The notes under the pieces: model-generated
What the model was told of the DNA's origin: nothing
The model's database searches: none
The model's input: only the letters and a program-made list of their open reading frames with translations
Source of the DNA: Buxus sempervirens
Lineage: Eukaryota; Streptophyta; Magnoliopsida; Buxales; Buxaceae
Assembly (NCBI GenBank): GCA_947561395.2
Contig: OX387193.1
Location: forward strand, 12,276,001 to 12,340,000
Length of the DNA: 64,000 nucleotides
Direction: 5' to 3'
Position numbers and translations under genes: made by a program
Shown here: positions 1 to 64,000 of the stretch, in pieces
Position numbering within the stretch: the stretch's first letter is position 1
Layout: the number at the start of each line of letters is the position of its first letter

Positions 1-1344
1 TTTACCTCATTGAAACACTTTGGTATCATGTCAAGTAGTGCTAAAATTTTAGGCTCCAATTTGGGGTAGAAATGGTACACTTTGAGCATGAAATCTGGGA
101 TTTTAGGGAATGCTTTTGAGTTTCAAGCATGCTTACATGATTTAATGGTTGTTTGTACAAATGACATGTTTTGTATAACACTTTTTGAACATGTAATATT
201 TTTGTGCATATTTGGTTGCTTTGGCTCTTGCTTGCTTGTAGTTAGCTTCATTATTTTTGTCATATATGCCTTGGCTTGAAATTGAATGCATGGCTACGAA
301 AAAGAGTGGCAAGGGGCTGGGACGTTGTGAATGTTACCACAATTTTAAAATTGCACTTGAGCACTTGAAACAATTTGCACAGCCTACCCTTTTACCTATT
401 AGGAAGTTGAACCATGAATGTGTGTAGCTTGGCGCACTGAGGTCGTGACTTCGGAAAGCGAAAGTGAAAACATTTACCTTAGAATTTGGGTCAATGATGT
501 GATGACAATGGGATCTGTGATTCGATTCCGGGCATCACTAGACTTGAGTTTTAAGTTGCCAATTAAGCCAAAACCCAAAAACCATACGCTTGAAGGTGGA
601 GAAACACGTTTTTGGCTAAAAGCACACAATTGCGTTTGGGGAAATTGGGTGTAAATGTGGGAAGGCCGTTTGCATGTTTTACAGGCCAAGGTATAATGTG
701 AATACCATATTGAATGAAGGTAATACAAGGTGGCAAGGTAAAGCCAAGTCCTTTTCATAAATTTGGGGAATTTTGCAAGTATTATGCCCAAGCCCAATTT
801 GGGGCAAGTTTTGAAGGTTAAATTAAGGTGAACATCAAGTGAAAATGAAAAAAACCTAATCTGGTGAAAAAAATGAGTCAAAAAGGGCCATTTCGGCAAT
901 AACCGGCAACTCAGGCCGGTTAATAACAACTCTGTTCATATCCGGTACATATTTCCGGATACAAAGACATATGCGGATATCCGGTTAGGTTGACCGGATA
1001 CAATAAGGCATATTCTTATCCGGAATAGTATACCGGATACATTCAAAAAATGCACAAATTGGCTTTTCAGCCCAAGTTTTCAGAATAAAATGCCTAAAAC
1101 ACTGTGGATAATCCTTAGGCACCCCGAAAAGAACATAAGAAATGTTCCCAAAAATACAAAAAAAAAAAAACAAAAACAAAAAAGAATAAAATAAAATATT
1201 CTTTCAGGATTTAACCTAAGTTTGAAAATCAAAGAGGAAACCAAGGTGTCATATTTTTTGACACCAACTCAACTCAAACATATGTCAATCCAGCTTTAGA
1301 ACTGGAAAATCTTCTAAAATGCATCAGATTTCAAATCAAAAAAA
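1..1344 (+). other. Tat element leader, non-coding
   Basis: No convincing coding sequence. Short open frames on either strand (82-279, 418-654, 474-929 minus) have no recognisable domain and a composition like the surrounding DNA. The stretch carries palindrome array 1 and ends in A-rich DNA at the start of the minisatellite. I could not identify a primer-binding site, which fits the 5' LTR being some distance upstream. Confidence 0.6.
900..1039. repeat. Palindrome array 1 (4 modules, 39 bp period)
   Basis: Four 23 bp palindromes start at 900, 939, 978 and 1017, exactly 39 bp apart. Each has 7 bp arms around a 9 bp spacer. The first has arms TAACCGG/CCGGTTA, the other three TATCCGG/CCGGATA. 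The same module recurs at 12796, 16921, 17680 and 44516 and, in diverged form, at 22858, 23001 and 25667. Confidence 0.9.
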
Positions 1345-2565
1345 AAATGAAAACCTTGGTTGGTTATTTTTATCAATCAAATCAAAGCATTTGTGGGATA
1401 CTTGGATAGAGTAGTCCAAGACACCTTTGGTTGGTTATTTTTATCAATCAAATCAAAACATTTGTGGGATACTTGGAAGCCCTAGAATATTCCAAGAAAC
1501 CTTTGGTTGGTTATTTTTATCAATCAAATCAAAACATTTGTGGGATACTTGGATAGAGTAGTCCAAGACACCTTTGGTTGGTTATTTTTATCAACCAAAT
1601 CAAAACATTTGTGGGATACTTGGAAGCCCTAGAATATTCCAAGACACCTTTGATTGGTTATTTTTATCAATCAAATCCAAACATTTGTGGGATACTTGGA
1701 TAGAGTAGTCCAAGACACCCTTTGATTGGTTATTTTTATCAATCAAATCAAAACATTTGTGGGATACTTGGATAGATTAGTCCAAGACACCTTTGGTTGG
1801 TTATTTTTATCAATCAAATCAAAACATTTGTGGGATACTTGGAAGCCCTAGAATATTCCAAGACACCTTTGGTTGGTTATTTTTATCAATCAAATCAAAA
1901 CATTTGTGGGATACTTGGATAGAGTAGTCCAAGACACCTTTGGTTGGTTATTTTTATCAATCAAATCAAAACATTTGTGGGATACTTGGATAGAATATTC
2001 CAAGACACCTTTGGTTGGTTATTTTTATCAATCAAATCAAAACATTTGTGGGATACTTGGATAGAGTAGTCCAAGACACCTTTGGTTGGTTATTTTTATC
2101 AATCAAATCAAAACATTTGTGGGATACTTGGAAGCCCTAGAATATTCCAAGACACCTTTGGTTGGTTATTTTTATCAATCAAATCAAAACATTTGTGGGA
2201 TATTTGGATAGAGTAGTCCAAGACACCTTTGGTTGGTTATTTTTATCAATCAAATCAAAACATTTGTGGGATACTTGGAAGCCCTAGAATATTCCAAGGC
2301 ACCTTTGGTTGGTTATTTTTATCAATCAAATCAAAACATTTGTGGGATACTTGGATAGAATATTCCAACCTTTGGTTGGTTATTTTTATCAATCAAATCA
2401 AAAAAAATGAAAACCTTGGTTGGTTATTTTTATCAATCAAATCAAAAAAAATTGGGACCCTTGGAAGCCCTAGAATATTCCATGAAAACCTTGGTTGGTT
2501 ATTTTTATCAATCAAATCAAAAAAAAAAAAATTTGGGACCCTTGGAAGCCCTAGAATATTCCAAC
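1345..2565 (+). repeat. Minisatellite, 17 copies of a 71/76 bp unit
   Basis: The core TGGTTATTTTTATCAATCAA starts at 1361, 1432, 1508, 1579, 1655, 1727, 1798, 1874, 1945, 2016, 2087, 2163, 2234, 2310, 2377, 2421 and 2496, with slight variants. Two unit types are mixed: about 71 bp ending in a GATAGAGTAGTCC type tail, and about 76 bp ending in GAAGCCCTAGAATATTCC. The last copies are degenerate and interrupted by A-runs. Open frames here are repeat artefacts. Tandem arrays in untranslated parts of Tat/Ogre elements are known and can seed satellite DNA. Confidence 0.92.
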
Positions 2566-2751
2566 TCAAAACAAAAACAAAAAAAACAAAAAATCTGGAT
2601 TGGTGTTCACCTAACCTACTGGTTTACATATATAGGGGTGTGACTCAAGTTAAATGGAAGCTAACATGTTCTATTCATTTTTTCCTCAGGTACATTCAAC
2701 CCAAGTACACTTGCAATCATTGCTCCAGTAACTAGATCCAAAGCCAGAACA

Positions 2752-4851
2752 ATGAATACTGAAGAGAACCAAGCCCAAGCTACCGTCCCTGCTCAGGACT
2801 TTACTCAACTGCAGGAGCAAGTGGCCGGTCTGGCCAAAATGCTGGGGGACCTACTGGCGGCTCAGGCCCAACAGGCCCAAGCCCCGAACCAGGCATCTAC
2901 TTCCCATCAGGCACCACCACCTCAGGCCTACATTCCGCCTCCGGTTCAGCCCATGCCTGAGCCCATTTCTGAACCAGTCCCTGAACCCATTCTGATCAGG
3001 GAAAATATGGCGGAGTCTGAGAAAGAGCTGGAGAAAGAAAAGGCCCGAGATGAGATGGAAAAGAAAATGCTGCAGAGGATAGAAAGAATCCAGGCAGAGC
3101 TGAAAGAGGTGAAGGGGGGAGGCAGCCATGCAGGCACCACCTTCGAGGACCTGTGCATGTACCCGGACGTCTGTCTACCGGCTAAGTTCAGGTGCCCGGA
3201 TTTTGACAAGTTTGATGGCACGGGCTGCCCATTAAGCCATCTGAAACTATACTGCGGGGCCTTGTGCCAGTTTGGCCGGGACGATGGAATACTGATCCAG
3301 CTCTTCCAGAGGAGTCTGACCGGGTCAGCCCTTCGGTGGTTCGCTACAGTGGACCATGGAAGAATCAGGAGGTGGAAGGACCTAGCCGACGCTTTCCTGG
3401 ACCAATACAAGTTCAACTCTGAGATCGTGCCGGACCGGTACGACATGATGAGGATGACCAAGGGCAAAGATGAGCCGGTACGGCAGTACGCCAAGAGATG
3501 GAGAGAGGCCGCCTCCCAGGTCAGGCCACCTATGCAAGAGCCGGAGATGATCTCCACATTTATGGGCACACTAGGGCAGCCCTTCTACAACCATCTGGTG
3601 GGTCAGATAACCACCAACTTTGCAGCCCTGGTGCAGGTGGCTGACCGGATTGAAGAAGGGGTTAGGTCAGGACGGCTGATAGACTACTCTACTCTGACTG
3701 GGCAGTCTGATTCCTCTGCCTCCATGGCCCAGAAGAAAGGGGCCGGATTCAAAAAGACGGGGGCCCGAAAAGAAGGGGAGGTGAACCTGGTCCAGGCTCC
3801 TCCAGCCAAGAAGCCACTGCACGTCAACATCTCGGCACCCCAACAGGCCCAGCAGTCGTACCAGACCCCGATGAATGTCAACTTCTCTCCCTCTGTGCCA
3901 GCTAACACAAGGAGGACTTTTTCTAAGGAGGAGCGGGATGCCTGGTTCGCAGCAAGAAAGAACCGGGTTTTCACCCCCCTACCCATATCTCTGTCCCAAC
4001 TACTGCCAACCCTGCTGAAAGGGGAATACTTGACTCTGAAGGAGCCTAACCCGAATGCCACCAGGGGGAGAAATTTTGATACATCGGTCACCTGTGACTT
4101 CCACATGGGTGCACCGGGGCACTCTACTGATACCTGCTGGGTATTGAAGCATGCAGTCCAGGATCTGTTGGACCAGAAGGCCTTGGTGTTCAACACTGCT
4201 GCACCGGCCCAGTCCGGGAATGATATTGGGCAGAACCCTCTGCCTTACCACAATGGGGCAGGCCCATCCAACTCCATCACTGCCATATCCACCACCAGAA
4301 GGGCATTTGACCCATCACAGCTTATAGCACCAGTAGGGACCACTGTCCAGGTCCGTTTCTTCCAAGAAGAGGAAGAAGAGGAGATCAACATGGTCTCCCA
4401 AAAAAACAATCTTGCTGCTGAGGACATAAGCTCCTCCTTAAACCGGGTCTCTTCTCTGATGGCCCAGATAAATACTGCAAGGCCCACATTGGTCTTCAAT
4501 TGCAGTCCACCCACTTGTTCCCCATCCAAGCCGTCTAAGGCTCCACTGGTCATCAATCTTGACCCCACCACTGCTTCCATCACTTTTTCTGTCCCCACCA
4601 AATCCAAACTTCAACCCTTGGTTGTAAATGTGCAGCCAGCCCATACTATCCCTAAACCGGCCCATACATCCCGGTCCAAACTCCAGCCACTAGTGGTTGA
4701 CATCCCTAAATTAGCCTATTCAGAGGCCGCTGTACCATGGAATTACAGCGAGGGAATCACGGCTACGGTTCCAATGGTCAGGAACCAGAACCAGGAGGAG
4801 GTGAACCTCATGACGAGGTCGGGGAGATGTGCAGGGGGTGAAGAGAAATAA
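2752..4851 (+). CDS. gag: Tat element Gag
   Basis: Encodes the structural Gag polyprotein that coats the element RNA. The 699-residue frame begins about 190 bp after the minisatellite. Residues 1-110 are rich in Gln, Ala and Pro, then strongly charged and coiled-coil-like. Residues about 130-310 match the retrotransposon Gag core, with the YCGALCQFG and FQRSLTGSALRWF type motifs usual for the Tat lineage. Near residue 450 lies a knuckle-like CDFHMGAPGHSTDTC motif, the form of zinc knuckle seen in Tat elements. The rest is Pro/Ser-rich linker. The start was chosen because the frame is continuous from there and the usual N-terminal composition follows. The downstream protease frame overlaps its end. 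Confidence 0.9.
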   Translation: MNTEENQAQATVPAQDFTQLQEQVAGLAKMLGDLLAAQAQQAQAPNQASTSHQAPPPQAYIPPPVQPMPEPISEPVPEPILIRENMAESEKELEKEKARDEMEKKMLQRIERIQAELKEVKGGGSHAGTTFEDLCMYPDVCLPAKFRCPDFDKFDGTGCPLSHLKLYCGALCQFGRDDGILIQLFQRSLTGSALRWFATVDHGRIRRWKDLADAFLDQYKFNSEIVPDRYDMMRMTKGKDEPVRQYAKRWREAASQVRPPMQEPEMISTFMGTLGQPFYNHLVGQITTNFAALVQVADRIEEGVRSGRLIDYSTLTGQSDSSASMAQKKGAGFKKTGARKEGEVNLVQAPPAKKPLHVNISAPQQAQQSYQTPMNVNFSPSVPANTRRTFSKEERDAWFAARKNRVFTPLPISLSQLLPTLLKGEYLTLKEPNPNATRGRNFDTSVTCDFHMGAPGHSTDTCWVLKHAVQDLLDQKALVFNTAAPAQSGNDIGQNPLPYHNGAGPSNSITAISTTRRAFDPSQLIAPVGTTVQVRFFQEEEEEEINMVSQKNNLAAEDISSSLNRVSSLMAQINTARPTLVFNCSPPTCSPSKPSKAPLVINLDPTTASITFSVPTKSKLQPLVVNVQPAHTIPKPAHTSRSKLQPLVVDIPKLAYSEAAVPWNYSEGITATVPMVRNQNQEEVNLMTRSGRCAGGEEK

Positions 4852-6448
4852 AAAGAGACAGAAGTGGAGAAAGAAAAAAAAGAAAATGAAGAAAAAAGAA
4901 AACAGAAGGGAAAAAAATAAAGTAGGAGAAGACACCCCCCAGGGTGCAGAAAATGAGGCAGCTGACCTCATAAAAATAATAAAGAAAAGTGAATTTAATC
5001 TTGTGGATCAGCTAAACAAGGTCTCGGCCCAGATTTCAATACTGGGCCTTTTGCTGAATTCTGAAAAGCACAGGGATGCATTGTTAAGGGTGCTACAGAG
5101 TGCACACGTATCCCAGACAATTGATCCAGACCAGCTTGGTAAAATGGTTGGTCAAATCTTGTCACATAATGTGATAAGTTTCTCAGAGGGTGAGATCAGC
5201 CCAGGTGGGTGTTATCATGTGGACCCTTTGCACATCACTGTGCTTTGTAAGGGCTGCATGGTTGCACGGGTTTTAATTGACAACGGGTCAGCGTTAAACG
5301 TTTGCCCGTTAATCACTTTTACCAAGTTGGGCCTGGACCAGTCAAGGATCAAAAGAAATGGGCGAATAGTAAGGGCTTTTGATAGCTCCAAGACCCACTC
5401 CCTAGGGGAGATTGAACTGCCGGTCACAATTGGGCCGAATATCTTTAACATCACATTTGAGGTGATGGATATACCCGCAGCCTTCAATCTGCTCCTAGGA
5501 AGGCCGTGGATACATTCGGCTAGGGCAATACCATCCACGCTCCACCAAAGGGTGAAATACATAAGAGGGCAAAGGGTGATAACAGTCCTAGCCGAAAACT
5601 TGGTGCCGCCCATTGTGTCACCTGATGTACCATTAATCAATGTGGACTTGACTGTCGACAAGATTGCATTCCACTCATTTCAATTTGAGGCGGTAAATTA
5701 CATACCTGGGGGGTGTGAGAAAAAGAAAGAAAAAGGGACCACTGCAGAAAAGATGGTCAAGAAAGTGATGGAGAAATACCACTTTCACCCAGGGAAAGGC
5801 CTGGGGATCAATCTGCAGGGGATGGTGGAGCCAATCACGGCTAAGAAACTGATCCCCAACGTAGGGTTGGGCTTCAAGCCCAGAGGCTGGAGAAGAATGA
5901 AGCACGAAGAAGGGGAGAGCAGAAGCCAAGGAAAACTCCCGCATCTGAGGGTGAACTTTCCAAAACCCTCCTACATAATCCAAATTTCTCCTCCTATGGA
6001 CCAATCAAAACCCCCATACCGAAATGTCAACCCATTTCAGAAGCCTGTTGTTTCGGCCCTACAACCTTATAACCCTTCTCCAATACTGGGAGCAGTGGAT
6101 GGGCCTGGACCACAGCCCGAGCAGCAGGTGGACTTTTCTGAAGATGTTGGTGCATTCTTCGCCATGACTGAAGGCGAAAAGACAGGGGCAGACATGGAAC
6201 TGCCATTCATTGATTGGGCCGCAGTGAAGATTCCAGACAAGGTCATTTCTGGATTGGGCCCCGCAGCAGAAAAGGGCAGTACCCACCCGGTGATGATGGC
6301 ATCGGATGCTGGGCTTGAGGAGCAGGCTTTCCCTATTTCCCCGGCTCCCCATAATTTTGTACTGAACAATTGGGAGGAAACTCCCCTTACCTTTGAAGCA
6401 GCGTCTGTGTGGCAAACTGACGCGGCTTCCAAAAAAAAACTCCAATAG
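4829..6448 (+). CDS. Tat element protease with G-patch-like segment
   Basis: The N-terminal stretch is highly basic and low-complexity. The retroviral-type aspartic protease lies around residues 140-240, with catalytic LIDNGSA (the D-x-G triad) and a downstream LLLGRPWIH motif that closes the fold. After it, residues about 310-355 read as a G-patch-like segment with GKGLG and VGLGF glycine motifs. G-patch domains next to proteases are known in some retroviruses and plant gypsy elements and are thought to bind RNA. The C-terminal 150 residues are an acidic linker. The frame overlaps gag and is followed by the RT frame; the frame arrangement may be native or may reflect decay. Confidence 0.85.
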   Translation: MQGVKRNKKRQKWRKKKKKMKKKENRREKNKVGEDTPQGAENEAADLIKIIKKSEFNLVDQLNKVSAQISILGLLLNSEKHRDALLRVLQSAHVSQTIDPDQLGKMVGQILSHNVISFSEGEISPGGCYHVDPLHITVLCKGCMVARVLIDNGSALNVCPLITFTKLGLDQSRIKRNGRIVRAFDSSKTHSLGEIELPVTIGPNIFNITFEVMDIPAAFNLLLGRPWIHSARAIPSTLHQRVKYIRGQRVITVLAENLVPPIVSPDVPLINVDLTVDKIAFHSFQFEAVNYIPGGCEKKKEKGTTAEKMVKKVMEKYHFHPGKGLGINLQGMVEPITAKKLIPNVGLGFKPRGWRRMKHEEGESRSQGKLPHLRVNFPKPSYIIQISPPMDQSKPPYRNVNPFQKPVVSALQPYNPSPILGAVDGPGPQPEQQVDFSEDVGAFFAMTEGEKTGADMELPFIDWAAVKIPDKVISGLGPAAEKGSTHPVMMASDAGLEEQAFPISPAPHNFVLNNWEETPLTFEAASVWQTDAASKKKLQ

Positions 6449-9159
6449 TGGAATGCCATTTCCCTGAAGGTTCTAATGGGCCTTCGTCTTCAGGGGAATT
6501 ATGTTTAGAAGGCCCACAAAAAACCCAAAAAGATTTTTCTATTTTTTCTAGAAAATTTAAATTTTTCAAAAAGGTCCAAACCACTTATGAACCATATAAT
6601 CAGACCGAATTGGACCAGGTTGAATATGACTTCGACCTTGAGCTCGACTTTGATCTCATGGGGGTCGAAGAAGAGACCGAGGTCGAAGAAGAAGATGTTC
6701 CAAAAGAAATTGAATACCAATTGGAACGTCATGAAAAGGGGGTCCAACCTAATATTGAGGAGACCATATCCATAAACCTTGGGACCAAAGAAGACCCAAA
6801 AATTGTAAAAATCGGGTCATGCTTGTCTGATGTGCAGAAAAATGAAATGTCACAATTCTTGGCAGACTACAAGGATGTGTTTGCTTGGTCGTATCGGGAC
6901 ATGCCGGGGTTGGACACTGACATGGTGGTGCACAGGTTGCCAATTTTGCCAGGGGTTAAGCCGATTAAGCAGAAGCTGAGAAGATTGAAGCCTGAATGGA
7001 CCTTAAAGGTCAAGGACGAAGTGGTCAAGCAGTTCCAAGCTGGATTTCTGGCAGTCTCTACGTACCCAGAGTGGCTCGCAAACATAGTGCCGGTACCAAA
7101 GAAGGACGGGAAGGTCCGAATGTGCGTGGACTATAGAGACTTGAACAGGGCAAGCCCAAAGGACAATTTTCCGCTTCCACACATCGACATTCTGGTCGAT
7201 AATACTGCGGTACATAGCCTGTTTTCCTTCATGGATGGTTTCTCAGGATATAACCAGATCAAGATGGCTAAGGAGGATCAAGAGAAAACAGCATTTATCA
7301 CACCTTGGGGCACATTCCACTGCACAGTCATGCCATTCGGACTCAAGAACGCTGGGGCAACATATCAGCGGGCCATGACTGCACTATTTCATGACATGAT
7401 CCATAAGGAGATGGAGGTCTATGTGGACGATATGATTGCCAAATCCTGCAAAGAGGAGGATCACTTGATCAATCTGAAGAAAGTGTTTGATCGGCTCAGG
7501 AAGTACAGTCTACGGCTTAACCCGGCTAAATGCGTCTTTGGGGCTACATCAGGGAAATTACTGGGGTTTATAGTGAGCCGAAGGGGAATTGAAATTGACC
7601 CGGCTAAAGCCAAGGCCATAATTGAAATGCCAGCACCCAGAACCGAGAAGGAGGTCAGGGGGTTTCTTGGAAGAATTCAATACATAAGCCGGTTCATAGC
7701 ACAGCTCACTGCTATCTGTGAACCAATTTTCAAGCTTTTAAGGAAGGATAACCCGACGGTCTGGAATGAGGATTGCCAGCAGGCATTTGACACAATAAAA
7801 AGGTATTTGCTGAACCCACCTGTGCTAGTGCCACCAACTCCAGGAAGACCACTGATCCTGTACTTGTCAGTGTTGGAAACGTCGATGGGATGTGTCTTGG
7901 GACAACATGATGAGACTGGTAGAAAAGAAAGGGCAATTTACTATCTGAGTAAAAAATTCACAGAATATGAAGCTAAGTATTCATCATTGGAAAAGACTTG
8001 CTGTGCTCTAGTGTGGGCCACTCAGAGGCTAAGGCATTATTTCCTTAGTCACTCCATACTATTGATATCCCGGATGGACCCGCTGAAATATTTATTTGAG
8101 AAACCGGCACTGACTGGCAGGACGGCAAAGTGGCAACTACTACTGTCTGAGTTTGACCTCACGTACATCACTCAGAAGGCGATCAAAGGTCAAGCCATAG
8201 CTGATCACCTGGCTGCACTTCCTCTGCCAGAATATCAACCCTTGAAGACCAACTTTCCCGATGAGGCGATTCTGTACACTGAAGAGGAGGAAAATGAGAG
8301 TTCTTGGCAGATGTTCTTTGATGGGGCCGCCAATATGAATGGGAACGGAATAGGGGCAGTCTTGGTTAAACCAGATGGTTCACATATCCCAATTTCAGTA
8401 AAACTGAGATTCCAGTGCACTAATAACATAGCAGAATATGAAGCATGCATAATTGGATTGCAAGCAGCCATGGATCATGGAGTAGAGGAACTTGACGTAT
8501 ACGGGGATTCGAGTCTTATCATCTTCCAAACAACTGGTGAGTGGAAAACCAAGGATCACAAATTGATCCCCTATCACCAGTATTTGGAAGAAATAAGCAC
8601 AAATTTTACTCGAATTTCCTTCAACTATATGCCAAGAGCCAAGAATCAGTTTGCGGATGCTCTAGCAACCTTGGCTTCAATGGTCAGCATACCAGAAGGA
8701 GTAGACATCAGACCACTGGAAATTGAGGTCCGAGATGAACCGGCTTACTGTCTCGTTCTAGAGGGAGCACCAGAAGAAGAAACACCATGGTTTCAAGATA
8801 TCAAAAATTTCTTGAACAATCGGAGTTTGCCAGAAAATGCCACTGCTACTGAGAGGAGGACAATACAGAGATTGGCTGGTCAATTTCTGCTAAGTGGTGG
8901 ACATGTGTACAAGAGGTCACATAATGACATTCTGCTCAGATGTGTTGCCAAGGATGAATCGGAAAGGCTGATTGAGACTGTACATGGAGGAATCTGTGGG
9001 CCCCATATGAGTGGACACATGCTGGCTAAGAAGATCCTGAGGCTGGGATACTACTGGACAACCATGGAGCATGATTGCTGTATACATGTCAGGAGGTGCC
9101 ATCAATGCCAAATCTATGCAGATAATAAGCATGCACCCCAGGTGAGCTGCACAACATGA
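6448..9159 (+). CDS. pol: Tat element RT, RNase H, archaeal-type RNase H and start of integrase
   Basis: Contains the enzymes that copy element RNA into DNA. After an acidic start the RT runs over residues about 160-400, with PVPKKDGKVRMCVDYRDLN, MPFGLKNAGATYQ and the catalytic YVDDM. The connection and first RNase H follow (about 440-590, ending QAIADHLAA). A second RNase H of archaeal type occupies about 620-740, with FFDGAANMNGNGIGAVL, NNIAEYEA and QFADALA motifs carrying its acidic residues. This dual RNase H marks the Tat lineage. The end has the integrase HHCC zinc finger (VHGGICGPHMSGH, CHQCQ). The integrase core continues in the next segment. Confidence 0.95.
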   Translation: MECHFPEGSNGPSSSGELCLEGPQKTQKDFSIFSRKFKFFKKVQTTYEPYNQTELDQVEYDFDLELDFDLMGVEEETEVEEEDVPKEIEYQLERHEKGVQPNIEETISINLGTKEDPKIVKIGSCLSDVQKNEMSQFLADYKDVFAWSYRDMPGLDTDMVVHRLPILPGVKPIKQKLRRLKPEWTLKVKDEVVKQFQAGFLAVSTYPEWLANIVPVPKKDGKVRMCVDYRDLNRASPKDNFPLPHIDILVDNTAVHSLFSFMDGFSGYNQIKMAKEDQEKTAFITPWGTFHCTVMPFGLKNAGATYQRAMTALFHDMIHKEMEVYVDDMIAKSCKEEDHLINLKKVFDRLRKYSLRLNPAKCVFGATSGKLLGFIVSRRGIEIDPAKAKAIIEMPAPRTEKEVRGFLGRIQYISRFIAQLTAICEPIFKLLRKDNPTVWNEDCQQAFDTIKRYLLNPPVLVPPTPGRPLILYLSVLETSMGCVLGQHDETGRKERAIYYLSKKFTEYEAKYSSLEKTCCALVWATQRLRHYFLSHSILLISRMDPLKYLFEKPALTGRTAKWQLLLSEFDLTYITQKAIKGQAIADHLAALPLPEYQPLKTNFPDEAILYTEEEENESSWQMFFDGAANMNGNGIGAVLVKPDGSHIPISVKLRFQCTNNIAEYEACIIGLQAAMDHGVEELDVYGDSSLIIFQTTGEWKTKDHKLIPYHQYLEEISTNFTRISFNYMPRAKNQFADALATLASMVSIPEGVDIRPLEIEVRDEPAYCLVLEGAPEEETPWFQDIKNFLNNRSLPENATATERRTIQRLAGQFLLSGGHVYKRSHNDILLRCVAKDESERLIETVHGGICGPHMSGHMLAKKILRLGYYWTTMEHDCCIHVRRCHQCQIYADNKHAPQVSCTT

Positions 9160-10034
9160 CATCACCCTGGCCCTTCTCTATGTGGGGCATAGATGTCATT
9201 GGCATGATCTCCCCTAAGGCATCGAATGGGCACAGATTCATCTTGGTGGCAATTGATTATTTCACTAAGTGGGTGGAAGCAGCATCATATGCAAATATCA
9301 CAAGCAACCATGTGATCAAATTTTTGAAGCACAATATCATTTGTCGCTATGGACTGCCAAGTGCCATAGTATCAGACAACGCTTCAAATATTAAGAACAA
9401 AGACATGAAGAAAATGTGTGAGCAGTTTCAGATCACCCACCATAAGTCAGCTCCGTACAGGCCAAAGATGAATGGGGCAGTGGAAGCAGCAAACAAGAAC
9501 ATAAAGAAAATCATTCAGAAGATGGTAGTGAGCTACAAGGATTGGCATGAAATGCTGCCACTTGCTCTACATGCCTACAGAACCTCGATCCGAACTTCAA
9601 CTGGGGCAACCCCGTACTCCCTAGTCTATGGGATGGAAGCAGTCTTGCCCGTGGAAGTAGAAATCCCGTCACTCAGAGTGCTCATGGAAGCAGAACTAGA
9701 AGAAGCCGAATGGATCCAATCAAGACATGATCAACTTAACCTGATAGAAGAAAAGCGGTTGAAAGCACTTTGCCATGGACAGTTGTACCAGAAGAGAATG
9801 GCCCGGGCTTACAATAAGAAAGTGAGGCCCAGAACTTTCCAAGAAGGAAACCTGGTGCTAAAGAAAATTCTACCATTTTTGGAAGATCCTCGTGGTAAGT
9901 TCAAGCCCAATTGGGAAGGCCCATATGTCGTCAAGAAAGTCCTATCAGGGGGAGCACTCATATTAGCAGAAATGGATGGGTCAGATTTTCCTGAGCCCAT
10001 TAACTCTGATGCGGTAAAAAGGTATTTTCCTTGA
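9156..10034 (+). CDS. pol: Tat element integrase core
   Basis: Integrase joins element DNA to the host chromosome. The DD(35)E core is visible: GIDVIGMISPKASNGHRF with the first Asp, IVSDNAS with the second, and the third acidic residue in the stretch KMNGAVEAANKNIKK. The C-terminal part has the GPYVVKKVLSGGAL fold found in gypsy integrases. No chromodomain follows, which fits Tat rather than chromoviruses. The reading frame differs from that of the preceding RT block. Confidence 0.92.
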   Translation: MTSPWPFSMWGIDVIGMISPKASNGHRFILVAIDYFTKWVEAASYANITSNHVIKFLKHNIICRYGLPSAIVSDNASNIKNKDMKKMCEQFQITHHKSAPYRPKMNGAVEAANKNIKKIIQKMVVSYKDWHEMLPLALHAYRTSIRTSTGATPYSLVYGMEAVLPVEVEIPSLRVLMEAELEEAEWIQSRHDQLNLIEEKRLKALCHGQLYQKRMARAYNKKVRPRTFQEGNLVLKKILPFLEDPRGKFKPNWEGPYVVKKVLSGGALILAEMDGSDFPEPINSDAVKRYFP

Positions 10035-10972
10035 GTGAATATTTCTGGGAAATGATCCGAGGCCATTTTTCTTTATTTCCTTCAAAAATTTTAATCCCTA
10101 GTCTAGCCAAGTTGAGCCTGTTCGTTTCTTTGATAAACCCAAACCGGATTTACAGTCTTAAATTGGGGCAAAACAAATTGGGGCAAAGTAAGGGAAGAAA
10201 AAGAAAAAGAGAGGAAAAGCAATGAAAAATGGCAAATGAAAGCCAAGTGTGAAAAAAGATGCAAAGAATGCAATTTGGGGAAAAATGGTTAAATTTATCA
10301 TGACTGTAAATCCGGTTGACCTATCTCCGCACTTGAAAAATTTTGGGCCTTTAATACCCTTTCTTTCATAAACTGAGCCTAGCCTTTATTTCGTCCTATT
10401 GATAAGCCCTCGGTGATCTTAGTTTGTTCATTTAAATATCAGAGTAAGATGGGTGATGATGGAATTCAGAAGCCGGCCCTAGTGAAAACCGTAACTGGCG
10501 CTAGGGGCAATATTGGCAAAAAGGCAAAAAGAAAAAATGAAAAAAAAAATCAGAGGTTGAGTTGATCATGGAAATCTGGGCTTGAAGAACAGTTGGCATG
10601 AGCAGAATGGGGCAGTTTTGGCAGTTGGGGATGACTCTAAAGGTCCTAAGATGGACGATTCTGATCCCTCAGTATTTTCTGGACTACCCTTTTCATTATT
10701 TAACCTGGTTCTAATTCCTTTAATTATAGGTGATTAAGTGCATGGACCAAATTTTAAAAAAAAAAATACAAAAAAAAAAATATAAAAAGGAAAAATTATA
10801 CTTTGGCCAGTGATGAGAAATCAAATACTTTTCATAAAACCTTTGTTTTTACAAGCATCTGAGCATTCTGAGGCCAATAATATAAAAACTTTATTTTGAA
10901 TTAAATCCTTTGTATTTCCACTATTGGAGTTCAATTTTGTACAAAGGTATGAAAAATGTGCAGGAAATAAAG
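10035..10972. other. Non-coding stretch where pol and the antisense gene converge
   Basis: A-rich, with no domain-bearing frame. The + strand pol transcript and the minus-strand antisense transcripts would both end here, so it should hold facing 3' ends. I see AATAAA-like stretches in A-rich DNA but cannot assign a particular poly(A) site. Confidence 0.5.
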
Positions 10973-12665
10973 CTAGTCTCCTAGCCGCTCCTCAAGCTCC
11001 CGAATCCGAGCTGCCTGAGCTGCAATGACTCCTGAAGCCCCCTCTGCAGCGGGATCACTCAGGAAGGAAATGACCTCATCTGAAAGGGCCTGCCTGATCC
11101 GCATACTCCTAAGGCTGGCCAAAGTATCCTGGTACTTCTGCCGGATCATACGGACCTCGAAGCGACGGGCCTGCCTCTGCTCCTCCAGCTTCTCTTCCAC
11201 GGCAATACGGCGGGAGATCTGTTCCTCAAGCTGCCTCTCCAGATAAGCGCCCTGTATCCTGAGCTCTTGGGCCTCCCGTACCCATATCTGCTGAAGCCGC
11301 TTATGAGAAGCCCGCTCAGACTCTAGAATGTCCTCATAGGTGGGAGCCAAGACTACAGGAGGATCTTCGGGTACCGGGGCCTGAGTCTGTATCTGCTCCT
11401 TGATCCAGAAGAGATAATCCTTCACATGGGCTTCTGAGAAGACCGGACCATGCATAAAGCGGACATAGGACCATTCCTTCATCAACCAGGCATTCAGCTT
11501 CATAGACAAGGGCCCAAGACGATCCTCATATCCACATGGGATGATAATCCCCTGGGTCGCTCGGAACTGACGAAGGACCCGCAGAGGAAGATACAACACT
11601 GCATGCTTCAGGCCCGCTAGGATCAGAAAGTTGCGGTCACGGAAGCTAATCACTGTCTCTGCATTAGGCTGATAAGTACCAGGCCATCTCACCTGGTCAT
11701 CCTGAAGCGAGCCCAAGAAAGTGAACCAGCCCTGTTTGCCCCCTGGAATATCAGGACACCCCCTGTTACTCATCAAGAGGGGAACTTTTAGACTCGGGAA
11801 GAAGTGCCGATTGATCTCTTCAATCTGGCTCAAATGATCAAGTAGCCAAAGCTGCAAAGGAAGAGAGAGGTGTCAGCACATTGTAAAAAAAAAAAAAAAA
11901 GGCAAAAAAAAAGAAAGCCAAAAAGCAAGGAAAAAGAAAAAAAAAACTTTTTTTTACCTGCAGGATCTGGGCACATGCTAGGAAGCGTTTCGACTTTCTA
12001 TGGTAGCAGTCGGTTAAGGCCTGATACATCTCAGCTAAAATCATAGGGGCCAACCTCTCCCTCTCCCTAACCTGGCATATCACTGAGATCAAGGCCAAGT
12101 CCACCTCGTCATCCTCCCGTGGGAAAAGCAACTGGTTGACCACTATCAGGGTCAACGCATTGAATCGGGCCTCCTTATCTTCCCCCCTCAAAAGCTTCTC
12201 AGTCAAAAAAGCCTTAGATAGGGTCAAAAGGGTGTCAGAATCCCCTAAGTCCTTCTTCCCTATGCCCAAAAAAGTAGAAGCTTCCTTCTTGTAACTGGGC
12301 CTAAGAGGTGGATTCACCACCTTCTCATCAAACCTCAGGCCCAGGATGGTTTCCACCTCCTCAATGGTTGGGGTCATCTCATGGGTCCCAAAACGGAACA
12401 AGTTGAGATCAGGAACCCAATGACCAATCATGGCCTCTATAATCTCCCACTTGAAGGGAACTTTGGGAATGAGCAGGGTATGGCCTAGGTTGGTAGTACC
12501 CCATCTCCTCTCCTCATCTAGGGTCATAGAGTTAACCCACCTTGTGTAAAAGGAATCCACAGGGTTGTACCTAGTGAGATTTGGGGGTTTTGATCTAAAA
12601 GGCTGTTTTGCAGGGGAGGCAGTGTGGACAGACAATAACGGGGCAGAAGATGATCCGGATTCCAT
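10973..12665 (-). CDS. Antisense gene A of the Tat element: DUF7745/PMD-like protein, two exons
   Basis: Not a retroviral gene; it runs opposite to gag-pol. Exon 1 is 12665-11958, the intron has GT..AG ends, exon 2 is 11851-10973. Both junctions keep frame and give 528 residues without a break. ATG at 12665 was preferred over 12758 because a TATA box at 12782-12776 would place the transcript start below 12758. Residues about 60-330 resemble the DUF7745/plant-mobile-domain kind of fold: a Trp-rich start, then a FRFGTHEMTPTIEEVETILGL type motif. The last 130 residues are a charged coiled coil (ILESERASHKRLQQ onward), suggesting self-association. PMD proteins in plants include MAIN and MAIL1, which act in silencing, and PMD occurs in gypsy and MULE elements. 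Family assignment is from motif memory; function unknown. Confidence 0.75.
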
Positions 12666-12775
12666 TGGATTTGACGGGAGCAAGCTAGAACTCAAGAGGA
12701 GGAAGAAAAAGGCGAAAAAGGGGTTTTCTAAACTCAAAAACTCGTAAAAAATGCTCAAATCCCGAGGCAGGTTGC

Positions 12776-12782
12776 ATTTATA
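12776..12782 (-). promoter_or_regulatory. TATA box of antisense gene A
   Basis: On the minus strand the bases read GCTATAAATGC. The box is 111 bp upstream of the chosen ATG and 14 bp downstream of palindrome array 2, so the array sits directly upstream of this core promoter. Confidence 0.6.
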
Positions 12783-12795
12783 GCATCTTTTAACA

Positions 12796-12934
12796 TATCC
12801 GGTAACTCAGACCGGATACAAAGGCTTTGGTAATATCCGGATAAGTATACCGGATACAAAGGATCCCATGAATATCCGGTATAACATACCGGATACAAAG
12901 ACCAATCCATGTATCCGGTATGTCAGACCGGATA
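12796..12934. repeat. Palindrome array 2 (4 modules), upstream of antisense gene A
   Basis: Modules start at 12796, 12834, 12873 and 12912 (intervals 38, 39, 39). All four have perfect TATCCGG/CCGGATA arms and a 9 bp spacer. The linker after the first three begins CAAAG. The array fills the gap between the 3' end of gene B and the TATA box of gene A. Confidence 0.92.
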
Positions 12935-13140
12935 CCGAGAAGAAATGCAAAAAAAGAGCTAAGGATGAAAAAATCCGAATTTTTACCTGTTTTACCTGCT
13001 TACAAGTCATAATTGCATAGAATGGAGAGCAAAAGATGTGCAAGACATGATAGAATGAATAAAAAGTTTTTTCATATATATCTGAAAGTTTTTGTACAGG
13101 GATGATAAAAATACATGAAAATGAAAAATATAATCCTAAT

Positions 13141-15831
13141 CTACTCCTGTGCAGGATCATCCCCGCGTCCTCGGCTGCGTCCACCTCTACGGCGTCTCCC
13201 CCAAAGGGCTCGGCCTCTAGAGTATGCAAGAATCCGCTCGGCCGCATGGCGAGGATGCCGACCTACCACCTGCTGAAGATGATACTCCAAGCAATAATCC
13301 TCGAGATCCGGGGGAGGAGCAGGAGTAGAATCGGGGGAAGAAGCCTCGGGCTCAGCAGCAACCGGCCCAACTGGGCCCTCATCCAAAGCATCCTCTGCTC
13401 CCGCAGCTCTAGAAGGCCCAGCATCAGCAGCAGAGGGGCCAGGATCAGAAATAGCTGAGTCCACAGAAAAGAGAAAAATCAGAAGATTCAGATATAAGGA
13501 AGAATAAAAGAGGAGAATGAAAAGAAGATCATACCAGGAATGTCTGCAGAAGGAGCAGGGGGATCCGGCTCGTCAGGGTCAGCAGCTGGGACATCCACAG
13601 GATCAGAGGCCCGAGCAGGAGATGGGTCAGGAATCAGGAAATCATGCTCAAAGAAGGCATCCTGATCATGGACCGGGCCCTGCACAAGTCAAACAAGCAT
13701 ATCAGAATAGCAGAAACAGGAAAATAATGAAAGAAATGAACATATGAGAAGGCTAGATACCTGTCTAGACTGGAGCTCAGCAACTAGGGCCTCCAGCTCC
13801 CTGATCCGGGCATCCCGCTGGGCCACGACCGCATCGTGCTCCGCGATCATATCATCAATCGCAGCCCGCTGGCTCTCGAACCGGTCCCGAATGGAGTTCA
13901 GCTCGTGTACCTGCCAATAAGAACGGAAGCATGGTCAGAAAGGCATAAGGAAGGAAAAGAGGATAAAAATGGGAAGAGTACAAGGCTTACCGTGTCCTCA
14001 TGGATCCGGATACGGATCCCGCCAATCTCAGTCACCCCAGCACGAGTGGGTCGATCCATCAAGCATCCGATAGACACCCGCTGGAACCACTCGTCATAAT
14101 CTCCAGCTACTGTAAGCCCCTCCGCATCCAAGAAGTGATCGAACTGATCAATATCAAAGCCCGGGAGGAGTGTGTCGGGATCCACAGCAGGAGGAGGGAC
14201 GGGGATGCGAAGTGCGCCAGTGTGCTGGTAGTACAGGCGCTCTCCCAAGTACATCACCCTACCAAGCCTCCCAAGGAAGCACTGGTAAGGCTGACGTCGG
14301 AGATCTCTCTCAAAAGCATCCTGTACTGCCATCTCACGGGCAACTCCGACATCCACGTCATCTGGACGGGATAGAATGAGCTGCAAAGAAGCAAAGTGGT
14401 CAGATACAGTCAAAATACAGGAAAGAAAATAAAAGAAAAAAATAGAGGACTTACATCAGATCGGCGTGCACGGTCTAAGTGCACCCGAGCGGTACGAGGC
14501 TGGCTCCTATCGGCATCTCGAACCTGGGCCGACCATCGCAGGGCCACAGGAAAATCCGCAACCTCAGGAACCGGGGAGGGACGGAAGAAGGTCATATAGG
14601 TGTACGTGAACACCTAGCAAAGGAAAAATCAGTCAAGAAAGGATAAAGCCTAAAGAATTAAGCCAGACAGATGAATGCAATACCTGTAAAATCTGCCAGA
14701 AGAACCTGCTGCTGACTCCATCACCTCTCGGAGATGCTAAGCCTCGAACCGCTCGGCACAGCCCGGCCAAGATGGTCCCATAGATCAGCCGACCCCATGC
14801 TAGCTGGCGGGTCTGATAGAAATCTCTCAAGGCGTCCAAAAAGAGCGGACTGACACCGGTAGTATCCTCCGGGAAGAAGCAGCTCCCCAACATCAGCAGG
14901 AATACATGTCGGAAAATCGGCGCAAAGGCTGCATCCTCCACAGAAACGGTCTCGTGCCTCCTCTCAAAATGGCGAGCCAGACTCTCCCGCAGCCAGCTAA
15001 TGGAGAGCCGGCCACTCCTCCCATCCCAGGCAGTAGGTGGCAGGGCCTGATACCCCAAAAGGAGGCCAATATCCTCCGAAGAAGGCCGCTCCAAGACAAT
15101 GGTCCGCCCCGTCAGAGGAATGCCCGTAATCATCACAAAATCAGAGGGGCGGATCCCCAGCTCCACGTCTGGCAGATGGAATGACTGAGTCTCTGGGAAG
15201 TATCTCTCCATCATGGCAAAGATGAGTGGACGATCGGCTCGGAATGATGGAATGCTGAGGAAGTGATCCAGATGGCATCTCCCAAACTCCCGCCTGAGTG
15301 CCGGAGAAAGTGACCGTGTCAACTCGCTGAATCTCCCCCAGCTGCCGCGCAAGTGGGAAGAGTAGTAGGGAAGCGGCACATCGGCCCTGATGCACATGGA
15401 GGGGTGGCTATCCAAGCCATGGAGGAGCTCTGTATCATGCACAGAAGCCCTCAACTCCTCAGAGACCCCTGCCAAAGCTACAGCAACCCCCTCCGGAGCC
15501 ATATCTCTGGCTCTGCCTCGGCCTCTACCACGGCCTCTCTCGCCCTCAGGGGCCTGATCCTGAACTCTACCTCTGCCTCTGCCTCGACCCCGAGCCGGTG
15601 CAACCACGGGCTAAAATTCAAGAGAAAGGTGTGAAGGTTGTGTGGGAAAGGAGAATAGAAGAAAGAAAGAAAGGAAAATTTTTGAAAGCCTACCTCAGCA
15701 GAGCTCTCTCGAGAATCGCCTAATGGCTCGGACAGGGTGGCACTAGAACTAGTCTCAATCCGAGCTCGAGAAGAAGAAGGCCGGTCGGCCGGGTCAACCT
15801 CCTCACGCACACGAGAGCGACTCCTAGCCAT
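13141..15831 (-). CDS. Antisense gene B of the Tat element: plant mobile domain protein, seven exons
   Basis: Exons on the minus strand: 15831-15694, 15610-14684, 14613-14455, 14380-13991, 13910-13761, 13679-13535, 13454-13141. All six introns have GT..AG ends and the frame carries through to a 740-residue product. Exon 1 is Ser/Arg-rich. Exon 2 starts with Arg-Gly repeats, then the PMD core: a LRREFGRCHLDHFL type motif followed by MERYFPETQSFHLPDVELGI and VMITGIPLTGR, close to the WRPETHTFHLP...LTGLP pattern of MAIN-like proteins. Exon 5 is a coiled coil; exons 6-7 are acidic and Pro-rich with an Arg/Gly-rich tail that could bind nucleic acid. The gene probably acts in the nucleus. It shares no obvious sequence with gene A beyond the general PMD look. 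Function unproven. Confidence 0.82.
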
Positions 15832-16915
15832 CTACATACAACAGGGAAGTGTCCTATGAGAACCAGTCCTACTTTGCTTTGAATCTAAATGCAGTTTAAA
15901 TTTATCAGGAACTCTACTTGGTTTTGATCTAGATTCATTGCACATTTGTTAGGAATAATACTTGGCTTTTGGGTCCAGATTCAATTCGTGTTTAATAGGA
16001 CCTTGGTCTCTTCAAAGCTATTGTCAAGAATTCTAACTTAATTTTGTGGTCTGTTGCAGTTCAAGTGTTTCTGGAAAAATTTGAGACAGATTATAATAAG
16101 TGGCTCTCCAGACAAGCTAGTCTCAAGAATCATCAAGGATTACCAAGAAAAAAATCAGTTGCAAGAAAAGAAATACCACATGATCAAGAATTGGCCATCA
16201 AGTCCGAAAAGAGCCAATGGCAGTACAATGTCAGCAATTCAGAAAAACATCAAAGAGCAGTCAAGAACAAATCATGTCACTGGCAAACAATTCCGAAGTC
16301 TAAGGCAACAGACCATGGTCATCAGGAATCATAAATGACAGAGAAAATGTGGCATGGCATCAAGTCTGAAATTTCCAACAGTATCAAAAGCTTATGAACA
16401 AGATCGGTCAGCATGCAAAGATTTTACATAAAATACAAACTCCAATCCTATGCACTTGTGGAGAACAGTGGAGAAGGGAGCAATCAAGAACAATCAAACA
16501 GTAATGCAAGTGGCAATTCGGTGCTAAGCTAAACAAAGAGCATGTCAATTGAGGAATGCCAAGCTAAAGTCATTGTTTGATTTGCAATAAGAAGAAAGAA
16601 AAACCTGAATGCAGGTAGAGAAGTCGGATTGGTTGTGGGAGAGAAGAAGGAACCACCGGAATTCGAGAATAGTCGATGAACAGTGAGAAAATCGCGAGCT
16701 AGGGCTCGACTGCTACTTGGAATGATCGAACAAGGGAAGTCGCCGGAGTTGCAGGTCGTCGCCGGCAGCAATAGGTATCGCCGGAGTTGCTGGAGATCGC
16801 CGGAGAAGCAGGACGAGTCGTCGGGTGAAGAAGAAGAAGGAGATGGCCGGTTTGGGTAATCGGAGCAAGAAGAAAAGGAATGAAAGGTCGCGGTCGCGCG
16901 CGACTTAAGTAAACA
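15832..16915 (-). other. Upstream region and likely 5' leader of antisense gene B
   Basis: No recognised coding domain; two overlapping open frames at 16044-16338 match nothing I know. Between 16740 and 16810 the minus strand has repeated CTCCGGCGA-like words, a composition common in plant 5' untranslated exons. I therefore place the antisense start near 16.85-16.9 kb, below palindrome array 3, but see no clear TATA box. Confidence 0.4.
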
Positions 16916-16920
16916 TGCGG

Positions 16921-16982
16921 GATCCGAATACTCAGGCCGGATACCCGCAGACCCTGTATTATCCGGATACACTTACCGGATA
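16921..16982. repeat. Palindrome array 3 (2 modules)
   Basis: Modules start at 16921 (arms GATCCGA/CCGGATA, imperfect) and 16960 (TATCCGG/CCGGATA), again 39 bp apart with 9 bp spacers. The array lies upstream of the antisense 5' leader of gene B. Confidence 0.85.
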
Positions 16983-17176
16983 CTAAAGAAAAAAAAGAAA
17001 AAAAATATAGAAAAAAGCAGAAAAAATAGAAAAAATAGAGAAAAAAACAGGAAAGAATAGAAAAAAAAAAAGGGAAATGAAAAGGAAAAAAAAAAACCAG
17101 AAAAGGAAATGAAAAAAAAAAAAGAAAAAGAAAAAAAAAAGAAAAAAAAAAGAAAAAAAGAAAAGAAAAGGAAAAA
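16983..17176. repeat. A/G-rich low-complexity tract
   Basis: Nearly 200 bases of A and G on the + strand, in GAAAAA-like words. The Phe-rich open frame on the minus strand is an artefact of this composition. Confidence 0.85.
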
Positions 17177-17204
17177 GAGCAAACTTGTGCTACAACTTAC
17201 TATT

Positions 17205-17430
17205 TTCTCAAAAATCCCATTTTTGTCTTGAAATCCACCTCACAGCCACGAGAGCTCTGTGGAATTTAGGACAACTTTGGGAAATGTGCCTGGTCAAAAG
17301 GATGATATCCACTCAATTTTCAACTTGGTTTGATAAAAAAATCAGTTTTTCAAAAATCCTATTTTTGGGCTTAAAATCCACTTCACAGCCACAAAGGGCT
17401 CGGTGGAATTTAAGAACTCTTGGAGAGATG
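17205..17430 (+). repeat. Two-copy tandem duplication before the polypurine tract
   Basis: The segment with CAAAAATCC, CACAGCCAC and GGTGGAATTTA-like words near 17208-17280 recurs, diverged, at about 17345-17420, a period of roughly 137 bp. Short tandem duplications in the 3' untranslated region are usual for Tat elements. Confidence 0.65.
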
Positions 17431-17572
17431 CCCCCTTAAAGTGAGGGCCTTTTTGGCAAATCTCCACTCAAAAATTGTTTTCTACAGAAATTGAATTAAA
17501 CCGAGCAAATCATGCTCAAGGGAATGCAATTTGGGCTTGTCTACTCTTTGCAGCTCACTGCTTCGCAGCTCC

Positions 17573-17588
17573 CACAAAGAGGGGCAGT
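17573..17588 (+). other. Polypurine tract of the Tat element
   Basis: The bases CACAAAGAGGGGCAGT abut the TG of the 3' LTR. In this family such a tract primes plus-strand DNA synthesis. It fixes the LTR start at 17589. Confidence 0.8.
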
Positions 17589-17679
17589 TGTAGACACCCC
17601 AAATTGCACAAACAATCATCAAAAATCATTATCTCCTGGAAAGCCAGCACAGAATTTGAAGAAAATATACTTTTACCTG

Positions 17680-17819
17680 TATCCGAATACTCAATCCGGA
17701 TACAAGTACACTTTCCCGTATCCGGATACTCATACCGGATACTTGTGGGCTTTAGCGTATCCGGTACCATGTACCGGATACCTTAATGCCCTTTGTTATC
17801 CGGTCTGACATACCGGATA
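17680..17819. repeat. Palindrome array 4 (4 modules) in LTR U3
   Basis: Modules start at 17680, 17719, 17758 and 17797, exactly 39 bp apart. Three have perfect TATCCGG/CCGGATA arms; the first has TATCCGA on its left. The array begins 91 bp into the LTR and ends about 160 bp upstream of the TATA box, where LTR enhancers usually lie. Confidence 0.93.
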
Positions 17820-17976
17820 CCTTAAGTTTGCTCAAAATTAGGGTTTTCCGAGAGCTTTTCACTTTTACCATCATGTCCCTCATTAAATGAGGGGAAATCG
17901 CGGAAATAGCCTTAGGGTTTAGGTTGGAGGGGTTCTAGACATTAATTTGTGTCTACCAATGACCTTAGCCCTTGCC

Positions 17977-17984
17977 TATAAATA
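17977..17984 (+). promoter_or_regulatory. TATA box of the Tat LTR
   Basis: TATAAATA within CCTATAAATAGG, also present in the solo LTR at 44340-44347 in reverse. Transcription would start around 18010, marking the U3/R boundary. Confidence 0.75.
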
Positions 17985-19854
17985 GGAGCCTCCTCCTTGA
18001 GCAAATGACACACAACTCTTGTTTTGAATTCTCGCAAAGAAGAACTCCAAGAGAAGAAGGAAACCGCTGTGGAATCGCCTCCAGAACTCAGGTAAGCCTC
18101 AACTTTTCTTTTTATTTCTGTCTTTACATTCCTAGATCTAGATCTCTTCTTCTACCTTTCTGTAGTGTAAAGCCTTGTTTGTATGTCCTTCCCTGGCTCA
18201 AAGTATCTCAAGACTCCCCTAGCCGTAAAACGTGAAGGCGGATCTAGGAGAAAGGAGACTGGGGATTGACCCTAGTACTAGAACCTATGTAGCGTAAGGC
18301 CTTTTTGATTGATTGTAAACCGTTCCATATTCAAAGTACCCTTGATTATCTTAAAGAGAACAGAGGGAAACGATAATGAAACGGAACCCTAGGCTATGCT
18401 AGAACCTATTTTATTGAATCTATATGCATGTGTATGGATCTTGCTAGGTTTTTTTCACTTTTGCACACATATCACTATTTTGGCGGGATAGGCTCATATT
18501 TGGGGTTTATTGCATTTATTGTGATAAATCTCAAATAAATGGCCTCAATCAATTCTGGAATGCCTTTCGGATGATTTTGAAGTATTTGTGTTCATCTTAC
18601 ACGAATTTCATTTTTTATCAATTTTCGGATTTGGTTTTTACTCAAAAATGGCTTAGCTTGACAGCACCTGTACCCTTACTTCGGACGTCCGTAACTTCAT
18701 CATCCGGATGAATTTTGGGGCGATTCTAGAACCATGGGAAAGGTGAGGCTGTCTAGTTTATGTCCACCAAATTTCATGATTTTCTATCTAGCCGATTTTT
18801 GACACATCTCTGTCGAAGTTGAGTGGACAGTTCAGGTCCAAGAACAGAACTTGTCACTTCGACGGACCGCCATGTGTTCGTTTTAAGTCCGATTAGAGTG
18901 ATTTTTGTTTCTGAGTACTCCTTTATGTGTCTATTTTCAAATCCAGTTGGTTTCATAATTTTTGAACTCCATTTGAATTATTGGTAGCCGATTTACTCAG
19001 AACTGCTCATTTGCATTTTTCTGGGTAAATCTGTGATCTTCGGGGCCTGTTCGGGAGACCACCCAAGGCACGTCCGAAGGGATTTTTGTATGAGGCTAGT
19101 TTCTGTTGAAAGATGGCCATACAGACTTCAATCACACCAAATTTCACGGATTTCTATGTAGTGGATTTTTCTAGACAATTTTCCAAAGTTGCCCACTTAC
19201 CACTTTTAAAAATCCCCAACAGCAACTTCAAAGGAGCATAACTCCTAGATTTTTCATCGGAATGAAGTGAAATTTTGCATGAGACTCTTGTTTACCCTAA
19301 TCTTTCAAATGGATTTGGTTTGGGTCAATTTAGAATCGGATTTGAATGATTTCAAGGCAAATGGTATACTTTTTACCAAATTTTCCGAATTTGATTTAAC
19401 TTGGTTTTGAGCAATTTGTGCTTTGATTTCCATCTTTTGAGATATTCCAGAAATGATATTGACATAAGAGAGGATCTAAAATCTATTTAGATCTTCATGT
19501 GAAAATATCATACATTAATCCTTTTTCAAGGTTTTCTATGATTTTTAGCAAGCTTTCTTACTTTATTTTTTGCATGAACATACACTTGGCAACCACTTCA
19601 TGTGGATGAATGGGGGTGCCTAACACCTTCCCCCGTTCATAATCTAATCCCCTTACCCATCTCTGGATTTGATTTTCAAGTAGGATTATTCTTATCCTAG
19701 AATGTTTCTTTTGGCTATTTTTGCATACTTTTGAATCTTTGGTGTCCATTCTCACCCCAAAATCATGAATGGTGGCGACTCTCCCAATTTTTGCGTTGAG
19801 CCCGTGTGTTGACGGAGGGACGATCACTCCGGTGATTTTTTCCCATGTCTCACA

Positions 19855-20584
19855 GGTTCTATTCGTTTCCTTTTTTTCCTTGGCGTCTTTATTCTCTTAT
19901 TTTATCCCCTCATCTTTGGGATCTTAGTATGCTTTTGGATCATTCTCCATGGTTATGAAAAATATCCTTTAGTTTACAACATGTACCTCTCTACAAAGGT
20001 CCAGATTTGATGTGTATTCTATGAGAATGCGTCTTCTGTCCGTTTAAAGAAATCATTGTGATTCCATTGTCAAGTTTATTTTTATTTTTTTTTTAGCTCA
20101 CATAGCATTTATCTGTCTCTCGTTCACAGGCTAATCGCGCGACACGCGTCCCGTTCAACCTTTAGAAGTTAATGGGGTTAACATTGGAATGATTTCATTT
20201 TCTTCCATTAAAATATTAATAGATCATTGACGAAGAGGAAGGGACTCCTCTTCTTTTCCCCTCTCCTCTTGCTCTTCCTCCCTCTTTTCTTATCCTCTTC
20301 ATTTTTCTGCAACCGGAAACCATTCAAGCGACGCACAAGAAACTCCGGCGGCAGCACAAGCAGATTCGAACGTACTTGTTGAAGATTGAAATAAGACAAG
20401 TTGCTGGAAGCTTCCAGTTGAATACAGTTTCAAAACATGCTGAGCTATGCAGATGAGTCCCGAAAGTTTGTTTTGTTTGTTAAATCTTTTTTTCAGTTTG
20501 TTGGGAGTTTGTTGGTTGGAAGTTGGAGTCTATTAATCTGTTTTCTGTCTTCTTGATATCTACTTAAGGGTCCAACTATGTAAT
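19855..20584. other. Flanking DNA with one arm of a distant inverted repeat
   Basis: The first 250 bases are T-rich without features. From about 20112 to 20390 the sequence matches 29560-29818 in the opposite direction. The rest, to the TRIM, contains no gene I can support. Confidence 0.5.
20112..20390 (-). repeat. Left copy of an inverted repeat pair (partner 29560-29818)
   Basis: Read on the minus strand it matches the right copy closely over about 260 bp, including an open stretch with NGFRLQKNEEDKK-like coding and the end words GGGACGCGTGTCGCGCGATT. By eye roughly nine of ten bases agree. The pair probably represents two members of one dispersed repeat rather than one foldback unit, because unrelated elements lie between. 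Confidence 0.7.
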
Positions 20585-21054
20585 TGTAACGACCCAACCC
20601 AGCGAGGTATTGTCCACTTTGGGCCTAAGCCCGCATGGTTTTGTCCTTAAAAGGCACTTCGCTTGGTTAAGTATTCTCTCTGACTCTTTTACTATATCGG
20701 ATATTCATCCGTTTCCAATGTGGGATTGGGATATCACAATCTCCCCTCCTTTAGAGCTGCACGTCCCTGTGCAGTGGCCACCTAGAAGCCTGCCAGCCCC
20801 TCATGGGCCCGCCCTTGTCGGTTCAACCACCTCCTACAGGCAACACCAGGACCCACACTAGCCACAGACTACTAGACCTAGAACCAGCTCTGATACTATT
20901 TGTAACAACCCAACCCAGCGAGGTATTGTCCGCTTTGGGCCTAAACCCGCACGGTTTTGTTTTTAAAAGGCACTTCGCTTGGTTAAGTGTTCTCTCTGAC
21001 TCTTATACCATATCGGATATTCATCCGTTTCCAATGTGGGATCGAGATATCACA
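20585..21054 (-). mobile_element. TRIM (miniature LTR retroelement), 470 bp
   Basis: Two 154 bp LTRs, 20585-20738 and 20901-21054, face the minus strand: each starts TGTGATATC and ends TTACA. Next to the 5' LTR, minus-strand AATAGTATCAGAGC is a slightly changed initiator-Met primer site. AAAGGAGGGGAGAT before the other LTR is the polypurine tract. The 162 bp interior codes for nothing, so movement would depend on another element's enzymes. I see no clean target duplication (GTAAT against ATTAA). The element looks structurally whole and fairly young, the LTRs differing at only a handful of sites. Confidence 0.85.
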
Positions 21055-22390
21055 ATTAACGCCCCGGTTCCAAGTCATTTTCCCAAACCCATGGTGTTAT
21101 GGTAAGTAATCAAAAGCAACTAAAGTAAGGAGTAATTTAAAATTTTTAACATCTTTATTATTAGTGTAAATGCGGAAACACGAGATAAAGTTTATTATTG
21201 ATTAAGGGAATTTCATATACAAAAGATTCTAAATCCATGAACAATTCCACAGTTATATGGACTACCCCGTTACAACTAATCGAAAGTTTGACGTCATTGC
21301 CAAGAGTACTTGAAAAATGGGAGAAACTGGAGTGAGAATAAATCTCAACAAGTAGCAATGTGTATGATGTAAAACAGTCCATAATTTTAACAATAATAAT
21401 CATGAGGTGAAACGATAAAACCAAACCATGGTAATATTCACAAATCAATTATCAAACCACACATGTGTAACCAGATAGGACTCGTGATCTAAAACCACTT
21501 AATAAGATATTCCTGCCCTCATATTTCCCCACATCACAACTTACATGATAGATGGAGCCCGCACCTGTAGTCATTGCCATCTCCTCCGTCAACCACTAAC
21601 GCGGATCACCCACGAATGAGTTTGCGAGTACAATCCCTAGTCCAAATAACAACAAAACCCGCTTCCGCAGAAATAATAAACCAGGGGAATACCAATCCGA
21701 TCAAAGATAAATGGACCCACGACAACACAACTAATATCAGTGCATGTGCAAGTCATGAGTGAACTTCAAGCACGGCCCAATCATAGCTCCAAAGGTGCGA
21801 GTCACAAGTAACCTATTAACATGACCAATATAAAGTTTGTGAAAGTCGATGTCTCATTGAAGCACACGGTGGTAACCCAAATAACCAACAATCCAATAAA
21901 CTGTTGCCAATCGACAAACTCGGCTAAGACCAGGCTGCACCTGCAGCGGTCGGGGATTGCTTCCAACGTCGCACCACACCTGCAAGTACGACGAAACGCA
22001 TACTAGGGAGTTCCGAACAGGAAGTAACTTACCAGACAATTTCATTTCACTTCCTAGCTAAGCTATGGATCCATACTAAGCATTGCTCACTAAACACAAC
22101 TCACAATCAAAGCATTGCAATATTCAGTAATAAACCTCATACCAGTAATCATAAACATGTCCCAATGATGTGTCCAATAGTAATTTCCAAAACCACTGTG
22201 TCAAACCAAAAGATATTCAAAATAACCATTACACAGCTCTTAAACAGAGTTCTAGGTCATTTAATAAGAAAGGTACATGTAAGCACTTCATTTTTGTGCT
22301 TCTGGAAAAGCCGGAAATGCAAAACTCGGCTAAAAAGTCAAACCCTGAGGGGTCAAAAATTGATTTTTTGATCAAGTGAAAATTGGCCAC
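21055..22390. other. Probable remnant of a chromovirus-type LTR
   Basis: No coding region. It begins TTAACGCCCCGG, similar to the TGTAACGCCCCG start common in plant chromovirus LTRs, and carries AT-rich DNA plus a GC-richer patch near 21950. I see no matching second LTR or gag-pol, so this is a weak call. Confidence 0.3.
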
Positions 22391-22857
22391 ATTGCTTTAT
22401 CTCAATAGATAAAGAATCCCGACACGAGTCCAATGCAACTGAGTTTGCTGGAATCGGAGTCCGGATGAAGGTTCTGCAGGCCGGTCAAACTTAAAGAGGA
22501 GCCGAAAGTTGACTTTTTATCGAACCCCGTGCCAGGTGCTTAGCCTTATGTCATTGGATAGAGGGCTTCGATACGAGTCCAACGAAATTGAATTTGCTCA
22601 AATCGGAGTTCGGATAAAGGAGATATGAGTCGTCGAAGTTTCCGAGCGGAAAAACCGGAAACTGCACACGTGGCAAAAAGCCGCACACGTGGCGAGTAGC
22701 GTAAGAAAATATCTCGAGGGGCAATCCGTAAATATCCAAACATGCAAAATATCCCAGGGTTTAAAGCAAAATTTCACAGGGACCAATTCTGTAAATATCT
22801 AAGAGTATCGGATGAATCTGCGAATATCCAGGGGAAAATCCGTAATTTTTCGATTTG

Positions 22858-23101
22858 TATCCGACCAAATATGTCGGATACACATACCTCAGTGTATAAC
22901 CGACACTATTCATCGGATACAAAGAGATTTTCCAGCGAGATTCGCGCCGATTCCCCGACAAATTCGCGACGGCATTAAAATTTCGAATAATTGTGTTTTG
23001 TATCCGGCATTTAGTGCCGGATTCAAAGGGAGATGTGTATAGCCGACCATGGAGGCCGGCTATGAATGATTGCTAGTGTATCCGGCATATAATGCCAAAT
23101 A
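22858..23101. repeat. Palindrome array 5 (5 diverged modules)
   Basis: Modules start at 22858, 22897, then 23001, 23040, 23079. Within each run the interval is 39 bp, with 9 bp spacers. Arms vary: TATCCGA/TCGGATA, TAACCGA/TCGGATA, TATCCGG/CCGGATT, TAGCCGA/CCGGCTA, TATCCGG/CCAAATA. Several variants keep pairing through matched changes in both arms. Confidence 0.85.
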
Positions 23102-23114
23102 CATTAAGTTTCTT

Positions 23115-23140
23115 TATAAAAGGGGGCAGCAGCCCCCTTT
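23115..23140 (+). promoter_or_regulatory. TATA box and hairpin of the diverged LTR
   Basis: TATAAAA at 23115-23121 lies just below palindrome array 5. It runs into a perfect inverted repeat with 9 bp arms, AAAGGGGGC and GCCCCCTTT (23119-23127 and 23132-23140), around AGCA. Confidence 0.55.
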
Positions 23141-24279
23141 CTCATGGTTGGCTCATTCCATTATTCTTGGACCTCCTTGCCCCACTTTTTCTCATCCGAA
23201 CCTTCCCTTCCCAGCACCCATTGGCCTCCACCACCTTCCCACCACCACCCCAAGGAGGCTCCACCCCTTCTCCTCCTTCTTCCTCTTCATGGTCACCCCA
23301 ACAAGAGAAGGTTTTTTGCTGTAGCTGCTGGAGAGGAAGTCTCCAGCCATTGTTCTACCTCCAAGAGGTGTCTCCAGCTTGCTCAAAGACTTGAGAGCCC
23401 CCAGCTTCTCTTGCCTCCATACAACCCCCCACCATAACTCAAGACCACCACACCTCTTGCATTCCTCTTCTTCTCCATCTTCATACAAAACCAAGGAGGG
23501 ACTGGTTGCTGTTGGTGCAAGAAGAAGCAACCTCCAGCTGCTGTACCACCTTCAGAAGTGGACTCCACCTTGCATAAGTGCTCAAGCACCACCAGGTGAG
23601 GTTCCTCACCACGATTCATTACATATATGTTAAAACCAGATTTATCACTGATTGTTTCTGCTCCTTTCTTATCCCCTTGCATGAGTTCTTTTATATGGTG
23701 ACTTGAGCATGTGTTTTACTGTCTTTGTCATGGCATAAAAGCCACCTCCAGCAAGAAGTCCACGTAGGTTTTTTGTAGGAAATATGGGAGTCCAGTTTCA
23801 CATATGTTTGCTACTTTCTTAATTGCTGTCCTTGGGTTTGTTTTAAGTTTTTTTTGCAAAGGGGAACTTGTTCCTCTCTAACTCAGTCTAATGTATCCCA
23901 ATATAAGCCCCCATTGCCCTTCTTGTTTCTTTTTCTCTCTTCTCATTTTTTTTTTGTTTTTTTTTGTTTTTTTCTTCTTGCTGGCTGTACCCTCCTTTTG
24001 TTTGTTGTTTCTTGTTTTTTTTGCTATGGTTTTCACATGCATGCCTTTCACATGGCCTTTGCTTTTGGGTGAGTTTGGTTGCCAATTTGTGGATGTGTTT
24101 AGATGCATGTTAGACTCTATATCCATTGCATGCAATGATTGTTGTTTGGTGTTTTTTCTTTTCTTATTTTGTTGTTGCTAAAAGATGCCAAGCATGTGTT
24201 TCCTTCACCCCCCCCTAACCCCTTTCCTGTTTGCTTGTTTTAATGTGCATGTATGCATGTCCATGCTGCCCCCCTGTAG

Positions 24280-25200
24280 CACCTGCTGTCCCAGCAGTAT
24301 TAAGAAGCCTAAGACCAAGCCCCATCCCCCAATAGGTCACCCCAAATGCATGCTGCCCCCTTGTAGCACCTGCTGTTCCCAGCAGACCCAACCCCCCTAA
24401 GCATTCTGCCTTATCCCTTTGCATTGACCCCCATAAGCTGCTGCTGGGAACAGCAGTAAGCCCTTGTGTCACTGCTGTTCCTAGCAGATTCTTCCCAACA
24501 TGCATGCATCCCATTAACATGATCCATCTTCCCCCAATTGCTTGCTGCCGAACCCCTGTCATGGCTTCCATGCACAATCATGTTCCCCACACCCGCAGTC
24601 CCTTGCCGTGGCACATGCGAGCTGCTGCTGGAAACAGCAGCAGCATCCCCATCCTTGGTATGCCATCTCCATCCATGACAAGCATGGTAAATCCCCATGC
24701 ATAGCTGCTGTTTTTTTTTACTAAAACCAAGCATGCTGCCGATTTGTGTGCCTCCTTTGCTCTTGTTAATTTGCTGTTTTTTAAGTGTCAAAGCATGCAC
24801 CCCTTCCCCTTAACTTGCTGTTCTAATTGTGTTATCCCACCCCTAGTGAGCATGCATGGTTTTTAGAGCTGCTGTTGGCAGCATCAGCAGCATCCCTCTC
24901 TCCTACCCTAGTGGAGTTAAGTAGCACATCATGCCTAAATTTATGTACCATGAACATGAGACCTTGCTGCCATGTCCCCTTTACCATTACTAAGGTAAGT
25001 TGCTACTAGAGATAGCAGCAAACCTCCACTATTTGCTGCTGTCCCAGCAGCCTTAAGCTTAAGACTGAGCTCAACCCATCCACTCATGTAAGCATGCTTC
25101 CACCGCCTCCCATGGCCCCTTTAATGTTGTTCATATAGGTTGCTACTGGAAACAGCAGCAGGTCTTGGTACCACTGCTGTTCCCAGCAGATGTGTGCACC
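24280..25200. repeat. Dispersed CTGCTG..CAGCAG palindromes
   Basis: About ten short near-palindromes of the type CTGCTGTTCCCAGCAG, or its complement CTGCTGGGAACAGCAG, occur near 24284, 24369, 24438, 24473, 24632, 24872, 25001, 25036, 25140 and 25182. They lie in the transcribed part of the diverged LTR, among many GCATGC words. Spacing is irregular. Confidence 0.7.
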
Positions 25201-25666
25201 CCCATGCTCTCTTTTGCCCTTATGTGTTTTCTGTTTGTATGAATATGGATATGACCCCTCATCTCCGCACCTTTGCTGATCCTAGCATGCTTGTCCCAAC
25301 CCCCACCCCATGCACAACCTTCTATTGAACCATGCGTGTTTGTGTTAGTGCAACTTGGTACAATAGGCCTTGTTGTTGGGTCTTTAATTGTTCTTCGTTT
25401 AGTGAAGCCAGGCCACCAAAGTAGGGGCACCAAGACCCCTACACCTTGCTGGAATTGCTGAAGAGAAATAGGAGGGGCAGCAGCCCCCATGCCCTCCTCT
25501 CATCTCTCATTTTGTGGAGGAACCCAAGGTAAACCCCATGGGATGCCTCCCCCCATACCGGAATCAATGTGGGCCACCCTAGGGCCCACATTACTTCTAG
25601 GAACCCCCTAGGAAGCCCAGGAAACCATCCCCATTGCCAAACCTCGAAAAGGAGAAGTTCTAAGGT

Positions 25667-25728
25667 GATCCAGCAACTCAGGCCGGATCACCTATTGCTT
25701 GTGCTTATCCGGCAGCTAAGGCCGGATA
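25667..25728. repeat. Palindrome array 6 (2 modules)
   Basis: Modules start at 25667 (GATCCAG/CCGGATC) and 25706 (TATCCGG/CCGGATA), 39 bp apart with 9 bp spacers. This pair lies near the far end of the diverged LTR, well away from its TATA box. Confidence 0.85.
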
Positions 25729-26770
25729 CATAGCAAAAGTACCACTTTGTGTTTGCCCTTTTGTCTTGTCTAATTTTCATGATTTTTTTCAACAAAGCCA
25801 AGAGAACCAACAGGGTTTCCGGGTCACCCAGAAACCCAACATGGGACCTGGACCACCGGTCCAATTTGGAGACATGTGTGGGCCTTCCAACGGGGCCCAC
25901 CAAGCCCGATAAATCTAAAAGCATGCAAATAAGTAAATTAAGTAAAATAATCCAATTGAATCGAATGGGCCAAACCCAATGCGGCTCGCCCGAACCAACC
26001 TGGTTGAATGTGTTCTAAATTGTGTGGTTTGGCCGAGACCCAGGGCTAGGGCCTATTGGGCCCGCCAAAGCCCACTAACCAAATCAAGTGTGGGTTTAAA
26101 CCCTAACTTCATGGAATTCGGGCTTTCAAACCCGGAACTGGACTACGGGCCCCAAGCCCAATGACCAAAACATCTTGGCAAACTTAAATAAGATAAGTTC
26201 AAGACACTTTGGTAACCATCATGGGGCCCTACCTAAGGGCTCGCAAACCGAGGCCAACCCATTTTTTTACATGAAAATACTCAAAACCCAACTTGAACAG
26301 ATAATTAAAATCAATTCATTTAACTTAAGTCCACAGGGCCTCCCAGGACTAGACAGAGGCCCACCAGAGGCATGTGGGATTAGTCAAGCCCACCAAGGAC
26401 ACCGTGGGCCTTCCAAAAAGGGCCCACCCAATCCGACTCAGATTATCTAAATAAACAAGATAAAATCAATTAAAGGGACCCACACCACTCAGGTGGTCCC
26501 GACAGACTTAACCAAGTTACATATCGGATTAAGAATCGGGTAAGAAACCTAAGCAAGTTGACTTAAACCAGGGAACCCACGGGACCCGTCATCCGACGGG
26601 GTGGACTGGGGTGTCTACGGACTTCCCTAGACCACAACCGAGATCCCACTTAGAATCTTAAGCCGCAGACCAGCCCAATAAGCAAGATTAGGCACCCAGG
26701 TGTTCGCCTGTACCCCATCAGGCGGTGGCGACTCCGAACTTTCCCGTGCCGCGTTTCCGACACGCGCACA

Positions 26771-28590
26771 GTACGAAAGTATACACAAATTCTTAATGAA
26801 AATGTTCAGATTTGAGTTGTGTTAGTGTGGGCATTCTTAAGTTATCTTTCTAAATTAGTATTCATGTTAATAATTATTTCCTACAAATTTTACCCCAAAT
26901 CCTACACTTTGGTCCATCCTAAAATCCCTACTATTGAATCCTTATTTACCAACTAATACCCCAAATCTCTAAAAACCTTTGGGTTATGTTATTTATTCTT
27001 TCCAGAAGTTAATTTAGGTCTATTATGACTTGTTAGACAAGGTTTCATCCCTAGATTCCCAATGAAAGTTATCTAGGTGCATATGTTCCACCAAAACTAA
27101 ACTACTTGATTCCAAATATATTCATTGTCCCAAATAATTATTCTTTTATCCAAATTTTATTCCATCACTTCCTATATCTCACATTACCCTAATTATAGGT
27201 GTTATAACCTTAAAATTTTGAGAAGAATCATTAAAAATTAAATCTGGGCACAAATCCCAAGTTTTGAAAATTCTGACAGTTGGTCGCTTGAAGGGGTGCT
27301 CGAGCGACTGTTCCGGCAGCTAGGTTTCCGGGTTCTATTAAATTTCACAGGCTTAACGCCCAATGTTGCGCTGGAGCGGTGTCTCTAGCGCTCCGACTAT
27401 TAACATTGTTTTTCTTAGTTGAAAATTTTTTGAACTTTCTAACTCTAATATTAATTTAATTTGATTCTAAACATCTTATTTCCATCCTAAACTAATTCTG
27501 AAACAACCCTAAACTAATTTCATCATCCTTCTACTTATCTTGAGTTTCTTTCTAAGTTTAAAATCACCATGATCAACCCTTCCTTGATTTTTAAAGAAAG
27601 TAAAAACGTCAAAGCAAATCTTTATAAACCATTAAGCTTTTCCCAATGAAATCCAATTTAAAGAACAATACGATCAAGCATCAAAATCACAAGAAACCAT
27701 GCAGTTCCTCCAGTTTCAAGGGTTTGCTACTTTCCTTTTTTTGATGAACCCAGATTTTTCAGAAACTTCTTCTGTGTCGATTTTAGGAGCTCGCTCATAC
27801 CCCTCTAGACTTCTCCAATTTAAATCTCTACCGTTCAGTTTGAAGTCCTCCATGAGTAGATCAAAACCATAAAATTTCAGCCCATTACAACAGTTGGATC
27901 TTCCTATCTCGTCTTTCGAAGTTGGCTGGTCGGCCATCTCTACAACTCCTTTTGTTTCTAATTTTCTCTTTTCTTTCCTTCTATTTTTGCTCCATTAGCT
28001 TATGCACGAATTTTCCTCTCCTTCTAAATTTTTTTCAAACCCTAAAACTCTCTTTAAACCTCTCTTTTATAGCCTCACTAATTAATCAAACTCCAATTAG
28101 GTTTTACTTGCTTTAATACACTAAGTGTATTCCCTCGTATATCCTTCTTCTTAATTCCTCTCCTTTAACTCTCTTTTAAGGAACCTCCTAATTAAATTTT
28201 TGTGCCTATTCTTATTCCTAATTTCAATTTTGTATTAGACTTTTATTATCCACTAAAAATACCTAAATTTTGGACACTAAATAGTATAATTACCCTTAGG
28301 TCCTTTTTCCCCTCTTTAAGCCTTAATTTCACTATTTTACATCCAACTAAGCTAAAATTTGGTCTAATTGAATTTGTTGACTTAAAAAAAATTTATTATC
28401 TTTCTCTCTTCATGAATTTAACTAATTTGAAATGACCAAATTACCCTTTCTCTTTAAATTCCTATTTTAACCTTTAAATCTTTCTTTAATTCTCCTATTA
28501 TTATATTTCTTAGTATTTTCTACATAATTTTATCCCTTAGTTATTTATTTTATTTTTAGAAAAATCCAGGGTTTTATAGTAATAGTTTTG
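26771..28590. other. AT-rich non-coding DNA, probably old LTR sequence
   Basis: No gene. TGTTATAACCTTAAAATTTT near 27194 resembles the start of chromovirus LTRs, and GCTCGAGCGACT/GGAGCGGTG words around 27290-27390 are also of that type. The stretch before 28691 should be the LTR of the following copia fragment, but I cannot place its left edge. Confidence 0.3.
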
Positions 28591-28691
28591 AATAACTTCA
28601 TTAAAACAAGAGTTACAAAGTTTTCTTTTCCCAATTTCTTCTCTACATACAGAGTTGTTACTCTGCCCAACTTTATGGCTATTCTTTAACA

Positions 28692-29430
28692 TGGTATTAG
28701 AGCACAAGTTCATCCATGGCTACTATATCCACCTCTACGAATACTACCTCTGCACTTAACCAAATTGAAGATCCTTCTAGTTTGTACTACATTCATCATG
28801 TAGACAGCATAGGAAATGCATCGGTTTCTCAAATACTAGTTGGAGATAACTATTACTCTTGGAGTAGAGCGATGGAAATGGTTTTGAGTGCCAAGAACAA
28901 GATCTGCTTCATTGATGGGAGCCTTTCTAGGCCTAATTAATCCTACAGATCCTCTTTACCAAGCATGGAAAAGGTGTAATAGTCTGGTAATTTCATGGAT
29001 CATGAATTCTATTTCAAAGGAGTTGTCTAGCAGTATTTTGTACATAGACAATGGTCCAAGAATCTTTCAGTTGCAGTAATCAATCTCTTCATTGTCTCAA
29101 AATCAATCTTCTGTCAGCTCTTACTTTACCAAACTCAAAAGCCTTTGGGATGAGTTACAGAACTACAAACCTCTCCCAACTTGTACCTGTGGATCAGCAA
29201 AGTTACTTACTGAATATCAACAATCTGAATATGTTATACGGTTTCTAATGGGACTGAATGAGTCATACTCCCATATTCGAGGTTAGATCTTACTTCTTGA
29301 TCCCTTACCACCCATTAACAAGGTATTTTCCTTAATTCTTCAAGAAGAAAGACAGAGAAGTTTCTTCTTCCATGGCACACAATCTGGAATCTGTAGCTTT
29401 AATAATCAAGGGATTCAATAAACACTGCTG
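28692..29430 (+). mobile_element. Ty1/copia fragment: primer site and gag N-terminus
   Basis: TGGTATTAGAGC at 28692 is an initiator-Met primer site directly after an LTR end (..TTAACA). The frame from 28716 encodes a copia Gag start, with LVGDNYYSWSRAM and KNKICFIDG motifs. A related Gag segment follows to about 29290. The element is broken in several places and cut off near 29430, where the GA-rich repeat begins. Protease, integrase and RT are absent. Confidence 0.8.
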
Positions 29431-29818
29431 GAGTTTTTCGGGCTCGCTTGAATGGTTTTCGGTTGCAGAGGAACAAAGAGGATAACACGACAGGGAGGAA
29501 AAGCAAGAGGAAAGGAGAAGAGGAGAGGATTTCCTTACTGTGCGTTGCTGGAGTTTCGATACTTTTGAATCTGCTTGTGCCGCCACCGGAGTTTCTTGTG
29601 CGTTGCTTGAATGGTTTCCGGTTGCAGAAAAACGAAGAGGATAAGAAAACAGGGAGGAAGAGCAAGTGGAGAGGGGAAAAGAAGAGGAGTCTGTTCCTCT
29701 TCGTCAACGCTCTATTAATATTTTAATGGAAGAAAATGAAATCATTCCAACGTTAACCCCGTTAACTTCTAAAGGTTGAATGGGACGCGTGTCGCGCGAT
29801 TAGCCTATGAATGAGAGA
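29430..29818 (+). repeat. GA-rich partly duplicated repeat, right copy of the inverted pair
   Basis: The 29560-29818 part matches 20112-20390 in reverse. A related diverged copy precedes it (about 29432-29540), so the words GCTTGAATGGTTTTCGGTTGCAG occur twice about 160 bp apart. An open frame spans both but matches no known family. Confidence 0.65.
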
Positions 29819-29859
29819 TGGAATGAGGAATCCGAATGAGTGGAAAAAGATTGATTTAA

Positions 29860-30024
29860 GGTTGAATTGCAGCTTGTAATCGACTGGGATGCTTCCACAT
29901 GGAGCATCCCATGGTCATTTTTCTAGGTGGGCCTCACATGAAATATTTGCATAATAAAAAAACATTGATCGTGGAATGCTCCATGTGGAATTATCCTACT
30001 CCAACAGCTGGCTGCAATTCAGTC
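29860..30024. mobile_element. Small foldback MITE, 165 bp
   Basis: Imperfect terminal inverted repeats start GGTTGAATTGCAGC and GACTGAATTGCAGC, and the similarity continues inward for about 60 bp on each side (shared CCACATGGAGCAT). TTTAA on both sides (29855-29859 and 30025-30029) looks like the target duplication. It has no coding capacity. The superfamily is uncertain. Confidence 0.65.
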
Positions 30025-30029
30025 TTTAA

Positions 30030-32084
30030 ATAGTCGTTTTGCAGGGGAATAATTTTTTTCAATGACATATTTTTTAAATAATTTAAAATAATCATTATAA
30101 TGAGTAAATATAATAGTGGGATGTTTTGTTTCCACTATAAATAAAAATAAAAATAAGGTTTGATATTTTGTTAACGTGTGTAAGCAATGCTAATAATCAA
30201 CTTATGGTCAAAGATTTTAATAGCAATAATTTTCTTCATATTTCTTCTCTAGATCCTCTTTATAGGATAAATTCTTTTTCAACTAAAGATAAGGGTGATA
30301 ATCTTATTATCAACGTGTAACATCTTTTCTTACATAAACATAATATTTTTTTTTTTCGGTAAAATTACTAAACATAGTATACTATTACTACAAGGGAAAT
30401 TGCTTTATTTGGAAGTTAAGGTTGTGATATGTTGCTTTATCTGGAAGCTAGGCTCGTTTACAATCTTTGCGTGTATGAGAGAGACACGAATCACCCCAAA
30501 AAAATAGGAACGTATTTCCTCTAGTCCCAAAATCTGGTGGTACCATAATATGTGATGAAATTATTCAATATCTTACAATAGACTTTATCACTTGAGTGAG
30601 ATGCTGTCACATCGGCTCGTGTTTTTTCATAATAAAAAGTCCTTTCACAAGCGCCATTGCTATTGCGTTATACTCTTGTAATTCCTATCTACCTTGCATT
30701 CTTAGAGGATAAATACCTCGATCCCTTCAGTCTTCTCGTATATTGGCTTCTCTATGGTATTCTGTAATGAGAGAATGATACGATCAACGTTGGGTGTAAG
30801 ACTACAATCAACGCTGGGTGTAGTTTTGTTGATTCAATTGTCAAGCACTAATTCTAAAACTAATTGGATGGAATCAAAGACAGGTTCCTGATTTCTAATT
30901 TCAAAAAACTTTAAACACTTGGTCACTTAAATGGTTACCTAACAGGACAGCTTTATGCACGAAAATTGTTTAACTCAATTAATAATGTTCATTTGTTTAA
31001 CATGGTCAAGCCAAATCTATTGCACCCTAAGGTGTACAAATCAATAGAAAAATAGAACTTTTCTTTCAATTAGCAGGTTCACGGTTTTATAGCCTTTTAA
31101 TGGGCGAGCTTGGGCATAGTTCTACAAGCCCGACAGTTGAGATGCTTCCACGTAATGAAACATGCACTATACGTTTGTTCTTTGATATCGGGCCCAGGCT
31201 CTGTCCCGTAAGATTCTGGGCCCAAGCTCTGGCTTGTGTTATGCCAAGCCATTGGGCGTGTACGGGCAGCCCAACACAGGTTTTTTAAATAATTTGTTAC
31301 ATGTTTAAACCTTTGTATCATTTCTAATAAGTGCATTAATAGAAAGCTATTTGGACAACGAATACAAAATATTAGTCTCAACCCCAACAAGAGAAAAAAA
31401 AAATGTAAAATCAAGTGCAACATATTAGCGGAAAAAAAAAACAAAAAAAAAAAAAAAAATCAAAGAAAAGAAATAAAATAAGAGTGGATAATCAAACGTC
31501 AAATGTACCAAGTGGGAAATCATTGACTTGACTTTATTGATTTCTTCAACGTCAACGGACAAGATTGGATCTATCGTAAACCTCACCTGATGAAGTATGC
31601 ATTATGCATCACCACAATATAATTCATATCGAACTAAATGGGCGATATAGGTTTAACCACTTCGTTATGTTGACTATATTGACTGTCTCAGAGTGGGGAG
31701 AGCTCCGGTTGGGTCAAATGAGTGGGCACTGGCGACTAGTGATCATGCAACCCCACAGAGAGAGCCGAGACGACACCTTCAAAATTAACGGGAGAAACCA
31801 CACGCCGGCACATCGTACGGCATATGGAACTAACGCCAAGTTCTATTGAGACAGTGACTGGACTGAAATTCTGGTCAAATCCTTCTCCAAATTTGCTGGC
31901 AGCCCAGCCTCTCCAGAGCTGAATCTACGAGAGGTTCACCAAAATCTGGCGTATCTATCAGCAACATGATCAACATTGTTTGGAGCCAGGTTGATTCTCG
32001 CCGGAACCAGAAGCATTTGAGACATGCTCGCTCAAATCCTTCGAATCAATAGCAGCCTGATCTTCGTTAATAGGATCTAGTCTA
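30030..32084. other. Non-coding stretch without supported genes
   Basis: Mostly AT-rich. Near 30790-30830 a GATCAACGTTGGGTGTA word is repeated about 30 bp apart. A run of A near 31440 and GC-richer DNA at 31100-31290 carry no recognisable domain. I see no RNA gene or clear transposon edge. Confidence 0.4.
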
Positions 32085-33060
32085 GTGCTTGTCAGAGCTA
32101 AATATTTGTTCATCCCAAATCCGACCGAACTTGGCACGTGATGGTCACGATGTGTTTATGTGCGGGCATAATAGTACCTCACGAGTACAATTTGTCAAAT
32201 CGGGTTTTGACCCCGGGTGCTTGTTCCAATCCACGCCAAATTGGCTCGGTCGTACTGCAAGCCCACTTGTAAGAGATAATTGATTAGGTGATATAAACGA
32301 AGGTTAGGGTTCATCCTTCGGTAAAGGTTCTTGAATATTAAATATGATAAATGACAACGAATGAAAAGACAACTTTAGTCAAAACCCCGACCATTAAAAG
32401 GTGGTCAATGTATATTATTTTATTATATTGAGCCTTCTCACAATGGACATTGGCCGTTGGAAAATGACGGCATTTTGCTAACGACTGGAGCCAAGCACTC
32501 CAATCAACTTAAAGAAAAAGAAAAAATAAAACGAGCGCTACTAACAGTACCGGCCTCCCTTCCCTATTTCCATGGTATTGGTGGACAGAAAAAGGTTAAA
32601 AGGAGTGTGTATAGATAATGTCAATTAAGGGTCCGTGCTTGCTATACTACCTGGCCATAACATCAATTACTATCCTAGCTTGAACAATGCTTACCTAGGT
32701 ACCGGTTGCTCCTCCCTCGCTGTGGATTCGGTCAAGACTAGAGATCAGGGGCGGCCTCGACAAGCTTGTCGATGGCAAGGTCTTCACTTAGTCTAGTGTA
32801 GGTCATATCTTCACATGTCGCAACTACACGAAATGGAAAATGAGAAATCCTAAACTACTTTTTTGCGATTGCAAAGAGAGTGGCATGAAACAGGGTTGTC
32901 TATCAAGGCTGATCAATTGTAATCTTAACAAAATATGTTATGTGGAGCGGGTCCTTGATTTCTTCATTGTTATCACTTTTATACTTCGTCCATTTGGTTA
33001 TTCTAACTCTCAACTCAGTCGTGATCCTCATGAAGGTTGAGATGCTGGGTCTTGTTCTAT
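32085..33060 (-). repeat. Old LTR remnant related to the LTR at 57272-58348
   Basis: Shared landmarks occur in the same order: ACCCCGGGTGCTTGTTCC (32211) against ACCCCGGGCACCTGTTCC (57357), CGTACTGCAAG, a TTCATCCTTCGG/TTCGGTCTTCG stretch, and TCAGGGGCGGCCTC. Between them the sequences differ widely, so the copies are old or from sister families. Confidence 0.5.
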
Positions 33061-33294
33061 CAATAACTTGTAGTTTGCACGATCCGAACCGCTTTGTTCT
33101 TTTTGGCCACGTGTAACCATACATGCCATTTCATAGGATGCATTCTTTGCACTACCACATGGAAGTATTGATGCAAGTCATCAAGACAAAGTGGTGTTGG
33201 GTTTGTTGTCTCTCTGCACAAATAACTTTGGACAGCTGGCAACATTAAGAGGTCTCAACAGACGTGGACTGTTCAGTTGGATCTTCTTGAGTTC

Positions 33295-33608
33295 TGTTAG
33301 AAAATAAAGGCTACAATTCCTCAGCATAAGTCCACTTCTTTGTTCTGTTTCAAAATCTTGGAATTGACTTAGCTTCCCTGCAATCGTTGAAGCATCCTTT
33401 TTTAATTTTGTTATTAGTTGCTAATTCTTAGAATTTGTTATTTTGTAATTGCTTATTTAAAACAATGTTCAGTTAATGAAGACAACACTTGAAGTTCCAA
33501 TTTATTTTAAGTTGCAGAGATTCCAACTTGGAAGAGAGTTCCTCTGTTTCAGAATTGAATGAGAGATTGGATTTCCGAAATTCTTTGTTTCTTAGTTTAG
33601 TTTTGGCA
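33295..33608 (+). mobile_element. 5' LTR of a small chromovirus (Reina-like)
   Basis: A 314 bp candidate LTR starting TGTTAG and ending TTGGCA, seven bases before a TGGTATCAGAGC primer site at 33616. LTRs this short are usual for the Reina lineage. The partner LTR is gone, so the left edge is judged only from the TG start. Confidence 0.5.
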
Positions 33609-33615
33609 CCAAACT

Positions 33616-34925
33616 TGGTATCAGAGCTGCGTTTCGTTCTCACAGTTCCCTCATGCCCGAAACTAGGAATGGAAAATCCTATATCTTTATGGATCAACGA
33701 TCCCATAATTCCAATTCATCACACCTAACCACCCAACCAACCCCAAAAGTACCACACAATTTCCAGCAACAAATGGATCAAATTTTGCAGACACTAGAAA
33801 CAGTTATCCAACGTCTCGATTTCATGGATGAGAATAGAAGATACGAAGATGGACAAGCTTACCGGTTGAGAGGAAGGGACCGAGAAGACGAGAAGGGGTG
33901 ATAGTGACCCTGACTGGGAAGAGGAAGTGCAGTTGGGCAGGGAAAGGAGGCCCAATCAGAGGCACGTCCACAAACAATGGGGCCATTAGCGGAGGCCTGA
34001 AATCATTGATCCTGACGATCACATAGAAACCCTGGATGAGCTGACCAAGCGAATGAAGGTAGATGTTCCAGATTTTGTTTTTGGTAAACTTGATTCAGAC
34101 GCCTTCTTCGACTGGATTGTCTCTTTGGAAGACTACTTTGATTGGTTTTCAGTCTCTGAAAGACGCAAGGTCAAGTTTGTAGAGATGAAACTTAAGGGAC
34201 CAGCACGAGCTTGGTGGAGTAGTGTAGAAGAGCAACTTAGGTGCACTCACCAGCCCCCTGTTTCTGACTGGGAGGAGATGAAGGAGCGATTGGAAGCAAA
34301 ATATTTACCGGTCAATTACGAGCAAATCACCTATGAGGACATGTTGCAATGGCGAAAAGGAGCCAAAACCACTGTTGACCAATACACTAAAAGGTTCCAT
34401 GAGTTGACAATTCGCAGCAAAGACATTGAAATTGAGACTCAAAAGCTTGCTCGATATTTGAATGGGCTCAAGCTGAAATTCGAAAAGAGATGGTAACAAC
34501 CCAAGTTTATAGTGTTGAAGAAGCCTATCAATTAGCTTTACAGCTAGAAAAACAAAGAAGCTCAGGTGGAGTTCGACGTTACCTATATGTCGAAGGAGCG
34601 ACGTCTTGTCCCACCACAGCCTCAACCCATAAATTGATCCCTGAAACTAGCAAAGGTGGAGCTGTGGGTGATCGGAAAGGGAAGGCCAAGGTGATTGGTG
34701 AAGGACCCCAATGCTACAAATGCAAGGGTTTTGGCCACTTTGCCGCGCGTCGTATGTCCCACCAGAGACCAACATGTGGCTTATATTTGTGAAAAGGAGC
34801 TTGAAGTTCATACTGAAACAGAAGCAATTGTTGAGAACATAGAAGATGACGAAGTTGAACCTGAAGAAGCAAGCTTACAAGCTACTGATCTCCCTCTTTG
34901 TGTTGTTCATCGTGTGTTAACATGA
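33616..34925 (+). mobile_element. gag: Chromovirus gag fragment (Reina-like Ty3/gypsy)
   Basis: After the primer site come an N-terminal Gag linker (about 33650-33900), the Gag core at 34053-34496 with DVPDFVFGKLDSDAFFDWI, GPARAWW and CTHQPP motifs, and a CCHC zinc knuckle CYKCKGFGHFAA at about 34712. A protease-side LCVVHRVLT motif closes the fragment. Protease, RT and integrase are missing. It is a broken remnant with several interruptions. Confidence 0.82.
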
Positions 34926-37900
34926 CATGCTAATTCGGAGAAACAAAAGATCAAGATTTATAAGGTCTGAAATCACTCATCTGAGACATATCCTGTCACC
35001 TGATAATCCATGTCTATAACATATATCAGAGTGCGCCATACAAATTTAAACTATCAATAAACCACTAGAGAAAACTAACCCATAAATTATCATCTCAATG
35101 AAGATACAACTCCAAAATACATATGTACAGTGGAAGACAAATATATACAATACTAAATTGAAAGGAGAATTCACACAACTCAGGAATTTCAGAATATATA
35201 GACTCTGACTAAAAATAAAACAAATCCAAAAAACGTTGTCATCGATATCCGGAGTACAAACTAGATGTCCAACTCCTCCCAATCTGATTCAGCTCATACC
35301 AGTTGTCAGAAGTGGAAACAGAATCAGGACCACTCTCAGGAACTATATCATCACCAGGCTCCTCAACAGGAATATCTGCACAGTCTATATAAATAACTAA
35401 ATGAGATCGGAGATCCCAGCAAGCCATCATTTATATAACATAAATAAACAATGTATCATATAATCCAAACTGTGATACATCAAAATCAATATATGCAAGT
35501 GAGAGAAATAGATATCTCACTAAATAAAAAGAATTCACAATAAGGTTTAGAAGAATTATAATAATCATCAACTGAATATAGCAAATCATTTCATAACTTA
35601 AAACTAAATCAATCCGATAAATCTGATGAACCATATCATATTATATCGCAAGACTAATCAAAGTAATGTCCAGCCGAAACTATAGACATCAGCGAGGACT
35701 ACAACTATAGTAGTTAGGCTGGGATGCACAGCCTCTGGATCACAAGATCATGACACACAACATATTTTGGGTAACTCCCCTTCTACCGAGAAATACCAAA
35801 CATATCGCTCACACTGCCAGGAGGAATCACACATCTCGACTGGCTCATCACAAAACAAATGAAAACATGCCGGGAAGAATCCTCAACTCAACCAGCTTCG
35901 TTGATACAATGAGTATGAATCCCTCTACTCCCATACTGAAGAGCCCTCACACACTCAAGTTTTAATTATCCTTTTAACATCCACACAATAATTCTCTATT
36001 CAAAACATAATAAGGATCTCATTGATATCAAATAGTGAAATTCATTTTTCTACCTTACATATTGGTAAAGTGCTAACCCATATAGATAATCAAATTATCG
36101 CAGGGCAAAAATACATTTAATTGGGGTGCAACATACACAATCCAAACTTAGAAATACTCAAGTGTGTATTAACCTACTCAAATATGCGTATTTTTACAAA
36201 TATTATATACTATAGATATAAATGCAATTTAGGAATCATGCTAGTGGAATTCACATGAAATATTTAATAACAAGGATAAACATCATTGTTTCAAATATTA
36301 TACTCACATAAGCGATAAAACTGAATTTATGATAAACAAATGCAATTAAATAAGTCACACAATCATATAACACATTCACACCTAAATTCCCTATTTTTTT
36401 TATCACTTTACCAAAATTCTTTTCATGCAATATGCCAAATTGCATTTCAGCTATTACTTTTCTCTTTACTATTATGAAAACGACATTGTCTTATTTTAAA
36501 ATTAATTTATAAACCCTGAAAAGCACTTTTAGACACTTTTTCATTGATTTTAAATTTTATTTCCAACTCTGGACTAAAATGCAATACTTATAACTATATA
36601 AACTAATTGCTTAGCAATTATTCTATTTTCTACCAAATCCTAAATAAAACAGATTTTATAACAATTTACGGGTCTAGAACTTAGCATTTTAATTATTAAA
36701 CTAGTCCCTGACTAAAACTTAAATATTTTATAAACTACACACTTGAGATTAATTATTTTGTTTTTTTATATATTTTAATGCCCAGTCTTTATATAGTTTA
36801 ATGCTGACGCTGATAAGCTCTGTTCGGTGACTAAAATATGAATGTTTTATATACTGTTCATTACTCTCTAATTATGATTTAAATTTTGCATTAGTATGTA
36901 ACTATTTCTCTGCAATTCGTCCTCCCCATTCCGAACAAGCTAGAGTTCTAACTTTAGAGAACATTTAATCTGGAAGCATTGTATGTGTATAATTACGTCC
37001 TTTATCATGATTTAAATCAAGATAAATAATAACTTACCATTTTCAGTTTCAACGAATAAAACAATCTGAATTTAAACAAGTTCAAAGCTTTGAAAAACTA
37101 TCAAGAATTCTTGCTAAATGCATTTACGACACAGTAATTATCTAATCCATATAATTACTTTTCTAAACCAAAATAGAATGATGACTTACCTTTGTGCAGA
37201 TCCAACAGTAGTAAGCCAATAGGAACCAAATCGCATGATAATTCTACCCTCTTTCAGTCTTTTATTCTTGGCTCCTAAGCTTGAACAATCCCAAAATGAC
37301 TTTCCCTCATGGCTGCTATAGAATAGAATGAAATGGCCGAGAGGAATGAAGGAGATGAGTCGAAGGGAGGAAGAACACGGAGTCGGTTCTCTCGTCTTCT
37401 CAACTGATCTACAGACTTCTACAACAATCTACACGTTTACTTAAAATATCACGATCCGGTGCTAGACCGCCCAGCTAACCCCATGTACAACACTCTTATA
37501 AGCTGAACTTGATTCCATGTTTTGCCAAACACAAACATCCTACACCTCCTTAAGTACTTGATTCCTACAAAAGATAGAGAGACGAGAGAGACTTGTGTGT
37601 TTCTTCTTTTTATAAGAAGGTACTAAGGTCTGCATCAGCAACACTATTGGAGTGTACTAGACCAATCCCTAAGCAGATCCCAATTTTGCACCTACTCAAA
37701 TATAAGAGCAATCATTATAATTTTTATACCATTAATTAGCATATTAATAGCATAAAATAATTTAATATTTTTCATCCAATAAAATATCAAGTTAGTCTCT
37801 AAATTAGCAATCATACGTATAATTGCATAAATTAAAAAAGAAAGCCCTTAAATTCAAATTAACTCCAATAAATTCTCAAATAAATACATGATAATTAATA

Positions 37901-38106
37901 AAAATTACCACAACCAAAACATCAATAATCCTGCATCTAAAACATGCGAGATAAATTACAAATACGCCAATTAATCCAATTAATAAATATAATTAATTAC
38001 AATTAATTCAATAAATCCCTCAATAATTAACAAAAAATTACCAAATTAATTTCAAGTAATGTCAAACACAACAAAACATAAGAATATTGGAAACTGGGAT
38101 GTTACA
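34926..38106 (-). repeat. AT-rich block ending like a reversed chromovirus LTR
   Basis: Non-coding. The right edge, GGGATGTTACA at 38096-38106, is the reverse of the TGTAACATCCC start typical of Tekay/Del LTRs, and a 3 kb size would fit. The left edge abuts the gag fragment, but I found no target duplication. Small open frames inside are not supported. Confidence 0.4.
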
Positions 38107-38217
38107 CTAGGTGAGAAACTCAACCCCATATTTCTTGTCTAATCTCTCTACCTCTTCTATTTTTTTTCCTCTATGCTATAAATCCCGATATTTCAGAGAG
38201 CTTGAGCAGAGCAAAGC

Positions 38218-38592
38218 ATGGCTTTGAGAATTGTGATTTTCAGAGGATTGATCAGGAGATGATCGGGGTTTGGCATTCTTTCAATGTCTTCTTAGTGGGG
38301 AAATGTTGACACTGCGACTAAAGATCCAATTCTTGGTGTTATCAAAGCTTTTCTGGCAGATCCGAGCCCCGATACAGTGAATGTTGAAGTTGTGAGTTTC
38401 TTCCTATCGAGAATCTTTCCTACTTTTTTTAAGTTATCCTTCTGAGTTTCTCCCAGAAATTTTTATTTTTTTATTCATTTGAGTGTTTTTTTTATATGAT
38501 TTTTAGGGTGCTTATGGTGACGATAACGAGAAGCCTGTTATACTTGGATGCATTAGAGAAGCAAAGAGGAGGAATGCTGGAAATCAAAACAT
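38218..38592 (+). pseudogene. Aspartate aminotransferase, N-terminal pseudogene fragment
   Basis: Exon 1 (38218-38391) encodes an N-terminus followed by WGNVDTATKDPILGV and AFLADPSPDTVNVEV; exon 2 (38507-38592) encodes GAYGDDNEKPVILGCIREA. These match the start of plant aspartate aminotransferase of the mitochondrial type (usual DPILGVTEAFLADPSP..VNVGVGAYRDDNGKPV). The donor GTGAGT, acceptor TTTTAG and next donor GTAAGC are preserved. It is dead: in-frame stops at 38260-38262 (TGA) and 38293-38295 (TAG) precede the mature part, conserved Arg of GAYRDD is Gly, and no later exon (EYLPMGG onward) is found. Normally the enzyme transfers amino groups between aspartate and 2-oxoglutarate with pyridoxal phosphate; the lysine-bearing part is absent here. 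Confidence 0.85.
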
Positions 38593-40343
38593 GTAAGCAT
38601 TTCAACGTTTTGTGCACTGTGTTTTAGTCCTAATTTTTTCTTTTCGGTTTTATTCATATTTTTTTTTATAGCTCATGTTTTGTAGTTCTTTTAAATCAGA
38701 GCTGAAATCTAGTATAGGGAGGCTAATTTTTTACTCATCATCAAGCTTTATTCGCATTCTTATTTTGACCCTTATTCTTTTTGTGTTTGAGATATGGGTC
38801 GGCGAAGGCCTTTAATGGGTTAATTATTTACTTATGTTGTTTTTTCGGTAATGGTGGTACTGGTGGGACTCTACCTAAGAATTTCTGATTCGTTGAGTAA
38901 GTCTTCTAAGTTTAAAACATGTGCTCTGCATTCATTAACTATTTCTCATTATACTTTTCTTTATGCTTTTAGTGTAATTCATGCTATTCTTTATGCTATC
39001 ATTCGTTATGTATAGATTCACACTATTTTTTATATTTCAGCCCTTCTTTGGTTTTCCTTGAATCCAAGGATTCCAAATCCCAATTTAATGTACTATAAAC
39101 CATGTGCTTTGTATTCATTAACAATTTTTTTTCTAAAATTTGTATCTTTATTCAGGCAACAGTCTGTAGTTTTTCCTTCCAATAGAACGGATGCCGACAG
39201 CGCTAGATCCTTGCATTCAATCGTAAAAAGTGTTAACGTTAAAGGTGTTGTATTCAAGACATAAGCTTAGGTGAGTGTCGGATTACTAAGACATTATACC
39301 CAAAACAAGCAGAGCCTAACAGAAATTTTGTGCATCATTGATGATGTGAAAATTTTATTTAACAGTGTAACATCTTTTTGTTTAATTCATTTTACTTTTA
39401 ATTTTTTCTCCATCAGTGAATTCTCCGTTAACATGCTCAGAGAGAGGAATAAGCTTTATGGAATTAACAATAATGTGTTTGTTGATATAAGCTCCGAGCA
39501 TTACTCACCTCTAGAGAATTAAGGCCTTGACTAGAAAACTGTAAGCCTTTCAAGTGACTTTGATATTTTCTGACTGTTAGGATTTTCCACGTTCCGTTGA
39601 TACTATAATGATGGGAATTTCACATTCTAAGAGATAGATGCACTAATTCTACCATATTGATGGAACTGATTTTTTTTCCTTACTTCACCGAAATGACTTG
39701 AAAGAGAAAAGTTGCTGACCGTTTCTCTCTTTTCATGATCTGCCAATCAAAACCATATAGCTTTCATTTTGGTCAATTTCCATATAATATCAAATATCAA
39801 TTACATTCCACATTCAGTATTTTACTTTCAAGCTTTAATTGCCAAAGTTATCTTATTAAGATATATGCCATTCTTGGACTTAAATTGTAACACCTCAATT
39901 TTTCATGTTTCATAGATATTTGATCAGCATTTGTTCATTTCCGTACGTATACCTTAATGAGTTTTTCATTATGTGCCAATAATTAGTCAGAAACATTTTG
40001 ATATTCATTTCTGTTGTTGGATTCATTTTTTATTTATTTATATATTGTTTTTTCTTGGCTGATGACATTCACTTACAGTACCTTAAGGAAACTCTTATGC
40101 TTACCGATGTGATGCTTAAATGTGGATACCATAAGCAAAAACAAAAAACAAGCAGTCAAATTTATTGATAAAATCAAATATTGGTTTCATCAATCCATGA
40201 ACCCAATCTCAAAAGGGCCCTTTTTTTTTTCTTCTCATCGCATTTTTCAATGCAGGTAATTTTTCTTTTAAAAAACAATGTATTTTCTTATTAATTCACT
40301 ACACCTGAACTCATGTTCGTTTATTTATTTTTTAAATCAATAA
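38593..40343. other. Intron-like AT-rich DNA, no supported gene
   Basis: T-rich sequence following the aminotransferase fragment. Open stretches at 39150-39264 and 39415-39522 have exon-like composition and nearby AG acceptor-like sites, but I do not recognise their products, and they do not resemble the missing aminotransferase exons. The block ends at the sirevirus target site GTTCT (40344-40348). Confidence 0.4.
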
Positions 40344-40348
40344 GTTCT

Positions 40349-41447
40349 TGTTAGGAATATTTTGTATTGACTTTATTCCATGTCAAAAAGGTTGTATTTA
40401 TAGTGGTCAAAGTATTTGGGTTAGGTTATAAGTTTTGTGGTTCAAACGGGGTTAAAGTTGGAGTCAAATTGATGAAGTTACGATCAACGTTCGATGAGCG
40501 TTCGCTGGCCGTTCGAACGATCATGTTCTGCAGAGAAACCCGAGAGCAGCGTTCGCCTCATGTTCGCTGACCGTTCGACCGTTTGTGTTCCACAGAGAAA
40601 CCCGAGACTAGCGTTCAACCAACGTTAGCTGGCCATTCGAATGATCATGTTCTGCAAAGAAACCCAAGAGCAGCATTCGCCTCACGTTCTCTGGCCGTTC
40701 GAATGAGAAGAGGAAAAGTGAGTTTTTGTATTGAACGTTCGAGCTGCATTCGCTGAGCATTCAAATGTTCATTAAGAAACTTCAGTTTTAGAATTCCAAT
40801 CTTTTCTGATTTATTTCCTTTTCCGTTTCCACCTTCTTCTAATCTATATAAGGAGTGTTTAGACGATTGGTAGGGTTACCCAAGACGATTTCAAAACCCT
40901 AAAATGTGTGAGAGAGTTAGAGTTCCGTCTTCTCTTCCTTCTCCTTGTTTGAGCCATCAAAACCATCTTTCATCTTTCTTCTCTACCTTGGAGTTCCGGG
41001 TTGGAGAGTTTGCTCGTGGGAGTTCCTGCGATTGCTGAGCGAGTTCATTTGGCGCTTCACTAAGAAGATATTCAGAGTTCTTGATCGTTGCAAGGTTGCA
41101 AATCTGAAGAGTTCTTCAGATACTTACATTGTGAGTCAGAGTCTGTATTGGGTCGTCTGAACCACTGTCTGTAAGTCTTCTTCTTATAGTGATTTTTAGA
41201 GGTGGCACCTTATCACCCGGAGGGTTTTTCTCTTTGAGAGTTCTCTTAGAGTTTTCCCTTTGTCACCAAAATTGCTTGTGTTGTCTCTACTTTATTTGCA
41301 ATTTTGTGTGATTGATTGTTAATTGCTCAAGACTTGTGCATGCCTATTAATTAAGAACTTGTTTTTAATTAGTAGAAATTTTATTCCGCAATCGTATTCA
41401 CCTATTCACCCCCTCTAGGTATTATAGAGTATAAACTGTGTTTTTCA
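40349..41447 (+). mobile_element. 5' LTR of the sirevirus, 1099 bp
   Basis: Starts TGTTAGGAATA and ends TTTTTCA. Between about 40486 and 40770 it carries four diverged tandem units of roughly 62 bp, rich in CGTTCG words, including a perfect palindrome CGTTCGAACG at 40510-40519. CTATATAAGG near 40852 is the likely TATA box. Confidence 0.92.
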
Positions 41448-41449
41448 AT

Positions 41450-41461
41450 TGGTATCAGAGC
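41450..41461 (+). other. Primer-binding site of the sirevirus
   Basis: TGGTATCAGAGC, complementary to the 3' end of initiator-Met tRNA, two bases after the LTR. It starts minus-strand DNA synthesis in this family. Confidence 0.9.
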
Positions 41462-41489
41462 GGGTAACCAGATCCTTGACTCGGTTAGT

Positions 41490-42256
41490 CATGGACAAGT
41501 CCTCCACTGCCCCCACCCTTCTTTGATGGCAGCAATTATGCCTACTGGAAAGTTAGAATGAGAGCCTATCTGAAGGCTATAGATGAAAAAGTTTGGGGAA
41601 GTGTTGAGAGAGGATGGAATCCTCCAACTGTGATTATAGATGTTGAGACAAAAACCAAAGACCCAGATAACTATACTAGAGAAGAGTTGATTGATGTTAA
41701 CTACAACTCTAAGGGTGTCAATGCACTTTTTAGTGCAATCTCTGCTGATGAATTCAAACGGGTGTCTACATGTCAAACCAGTAAAGATATTTGGGAAATT
41801 CTACAATCCACTCATGAGGGAACTGTCCTTGTGAAGAACTCAAAATTGCAGATGCTTATCACTAGGTTTTGAAGAACTAAAAATGGGAGATGATGAGTCT
41901 TTCGATTCCTTCTATGCTAAACTAAGTAATATAGTTAACTCTAGCTTTAACCTTGGTGAAAGAATTCCTCCAAATAGAGTGGTTAGAAAAATCCTTAGAT
42001 CTCTTCCTGAAAAATATAGACTCAAAGTCACTGCTATAGAAGAGAGTAAGGATATTAATGGCATTAGGGTTGAAGATCTCATAGGTTCAATTCAAACTTA
42101 TGAACTCACTCTTCCTCCGTCTAAGAAGAATAAGTCTATAGCTCTCAAATCTAGTAAAGAAAAGACTTATAATGATTCTAGTGAGGAATCCATGGGAGAC
42201 GAAGATATTGCCCTGTTAGTGAAGAACTTTAGGAAAATGTTTAGAAGGAGGAAACT
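41490..42256 (+). CDS. gag: Sirevirus Gag, N-terminal part
   Basis: Encodes the capsid-type part of copia Gag: NYAYWKVRMRAYL, then an ISADEFKRVSTCQTSKDIWEIL motif, MGDDESFDSFYAKLS and RKILRSLPEKY, the usual UBN2-type Gag pattern. The part is broken and is cut by the Tat solo LTR at 42257. The remainder of Gag resumes beyond 44763. Confidence 0.85.
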
Positions 42257-44758
42257 TGTGAGGCACGGGAAAAAATCATCGGAATGATTCATCCCTCCGT
42301 CAACACACGGGATCGACATAGAAAGTGGGAGAGTCGCCACCATTCAGGTTTAGGGTGTGAATGGACACAAAAAAAAATCGAAAATCATCAAAAAGTGCGA
42401 AAAGGCCAATTCTAGGGTAAAAATAACCCTACTTGAAAATCAAATCCAGAGATGGGTAAGGGAATTAGATTATGAAGAGGGGAAGGTATTAGGCACCCCC
42501 ATTCACCCACACAAGGTGGTTGCCAAGTGTTTGTTCATGCAAAAAAAGAAATAAGAAAGCTTACTAAAAATTATCAAAAACCTTGAAGAAAGGCCAAATA
42601 TATGATATCTTCACATGAAGATCCAAATGGATTCCAGATCCTCTCTTATGTCAATATCATTTCTGGAATGTCATAAAAGGATAAAAATCCAAGCAAAAGA
42701 GTGCACAAAACCAAGTTGAATCAAATCCGGGAAATTTGGTAAAAAGTAATGCCATTTGTCTTGAAATCATTCAAATCCAATTTTAAATTGAACCAAACCA
42801 AATCCATTTGAAAGATTATGGTAAATAATAGCCTCATACAAAATTTCAATTAAATCCGGTTGAAATTCTAAGAGTTAAGCCTCTTTTAAAGTTGCTGTTG
42901 GGGATAATCAAAAGTGATAAGTGGGCAACTTTGGAAAATTGTCTAGAAACATCCACTCCATAAAAATCCACGAAATTTGGTGTAATTGAAGTCTGTATAA
43001 CCATCTTTCAAAAGAAACTAGCCTCATACAAAAATTCATTTGGATGTGCCTTGGGTGGTCTCCCGAACAGGCCCCGAAGATCACAAATATACTCAGAAAA
43101 GTACAAATGAACAGTTCTGAGTAAATCTGTTACCAATAATTCAAATGGAGTCAAACAATTATGAAACCAATTGAATTTGAAAATAGACTCATAAAGGAGT
43201 GCACAGAAACAAAAATCACTTGAATCGGACTTAAAACGAACACATGGCGCTCCATCGAAGTGACAAGTTCCGTATTTAAACCTGAACTATCCAGTCAACT
43301 TCGACAGAGAGGTGTAAAAAATCGGCTTGATAGAAATTATTGAAATTTGGTGGACGTAAACTAGACAGCCTTATCTTTCCCATGGTTCTAGAATCGCTCC
43401 AAAATTCATCCGGACGATAAAGTTATGAGCGTCCGAAATAAGGGTACAGTTGCTGTCAAGCTAAGCCATTTTGAGTAAAACCAATGCAAAAACTATGACC
43501 AAGTATGTGTAATTCGTGCAAAATGAACACAAAACCTTTAAAAATCATTTAAAAACATTCCAGAATTGATTGAGGCCATTTATTTGAGATTTATCACAAT
43601 GAATGTAATAAATCCCCAAATGTGAGCCTATCCCGCCAAAATAGTGCCATGTATGTGCAAGTGTGAAAAATCATACAAGATCAATATAACAATATATCAT
43701 ACATACATATTCACCAAAATAAGGTTCTAAAACAACCTAGGGTTCCGTTCCATTATCGTTTTCCTTTGTTCTCTCTCCCCGTTAAACACGGTTCTTCAAG
43801 ATAATCATGGGGTACTTTGAATATGGAAGGGTTTTCAAAGAATCACAAGGCTCATAGCATGCATTCAAATTAATAAAAAAAAAAAGGATCTAGAACACCC
43901 TAGGGTTCCATTCCATTATCGTTTCCCTTTGTTCTCTCTCCCCGTTAAACACGGTTCTTCAAGATAATCATGGGGTACTTTGAATATGGAACTGTTTACA
44001 AAGATTCAAAAGGCTTATAGCAAAGAGGTTCTAGCACTAGGATCAATCCCTAGTCTCGTTTCTCCTAGATCCCGCCTTCACGTTTTACGGCTAGTGGGAG
44101 TCTCGAGATACTTTGAGCCGGGGAAGGGTTTTCACACATATAAAAAGACATTATTCTACAGAAAGGTAGAAGAAGAGATCTAGATCTAGGAATGTAAAAA
44201 CAAAATTTAAAAAAGAGGTTTGAGGCTTACCTGGATTCTGGAAGCACTTCCGCAGCGGTTTCCCTCTTCTCTTGGAGCTTTTCTTGGCAAGAATTATTGG
44301 CAAGAGAGTTAATGGTCATTTGCTTAAGGAGGAGCCTCCTATTTATAGGCAAAGGCTAGGGTTAGGGTTGGTGAGAATGGTAGACACAACATAATGTCTA
44401 TAGCCCACCAACCTTAACCCTAAGGCTATTTCCGAGATTTCCTTTCATTTAATGAAGGACATGATGGTAAAAGTGAAAAACTCTCGGAAAACCCTAATTT
44501 TGAGCAAAACTTATGTATCCGGTATATCATGTCAGATACACAAGTACCTTAATGTATCCCGCCTAGGAGGCCGGATACACTGAGGTTAGCTTGTATCCGG
44601 TATGTTCCAGCGGATACAATGGAAAATACTTGTATCCGGCCTGAGTTACCGGATACAAGAAAAAACACATTTTCTTCAAATTCTGTGCTGGCTTTCAAGG
44701 AGATGATGATTTTTGATGATTATTGTTTATTTTGACTGTGCAATTTGGGGTGTCTACA
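42257..44758 (-). mobile_element. Solo LTR of the left-hand Tat family, 2502 bp, inserted in sirevirus gag
   Basis: On the minus strand it begins TGTAGACACCCC and ends TGCCTCACA, the same termini as the 3' LTR at 17589-19854. Flanks AAACT (42252-42256) and AAACC (44759-44763) are a target duplication with one mismatch. It keeps the palindrome array and TATA box. A partial internal duplication of about 170 bp near 43735-43990 (repeated GGGTTCCRTTCCATTATCG words) helps explain the extra length. A solo LTR arises by recombination between the two LTRs of a full element. Confidence 0.92.
44516..44655. repeat. Palindrome array in the solo LTR (4 modules)
   Basis: Modules start at 44516, 44555, 44594 and 44633, exactly 39 bp apart, all with 9 bp spacers. 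Only the last has perfect arms; the others have one or two changes (TCAGATA, TATCCCG, GCGGATA). It lies at the same place in U3 as array 4. Confidence 0.9.
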
Positions 44759-44763
44759 AAACC

Positions 44764-45741
44764 AAGGAGAGAAAATGAAAGGTATAAATCCAAGGGGAGT
44801 TCTAGTGGTAAAGATCAAAAACCCAGAATCAAATATGAATTTAGGGAGTCCAAAATCATAAGGACTCCAGGTTGCAGAAACTTCAACAAATTAGATGCCA
44901 TGAGTGTCAGGGTTTTGGTCACATTAGGTTTGAGTGTCTCACATTTAAGAAGCTTCAAGGGAAAGCTATGAATGCTAATCTTTCTGATGAGAGTGCATCT
45001 AATAGGGATAGTAAGGACTCCAATACAGAGGAAAGTCCAAACTACATGGCTTTCACCTCTATTGTTGGGAGTGGTGATTCTAGTAATTATGAAGACTTTC
45101 CACCAAGTGAGAAGGCAATTGTTTCTCATGATGAGTTTGATGATGATAAGGAGAGTATTCAAGAGGCTTATGACAAGTTGTTTAAGGAGTGTTTGAAAGC
45201 AAAGAAACAATTGAAGTCCAACCTTAAAAGACTTAATGAAGTAGAGCTCAAGAAAGAAGATCTTCAAGCAAAATTTGAAGAGTCTACTTCTCGTCTAGGT
45301 GAACACAAGTTGAAGATTGAATCCCTAGAATCTGAGAACAAGTCTCTTAAGGAAGAGCCTGAAAGGACTAAAACCCAACTCCAGAATTTTTCTACAAGTT
45401 CAGCAAATTTGGACAATATGCTAGGGATGAGTCAATTAGGAACTGATAAAAGGGGTTTAGGCTTTAAGGAAGTTTCCAAGGATGCTCCTTCTTCCTCTAA
45501 GACCCAATTTGTGAATGCCAAAGGAAAGAGTAGGTCCAATCCTCCCAAGGGTAAGACAAACCAAGGTAGAAATCGTGGTCAAAAGTCTAATTGGTCAAAA
45601 CCTAGGGGTGTTTCAACAAAGGGTTTCCAATCTCAGAATTTTATCCCTACTTGTCATTATTGTGGTATTTCTGGACATATAAGACCAAATTGTTGGGACT
45701 TGAACCAAACTTCTAGGAGATCCCCACCTAGAAAACCTTAA
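44764..45741 (+). CDS. gag: Sirevirus Gag, C-terminal part with two zinc knuckles
   Basis: A knuckle CHECQGFGHIRFEC lies at about 44892, a long acidic and coiled-coil segment follows (to about 45420), then a basic linker and a second knuckle CHYCGISGHIRPNC at about 45652. Two separated knuckles with a coiled coil between them are typical for sirevirus Gag. Nucleic-acid binding is the expected role. Confidence 0.85.
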
Positions 45742-45799
45742 GAGAATTTGTCTAAACAAGTGAAAGAGCTTTCAAATCAGACAAAACTCTAAAGTCAAC

Positions 45800-47037
45800 A
45801 ATTATCTTCAACGACCAAGAAAAACACAGATCCTAAGCAAATTTGGGTTAAAAGAAGTGAATTGACTTGCCATGTTGTTCATGTTGCTTTGAAGGCTAGA
45901 AATAGTCTCATGTGGTATCTTAATAGTGTTTGCTCTCGTCATATGTGTAGTGACAAATCATTGTTTAAATCGTTTGAAGATTATTCTTGTGGTACTGTTA
46001 CTTTTGGTGATGGAAGCAAAGCTCCTATTGTAGGTACTGGTGTTATTGAAATTTCTGGTTTGCCTACTTTAAGTGAAGTGCTATTTGTTGATGGCTTGAA
46101 AGCTAATTTGATTAGTATAAGTCAATTGTGTGATTCAAACATGGAAGTTAAGTTTGCTAAGGATATGTGTTCTGTATTTGATGCAAATGGTTTGTGTGTG
46201 CTTCAAGGAGAAAGAACTCTTGATAATTGTTATGGTGTGATTCCTAATCCTAATGTTGTGTGTAATTCTTCCAAAGTTGATATACATGAATTGTGGCATC
46301 AAAGGTTTGGTCATTTGAATTTTAAAAACTTGACTGAATTGTCCAAGCATGAATTTGTGAGAGATCTTCCCAAGCTTGCCAAAGTAGAACCAAATTTGTG
46401 TGGGTCATGTCAGTTGGGAAAGCAAACAAGGTCTAGTCACAAAAAGACCACTGAATGTTTAACCCACAAACCTCTTGAATTGTTGTACATGGACCTTATG
46501 GGTCCTTCTAGGACTAAAAGTCTTGGTAGTAGGAGGTACATTTTGGTTATTGTGGATGATTTCTCCAGATTCACTTAGGTTGAGTTATTAAGAGAAAAAT
46601 CTGAAGCAAGTGAGTTGATTAAGTCTTTGTGTCGGAGACTCTCTAATGAAAAAGAGTCTAAGGTTGGTAAGATGAGGAGTGACCATGGGAAAGAGTTTGA
46701 TAACTCAATCCTCGAAAATTTTTGTCTTGAAGAGGGAATTCATCGTGAGTTCTCTGCTCCTATTACTCCACAACAAAACGGAGTAGTTGAGAGGAAAAAC
46801 AGGGTTCTTCAAAAGATGGCAAGAGTTATGATTCATGCCAAGGGTGTGGCCATGTATTTCTGAGGAGAAGCTATTAACACGGCTTGTCATGTGATTAATA
46901 GGGTGTATTTGAGGCCTGGGAGTACTGAGATTCCTTATGAAATTTGGTTTGGTAAAAAGCCCACTGTCAAATACTTTCGTGTTTTTGGAAGTAAATGTTT
47001 TATTTTGAGAGATAGGGAGAATTTGGCTAAGTTTGAT
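45800..47037 (+). CDS. pol: Sirevirus protease remnant and integrase
   Basis: The start matches the copia protease end and GAG-pre-integrase region: WYLNSVCSRHMC, FGDGSKAPIVGTGVI, then the zinc finger ELWHQRFGHLNFKNL..CGSCQLGKQ. The integrase core follows with LELLYMDLMGPSR and VDDFSRFT, then the later core part (KMRSDHGKEFDN, PQQNGVVERKNR). The region is broken, and a hAT MITE splits its last part from the RT. Confidence 0.88.
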
Positions 47038-47045
47038 GCCAAGAG

Positions 47046-47750
47046 TAGAGGTGGCAATTGTGACCCGTGACCCGCCAACCTGCCCAAACCCGCCCTGTCT
47101 TAGGCGGGTTAGGGTTGACTATTTCAATAAGCGGGTTGGGTTAGGGTCATGAATTCTCAACCCGATTATAAACGGGTTGGGTTAGGGTTTGACCCCTCAA
47201 CTCGAAATGACCCGATTACAACCCGTTTATTTTTTTGTATAATGAAAGTTTGAAAAATTATAATAACAATACTTGTGGCTATTCAATCTTTCTTCTTTTA
47301 ATATAAATAATGACAAAGGATAAAGTGAAGAAAGACTTTTTACATATAAATATTTCAAATTTCTTAGCTTTTACTAATATAAATTGACACATTGATGACA
47401 AGTAAAGTTTTTTAAAACTTTATTATTACGTTTTAGTTCTTTTCTTCATGTTATTTTAGTTTTATCTTAATGATTGTTGTGTTATTATGCTTGTTAGGTG
47501 TTCTTTAATATTAGAATGAATTAAAAAATAGAATTTGTATAGACTTTGACATTAGAATGAATTAAAATTTTTATTTTTTAGTAGTAATTTAAATTATTTA
47601 AACGGGTTGGCGGGTTAGAGCGGGTTGGGTTAGGGTTGGGATATTCCAACCCGTTTATTAAACGGGCGGGTTTGGGTTGAGCCTTGGCTTGTTAACCCCA
47701 TACATCAACCCGACCCAAACCCGCCCGAACCCAACCCATTGCCACCTCTA
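47046..47750. mobile_element. Non-autonomous hAT element (MITE), 705 bp
   Basis: Perfect 13 bp terminal inverted repeats, TAGAGGTGGCAAT and ATTGCCACCTCTA, with an exact 8 bp target duplication GCCAAGAG (47038-47045 and 47751-47758). Both ends carry subterminal GGGTTAGGGTTG and AACCCG words in opposite directions. The middle is AT-rich and non-coding. hAT transposases cut such termini and make 8 bp duplications, so it depends on another element. It went into the sirevirus between integrase and RT and is structurally complete. Confidence 0.95.
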
Positions 47751-47758
47751 GCCAAGAG

Positions 47759-49660
47759 TGATGAAGGAATCTTCTTAGGTTATTCTAAGAATAGCAGGGC
47801 TTACCGTGTGTATAATTTACGTACACACACTGTCATGGAATCCATCAATGTTGTGGTGGATGAAAGGGTTGATAAGTCTCAAGTTGAGGGGGAGACTATC
47901 CTAGAAGTAGGGGATAATGACTTGACAGTTCAAATTCAAAATCCTAAGTCATCTGAGTCATCTCCTTCAAATTCTGAAGAGAGTTCTTCTTCAACTCCAG
48001 GTCCTACAAAAGAACCTTCCTCTAGAGTTAAGTTAAATCATCCCAAAGAGTTGTTAATTGGTGATTTGAATGAAAGGATGAGACTTCGTATGAAAGTCCT
48101 AAATCAAATGTCTTTTGCATCCTATGTGTCAACTCTTGAACTTAAGAAGGTAGAAGAAGCACTTACTAATGAGTGCTGGATTAATGCCATGCATGATAAA
48201 TTAAACCAATTCATTAGAAATGATGTGTGTTATCTTGTTCCTAGACCTGAAAATTATAATGTTATTGGAACCAAATGGAATTTCAAGAACAAGTCAGATG
48301 AACATGTTACTATTGTGAGAAATAAGGCTAGGTTGGTTGCACAGGGATATACCCAAGTTGAGGGTATTGATTTTGATGAAACTTTTGCCCCTGTAGCTAG
48401 ACTTGAATCTATAAGGATTTTACTTGTTATAGCTTTTTACATGGGTTTTAAATTGCATCAAATGGATGTAAAAAGTGCTTTTCTGAATGGGATACTTCAT
48501 GAAGAGGTATATGTTGAACAACCCAAGGGGTTTGTTGATCCAAAGTTATCACATCATGTGTTTAGGCTTAAGAAAGCCTTGTATGGGTTGAAACAAGCTC
48601 CTAGAGCTTGGTATGAGAGACTTACTGCATATCTCTTAGATCACCAGTTTACAAGAGGAGGAGTTGATAGAACTCTATTTATTAGAAAGGATGAAAGCAA
48701 TTTCACTGTTGCTCAAATTTATGTGGATGATATTGTGTTGGTTCTTTAATTGAATCTCTTGCTTTAAACTTTGCTAAAGTTATGCAACATGAATTTGAGA
48801 TGAGTATAGTTGGTGAACGAAATTTTTTCTTAGGTCTTCAGATTTCTCAATCTACAGATGGGATTTTCATATCTAAATTTAAATATGCTAAATACCTTGC
48901 GAAGAGATTTGTGTTGGACAGCAAGAAAAACACCAGAACCCCTATGAGCACTACCTTGAAACTTGATTCTGATTTGTCTGGAAAGAGTGTAGATAACACT
49001 CTTTATAGAAGCATGATAGGTAGTCTTTTGTACCTTATAGCTAGTAGGCCTGATATTGCCTTTAGTGTAGGTGTGTGTGCTAGATTCCAAGCAAATCCTA
49101 GAGAGTCTCACTTGTGTACTGTTAAACGTGTCATACGATATGTTAATGGTACTGTGGATCATGGTATATGATTCTCTAGAGACACTTCTGCAATTCTGGC
49201 AGGCTATTCTGATGCCGATTGGGCTGGAAATGCAGATGATAGGAAGAGTACAACTGGAGGTTGTTTCTATGTTGGGAACAATCTAATGGCATGGATAAGC
49301 AAGAAGCAAAACTCTATTTCCTTGTCCACAGCTGAAGCTGAGTATATAGCTTCTAGTAGTGGTTGCACTCAATTGCTTTGGATGAAGCAAATGTTGAGTG
49401 ATTATGGGATTGAATAGGGGACTATTGTCTTATATTGTGATAATACAAGTGCTATTAATATTTCCAAAAACCCTGTTCAGCACTCTTGAACCAAGCACAT
49501 TGATATACGACATCACTTTATTCGAGAGTTGGTAGAAGATCATGTGATATCTCTTGAACACATTCCATCTGAAAGTCAATTAGCTGACCACTTTACCAAA
49601 CCTTTAGATGCTCTTAGGTTTGAGTTTCTTAGGAAAGCTATTGGTGTTGATCTTTTTCAT
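47759..49660 (+). CDS. pol: Sirevirus reverse transcriptase and RNase H
   Basis: Copies element RNA into DNA. RT motifs are clear: [50 protein letters not shown] and the catalytic YVDDIVLV. The RNase H part has [37 protein letters not shown], a YCDNTSAI motif and the terminal [10 protein letters not shown]. This order, after integrase, defines Ty1/copia. The region is broken in a few places. Confidence 0.92.
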
Positions 49661-51443
49661 TAAGAAGGACCTTGTAGCATGCTTTAGGGTGTCTCATGCA
49701 TATTTTTCTTCTTTAGCATGCTTATTTGTTTTTGTTATTTTGTATTTTGCTTTTGTATATATATATATTTTTTTTTGTATTTTGGTTTTTGGTGTTTGTA
49801 TGTGTTCTTGTCTTGACATTGGTCAACTATAGGATAAGTATAATGTTTTAAAAATATATAATTTTTTGTTATATTTTGGGAACCTAAAAACTCTTCAAAG
49901 ATGATTTCTCAAGTTTGGTTTCAACACTTTCTAATAATATCACAATCATCTTGCTAAATTCTATTTGTGGTTTGAACATCATATACACATACCAAATACA
50001 ATTGAGGAAGCTTATTTTTTTATTTGGGTGTTGTGTGGATAGGCAATCCTTGATTTATTCTTGTCTATCTTAAGTTGAAAAGACCCTAGCATATGACCTT
50101 GTGTTAAAAAGAGATTTCTCCCTTTTGTTTAAAAGAAAAAGTTATATGAAAAGAACTCTGGGATGAAATGTAAACCCCAGACATATTGAGTTCAAAAAGA
50201 AAGAGAATCACAAGGAGTATAACCATGGAATAAGCTGTAAACTCAGATATTCTAAGGAACACTACTCTTTATGCAAAAAGAATTGTAAGAAACAGGAGGA
50301 GAAAATTTCAATAACATAATGTTTAGGTCTTAAAAATTCATGAAAAGGTTCTTTTCAATTTTTAGAGAGACTTGGGTAATATTGGATTTCTTGATTAATG
50401 GCCAACTCCTCTTCACCAAGCTCTCATATAGGCAAACTTGTTGTATTTGACTTTGCACATGCACACAAACACAATTGGTAATTTGGTTGAGTTGTTGTGT
50501 AATTATTTGGGAGTATTGAAGTTGAGTTTGTTCAAATCTAAATTTTAGAGCAAAATGGTTCTCAAAATGTGTCAAAATTTGAGTTTTCAAGAGTTTATAC
50601 TTGTTTTATAGTTTTCTGTATGTCTTTAATGCTTTTAAGTTTGTTTGTAGTGTTTTTGGTTGAAGAGAGATGAGTTTTCTTGCAGAAATTTGGAAATTTT
50701 TTCTGAACTTTTAGTGATCGTTCGAACAGTCTATCGAACGTTAACAAGCGTTGGGTATTTCTTCGAACGTTCCGCGAACGCTTATCGAACGTTGCTTTAA
50801 AACGAAATTTTTTGTTTAACGTTCGCCAAATGTTCGAACGTTCAAGTTAAAAGTTTTTTTTAAAGGTCGCGTGCGAAAAGGGTTTTAGGGCTTTTATTCT
50901 CGTTCGAAACGAAACACGTTCGAACGTCTGGCGATTTTGGGGCTTTAGTTTTTCTTCGTGATTTCTCGTCGATTCTCGTCTTCAAATCTTGATTCAAGGT
51001 AAGATCTTTGGTTTTCATGCATTATTTTCTGTTTTCTCACTTTGTTCATCATCGGCTAGGGTTTTCTAGGGTTTTAAACGTTAAATCTTTGATTTGTTCG
51101 TGGTTTTTGGTTTATTTTTGTTCAAATCGTGTTTAAAATGTTCTATTCTTGTTTTATTGTTGATTTCCAGTGATTTAATGGCCGATTTTGTTAAAGTTCA
51201 TGTTTTGGTCAAAAAACCCCAAATCTAGGTTTGTTTTCTTTAACGTTCGCCGAACGGTCAAACATTGCTCTACTGATTGCTTGCTACTTGTTTTGATCAA
51301 ATTGTTTTTCATGCATTTTATCTTTCATTAGCATGTAGTTTAATTTTAAAGTTTGTGCTTCATGTTATCATTTTCTAACTCGTGATTGTGGTTCTTATTG
51401 TGTTTGTTTTTTTTTTTACTTTCTTGTTCTATTCCATTCCTAG
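49661..51443 (+). other. Sirevirus spacer between pol and the extra ORF
   Basis: Non-coding. At 50719-50935 and again at about 51243 it has many CGTTCG words like those in the LTR, including a perfect 12 bp palindrome ACGTTCGAACGT at 50916-50927. AGGTAAGATC near 50998 looks like a splice donor. In this group the extra ORF is thought to be expressed from spliced RNA. Confidence 0.65.
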
Positions 51444-52582
51444 ATGCCTAGGAAAAAATCTCTTGGTACAAAAAACACCAACAAGAAACCTCGTCTTGAT
51501 GATTCCGTTTTTGTTGATAAGAGAGCGGGAAAAAATTATGAGGATTACTTTTGTGATCGGATCGTCATAATTGAGAGAGAGGTTAAATTTGGATCTCTTC
51601 TTGATGAGATCACTGACTGTTTTAAGGATAGAGGTTGGGATCCCATGTTTGGGAATTTTATTCTTCCCTCTGTAAAGATGATTAGAGAATTCTTCACCAA
51701 CATCCATGATGTCGACTATAAAAAGTTTGAATTCTCTACTTATCTTAGAGGCACCACTTTTCATGTAGATCCTGATATAATTGCCTCTGTTTTTGGCCTT
51801 CCTCGGGTCCCTAATCCTCAATATCCTTATCCTCCGCCTACTCCTGATTTTCAAAATGAGGTTATTGATACTCTTCTATATCTTGGAAGAGGTAATTGGG
51901 TATATAGAGGTGGAGCTTTAGGGGTTCATAGATTTGTGGCCGAAACAATTGTTATTTTTTGAATCCAAAGTCATAATTTGTTTCCTGTAGCTCACAAATC
52001 TTCTGTATCCTTTGATAAGTGTTTGTTTTTGTATGCTTTGAAGAAGCATCATTCCATTGATTTGCCCTCTGTCATCTGTTCTAAAATCTTGGATGTGTTT
52101 TTCAACTCCAAGAAGACTTATGGTCTTCCCTACGGGTGTTTGATTGCCCATTTAGTTCGTGCCCTCAATATTTCTTTCCCTCAATTGGAATTGTGCAAGG
52201 CTTCCAATCCTATCACCGAATCCACTCTTAAACAGAGCCGTGCTCATCTGTCTTCCACTCCAGCTCCTGATCCGGATGATCTTGCTAAGGCTCAGCCTCC
52301 ATCTTCTTTGCATGAGGAACTCTTGTCCCTCAAAGAGCAAAATTCCCAGATTCTCTCTTATTTATAGAAGCATCATGCAGATACTGTTCTCGTTTTCAGC
52401 GGCTTGAGCTTCAACAATCTAATTTGCAGACGTCATTTGGGAAGCTTGAAATAGCTCTGGAGGGTTATTTTCATCAAGAGGATGATGAAGACGAAGATGA
52501 AGCGCCTGCTACTACGGATCAGGGTCCAAGTGGAGGTGGTGGTAGTGGAGAAGGTGATGGTGCTGGGCCATCTTATTCTTGA
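51444..52582 (+). CDS. Sirevirus extra ORF: putative plant transposon protein
   Basis: The frame after pol encodes a protein of the 'putative plant transposon protein' kind: KKPRLDDSVFV start, RGWDPMFGNF, IREFFTNIHDVD, a YLRGTTFHVDPDIIASVFGLPR motif, then an acidic Gly-rich tail ending near 52582. Related ORFs sit at this place in many sireviruses, where some are described as envelope-like; I see no signal peptide or membrane segment here. The coding sequence has a few breaks. Role unknown. Confidence 0.72.
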
Positions 52583-53070
52583 TGTGATACCCTTTGTCTA
52601 GTTGTGACAAAAAGGGGGAGAAGTCATATTAGTTTCTTTTTTAGTTTGTTGATATAAGTTTTTTGGATGTATTGAAAATGGATGGACCATGGATGTATTG
52701 TTCTGTTTTGTTGTTCATGAATGTATTTGTGTTGAATATTTTGTTTGGTTGTTCATGAATGTGCAAATGTATATGTCTTAAATGAATAAATGAGAAATTG
52801 GTAGTTTGATAATTTTTGAGCTCATTCTCTTATTTTTTGGCTTGTTATTATTTTTGTTATTGTGTTTCAATTACCCTTTGCTTTTCACTTGGTATTTTCA
52901 ATTCTTTTGATGTTTCAGGAACAGGTGAATCAGTATGGGTTTAATAGGTTTATGGGGAGGTCATGTCAAATTTTTTTTGGTTATTTTCATGCTCTAGTTG
53001 TTGCTTGGTGGTTCACAACAATTAGAATATGCCTTGTTGATTTTGTCACGGAATAGCCAAAGGGGGAGTT
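52583..53070 (+). other. Sirevirus 3' untranslated region with polypurine tracts
   Basis: Two AAAGGGGGAG tracts: one near 52608-52620, one at 53059-53068 just before the 3' LTR. Repeated purine tracts of this type before the 3' LTR are a known sirevirus feature. No coding sequence. Confidence 0.82.
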
Positions 53071-53108
53071 TGTTAGGAATATTTTGTATTGGCTTTATTC
53101 CGTGTCAA

Positions 53109-54749
53109 CACTACAAAAATGAAGAGAATTAGCGGCACCTTTTAGCGGCGGTAACCTAATTCCCTCCTCTAAAAGCACTATTACCGGCGGTAAAAACACT
53201 TTCCGCCTCTAAAAATTAATTTACCATTTTTTTCGCGTGAAAATTTTATGGCGCGCATTTTTTTAGCGCGAAATAGCCTTTCGCGGCGGTACCTACCGCC
53301 GCTATAGTAATTTTTACCGGCGGTAACATATCTCCCGCCGGCAAAGAGTTGGCGGGAAGGTCCCGCCAAAAAAAGCCTTATTTCCGGCGGTATCAGTTCG
53401 TCGGCAATAACACTTTTAGCGGCGGTAAGCCTATTACCGCCCCTAAAAGATGGTTTTCAGCGGCGGTGAGATCCTTCCCGCCCCTAAAAGCTAGTTTTTA
53501 GCGGCGGTATATGCATTGCCGCCCCTACAAGTCCCTTTTAGTGGCGGCAGGGTCTTTACCGCCCCATAAGAGACCCTTTTAGTGGCGGTAGTGTCTTTAC
53601 CGCCCTTAAAAGTCCATTTTAGGGGCTCTAAGACGTTTACCTTCGTAAAAAAATTTGCCTAGGTGAAATAATGTCCAACTTTTACCGGCGGTTTTTAAAA
53701 CCGCCGGTAATAACACGTCATTTACCGGCGGTTAAACCGCCGGTAAAGGAGTTTTTCATTTTTTTGAAAAAATCGACTGCAACTACAGTGGGGCCTGTAG
53801 AGGCGGTATACACCGCCTCTAAAATGCTCCTTTTAGGGGCGGTAAAGGTATTACCGCCCCTAAATGTCTCTGTTTAGGGGCGGTAACCGTATTACCGCCC
53901 TAAAAGTCCATTTTAGGGGCAGTACCCGTATTACCGCCCCTAAAAGTCCATTTTAGGGGCTCTAAAGCGCTTACCGTCGTAAAAAAAGTTTCCTCAGGGA
54001 AATATCGTGCAAAGTTTACCGGCGGTTTTTAAAACCGCCGGTAATAACCCGATAACACGTCTTTTACCGGCGGTTAAACCGCCGGTAAAGACCTGTTTGA
54101 TTTTTTTAGGAAAAATCGACTGCTGCTAAGTTGGACCTTTAGAGGCGGTATATACCGCCCCTAAAAGGCTCCTTGTAGGGGCGGTACCGTATTACCGCCC
54201 CTAAAAGTCCATTTTTAGGGGCCGTAACCAAATTACCGCCCCTAAAAGCCATTTATTAAAAAACCAGAAATTACTTTTAGCGGCGGTACGCCAATTACCG
54301 CTGCTAAAAGACCATTTCTAATGGTTCAAGCGGGACTTTTCCCCGCGTTTCAATTTTGACTGTACTTTTAGGGGCGGTAATTACCGCCGCTAAAAGTTTA
54401 AGCACGATTTTCAAATTGAATTCAACTCGCGGGCGCGGAAAATATAAGGTTTAGGGGCGGTAATCTATATGCCGCCGCTAAAAATCGAGTCTATAAATAC
54501 CCGCCGAACCTCTTCTTTTCTTCAAGGTATGTCTCTATCTCTCCATCTCTACTTCTCTCTCTCTTTATCTCCATCTCTACTTCTCTCTCTCTCTCTATCT
54601 CTCCCTCTCTACTACTCTCTCTCTCCATATCTCCCTCTCTACTTCTCTCTCTCTATCTCTCCCTCTCTACTTCTCTCTCTCTATCTCTCTTTCTCTCCAT
54701 CTCTACTTCTCTCTCTCTCTCTCTATCTCTCTTTCTCTCCATCTCTACT

Positions 54750-54783
<34 letters not shown>

Positions 54784-55446
54784 CCTCTCTACTTCTCTCT
54801 CTCTCCATCTCTACTTCTCTCTCTCTCTCTCTTTCTCTCCCTCTCTACTTCTCTCTCTCTCTCTCTTTCTCTCTCTTTCTCCCTCTCCATCTCTCGGCAT
54901 GTATGCTGCTGAAGGACAGCAGCAAATTTTTTTTTTATTTTTTAATATGATTTTTAGCGGCGGTATTTCCCGCCGCTAAAAAACATGATGTCATTTTTTT
55001 AATTTTTTAAAATGAGTTTTAGCGGCAGGAAATACCGTTGCTAAAAGCCAGAAATATCGCCACTAAAAGTCATGATGGCATTTTTTATTTTTTAAAATAC
55101 CATTTTTAGAGGCGGTGAGTCCCGCCGGTAATGAGTCATAACAATAGCGGCGGTAATCGACCGCCGGTAATGAATGGGCAATAGCGGCGGTAACTTACCG
55201 CCGGTAATGAGTGATACCAATAGAGGCGGTAAGGTACCGCCGGTAATGAATGAGCAATAGCGGCGGTAACGTTACCGCCGGTAATGAGTGAGCAATAGCG
55301 GCGGTAAGTTTTTATCGCCGCTATAAGCGTTAGTGACGGCATCTTTTACGGCAAGAGGAGTTACCGCCGGAAATGGTTTTAGCGGCGGTAATTGTTGTTT
55401 TACCGGCGTTAAGCTACCGCCGGTAAAAGTCTCCTTTTTTGTAGTG
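53109..55446. mobile_element. Non-autonomous CACTA (En/Spm) element, 2338 bp
   Basis: Ends CACTACAAAAA and TTTTTGTAGTG form an 11 bp terminal inverted repeat, with the 3 bp duplication CAA on both sides; the 5' LTR has the uninterrupted site. No transposase is encoded. Almost the whole body is built from subterminal-type repeats such as GCGGCGGTAA and TTACCGCCCCTAAAAG in both directions. It includes perfect hairpins at 53682-53710 and 53721-53747 that recur at 54015-54044 and 54063-54089, about 334 bp away. A CT-rich microsatellite lies at 54526-54897. CACTA transposases bind short subterminal motifs, so this body is essentially an extended binding array. The element looks complete as a dependent unit. 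Confidence 0.95.
54526..54897 (+). repeat. CT-rich microsatellite inside the CACTA element
   Basis: About 370 bases of CTCTCT and TATCTCTCC/CTACTTCTCTC words. The Ser/Leu-rich open frame across it is an artefact of the repeat. Confidence 0.95.
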
Positions 55447-56550
55447 CAAAAAGGTTGTATTTATAGTGGTCAAAGTATTTGGGTTAGGTTATAAGTGTTG
55501 CGGTTCAAACGGGGTTAAAGTTGGAGTCAAATTGATGAAGTTACGACCAACGTTCGATAAGCGATCACTAGCCGTTCGAACGATCATGTTCTGCAAAGAA
55601 ACCTGAGAGCAGCGTTCGCCTCACGTTCGCTGACCGTTCGACCGTTTGTGTTCCACAGAGAAACCCGAGACTAGCATTCGACCAACGTTCTTTGGCCGTT
55701 CAAACGATCATGTTCTGCAGAAAAACCCAAGAGTAGCGTTCGCCTCACGTTTTCTGGCCATTCGAACGAGAAGAGGAAAAGTAAGTTTTTGTATTGAACG
55801 TTCGAGCCGCGTTTGCTGAGCATTCAAACGTCCATTAAGAAACGTCAGTGTTAGAATTCCGATATTTTCTGATTTATTTCCTTTTTCGTTTCTACCTTCT
55901 CCTAATCTATATAAGGAGTGTTTAGACGATTGGTAGGGTTACCCAAGACGATTTCAAAACCCTAAAATCGTGTGAGAGAGTTAGAGTTCCTTCTTCTCTT
56001 CCTTCTCCTTCTTTGAGCCATCAAAACCATCTTTCATCTTTCTTCTCTACCTTGGAGTTCCGGGTTGGAGAGTTTGCTCATGAGAGTTCCTGCGATTGCT
56101 GAGCGAATTCGTTTGGCGCTTCACTAAGAAGATATTCAGTGTTCTGGATTGTTGCAAGGTTGCAAATCTGAAGAGTTCTTCAGATACTTACATTGTGAGT
56201 AAGAGTCTGTATTGGGTTGTCTGAACCACTGTCTGTAAGTCTTCTTCTTATAGTGATTTTCAGAGGTGGCACCTTATCGCTCGGAGGGTTTTTCTCTTTG
56301 AGATTTCTCTTAGAGTTTTCCCTTCGTCACCAAAATTGCTTGTGTTGTCTCTTACCTTATTTGCAATTTTGTGTGATTGATTGTTAATTGCTCAAGAGTT
56401 GTGCATGCCTATTAATTAAGAACTTGTTTTTAACTAGTAGAAATTTTATTCCGCAATCGTATTCACCCCCCTCTAGGTGTTATAGAGTCTAAACTGTGTT
56501 TTTCAGTTCTCCAATGTCATTTTATGGTGTTGTGTTGGTTTTTTCAATGG

Positions 56551-56915
56551 CAGGACGATTAGCAATCATAGCCATTCTTGGCCTCTTCGTGCAAGTGTTT
56601 GTTACTCATGAAAGTCCCATTGACAACATTCTGGAACTCATCTCCGATCCGTGACATGACTATGGCAGGATATGCATATTCCCATATATGTATAATAGAT
56701 TTGTTTTCATTGGTACCATTCCCGTGTTACAATGATTAGCAATCATAGCCATTCTTGGCCTCTTCGTGCAAGTGTTTGTGACTCATGAAATTCCCATTGA
56801 CAACATTCTGGAGCGCATCTCCAATCTGTGACACAACTATGGCAGGATATGCATATTCCCATATATATATATATAATATATTTGTTTTCGTTGGTACCAT
56901 TCCCGTCTTACGTGC
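56551..56915 (+). pseudogene. Light-harvesting complex exon fragment, tandem two-copy
   Basis: After an acceptor-like TTTTTTCAATGGCAG the sequence encodes GRLAIIAILGLFVQVFVTH, then SPIDNILELISDP. This matches the last transmembrane helix and lumenal loop of chlorophyll a/b-binding proteins (usual GRLAMLA..GFFVQA..TG.GP..NL..H..DP). The frame ends at TGA 56652-56654, where the family usually has Trp. The conserved Met of GRLAM is Ile. A 177 bp duplication repeats the segment from 56731 with small changes, again without an upstream exon. The intact protein binds pigments in thylakoid membranes; this copy cannot. It is the host DNA just right of the sirevirus target site. Confidence 0.75.
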
Positions 56916-57271
56916 AATCTTTATGTGCAATGCTGTATTAGTTTCCAATATGTTTGGGTTTGCTATTTAAAGTGTTTGATTCTTATAAAAGCTAAGGTTA
57001 CAATTCTAGGATTGACCTCCGTTATATTTTTAATAAGTTTTTTAATACATTTTCTATGTCGGAATCATATATGATTCCAAAAAGATGAAAACCATACCAC
57101 AATGTGTATGATACAAACCAAAATTTGGTTCTAAAGGATTTGGTTCAGTTTAGAAATTGAACCATCCTTATGGATGGTCTAATTTAAATATGCATATATT
57201 TCTATATTGTTTTGGAACCAAAACAGAATCGCATTTATACAAAACTTCTTGTTGCTCCAAAAATGGGCCGG
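56916..57271. other. Short AT-rich stretch, nothing supported
   Basis: No gene or clear repeat. It lies between the light-harvesting fragment and the left edge of the reversed LTR, whose exact boundary is uncertain. Confidence 0.4.
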
Positions 57272-58348
57272 TGTGGACACGTGTCTGTGTTGATGATGTG
57301 TCTCTACGCGGGCGTGCCAGTATCGTTTGATACAATGATTTTCGAGTCGATTCCTGACCCCGGGCACCTGTTCCGAATCTGAACCGGGATCGGTTCATTC
57401 GTACTGCAAGTCACCTGTAATAAAATCGGTCAGGCGATGGTATGAAGACTAGGGGTTCGGTCTTCGTTTCGGGTTCTTGTAAGTGTTTGAAAGCGAAAGC
57501 AACTAACGGCACACAAATCCTTTATTAATAAATCGTCCGAATAGCCGAAAACGACAACAGATAATCCTCAAAAGGGAAACAAAAGTAAAAAAGAAAACCG
57601 ACAGGGCTCGCAGGACCGGCCTATCCTGGTCTTATAGCCGTAATCGGGTATAAGCGCAGGAGGAAGGGGGCGGCTGCTTGCAAAGCCAGTTCAGAGGGTT
57701 CACCTTGGATTGCTGCTTACCCGAAAATACACGAGTCACCTGGCGTGAACAGAGCGAGTCTCGGGACCGGCTGCTCGGGATTCTGTAAAGACAGAACTGC
57801 GAGTCAGGGGCGGCCTCAACTTACTCTCCGGTGGCAGGATTCTGGTGTTAATCGGAGTAAAGAGGGGTCGAAGATGTCACTACGACTGGAAGCAGTGAGA
57901 GAAGTCCTAGATTATCCGTCTGTATTAGAGAGGATAAAGGATCACGGATGATCAAAATAATATAATAACCGGTTGCGGTTGTGTGGATTGTGTCCTTGAG
58001 CTCTTCGAATTGGGGCCTTTTATAGCCGCTCCTTGACGGTTGCTCAAGGTCCTATTCTCGCACGATCTTCATGGCGGTTGGTTATCTTCAGTTCTCTGTT
58101 TCAAAATGATAACCGCCCGGCCATGATCTAAGAATAGTTTTATTCTTGAACGGCCGATGGCACGATCTTCTGATATTTTATGGTTTTGTCGTATTGGCTT
58201 GCGTGGCTCGAACCGCATTCTTCTGTATGCGTGCTGACGTGTCCTGCTCAACCCTTCAAAGTCTACGGGTCTTGATGTCGTGGCTTAACCAAGCCACCTA
58301 GGCACCACGTGTCCTTCTCTTATTCGTCGGTTATATAGGGTGTAAACA
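57272..58348 (-). mobile_element. LTR facing the minus strand, about 1.08 kb
   Basis: Its minus-strand start TGTTTACACCC at 58348 follows directly on a polypurine tract, so it is the 3' LTR of an element running leftwards, whose body is to the right. The other edge, near TGTGGACACG at 57272, is a guess from the terminal dinucleotide. It is non-coding, lacks the TATCCGG palindromes and is distantly related to 32085-33060. Confidence 0.6.
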
Positions 58349-58362
58349 TTGCCCCCTACTTA
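58349..58362 (-). other. Polypurine tract of the reversed element
   Basis: Minus-strand AAGTAGGGGGCAA abuts the LTR terminus. With the LTR start it shows that the element body lies to the right and that the genes at 58572-64000 run antisense to it. Confidence 0.6.
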
Positions 58363-58495
58363 CTTGTGACGCCGACATCGGCCAGTGTGATGAGTAAGTA
58401 TTTCGGGTTTTTCAAAATTTGTCCGTCGTTTGATGTGAAAAGATCGCGCCGTTTCCCTACGATCGTAATGATGAAACTTTTCGGATTTCATCTTC

Positions 58496-58502
58496 TATAA
58501 AG
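58496..58502 (+). promoter_or_regulatory. TATA box of PMD gene C
   Basis: TATAAAG, 70 bp upstream of the ATG at 58572. That gives a transcript start near 58530 and makes the in-frame ATG at 58542 possible but less likely. Confidence 0.55.
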
Positions 58503-58571
58503 TACCACAGCCGAGATTTTTACTTTACTCTTTCTTTTTGGTTGTTTGTCTTTTCTTCTCCTTTGTCTTCA

Positions 58572-61500
58572 ATGGCGGGCACTCTCATATACTATCCTTC
58601 TACAGTCGAAGTTTTTGACGGCTCGATATCTGTAGGCCCCTTCATTTGTGCCAGTAATGCTCCTTTGGAGGCCCCGACTGAGAAAGTGAGGGGCCCTTTA
58701 CTCTTTACTGACGAGAAGAATCTCAATCTACCTCTTCGCTTTCGAAATTGGCCGACTGCTTACCCTGAATGGAAAGCCTGGGTTGACCGCATGAAGGATC
58801 GTTTTGCCGTTGTTTGGCGTAAGACAGGTATTTATGACATGATTATCTTTTCCTGTCACTCTATTCCCTGCAATCGCGATCTTCTCTGTGCCATGAGTTC
58901 ATTCTGGAATGCTCAGACCAATACCTTCAATTTCCCTTGCGGGATGATGACTCCTACTGTCATGGATGTCTGCTTTATTACTGGTTTCTTCGCGACTGGT
59001 CATGAGATCCGGGTTGGTATGGCGGATCTTAAGGATTACCAGCATTTACCTCCGATGGAAGTGGGTGACAAAGGGAAAGAGGTAGAAAAGAAAAGAAAGC
59101 AACCCCCAACGAAGAATAACAGGGCTTCCAAGAAGGTGCGATCTTCTCGGCAAAAGGGTATTGTTTTGTCCGAGAACGAACCTCCACCATCAGAGAGTGA
59201 ATCTCCACCGACTTCAATTCATTCTTCTTATCGGTCCTATATCAAGGACTGGGCCAAATTCCGGCCTCCAGCTCATGCAGATGAGGTGGAACATTTCTAC
59301 TTTCTCCTTTATTTTTTCTGCAACTTTGTATTCTGTTCCAAGGCTCAGGCAGTTACCAAAGAGTATTACTCATTGGTTAAGTTAATTCTGGGTGAGTATG
59401 AAGTTGCCCTTGCTCCTTACTTTTTATCGGTTTTGTACCGTTCACTTCAAGAGTTTGTTCATGGCACCCTTCAGAATCCTGGGGGGCCATTGTGGTTCCT
59501 CCAATTTTGGGTTTATCACTATTTTCCATCCCAGTTTTATGCTCAAGTACCGATCACTCCCAACATGCCTTCTGATTTTGGTGGCTACGCCTGTTTGGCT
59601 GCCACTCCAGCGGTTCTATCTTTTTCTGAATGTTTCCGTTTCTTTTTTAATCTTCATCATTTTCCTACTCCTCCTTTTGAAGTCTCCGCAAATTCTCCCG
59701 GTTTCCTTTCAATGGTAGATGACATAACTGACGAGCAGCATCTTATCTGGGCCAGTTTTCTGAAGGCTCGAAATTTAAATTATGCTGTTAAGTCAATTAA
59801 CAAGAAACCGGGGTTTGAGGTATACTTGCCCAATTGTGTCGGCCGGCAATTTCAATGTGAACAGAGGATCCCCTTATTTGATGTGGATGGTTTGTTCACA
59901 ATTAATGCCAAATCTGTCGATCGGCCGTCTGTCAATGTAGCCGAAGCTGCCGACATGGAAGATGCTTATAGAGTTGCTGCCGTTGAATTTCAACTTCCCT
60001 TTCTTCCTCGTCGTCACAAATGTCGCTGTGATTTCCATGTTTGGTGGAAATCTTTGTGGAACAACATCTGTTGTTATTCAGCCGATTATTATCTGGAAAG
60101 ACTGGGTCTGTTTGAGCCATTGGCTTCACCTATCCAAGAAGGTACATTCTTATCTTTCTTGTTTCTGATCCGCTTGATGTTCACTCAGTTTTTCTGTCAT
60201 TAGGTAAAGTTCCGCCTCTAGCTTTGGAGGCTGGTCCACATGAACTTTCGCCTGAACCTGTCCAAGAAGATATCAATTCAGCTATTCGGTCACCCGGTGA
60301 AATGCCGTTTCTTACCTTGGAGGCTCATGCTTCCCCTTCCGGGGAATTGGCCGAAGATGATGCTTTGTCACCAGAATGTCCTCTCTCGATTGTCCCGTAT
60401 GAAGATGATGAGGATCCCGATGATGTCCCACTACGATGGCGTCCTCGGAAGGTACTGAATCTTTATTGCTCATCTTTTTAGTTTTATTTTTCTTTCTGAC
60501 ACCTCATTCTTCTAGGCTTCGAGTTCCTCGGGTCCAACTGCTTTTTCTTCCAATGTCATGGAATCTTCTTCGGATCTAGTTGTTGATCCCATGTCTGTTT
60601 TTGATTCGGTCAATTTCACTGTTCCTGCCGAAACATTGGATTCTCCTGGTAATGTCGTTGCAGCAGCTCCTTTAGCACTTCCTGAAGGTCAGGAGCATTT
60701 ATCCATTCGAGAGGTTTCTTCCGAAAGAAGTCCGTCTCCCGACTTACCTCCTGGATATGAGCAGAGCGCTGCCCTTCCGGTAGTTGAGATTGCAACGTCT
60801 ACCACTTCTATTGGGCCTTCCGGCCCTTCTGCCTTGGCCGATATTCCTCCTGATTCTCCTGTTACAGCAGCGGAAGTTGATACTGATCGGCCAAAGCAAA
60901 AGCTTGTTGAATTGGGGAGTTCCAATTCATCGCTTGTTCCTTCTTTTGCTGCGGGATCACTCTCTGGTGATGGCCCTGGCCGATTGGACACTATATTGAA
61001 CGATGTCTGTTCTACTCTCTCATCGGATGGTTCATCTGAGCCCTTATCTCCAACAAGTATCCGATCGGAGATTATCCGCCTCCTCTCTCCAGGCATAATT
61101 GGTATTTCCGAAGAGACTCTTACCCGTGTGATGGCACTGGCTGCGCAGCTTCGGGATCTCTCTTCTGTATCTCCTGACGTCAAATTGGTGTTCTCTCAAC
61201 TTACTCTCCTTTACTCCTATAAAGTTGTCTTTGACCATCTATCGGCCAAACTACATGAAATGAGTAATACGGCCAATTCTGTTGATGGCCGATATCAACT
61301 TTTGCAACAGTTGAGGAATGAGCGCGCGATTTGTCACCATCAGTATATTGAAACGATCCACCATATAAACATCATTGATGATGATATTTCGGCGGTCGAC
61401 AGTCAGATTGCTGAGTTACAGTCTAGGAGATCTGATCTTGTAAATCAACGGGAGGAACTTCTCCGTACGAATAACGCTGCTGATGACACCTTGAAAGAGA

Positions 61501-61667
61501 AGACCCGTCAGTGCATCGAGATCTCCCACGAGCTGAAATCGGAGATAGAGTTGGCTCGAGGTTCTTCTCTGCTTCGGTCCACTTTGGTTGAAGAAAAACG
61601 GTCTGCCCAAGAGTCTTTTGACCGTATATATTCTGCCATTTTAAATACTTCTTTGGAAAGCATTTAA
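58572..61667 (+). CDS. PMD gene C: plant mobile domain protein, three exons
   Basis: Exons 58572-60141, 60204-60451 and 60516-61667; GT..AG introns and a frame that closes through all junctions, giving 989 residues. ATG 58572 was chosen from the TATA spacing. The PMD/aminotransferase-like domain spans residues about 45-520: FRNWPTAYPEWKAWVDRM, FNFPCGMMTPTVMDVCFITGF, a basic insert (about 175-215, KKRKQPPTKNN), then HADEVEHFYFLLYFFCNFVF and GGPLWFLQFWVYHYFP. The aminotransferase name is historical; no catalytic lysine motif is apparent. Exon 3 is Ser/Pro-rich, then a coiled coil (about 820-980). It is followed by a paralogue, gene D. By position next to an LTR it resembles gene B of the left element. 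It could instead be a host PMD gene; function unknown. Confidence 0.8.
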
Positions 61668-61999
61668 TGAATTAAATTCTTTTTTGGAATCCATTTTGCC
61701 AACTGTCCTGGCCGTCAGAATCGGCTCCTTTTTCGACAAAGTTCATCTTTTCAATTTGATTCGTCCGTATGATCTTTACCCTTAAAAACGCTTTATTCGA
61801 GAAGATATTCAGCCGCCGTTTCGATTTCTTCGGGAAGGCGATCGTACTATCAGCACCTTTTTCGGGAAGACAGCAGTCTTATCAACGCCCTTCTCGATAT
61901 TTTGAATCATTACGAGCTCTCCTTCCTACACACGTTTCCTTGCTTTGTTTTGTCTTCTTCTTTCTTCGAGCTTTCCTTCTCTGGTTTCTGATATTGATC
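61668..61999 (+). promoter_or_regulatory. Spacer and promoter region of PMD gene D
   Basis: About 330 bp between the stop of gene C and the ATG of gene D. It has CTTTTTCGAC/CTTTTTCGGGAAG words and no clear TATA box. A frame open from 61769 leads into gene D but lacks domain content before 62000. Confidence 0.45.
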
Positions 62000-63391
62000 A
62001 TGGCGGACGACAACCCTAATGACTTGAATCTGTTCCTCGACGGTGAGGATGGTCCTGTTCTTAGTCCATGCACTAATGAAGATACGGAAAAGGCCCCAAA
62101 AGTCCTGCACTCTTCCTACCACTTGATCGGCGCCTCTGATCCTGTGAGGTGGGGTAATCTGACTACTCTTCCTCGTTCCTGGCCTAAGTGTTCCCCTGAG
62201 TGGAACAAATGGGTTGAGCGGTTACGGTCTTATTATATGGAGACCTGGGTTAGGCTCGGGTTGGCGGAGATGGTCTTCTATTCCACCTTCTACATTCCCT
62301 TCAACCCTATTTTACTTGGGGTGGCCTCGTTTTTCTGGTGTCGGGGTTCCAACACCTTCTCTTTTTACCATGGACCTATGACCCCTACCCTGCTGGATGT
62401 TAGCTGTATCACAGGCCTTTCGGTCCTTGGAGAAGAAATAGACTCTACCCTGTCCGTTTTCTCATCTTTTGTTTTTAATACCGCTCATGCTTCTTCTGCT
62501 TTCGGCACCTTCGTCCGTGCTGAGCGAGTTTCAAATACTGATAGTCCTCCTTCCCTTCAAGAGCATTGCTCTTTCTTGCTGTTTTTTCTCTGTCATTTTT
62601 TCTGCTGTGGCCCATCTGCTCAGATGGTAAAGGAGTTTGCCGGTACTGCGGTAGCCCTTGCCCATGGTCGCCGTCTGGCTCTAACCCCTTTCTTTCTCAG
62701 CCAGGTCTACCGTGGTTTACACAGTCTGTCCTCCGGCCGATTAGGGGTTGCCAGTGGCCCTCTTTGGTTCTTACAATTCTGGTTTTACGAATACTTCCCC
62801 GGCTTTTTCTGTGCAGCCGTAGACAACCCTTTCCCTGATTATTATTATGCCGGCCGTCGCTGGCTTACCGCGACGCCCATGCAATTGTCTTTTAGGGCTG
62901 TTCTTGATTTCTTCCTGGTAGGTCTACAGGAAAATAATCCTCCTTTATTCCATCGCTTTTCCTTAGACCAATTTCATGGGTCTCCCCTTTATGCCGCCAT
63001 CAATTCTTCTCCAGAGGCTTGCCGACGTGCTACGGCCAGTTTTCTTATTGCCCGGGAGCTTCCTTTTGGCTTGCATAACCGAGATGCTCCTGCCACTTCT
63101 AGAAGAGAAGGGGTGGAAATATATCTGCCACATTTCGTCAGTCGGCAGCTTGGTTATGGCCAAGGCATTCCTCCTGTAGTGTTTTCATCTACCAATGGTG
63201 GCTCTCGGTCAGTCTTGAGCCCTAGTTATCTGTCATTAGCAACTTGTCGGTTTCGCGATCTTTCTGATCGTTTCCGCAACTATCCTCTTCCCCGGGAATC
63301 CTCAGTCGAACCTTCCTTTCGTAGATGGTGGGCTCAGCTTTACTCTGACTTTGTCCGGCTTGATGCAGAGTCGTATACTGCGCTTTTTTGA
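62000..63391 (+). CDS. PMD gene D: paralogue of gene C, first coding block
   Basis: A 463-residue block with the same domain as gene C: PRSWPKCSPEWNKWVERL, FYHGPMTPTLLDVSCITGL, LQEHCSFLLFFLCHFFCCG, GPLWFLQFWFYEYFPGFF and a VEIYLPHFVSRQLGYGQG stretch matching VYLPNCVGRQFQCEQ of gene C. ATG at 62000 begins an acidic MADDNPND start and is preferred over 61769. Sequence identity to gene C is moderate, so the duplication is old. The block is followed by another coding-like block at 63529, with an intron position like that of gene C. Same possible roles and the same uncertainty about host or element origin. Confidence 0.72.
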   Translation: MADDNPNDLNLFLDGEDGPVLSPCTNEDTEKAPKVLHSSYHLIGASDPVRWGNLTTLPRSWPKCSPEWNKWVERLRSYYMETWVRLGLAEMVFYSTFYIPFNPILLGVASFFWCRGSNTFSFYHGPMTPTLLDVSCITGLSVLGEEIDSTLSVFSSFVFNTAHASSAFGTFVRAERVSNTDSPPSLQEHCSFLLFFLCHFFCCGPSAQMVKEFAGTAVALAHGRRLALTPFFLSQVYRGLHSLSSGRLGVASGPLWFLQFWFYEYFPGFFCAAVDNPFPDYYYAGRRWLTATPMQLSFRAVLDFFLVGLQENNPPLFHRFSLDQFHGSPLYAAINSSPEACRRATASFLIARELPFGLHNRDAPATSRREGVEIYLPHFVSRQLGYGQGIPPVVFSSTNGGSRSVLSPSYLSLATCRFRDLSDRFRNYPLPRESSVEPSFRRWWAQLYSDFVRLDAESYTALF

Positions 63392-63528
63392 CCGAATGCG
63401 GCCGATATAGCGAGTATAGGCAAACTCCGTGGGTATTATGAGGCCCGTTACCCAGGTAACTTTCTTTTATGTTTTTGTAAATTGATCTTCTCTATTCGGT
63501 CGCGTCTGACTTTCTTTTTCTTTATTAG

Positions 63529-64000
63529 ATGATCCTCGGTCCTCCAATGTGAAGAGTAAGAAAAAGAAAGCCGAGACATCGGTCACCTTCAGCTGGAGGC
63601 GACCTTCCAAGGCTTCTGCCAGTCGGAGCAACCCTTCCTGCAAACAGTCGCCACTGAAAAAACGGAAGATTGGTGAGGTATCGGATGGTCGTGCTTACGT
63701 TACCCGTTCCAGCTTGCGACTCCGAGTTCAGCCTCCGGGTGAGCGTGTCGTTGTGGCTGACGATTCTTCGGACGAGGAAGAGGATATTGATTTATCTCGT
63801 TCTCAGCATGGGCCCCCAATTCATTCTAGAAGTAGTGGTAGATCAACTCCCATGCCGACTCCTCCCCGTGCATTTCATTATGTTAGTCCTTCATCCCGTT
63901 CCTCAACTCGATTTGTCACTCCTCTGGCTGATCCGTCGCCTAGTGCATCTAGGCAGGCTCCTTTCTTTCCTTGTCCCGTGGTTGATGAAGCCGGTCCGTC
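63529..64000 (+). CDS. PMD gene D, downstream coding block, cut by the window edge
   Basis: After TTTATTAG the frame encodes KSKKKKAETS, a basic segment with KKRKIGE that resembles a nuclear localisation signal, then an acidic DDSSDEEEDIDL run and a Ser/Pro-rich tail. It stays open to the end of the window. The layout (structured PMD block, then basic, acidic and Ser/Pro-rich tail) parallels gene C. The real end lies beyond 64000. Confidence 0.6.

Follow-up and report, generated by a model that had tools for sequence, protein, structure and literature searches.

Tandem palindromes of fixed geometry, likely operators, shared by the LTR promoter and a pair of antisense genes in a Tat-like retrotransposon

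In the window, i.e. the whole stretch of 64,000 nucleotides of Buxus sempervirens DNA that was analysed, an apparently Tat-like Ty3 retrotransposon carries tandem palindromic modules upstream of the TATA box in its LTR and in front of a pair of antisense genes. These modules are likely operators at which a single dimeric DNA-binding protein would regulate transcription in both directions. The modules keep a 9-bp spacer and a 16-bp linker, their arms and their placement are conserved, and exon 1 of one antisense gene, gene B, is under purifying selection. A prior description of such arrays was not found in the open-access literature; of 2,923 open-access papers in which one of the arm sequences occurs, the 15 listed appear to be on other subjects.

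All 25 modules listed in the preliminary description were recovered at their positions, each with at most three mismatches to TATCCGG-N9-CCGGATA, 13 of them being exact. The comparison with shuffled sequence that had been proposed beforehand bore this out: at up to three mismatches the window holds 29 matches, whereas 100 shuffles averaged 1.19 and never exceeded 4 (the four extra matches, at 11125, 22639, 59006 and 60735, are at about chance level). When arms were paired in the window with at most one mismatch per arm, a gap of 9 bp was found 20 times, and a gap of 16 bp from a right arm to the next left arm 13 times; the 39-bp period thus results from a 9-bp gap inside modules and a 16-bp gap between them. 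The description of the spacer as invariantly 9 bp and the interval as 39 bp (once 38) is upheld both by this pairing and by counts over the source genome (676.5 Mb), where the exact module occurs 28,399 times, compared to 5 for the reversed control, and CCGGATA-N16-TATCCGG 17,900 times, compared to 0. Longer spacers are much rarer genome-wide: in a count that covered 9 and 10–40 bp, the 31 lengths from 10 to 40 together gave 2,410 exact modules. The single 38-bp interval, from 12796 to 12834, reflects a linker shorter by 1 bp; in array B it occurs once in the window, E1 and E2 and twice in L059, the interval being 39 bp in E3 and E4. The pattern TAV...BTA was counted 2,387 times, with a high control (693), and the count was not taken as evidence. 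Note that a looser double pattern was matched in two viral and 15 prokaryotic contigs.

The host element was assigned from its domains and antisense ORFs rather than from a tree. A hallmark of the Tat clade is a second RNase H domain following the RT–RNase H. Indeed, a Pfam scan of the pol ORF identified RT_RNaseH at 474–578 and RVT_3 at 633–751, showing that a second RNase H domain is present, and RVT_1 with the RNase H domains precedes the integrase, which is not the Ty1/copia order. Moreover, the minus-strand ORFs with a plant mobile domain (PMD) lie between pol and the 3' LTR, as in the Ty3 Tat clade. The domain content therefore agrees with the initial placement of the modules in Tat elements and supports a Ty3 Tat-like host; module occurrence outside Tat elements was gauged on a sample of 12 random 10-kb stretches. 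Where the Pfam scan assigned a family to a minus-strand ORF, this was PMD/DUF7745; no antisense ORF with TRP28 was found, and env was not found among the scanned ORFs. The pol ORF matched no viral contig, and no homolog of the PMD ORF was found in the protein database searched.

The arrays are placed in a reproducible manner (Table 1); neither their position beside the TATA boxes of the LTR nor that in front of the antisense genes had been noticed in the preliminary description. Copies E1–E4 have a common layout, in which each LTR, the leader and the region ahead of gene B hold four modules each and gene A is preceded by two, and the window element matches it over the part that the window covers. 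The LTR TATA box lies 180 bp past the start of module 4 in eight of nine LTRs (179 bp in the other), and the gene B TATAAAT lies 14 bp from its array in all six copies; the array–TATA distance varies by promoter (14 versus 158 bp). A TATAAA pointing away from the array occurs within 165 bp of four of the seven window arrays, compared to a mean of 0.99 at random places (P = 0.011), the solo LTR counting among the four through another TATAAA, since its own box is at 169 bp. No TATA box was found near the leader array, on either side, or near the array at 25667, and the gene A array has a TATA-like TTTATAAG in two of five copies, the window copy not being one of them.

Table 1. Modules, promoter motifs and associated features (window coordinates)
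Feature	Coordinates	Strand	Remarks
Leader (5' UTR) array, 4 modules	900..1039		first module TAACCGG...CCGGTTA
Antisense gene B, plant mobile domain (DUF7745/PMD)	10976..12665	-	Pfam scan
Gene B exon 1	about 12665-11958	-	splice site judged by eye
Gene B TATAAAT	12776..12782	-	14 bp from array B
Array B, 4 modules	12796..12934		ahead of antisense gene B
Antisense gene A	13150..15831	-	PMD at 15610-14636; start by eye, 3' limit approximate
Array A, 2 modules	16921..16982		ahead of antisense gene A
3' LTR of window element	17589..19854	+	ends TGTAGACACC...TCTCACA; identical ends in E1-E4
LTR array, 4 modules	17680..17819		in 3' LTR of window element
LTR TATA box TATAAATA	17977..17984	+	180 bp past start of module 4
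Array of second, LTR-like region, 2+3 modules	22858..23101		L056 with same geometry
TATAAAAG	23115..23122	+	directly downstream of array 22858..23101
Two more modules in second LTR-like region	25667..25728		first GATCCAG...CCGGATC
Solo LTR, related subfamily, inside copia element	42253..44759	-	boundaries approximate
LTR array of solo LTR, 4 modules	44516..44655		module matches
TATAAATA of solo LTR	44340..44347	-	TATA box

Sequence conservation follows the architecture of the modules. In 11 LTR arrays, most of them from copies found via exact module matches and the comparison being biased toward conserved arms, the arms differed at 3.2% of sites, versus 34% for spacers and 28% for linkers; between two randomly sampled LTR arrays the figures were 3.6%, 47% and 46%, respectively. 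Divergence is thus far lower in the arms, as a protein touching both of them would predict. The preliminary description had the spacer bases varying freely, which is true between module positions; a given position, by contrast, largely keeps its spacer across copies, as recognized in the gene B array, where 7.0% of the compared spacer sites and 13.1% of the linker sites differ. As judged from coding-sequence comparisons, exon 1 of gene B is under purifying selection (dN/dS 0.06–0.19 in 10 pairs). The four arrays that belong to the window element have CpG observed/expected ratios of 1.24–1.45, compared to 0.58 for the remainder of its LTR and 0.40 in gag-pol; the ratio is not raised (0.65) in the array at 25667.

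If the modules are operators, each arm would be one half-site, and the two half-sites would lie on opposite faces of the DNA, since the distance between their centres is 16 bp, or about 1.5 helical turns. The modules of one array may work together as a single cassette, one predicted dimeric protein would switch the sense and antisense units jointly, and methylation of both CCGG cores would couple binding to host silencing. The putative binding protein is more probably of host origin, captured by the element. One reason is that half-sites almost identical to these occur in a Citrus Sirevirus, although this Ty1 element is unrelated; the other is that LTR arrays persist in shorter relatives for which no gene B promoter was found. 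A host LBD-type factor was considered as a candidate; no link between such a factor and the motif was found in the open-access literature.

It is possible, albeit doubtful, that the binder of these operators is instead made by the element, an antisense PMD protein acting on its own promoter and on the LTR in a Tas-like feedback. The occurrence of one operator in the LTR and in front of either antisense gene, the selection on gene B exon 1 and the exact retention of the gene B TATA 18-mer in eight of nine element spans of 20.1–22.7 kb are all consistent with such a loop. Published work also proposes Tat antisense genes as regulators (PMC11963269, PMC7264820) and describes host PMD proteins as required to express genes with a common motif (PMC7156037, PMC9899485). 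However, DNA binding by the PMD is unproven and no solved structure was matched, and six tandem units and four spans of shorter length lack the 18-mer yet retain LTR arrays. In the other PMD element of the window, no palindrome array was found in the promoter regions (57250–58600 and 61650–62010), and a similar system there was rejected. In its fullest form this reading, held with equal reserve, would make the element a self-contained regulon, whose antisense PMD proteins bind the cassette in the LTR as well as at the promoters of their own genes and on which shorter gene-less elements depend in trans. The PMD would then act directly as a regulator that recognizes a specific sequence, the circuit would be a plant counterpart of that of foamy virus Tas, and an origin would be suggested for the regulatory role of host MAIN and MAIL1.

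That the modules act instead as RNA hairpins or DNA cruciforms (e.g. as a small-RNA source or in reverse transcription), with arm letters unread by protein, is improbable. Folding z-scores were -7.2, -8.7 and -8.6 for three arrays, but any palindromes would give such values. Of 19 positions tested, arm pairing exceeded that of shuffles at flank -4 (p 0.0005), at the spacer ends (p 0.0015) and at arm position 3 (p 0.004); E4 contains an inverted spacer, and small RNAs are drawn to Sirevirus palindromes (PMC10760457, PMC5311732). Among 81 distinct modules, double arm changes were symmetric in nine cases and different in one (36 changes were single), which a hairpin also predicts; we nevertheless rejected these changes as proof of pairing, since the symmetric variants recur at matching array positions in related copies and thus amount to few events. 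Although symmetric double changes are commoner, stable asymmetric arms exist, namely GATCC/GGATA, kept in the gene A array in five of five copies, and TAACC/GGCTA, at many places among the matches listed, so that a hairpin as sole role is not the leading account. Furthermore, nearly all modules repeat the same arm letters, which pairing alone would not demand, and hairpins account neither for the constant 16-bp linker nor for the placement relative to TATA boxes. Finally, it is very improbable that the arrays are a functionless by-product of slippage or copying in a successful family, with arms conserved through young copies: the LTR pairs of E1–E4 are 98.2–100% identical, so many copies are recent, the first modules of several arrays have an ACTCA spacer core in common, so the arrays may derive from a single cassette, and Retand elements commonly carry tandem repeats (PMC11963269), but within the same copies the arms are far more conserved than linkers and spacers despite their CG and CHG sites, linkers change while the geometry stays, and the comparison between randomly sampled arrays disfavours this origin.

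Arrays of probable operators of this kind can be compared with several known systems. MAIN/MAIL1, which are PMD proteins, are linked to the DOWN motif, which reads CATGCAGTTT in the MORC1 promoter, direct binding being unproven (PMC7156037, PMC9899485). Here too PMD proteins may be tied to a promoter motif, but the DOWN motif differs from the palindrome. In En/Spm (CACTA), subterminal arrays of short motifs near the promoter are bound by TnpA and linked to methylation; unlike the present element, En/Spm is a DNA transposon, and its sequence and geometry are different. Foamy virus Tas, encoded by a sense-strand gene, binds the LTR and an internal promoter (PMC4929722). The likeness lies in the same modules occurring at the LTR and ahead of the antisense genes, i.e. 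in a two-promoter layout whose promoters are inferred; by contrast, Tas belongs to a retrovirus, has a sense-strand gene and no sequence relation, and the element-coded binder here is only putative. Closer to the host element, Tat/Retand/Grande antisense accessory genes are proposed regulators, with an own promoter in Grande and, in Retand, proteins with a TRP28 domain that are predicted DNA binders (PMC11963269, PMC7264820). The genes here encode PMD instead, the palindromic operator common to LTR and antisense genes has no mention in the available parts of these two papers, and the element is larger, since both its LTR (about 2.27 kb) and its internal region (about 18 kb) are above the Retand ranges (315–1,194 bp and 7.4–12.9 kb; PMC11963269).

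The nearest known kind is the repeated palindromic motif of Ty1 Sireviruses (PMC2829016), so that a related named kind does exist, although the preliminary description knew of none. In Sirevirus LTRs, repeated palindromes with a CGG–CCG core precede the TATA box, and further ones stand upstream of env; these boxes are CpG-rich, and the intervals in the consensus list are only a few bases (PMC2829016). The present modules likewise form a repeated palindrome with a CGG...CCG core (CGG-N9-CCG), with LTR copies upstream of the TATA box, extra copies ahead of additional genes and, in most arrays except that at 25667, a CpG observed/expected ratio (the only measure taken) above the element average. 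They differ in their 9-bp spacer and fixed 39-bp period, in their Ty3 Tat-like rather than Ty1/copia host, in standing ahead of two antisense PMD genes and not of a sense env, and in the leader array. The Citrus Sirevirus motif AATCCGGCTWRCCGGATT, i.e. AATCCGG-CTWR-CCGGATT, has half-sites nearly as here (PMC2829016), a near match hinting that a single host factor may serve retroelements that are not related. Any binder of the module would be a candidate for regulating this large family of transposons, and one sequence-defined operator in so many exact copies would offer a single probe for the function of Tat antisense genes and of the PMD.

As judged from their sequence, the arrays of the 23-bp module TATCCGG-N9-CCGGATA are a real, strongly constrained putative cis-regulatory cassette. 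The preliminary description had listed 25 modules in the window, with a 9-bp spacer and a 39-bp interval: every one was recovered at its place (13/25 exact), the arms do pair at a gap of 9 and the modules do recur every 39 bp, a period that results from the 16-bp linker following each module. In the source genome (676.5 Mb; control, the pattern read backwards), the exact motif occurs at 28,399 places versus 5 for the control, and versions with spacers of 10 to 40 bp at 2,410 places in sum (control 55). Among the first 100 matches, the latter lie inside arrays, as far as readable, and arise because a spacer starting with ATA remakes an arm. Likewise, CCGGATA-N16-TATCCGG, i.e. the 16-bp linker, is found 17,900 times genome-wide (control 0), and linkers of 17 to 46 bp 4,009 times in sum (control 62); the long linkers among the matches listed are nearly all of 28 or 29 bp, from spacer/arm overlap, with one true 17. 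Occurrence outside Tat elements was sampled in 12 random 10-kb stretches: arrays were present in two, both in LTRs of Tat-like kind, and two others contained a single weak module match each. Up to C1:5.93 Mb, by-eye comparison placed an exact module within 300 bp of 14 of the 15 LTR TATA motifs among the matches listed.

The window element comprises gag, a G-patch-domain ORF, RT followed by two RNase H-type domains, integrase, two antisense plant mobile domain (PMD) genes, A and B, and a 3' LTR. This content fits an assignment to the Ty3 Tat clade, whose hallmark is dual RNase H, and transposons with PMD genes point to a plant as the source. Four further copies on contig C1 (E1-E4) have LTRs of about 2.27 kb; identity within an LTR pair is 98.2 to 100%, and by-eye reading shows each element flanked on both sides by a repeated 5-mer. 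A row of 8 LTR motifs spaced about 15.32 kb apart (C1:8464298-8571570) resembles elements chained in tandem, with shared LTRs. TATCCGG arrays were looked for ahead of the PMD ORFs at the end of the window and none were found.

Features of the window other than the module arrays
Feature	Position	Strand	Remark
Tandem repeat array in leader of window element	1356-2403		71/147-bp repeat
G-patch domain of window element	4814-6445		in ORF between gag and RT
Two direct repeats	20581-21056	minus	160 bp, 92.5% identical; look like LTRs of a small TRIM-type element, to which the strand refers
CACTA-like non-autonomous element	53091-55448		termini CACTACAAAAA and TTTTTGTAGTG (by-eye reading)
GC-rich inverted-repeat array of CACTA-like element	53414-54254		about 40-bp period
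GC-rich inverted-repeat array of CACTA-like element	55122-55308		about 37-bp period
Two ORFs with PMDs	58434-63391	+	domain search; probably a separate element

Most copies compared by array type had been found via exact module matches, which biases the following figures toward conserved arms: differing sites amounted, in LTR arrays (n = 11), to 99/3,080 in arms (3.2%), 677/1,980 in spacers (34%), 736/2,640 in linkers (28%) and 2,390/13,396 in flanks (18%); in the same order, to 3.7, 15.2, 10.7 and 7.3% in leader arrays (6 copies), 1.8, 7.0, 13.1 and 5.2% in gene-B arrays (6 copies), and 2.9, 16.7, 20.0 and 25.7% in gene-A arrays (5 copies). Four LTR arrays located otherwise than by an exact module (two in the window, two in random stretches) differed at 6.2% of arm, 37.5% of spacer and 36.1% of linker sites, and the two from random stretches, compared with each other, at 3.6, 47.2 and 45.8%. 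Methylated repeats lose CG and CHG sites through decay; since the arms contain such sites, their conservation is the more telling. CpG o/e was 1.24 to 1.45 across the window element's four arrays and 1.53, 0.65 and 0.96 in the remaining three, compared with 0.58 for the rest of the LTR, 0.40 for gag-pol and 0.60 for the window.

E1-E4 carry arrays at five sites: 5' LTR (4 modules), leader (4), before gene B (4), before gene A (2) and 3' LTR (4). The last four sites are present in the window element, whose 5' LTR falls outside the window. From the start of module 4 to that of the LTR TATA box the distance is 180 bp in 7/8 LTRs of E1-E4, as it is in the window; the remaining one, the 5' LTR of E3, has 179 bp. 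TATAAAT lies on the minus strand 14 bp from the gene-B array in 6/6 copies; the matching position of the gene-A array reads TTTATAAG in 2/5 copies and TTTACTTAAG in 3/5, including the window. A TATA box was looked for on both sides of the leader array and none was found. In the second LTR-like region of the window, TATAAAAG comes after a 2+3 array; another locus with the same geometry continues with TATATAAAG. TATAAA pointing away within 165 bp accompanies 4/7 window arrays (random places: mean 0.99, four reached in 1.1% of trials), the box counted for the solo LTR at this cut-off being a different one from its own, at 169 bp. We infer that the TATA-linked array sites may act as promoters.

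For gene B exon 1, every one of the 10 pairs among five copies (215 codons kept) has a dN/dS between 0.06 and 0.19, and therefore the gene B protein has been of importance to the element; the exon carries one stop each in E3 and E4 and a 57-bp deletion in E2. Genome-wide, there are 500 occurrences of the 18-mer that spans the gene-B TATA box and 5,269 of the LTR TATA 19-mer. Element spans (n = 20) were read by eye among the matches listed and delimited by LTR arrays, which is why all contain them. The 18-mer was present in 8/9 spans of 20.1 to 22.7 kb and absent from all four of 14.8 to 16.1 kb, all six tandem units of 15.3 kb and the one of 33.7 kb, a score based on one exact 18-mer whose absence does not prove loss of gene B.

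The simplest account of the arrays is that they would serve as an operator for a dimeric protein; with half-sites 16 bp centre to centre, i.e. about 1.5 turns, the arms would lie on opposite DNA faces. Selection for pairing of the arms into a hairpin, or copying of an arm from its partner, would leave traces such as those seen among 81 distinct modules, where 9 arm positions changed alike on both sides and 1 differently (36 on one side only), and in the window, where pairing exceeds shuffles at arm position 3, the spacer ends and flank -4 (19 positions tested). RNA from three arrays folds well (z -7.2, -8.7 and -8.6), which is expected of any palindromes. Pairing as the property under selection is at odds with arm letters identical in nearly all modules, with the fixed 16-bp linker, and with asymmetric modules that are stable (gene A module 1 in 5/5 copies) or recurrent (TAACC/GGCTA arms at many places among the matches listed). 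The spacer of the first LTR module of E4 (L037:613-635) is that of E1 and E2, inverted, which suggests strand switching between arms; such switching could also render arms alike.

Related systems are on record. Bovine foamy virus Tas binds both the LTR and the internal promoter (PMC4929722). Genes that carry the DOWN motif (CATGCAGTTT in the promoter of MORC1) depend for their expression on the host PMD proteins MAIN and MAIL1, direct PMD binding being left open (PMC7156037, PMC9899485). The literature on Tat elements already describes antisense genes, which in Grande have a promoter of their own, and considers that they may be regulatory; the accessible portions of these articles make no mention of an operator common to LTR and antisense genes (PMC7264820, PMC11963269). 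The nearest known kind is the Sirevirus RM box: repeated palindromes with a CGG-CCG core (AATCCGGCTWRCCGGATT in Citrus) that precede the TATA box as well as env and lie in CpG islands (PMC2829016). Small RNAs are reported over the Sirevirus palindromes, for which a cis-regulatory role is cited (PMC10760457). Unlike RM boxes, the present modules belong to another retrotransposon superfamily, and they add one putative operator common to sense and antisense units.
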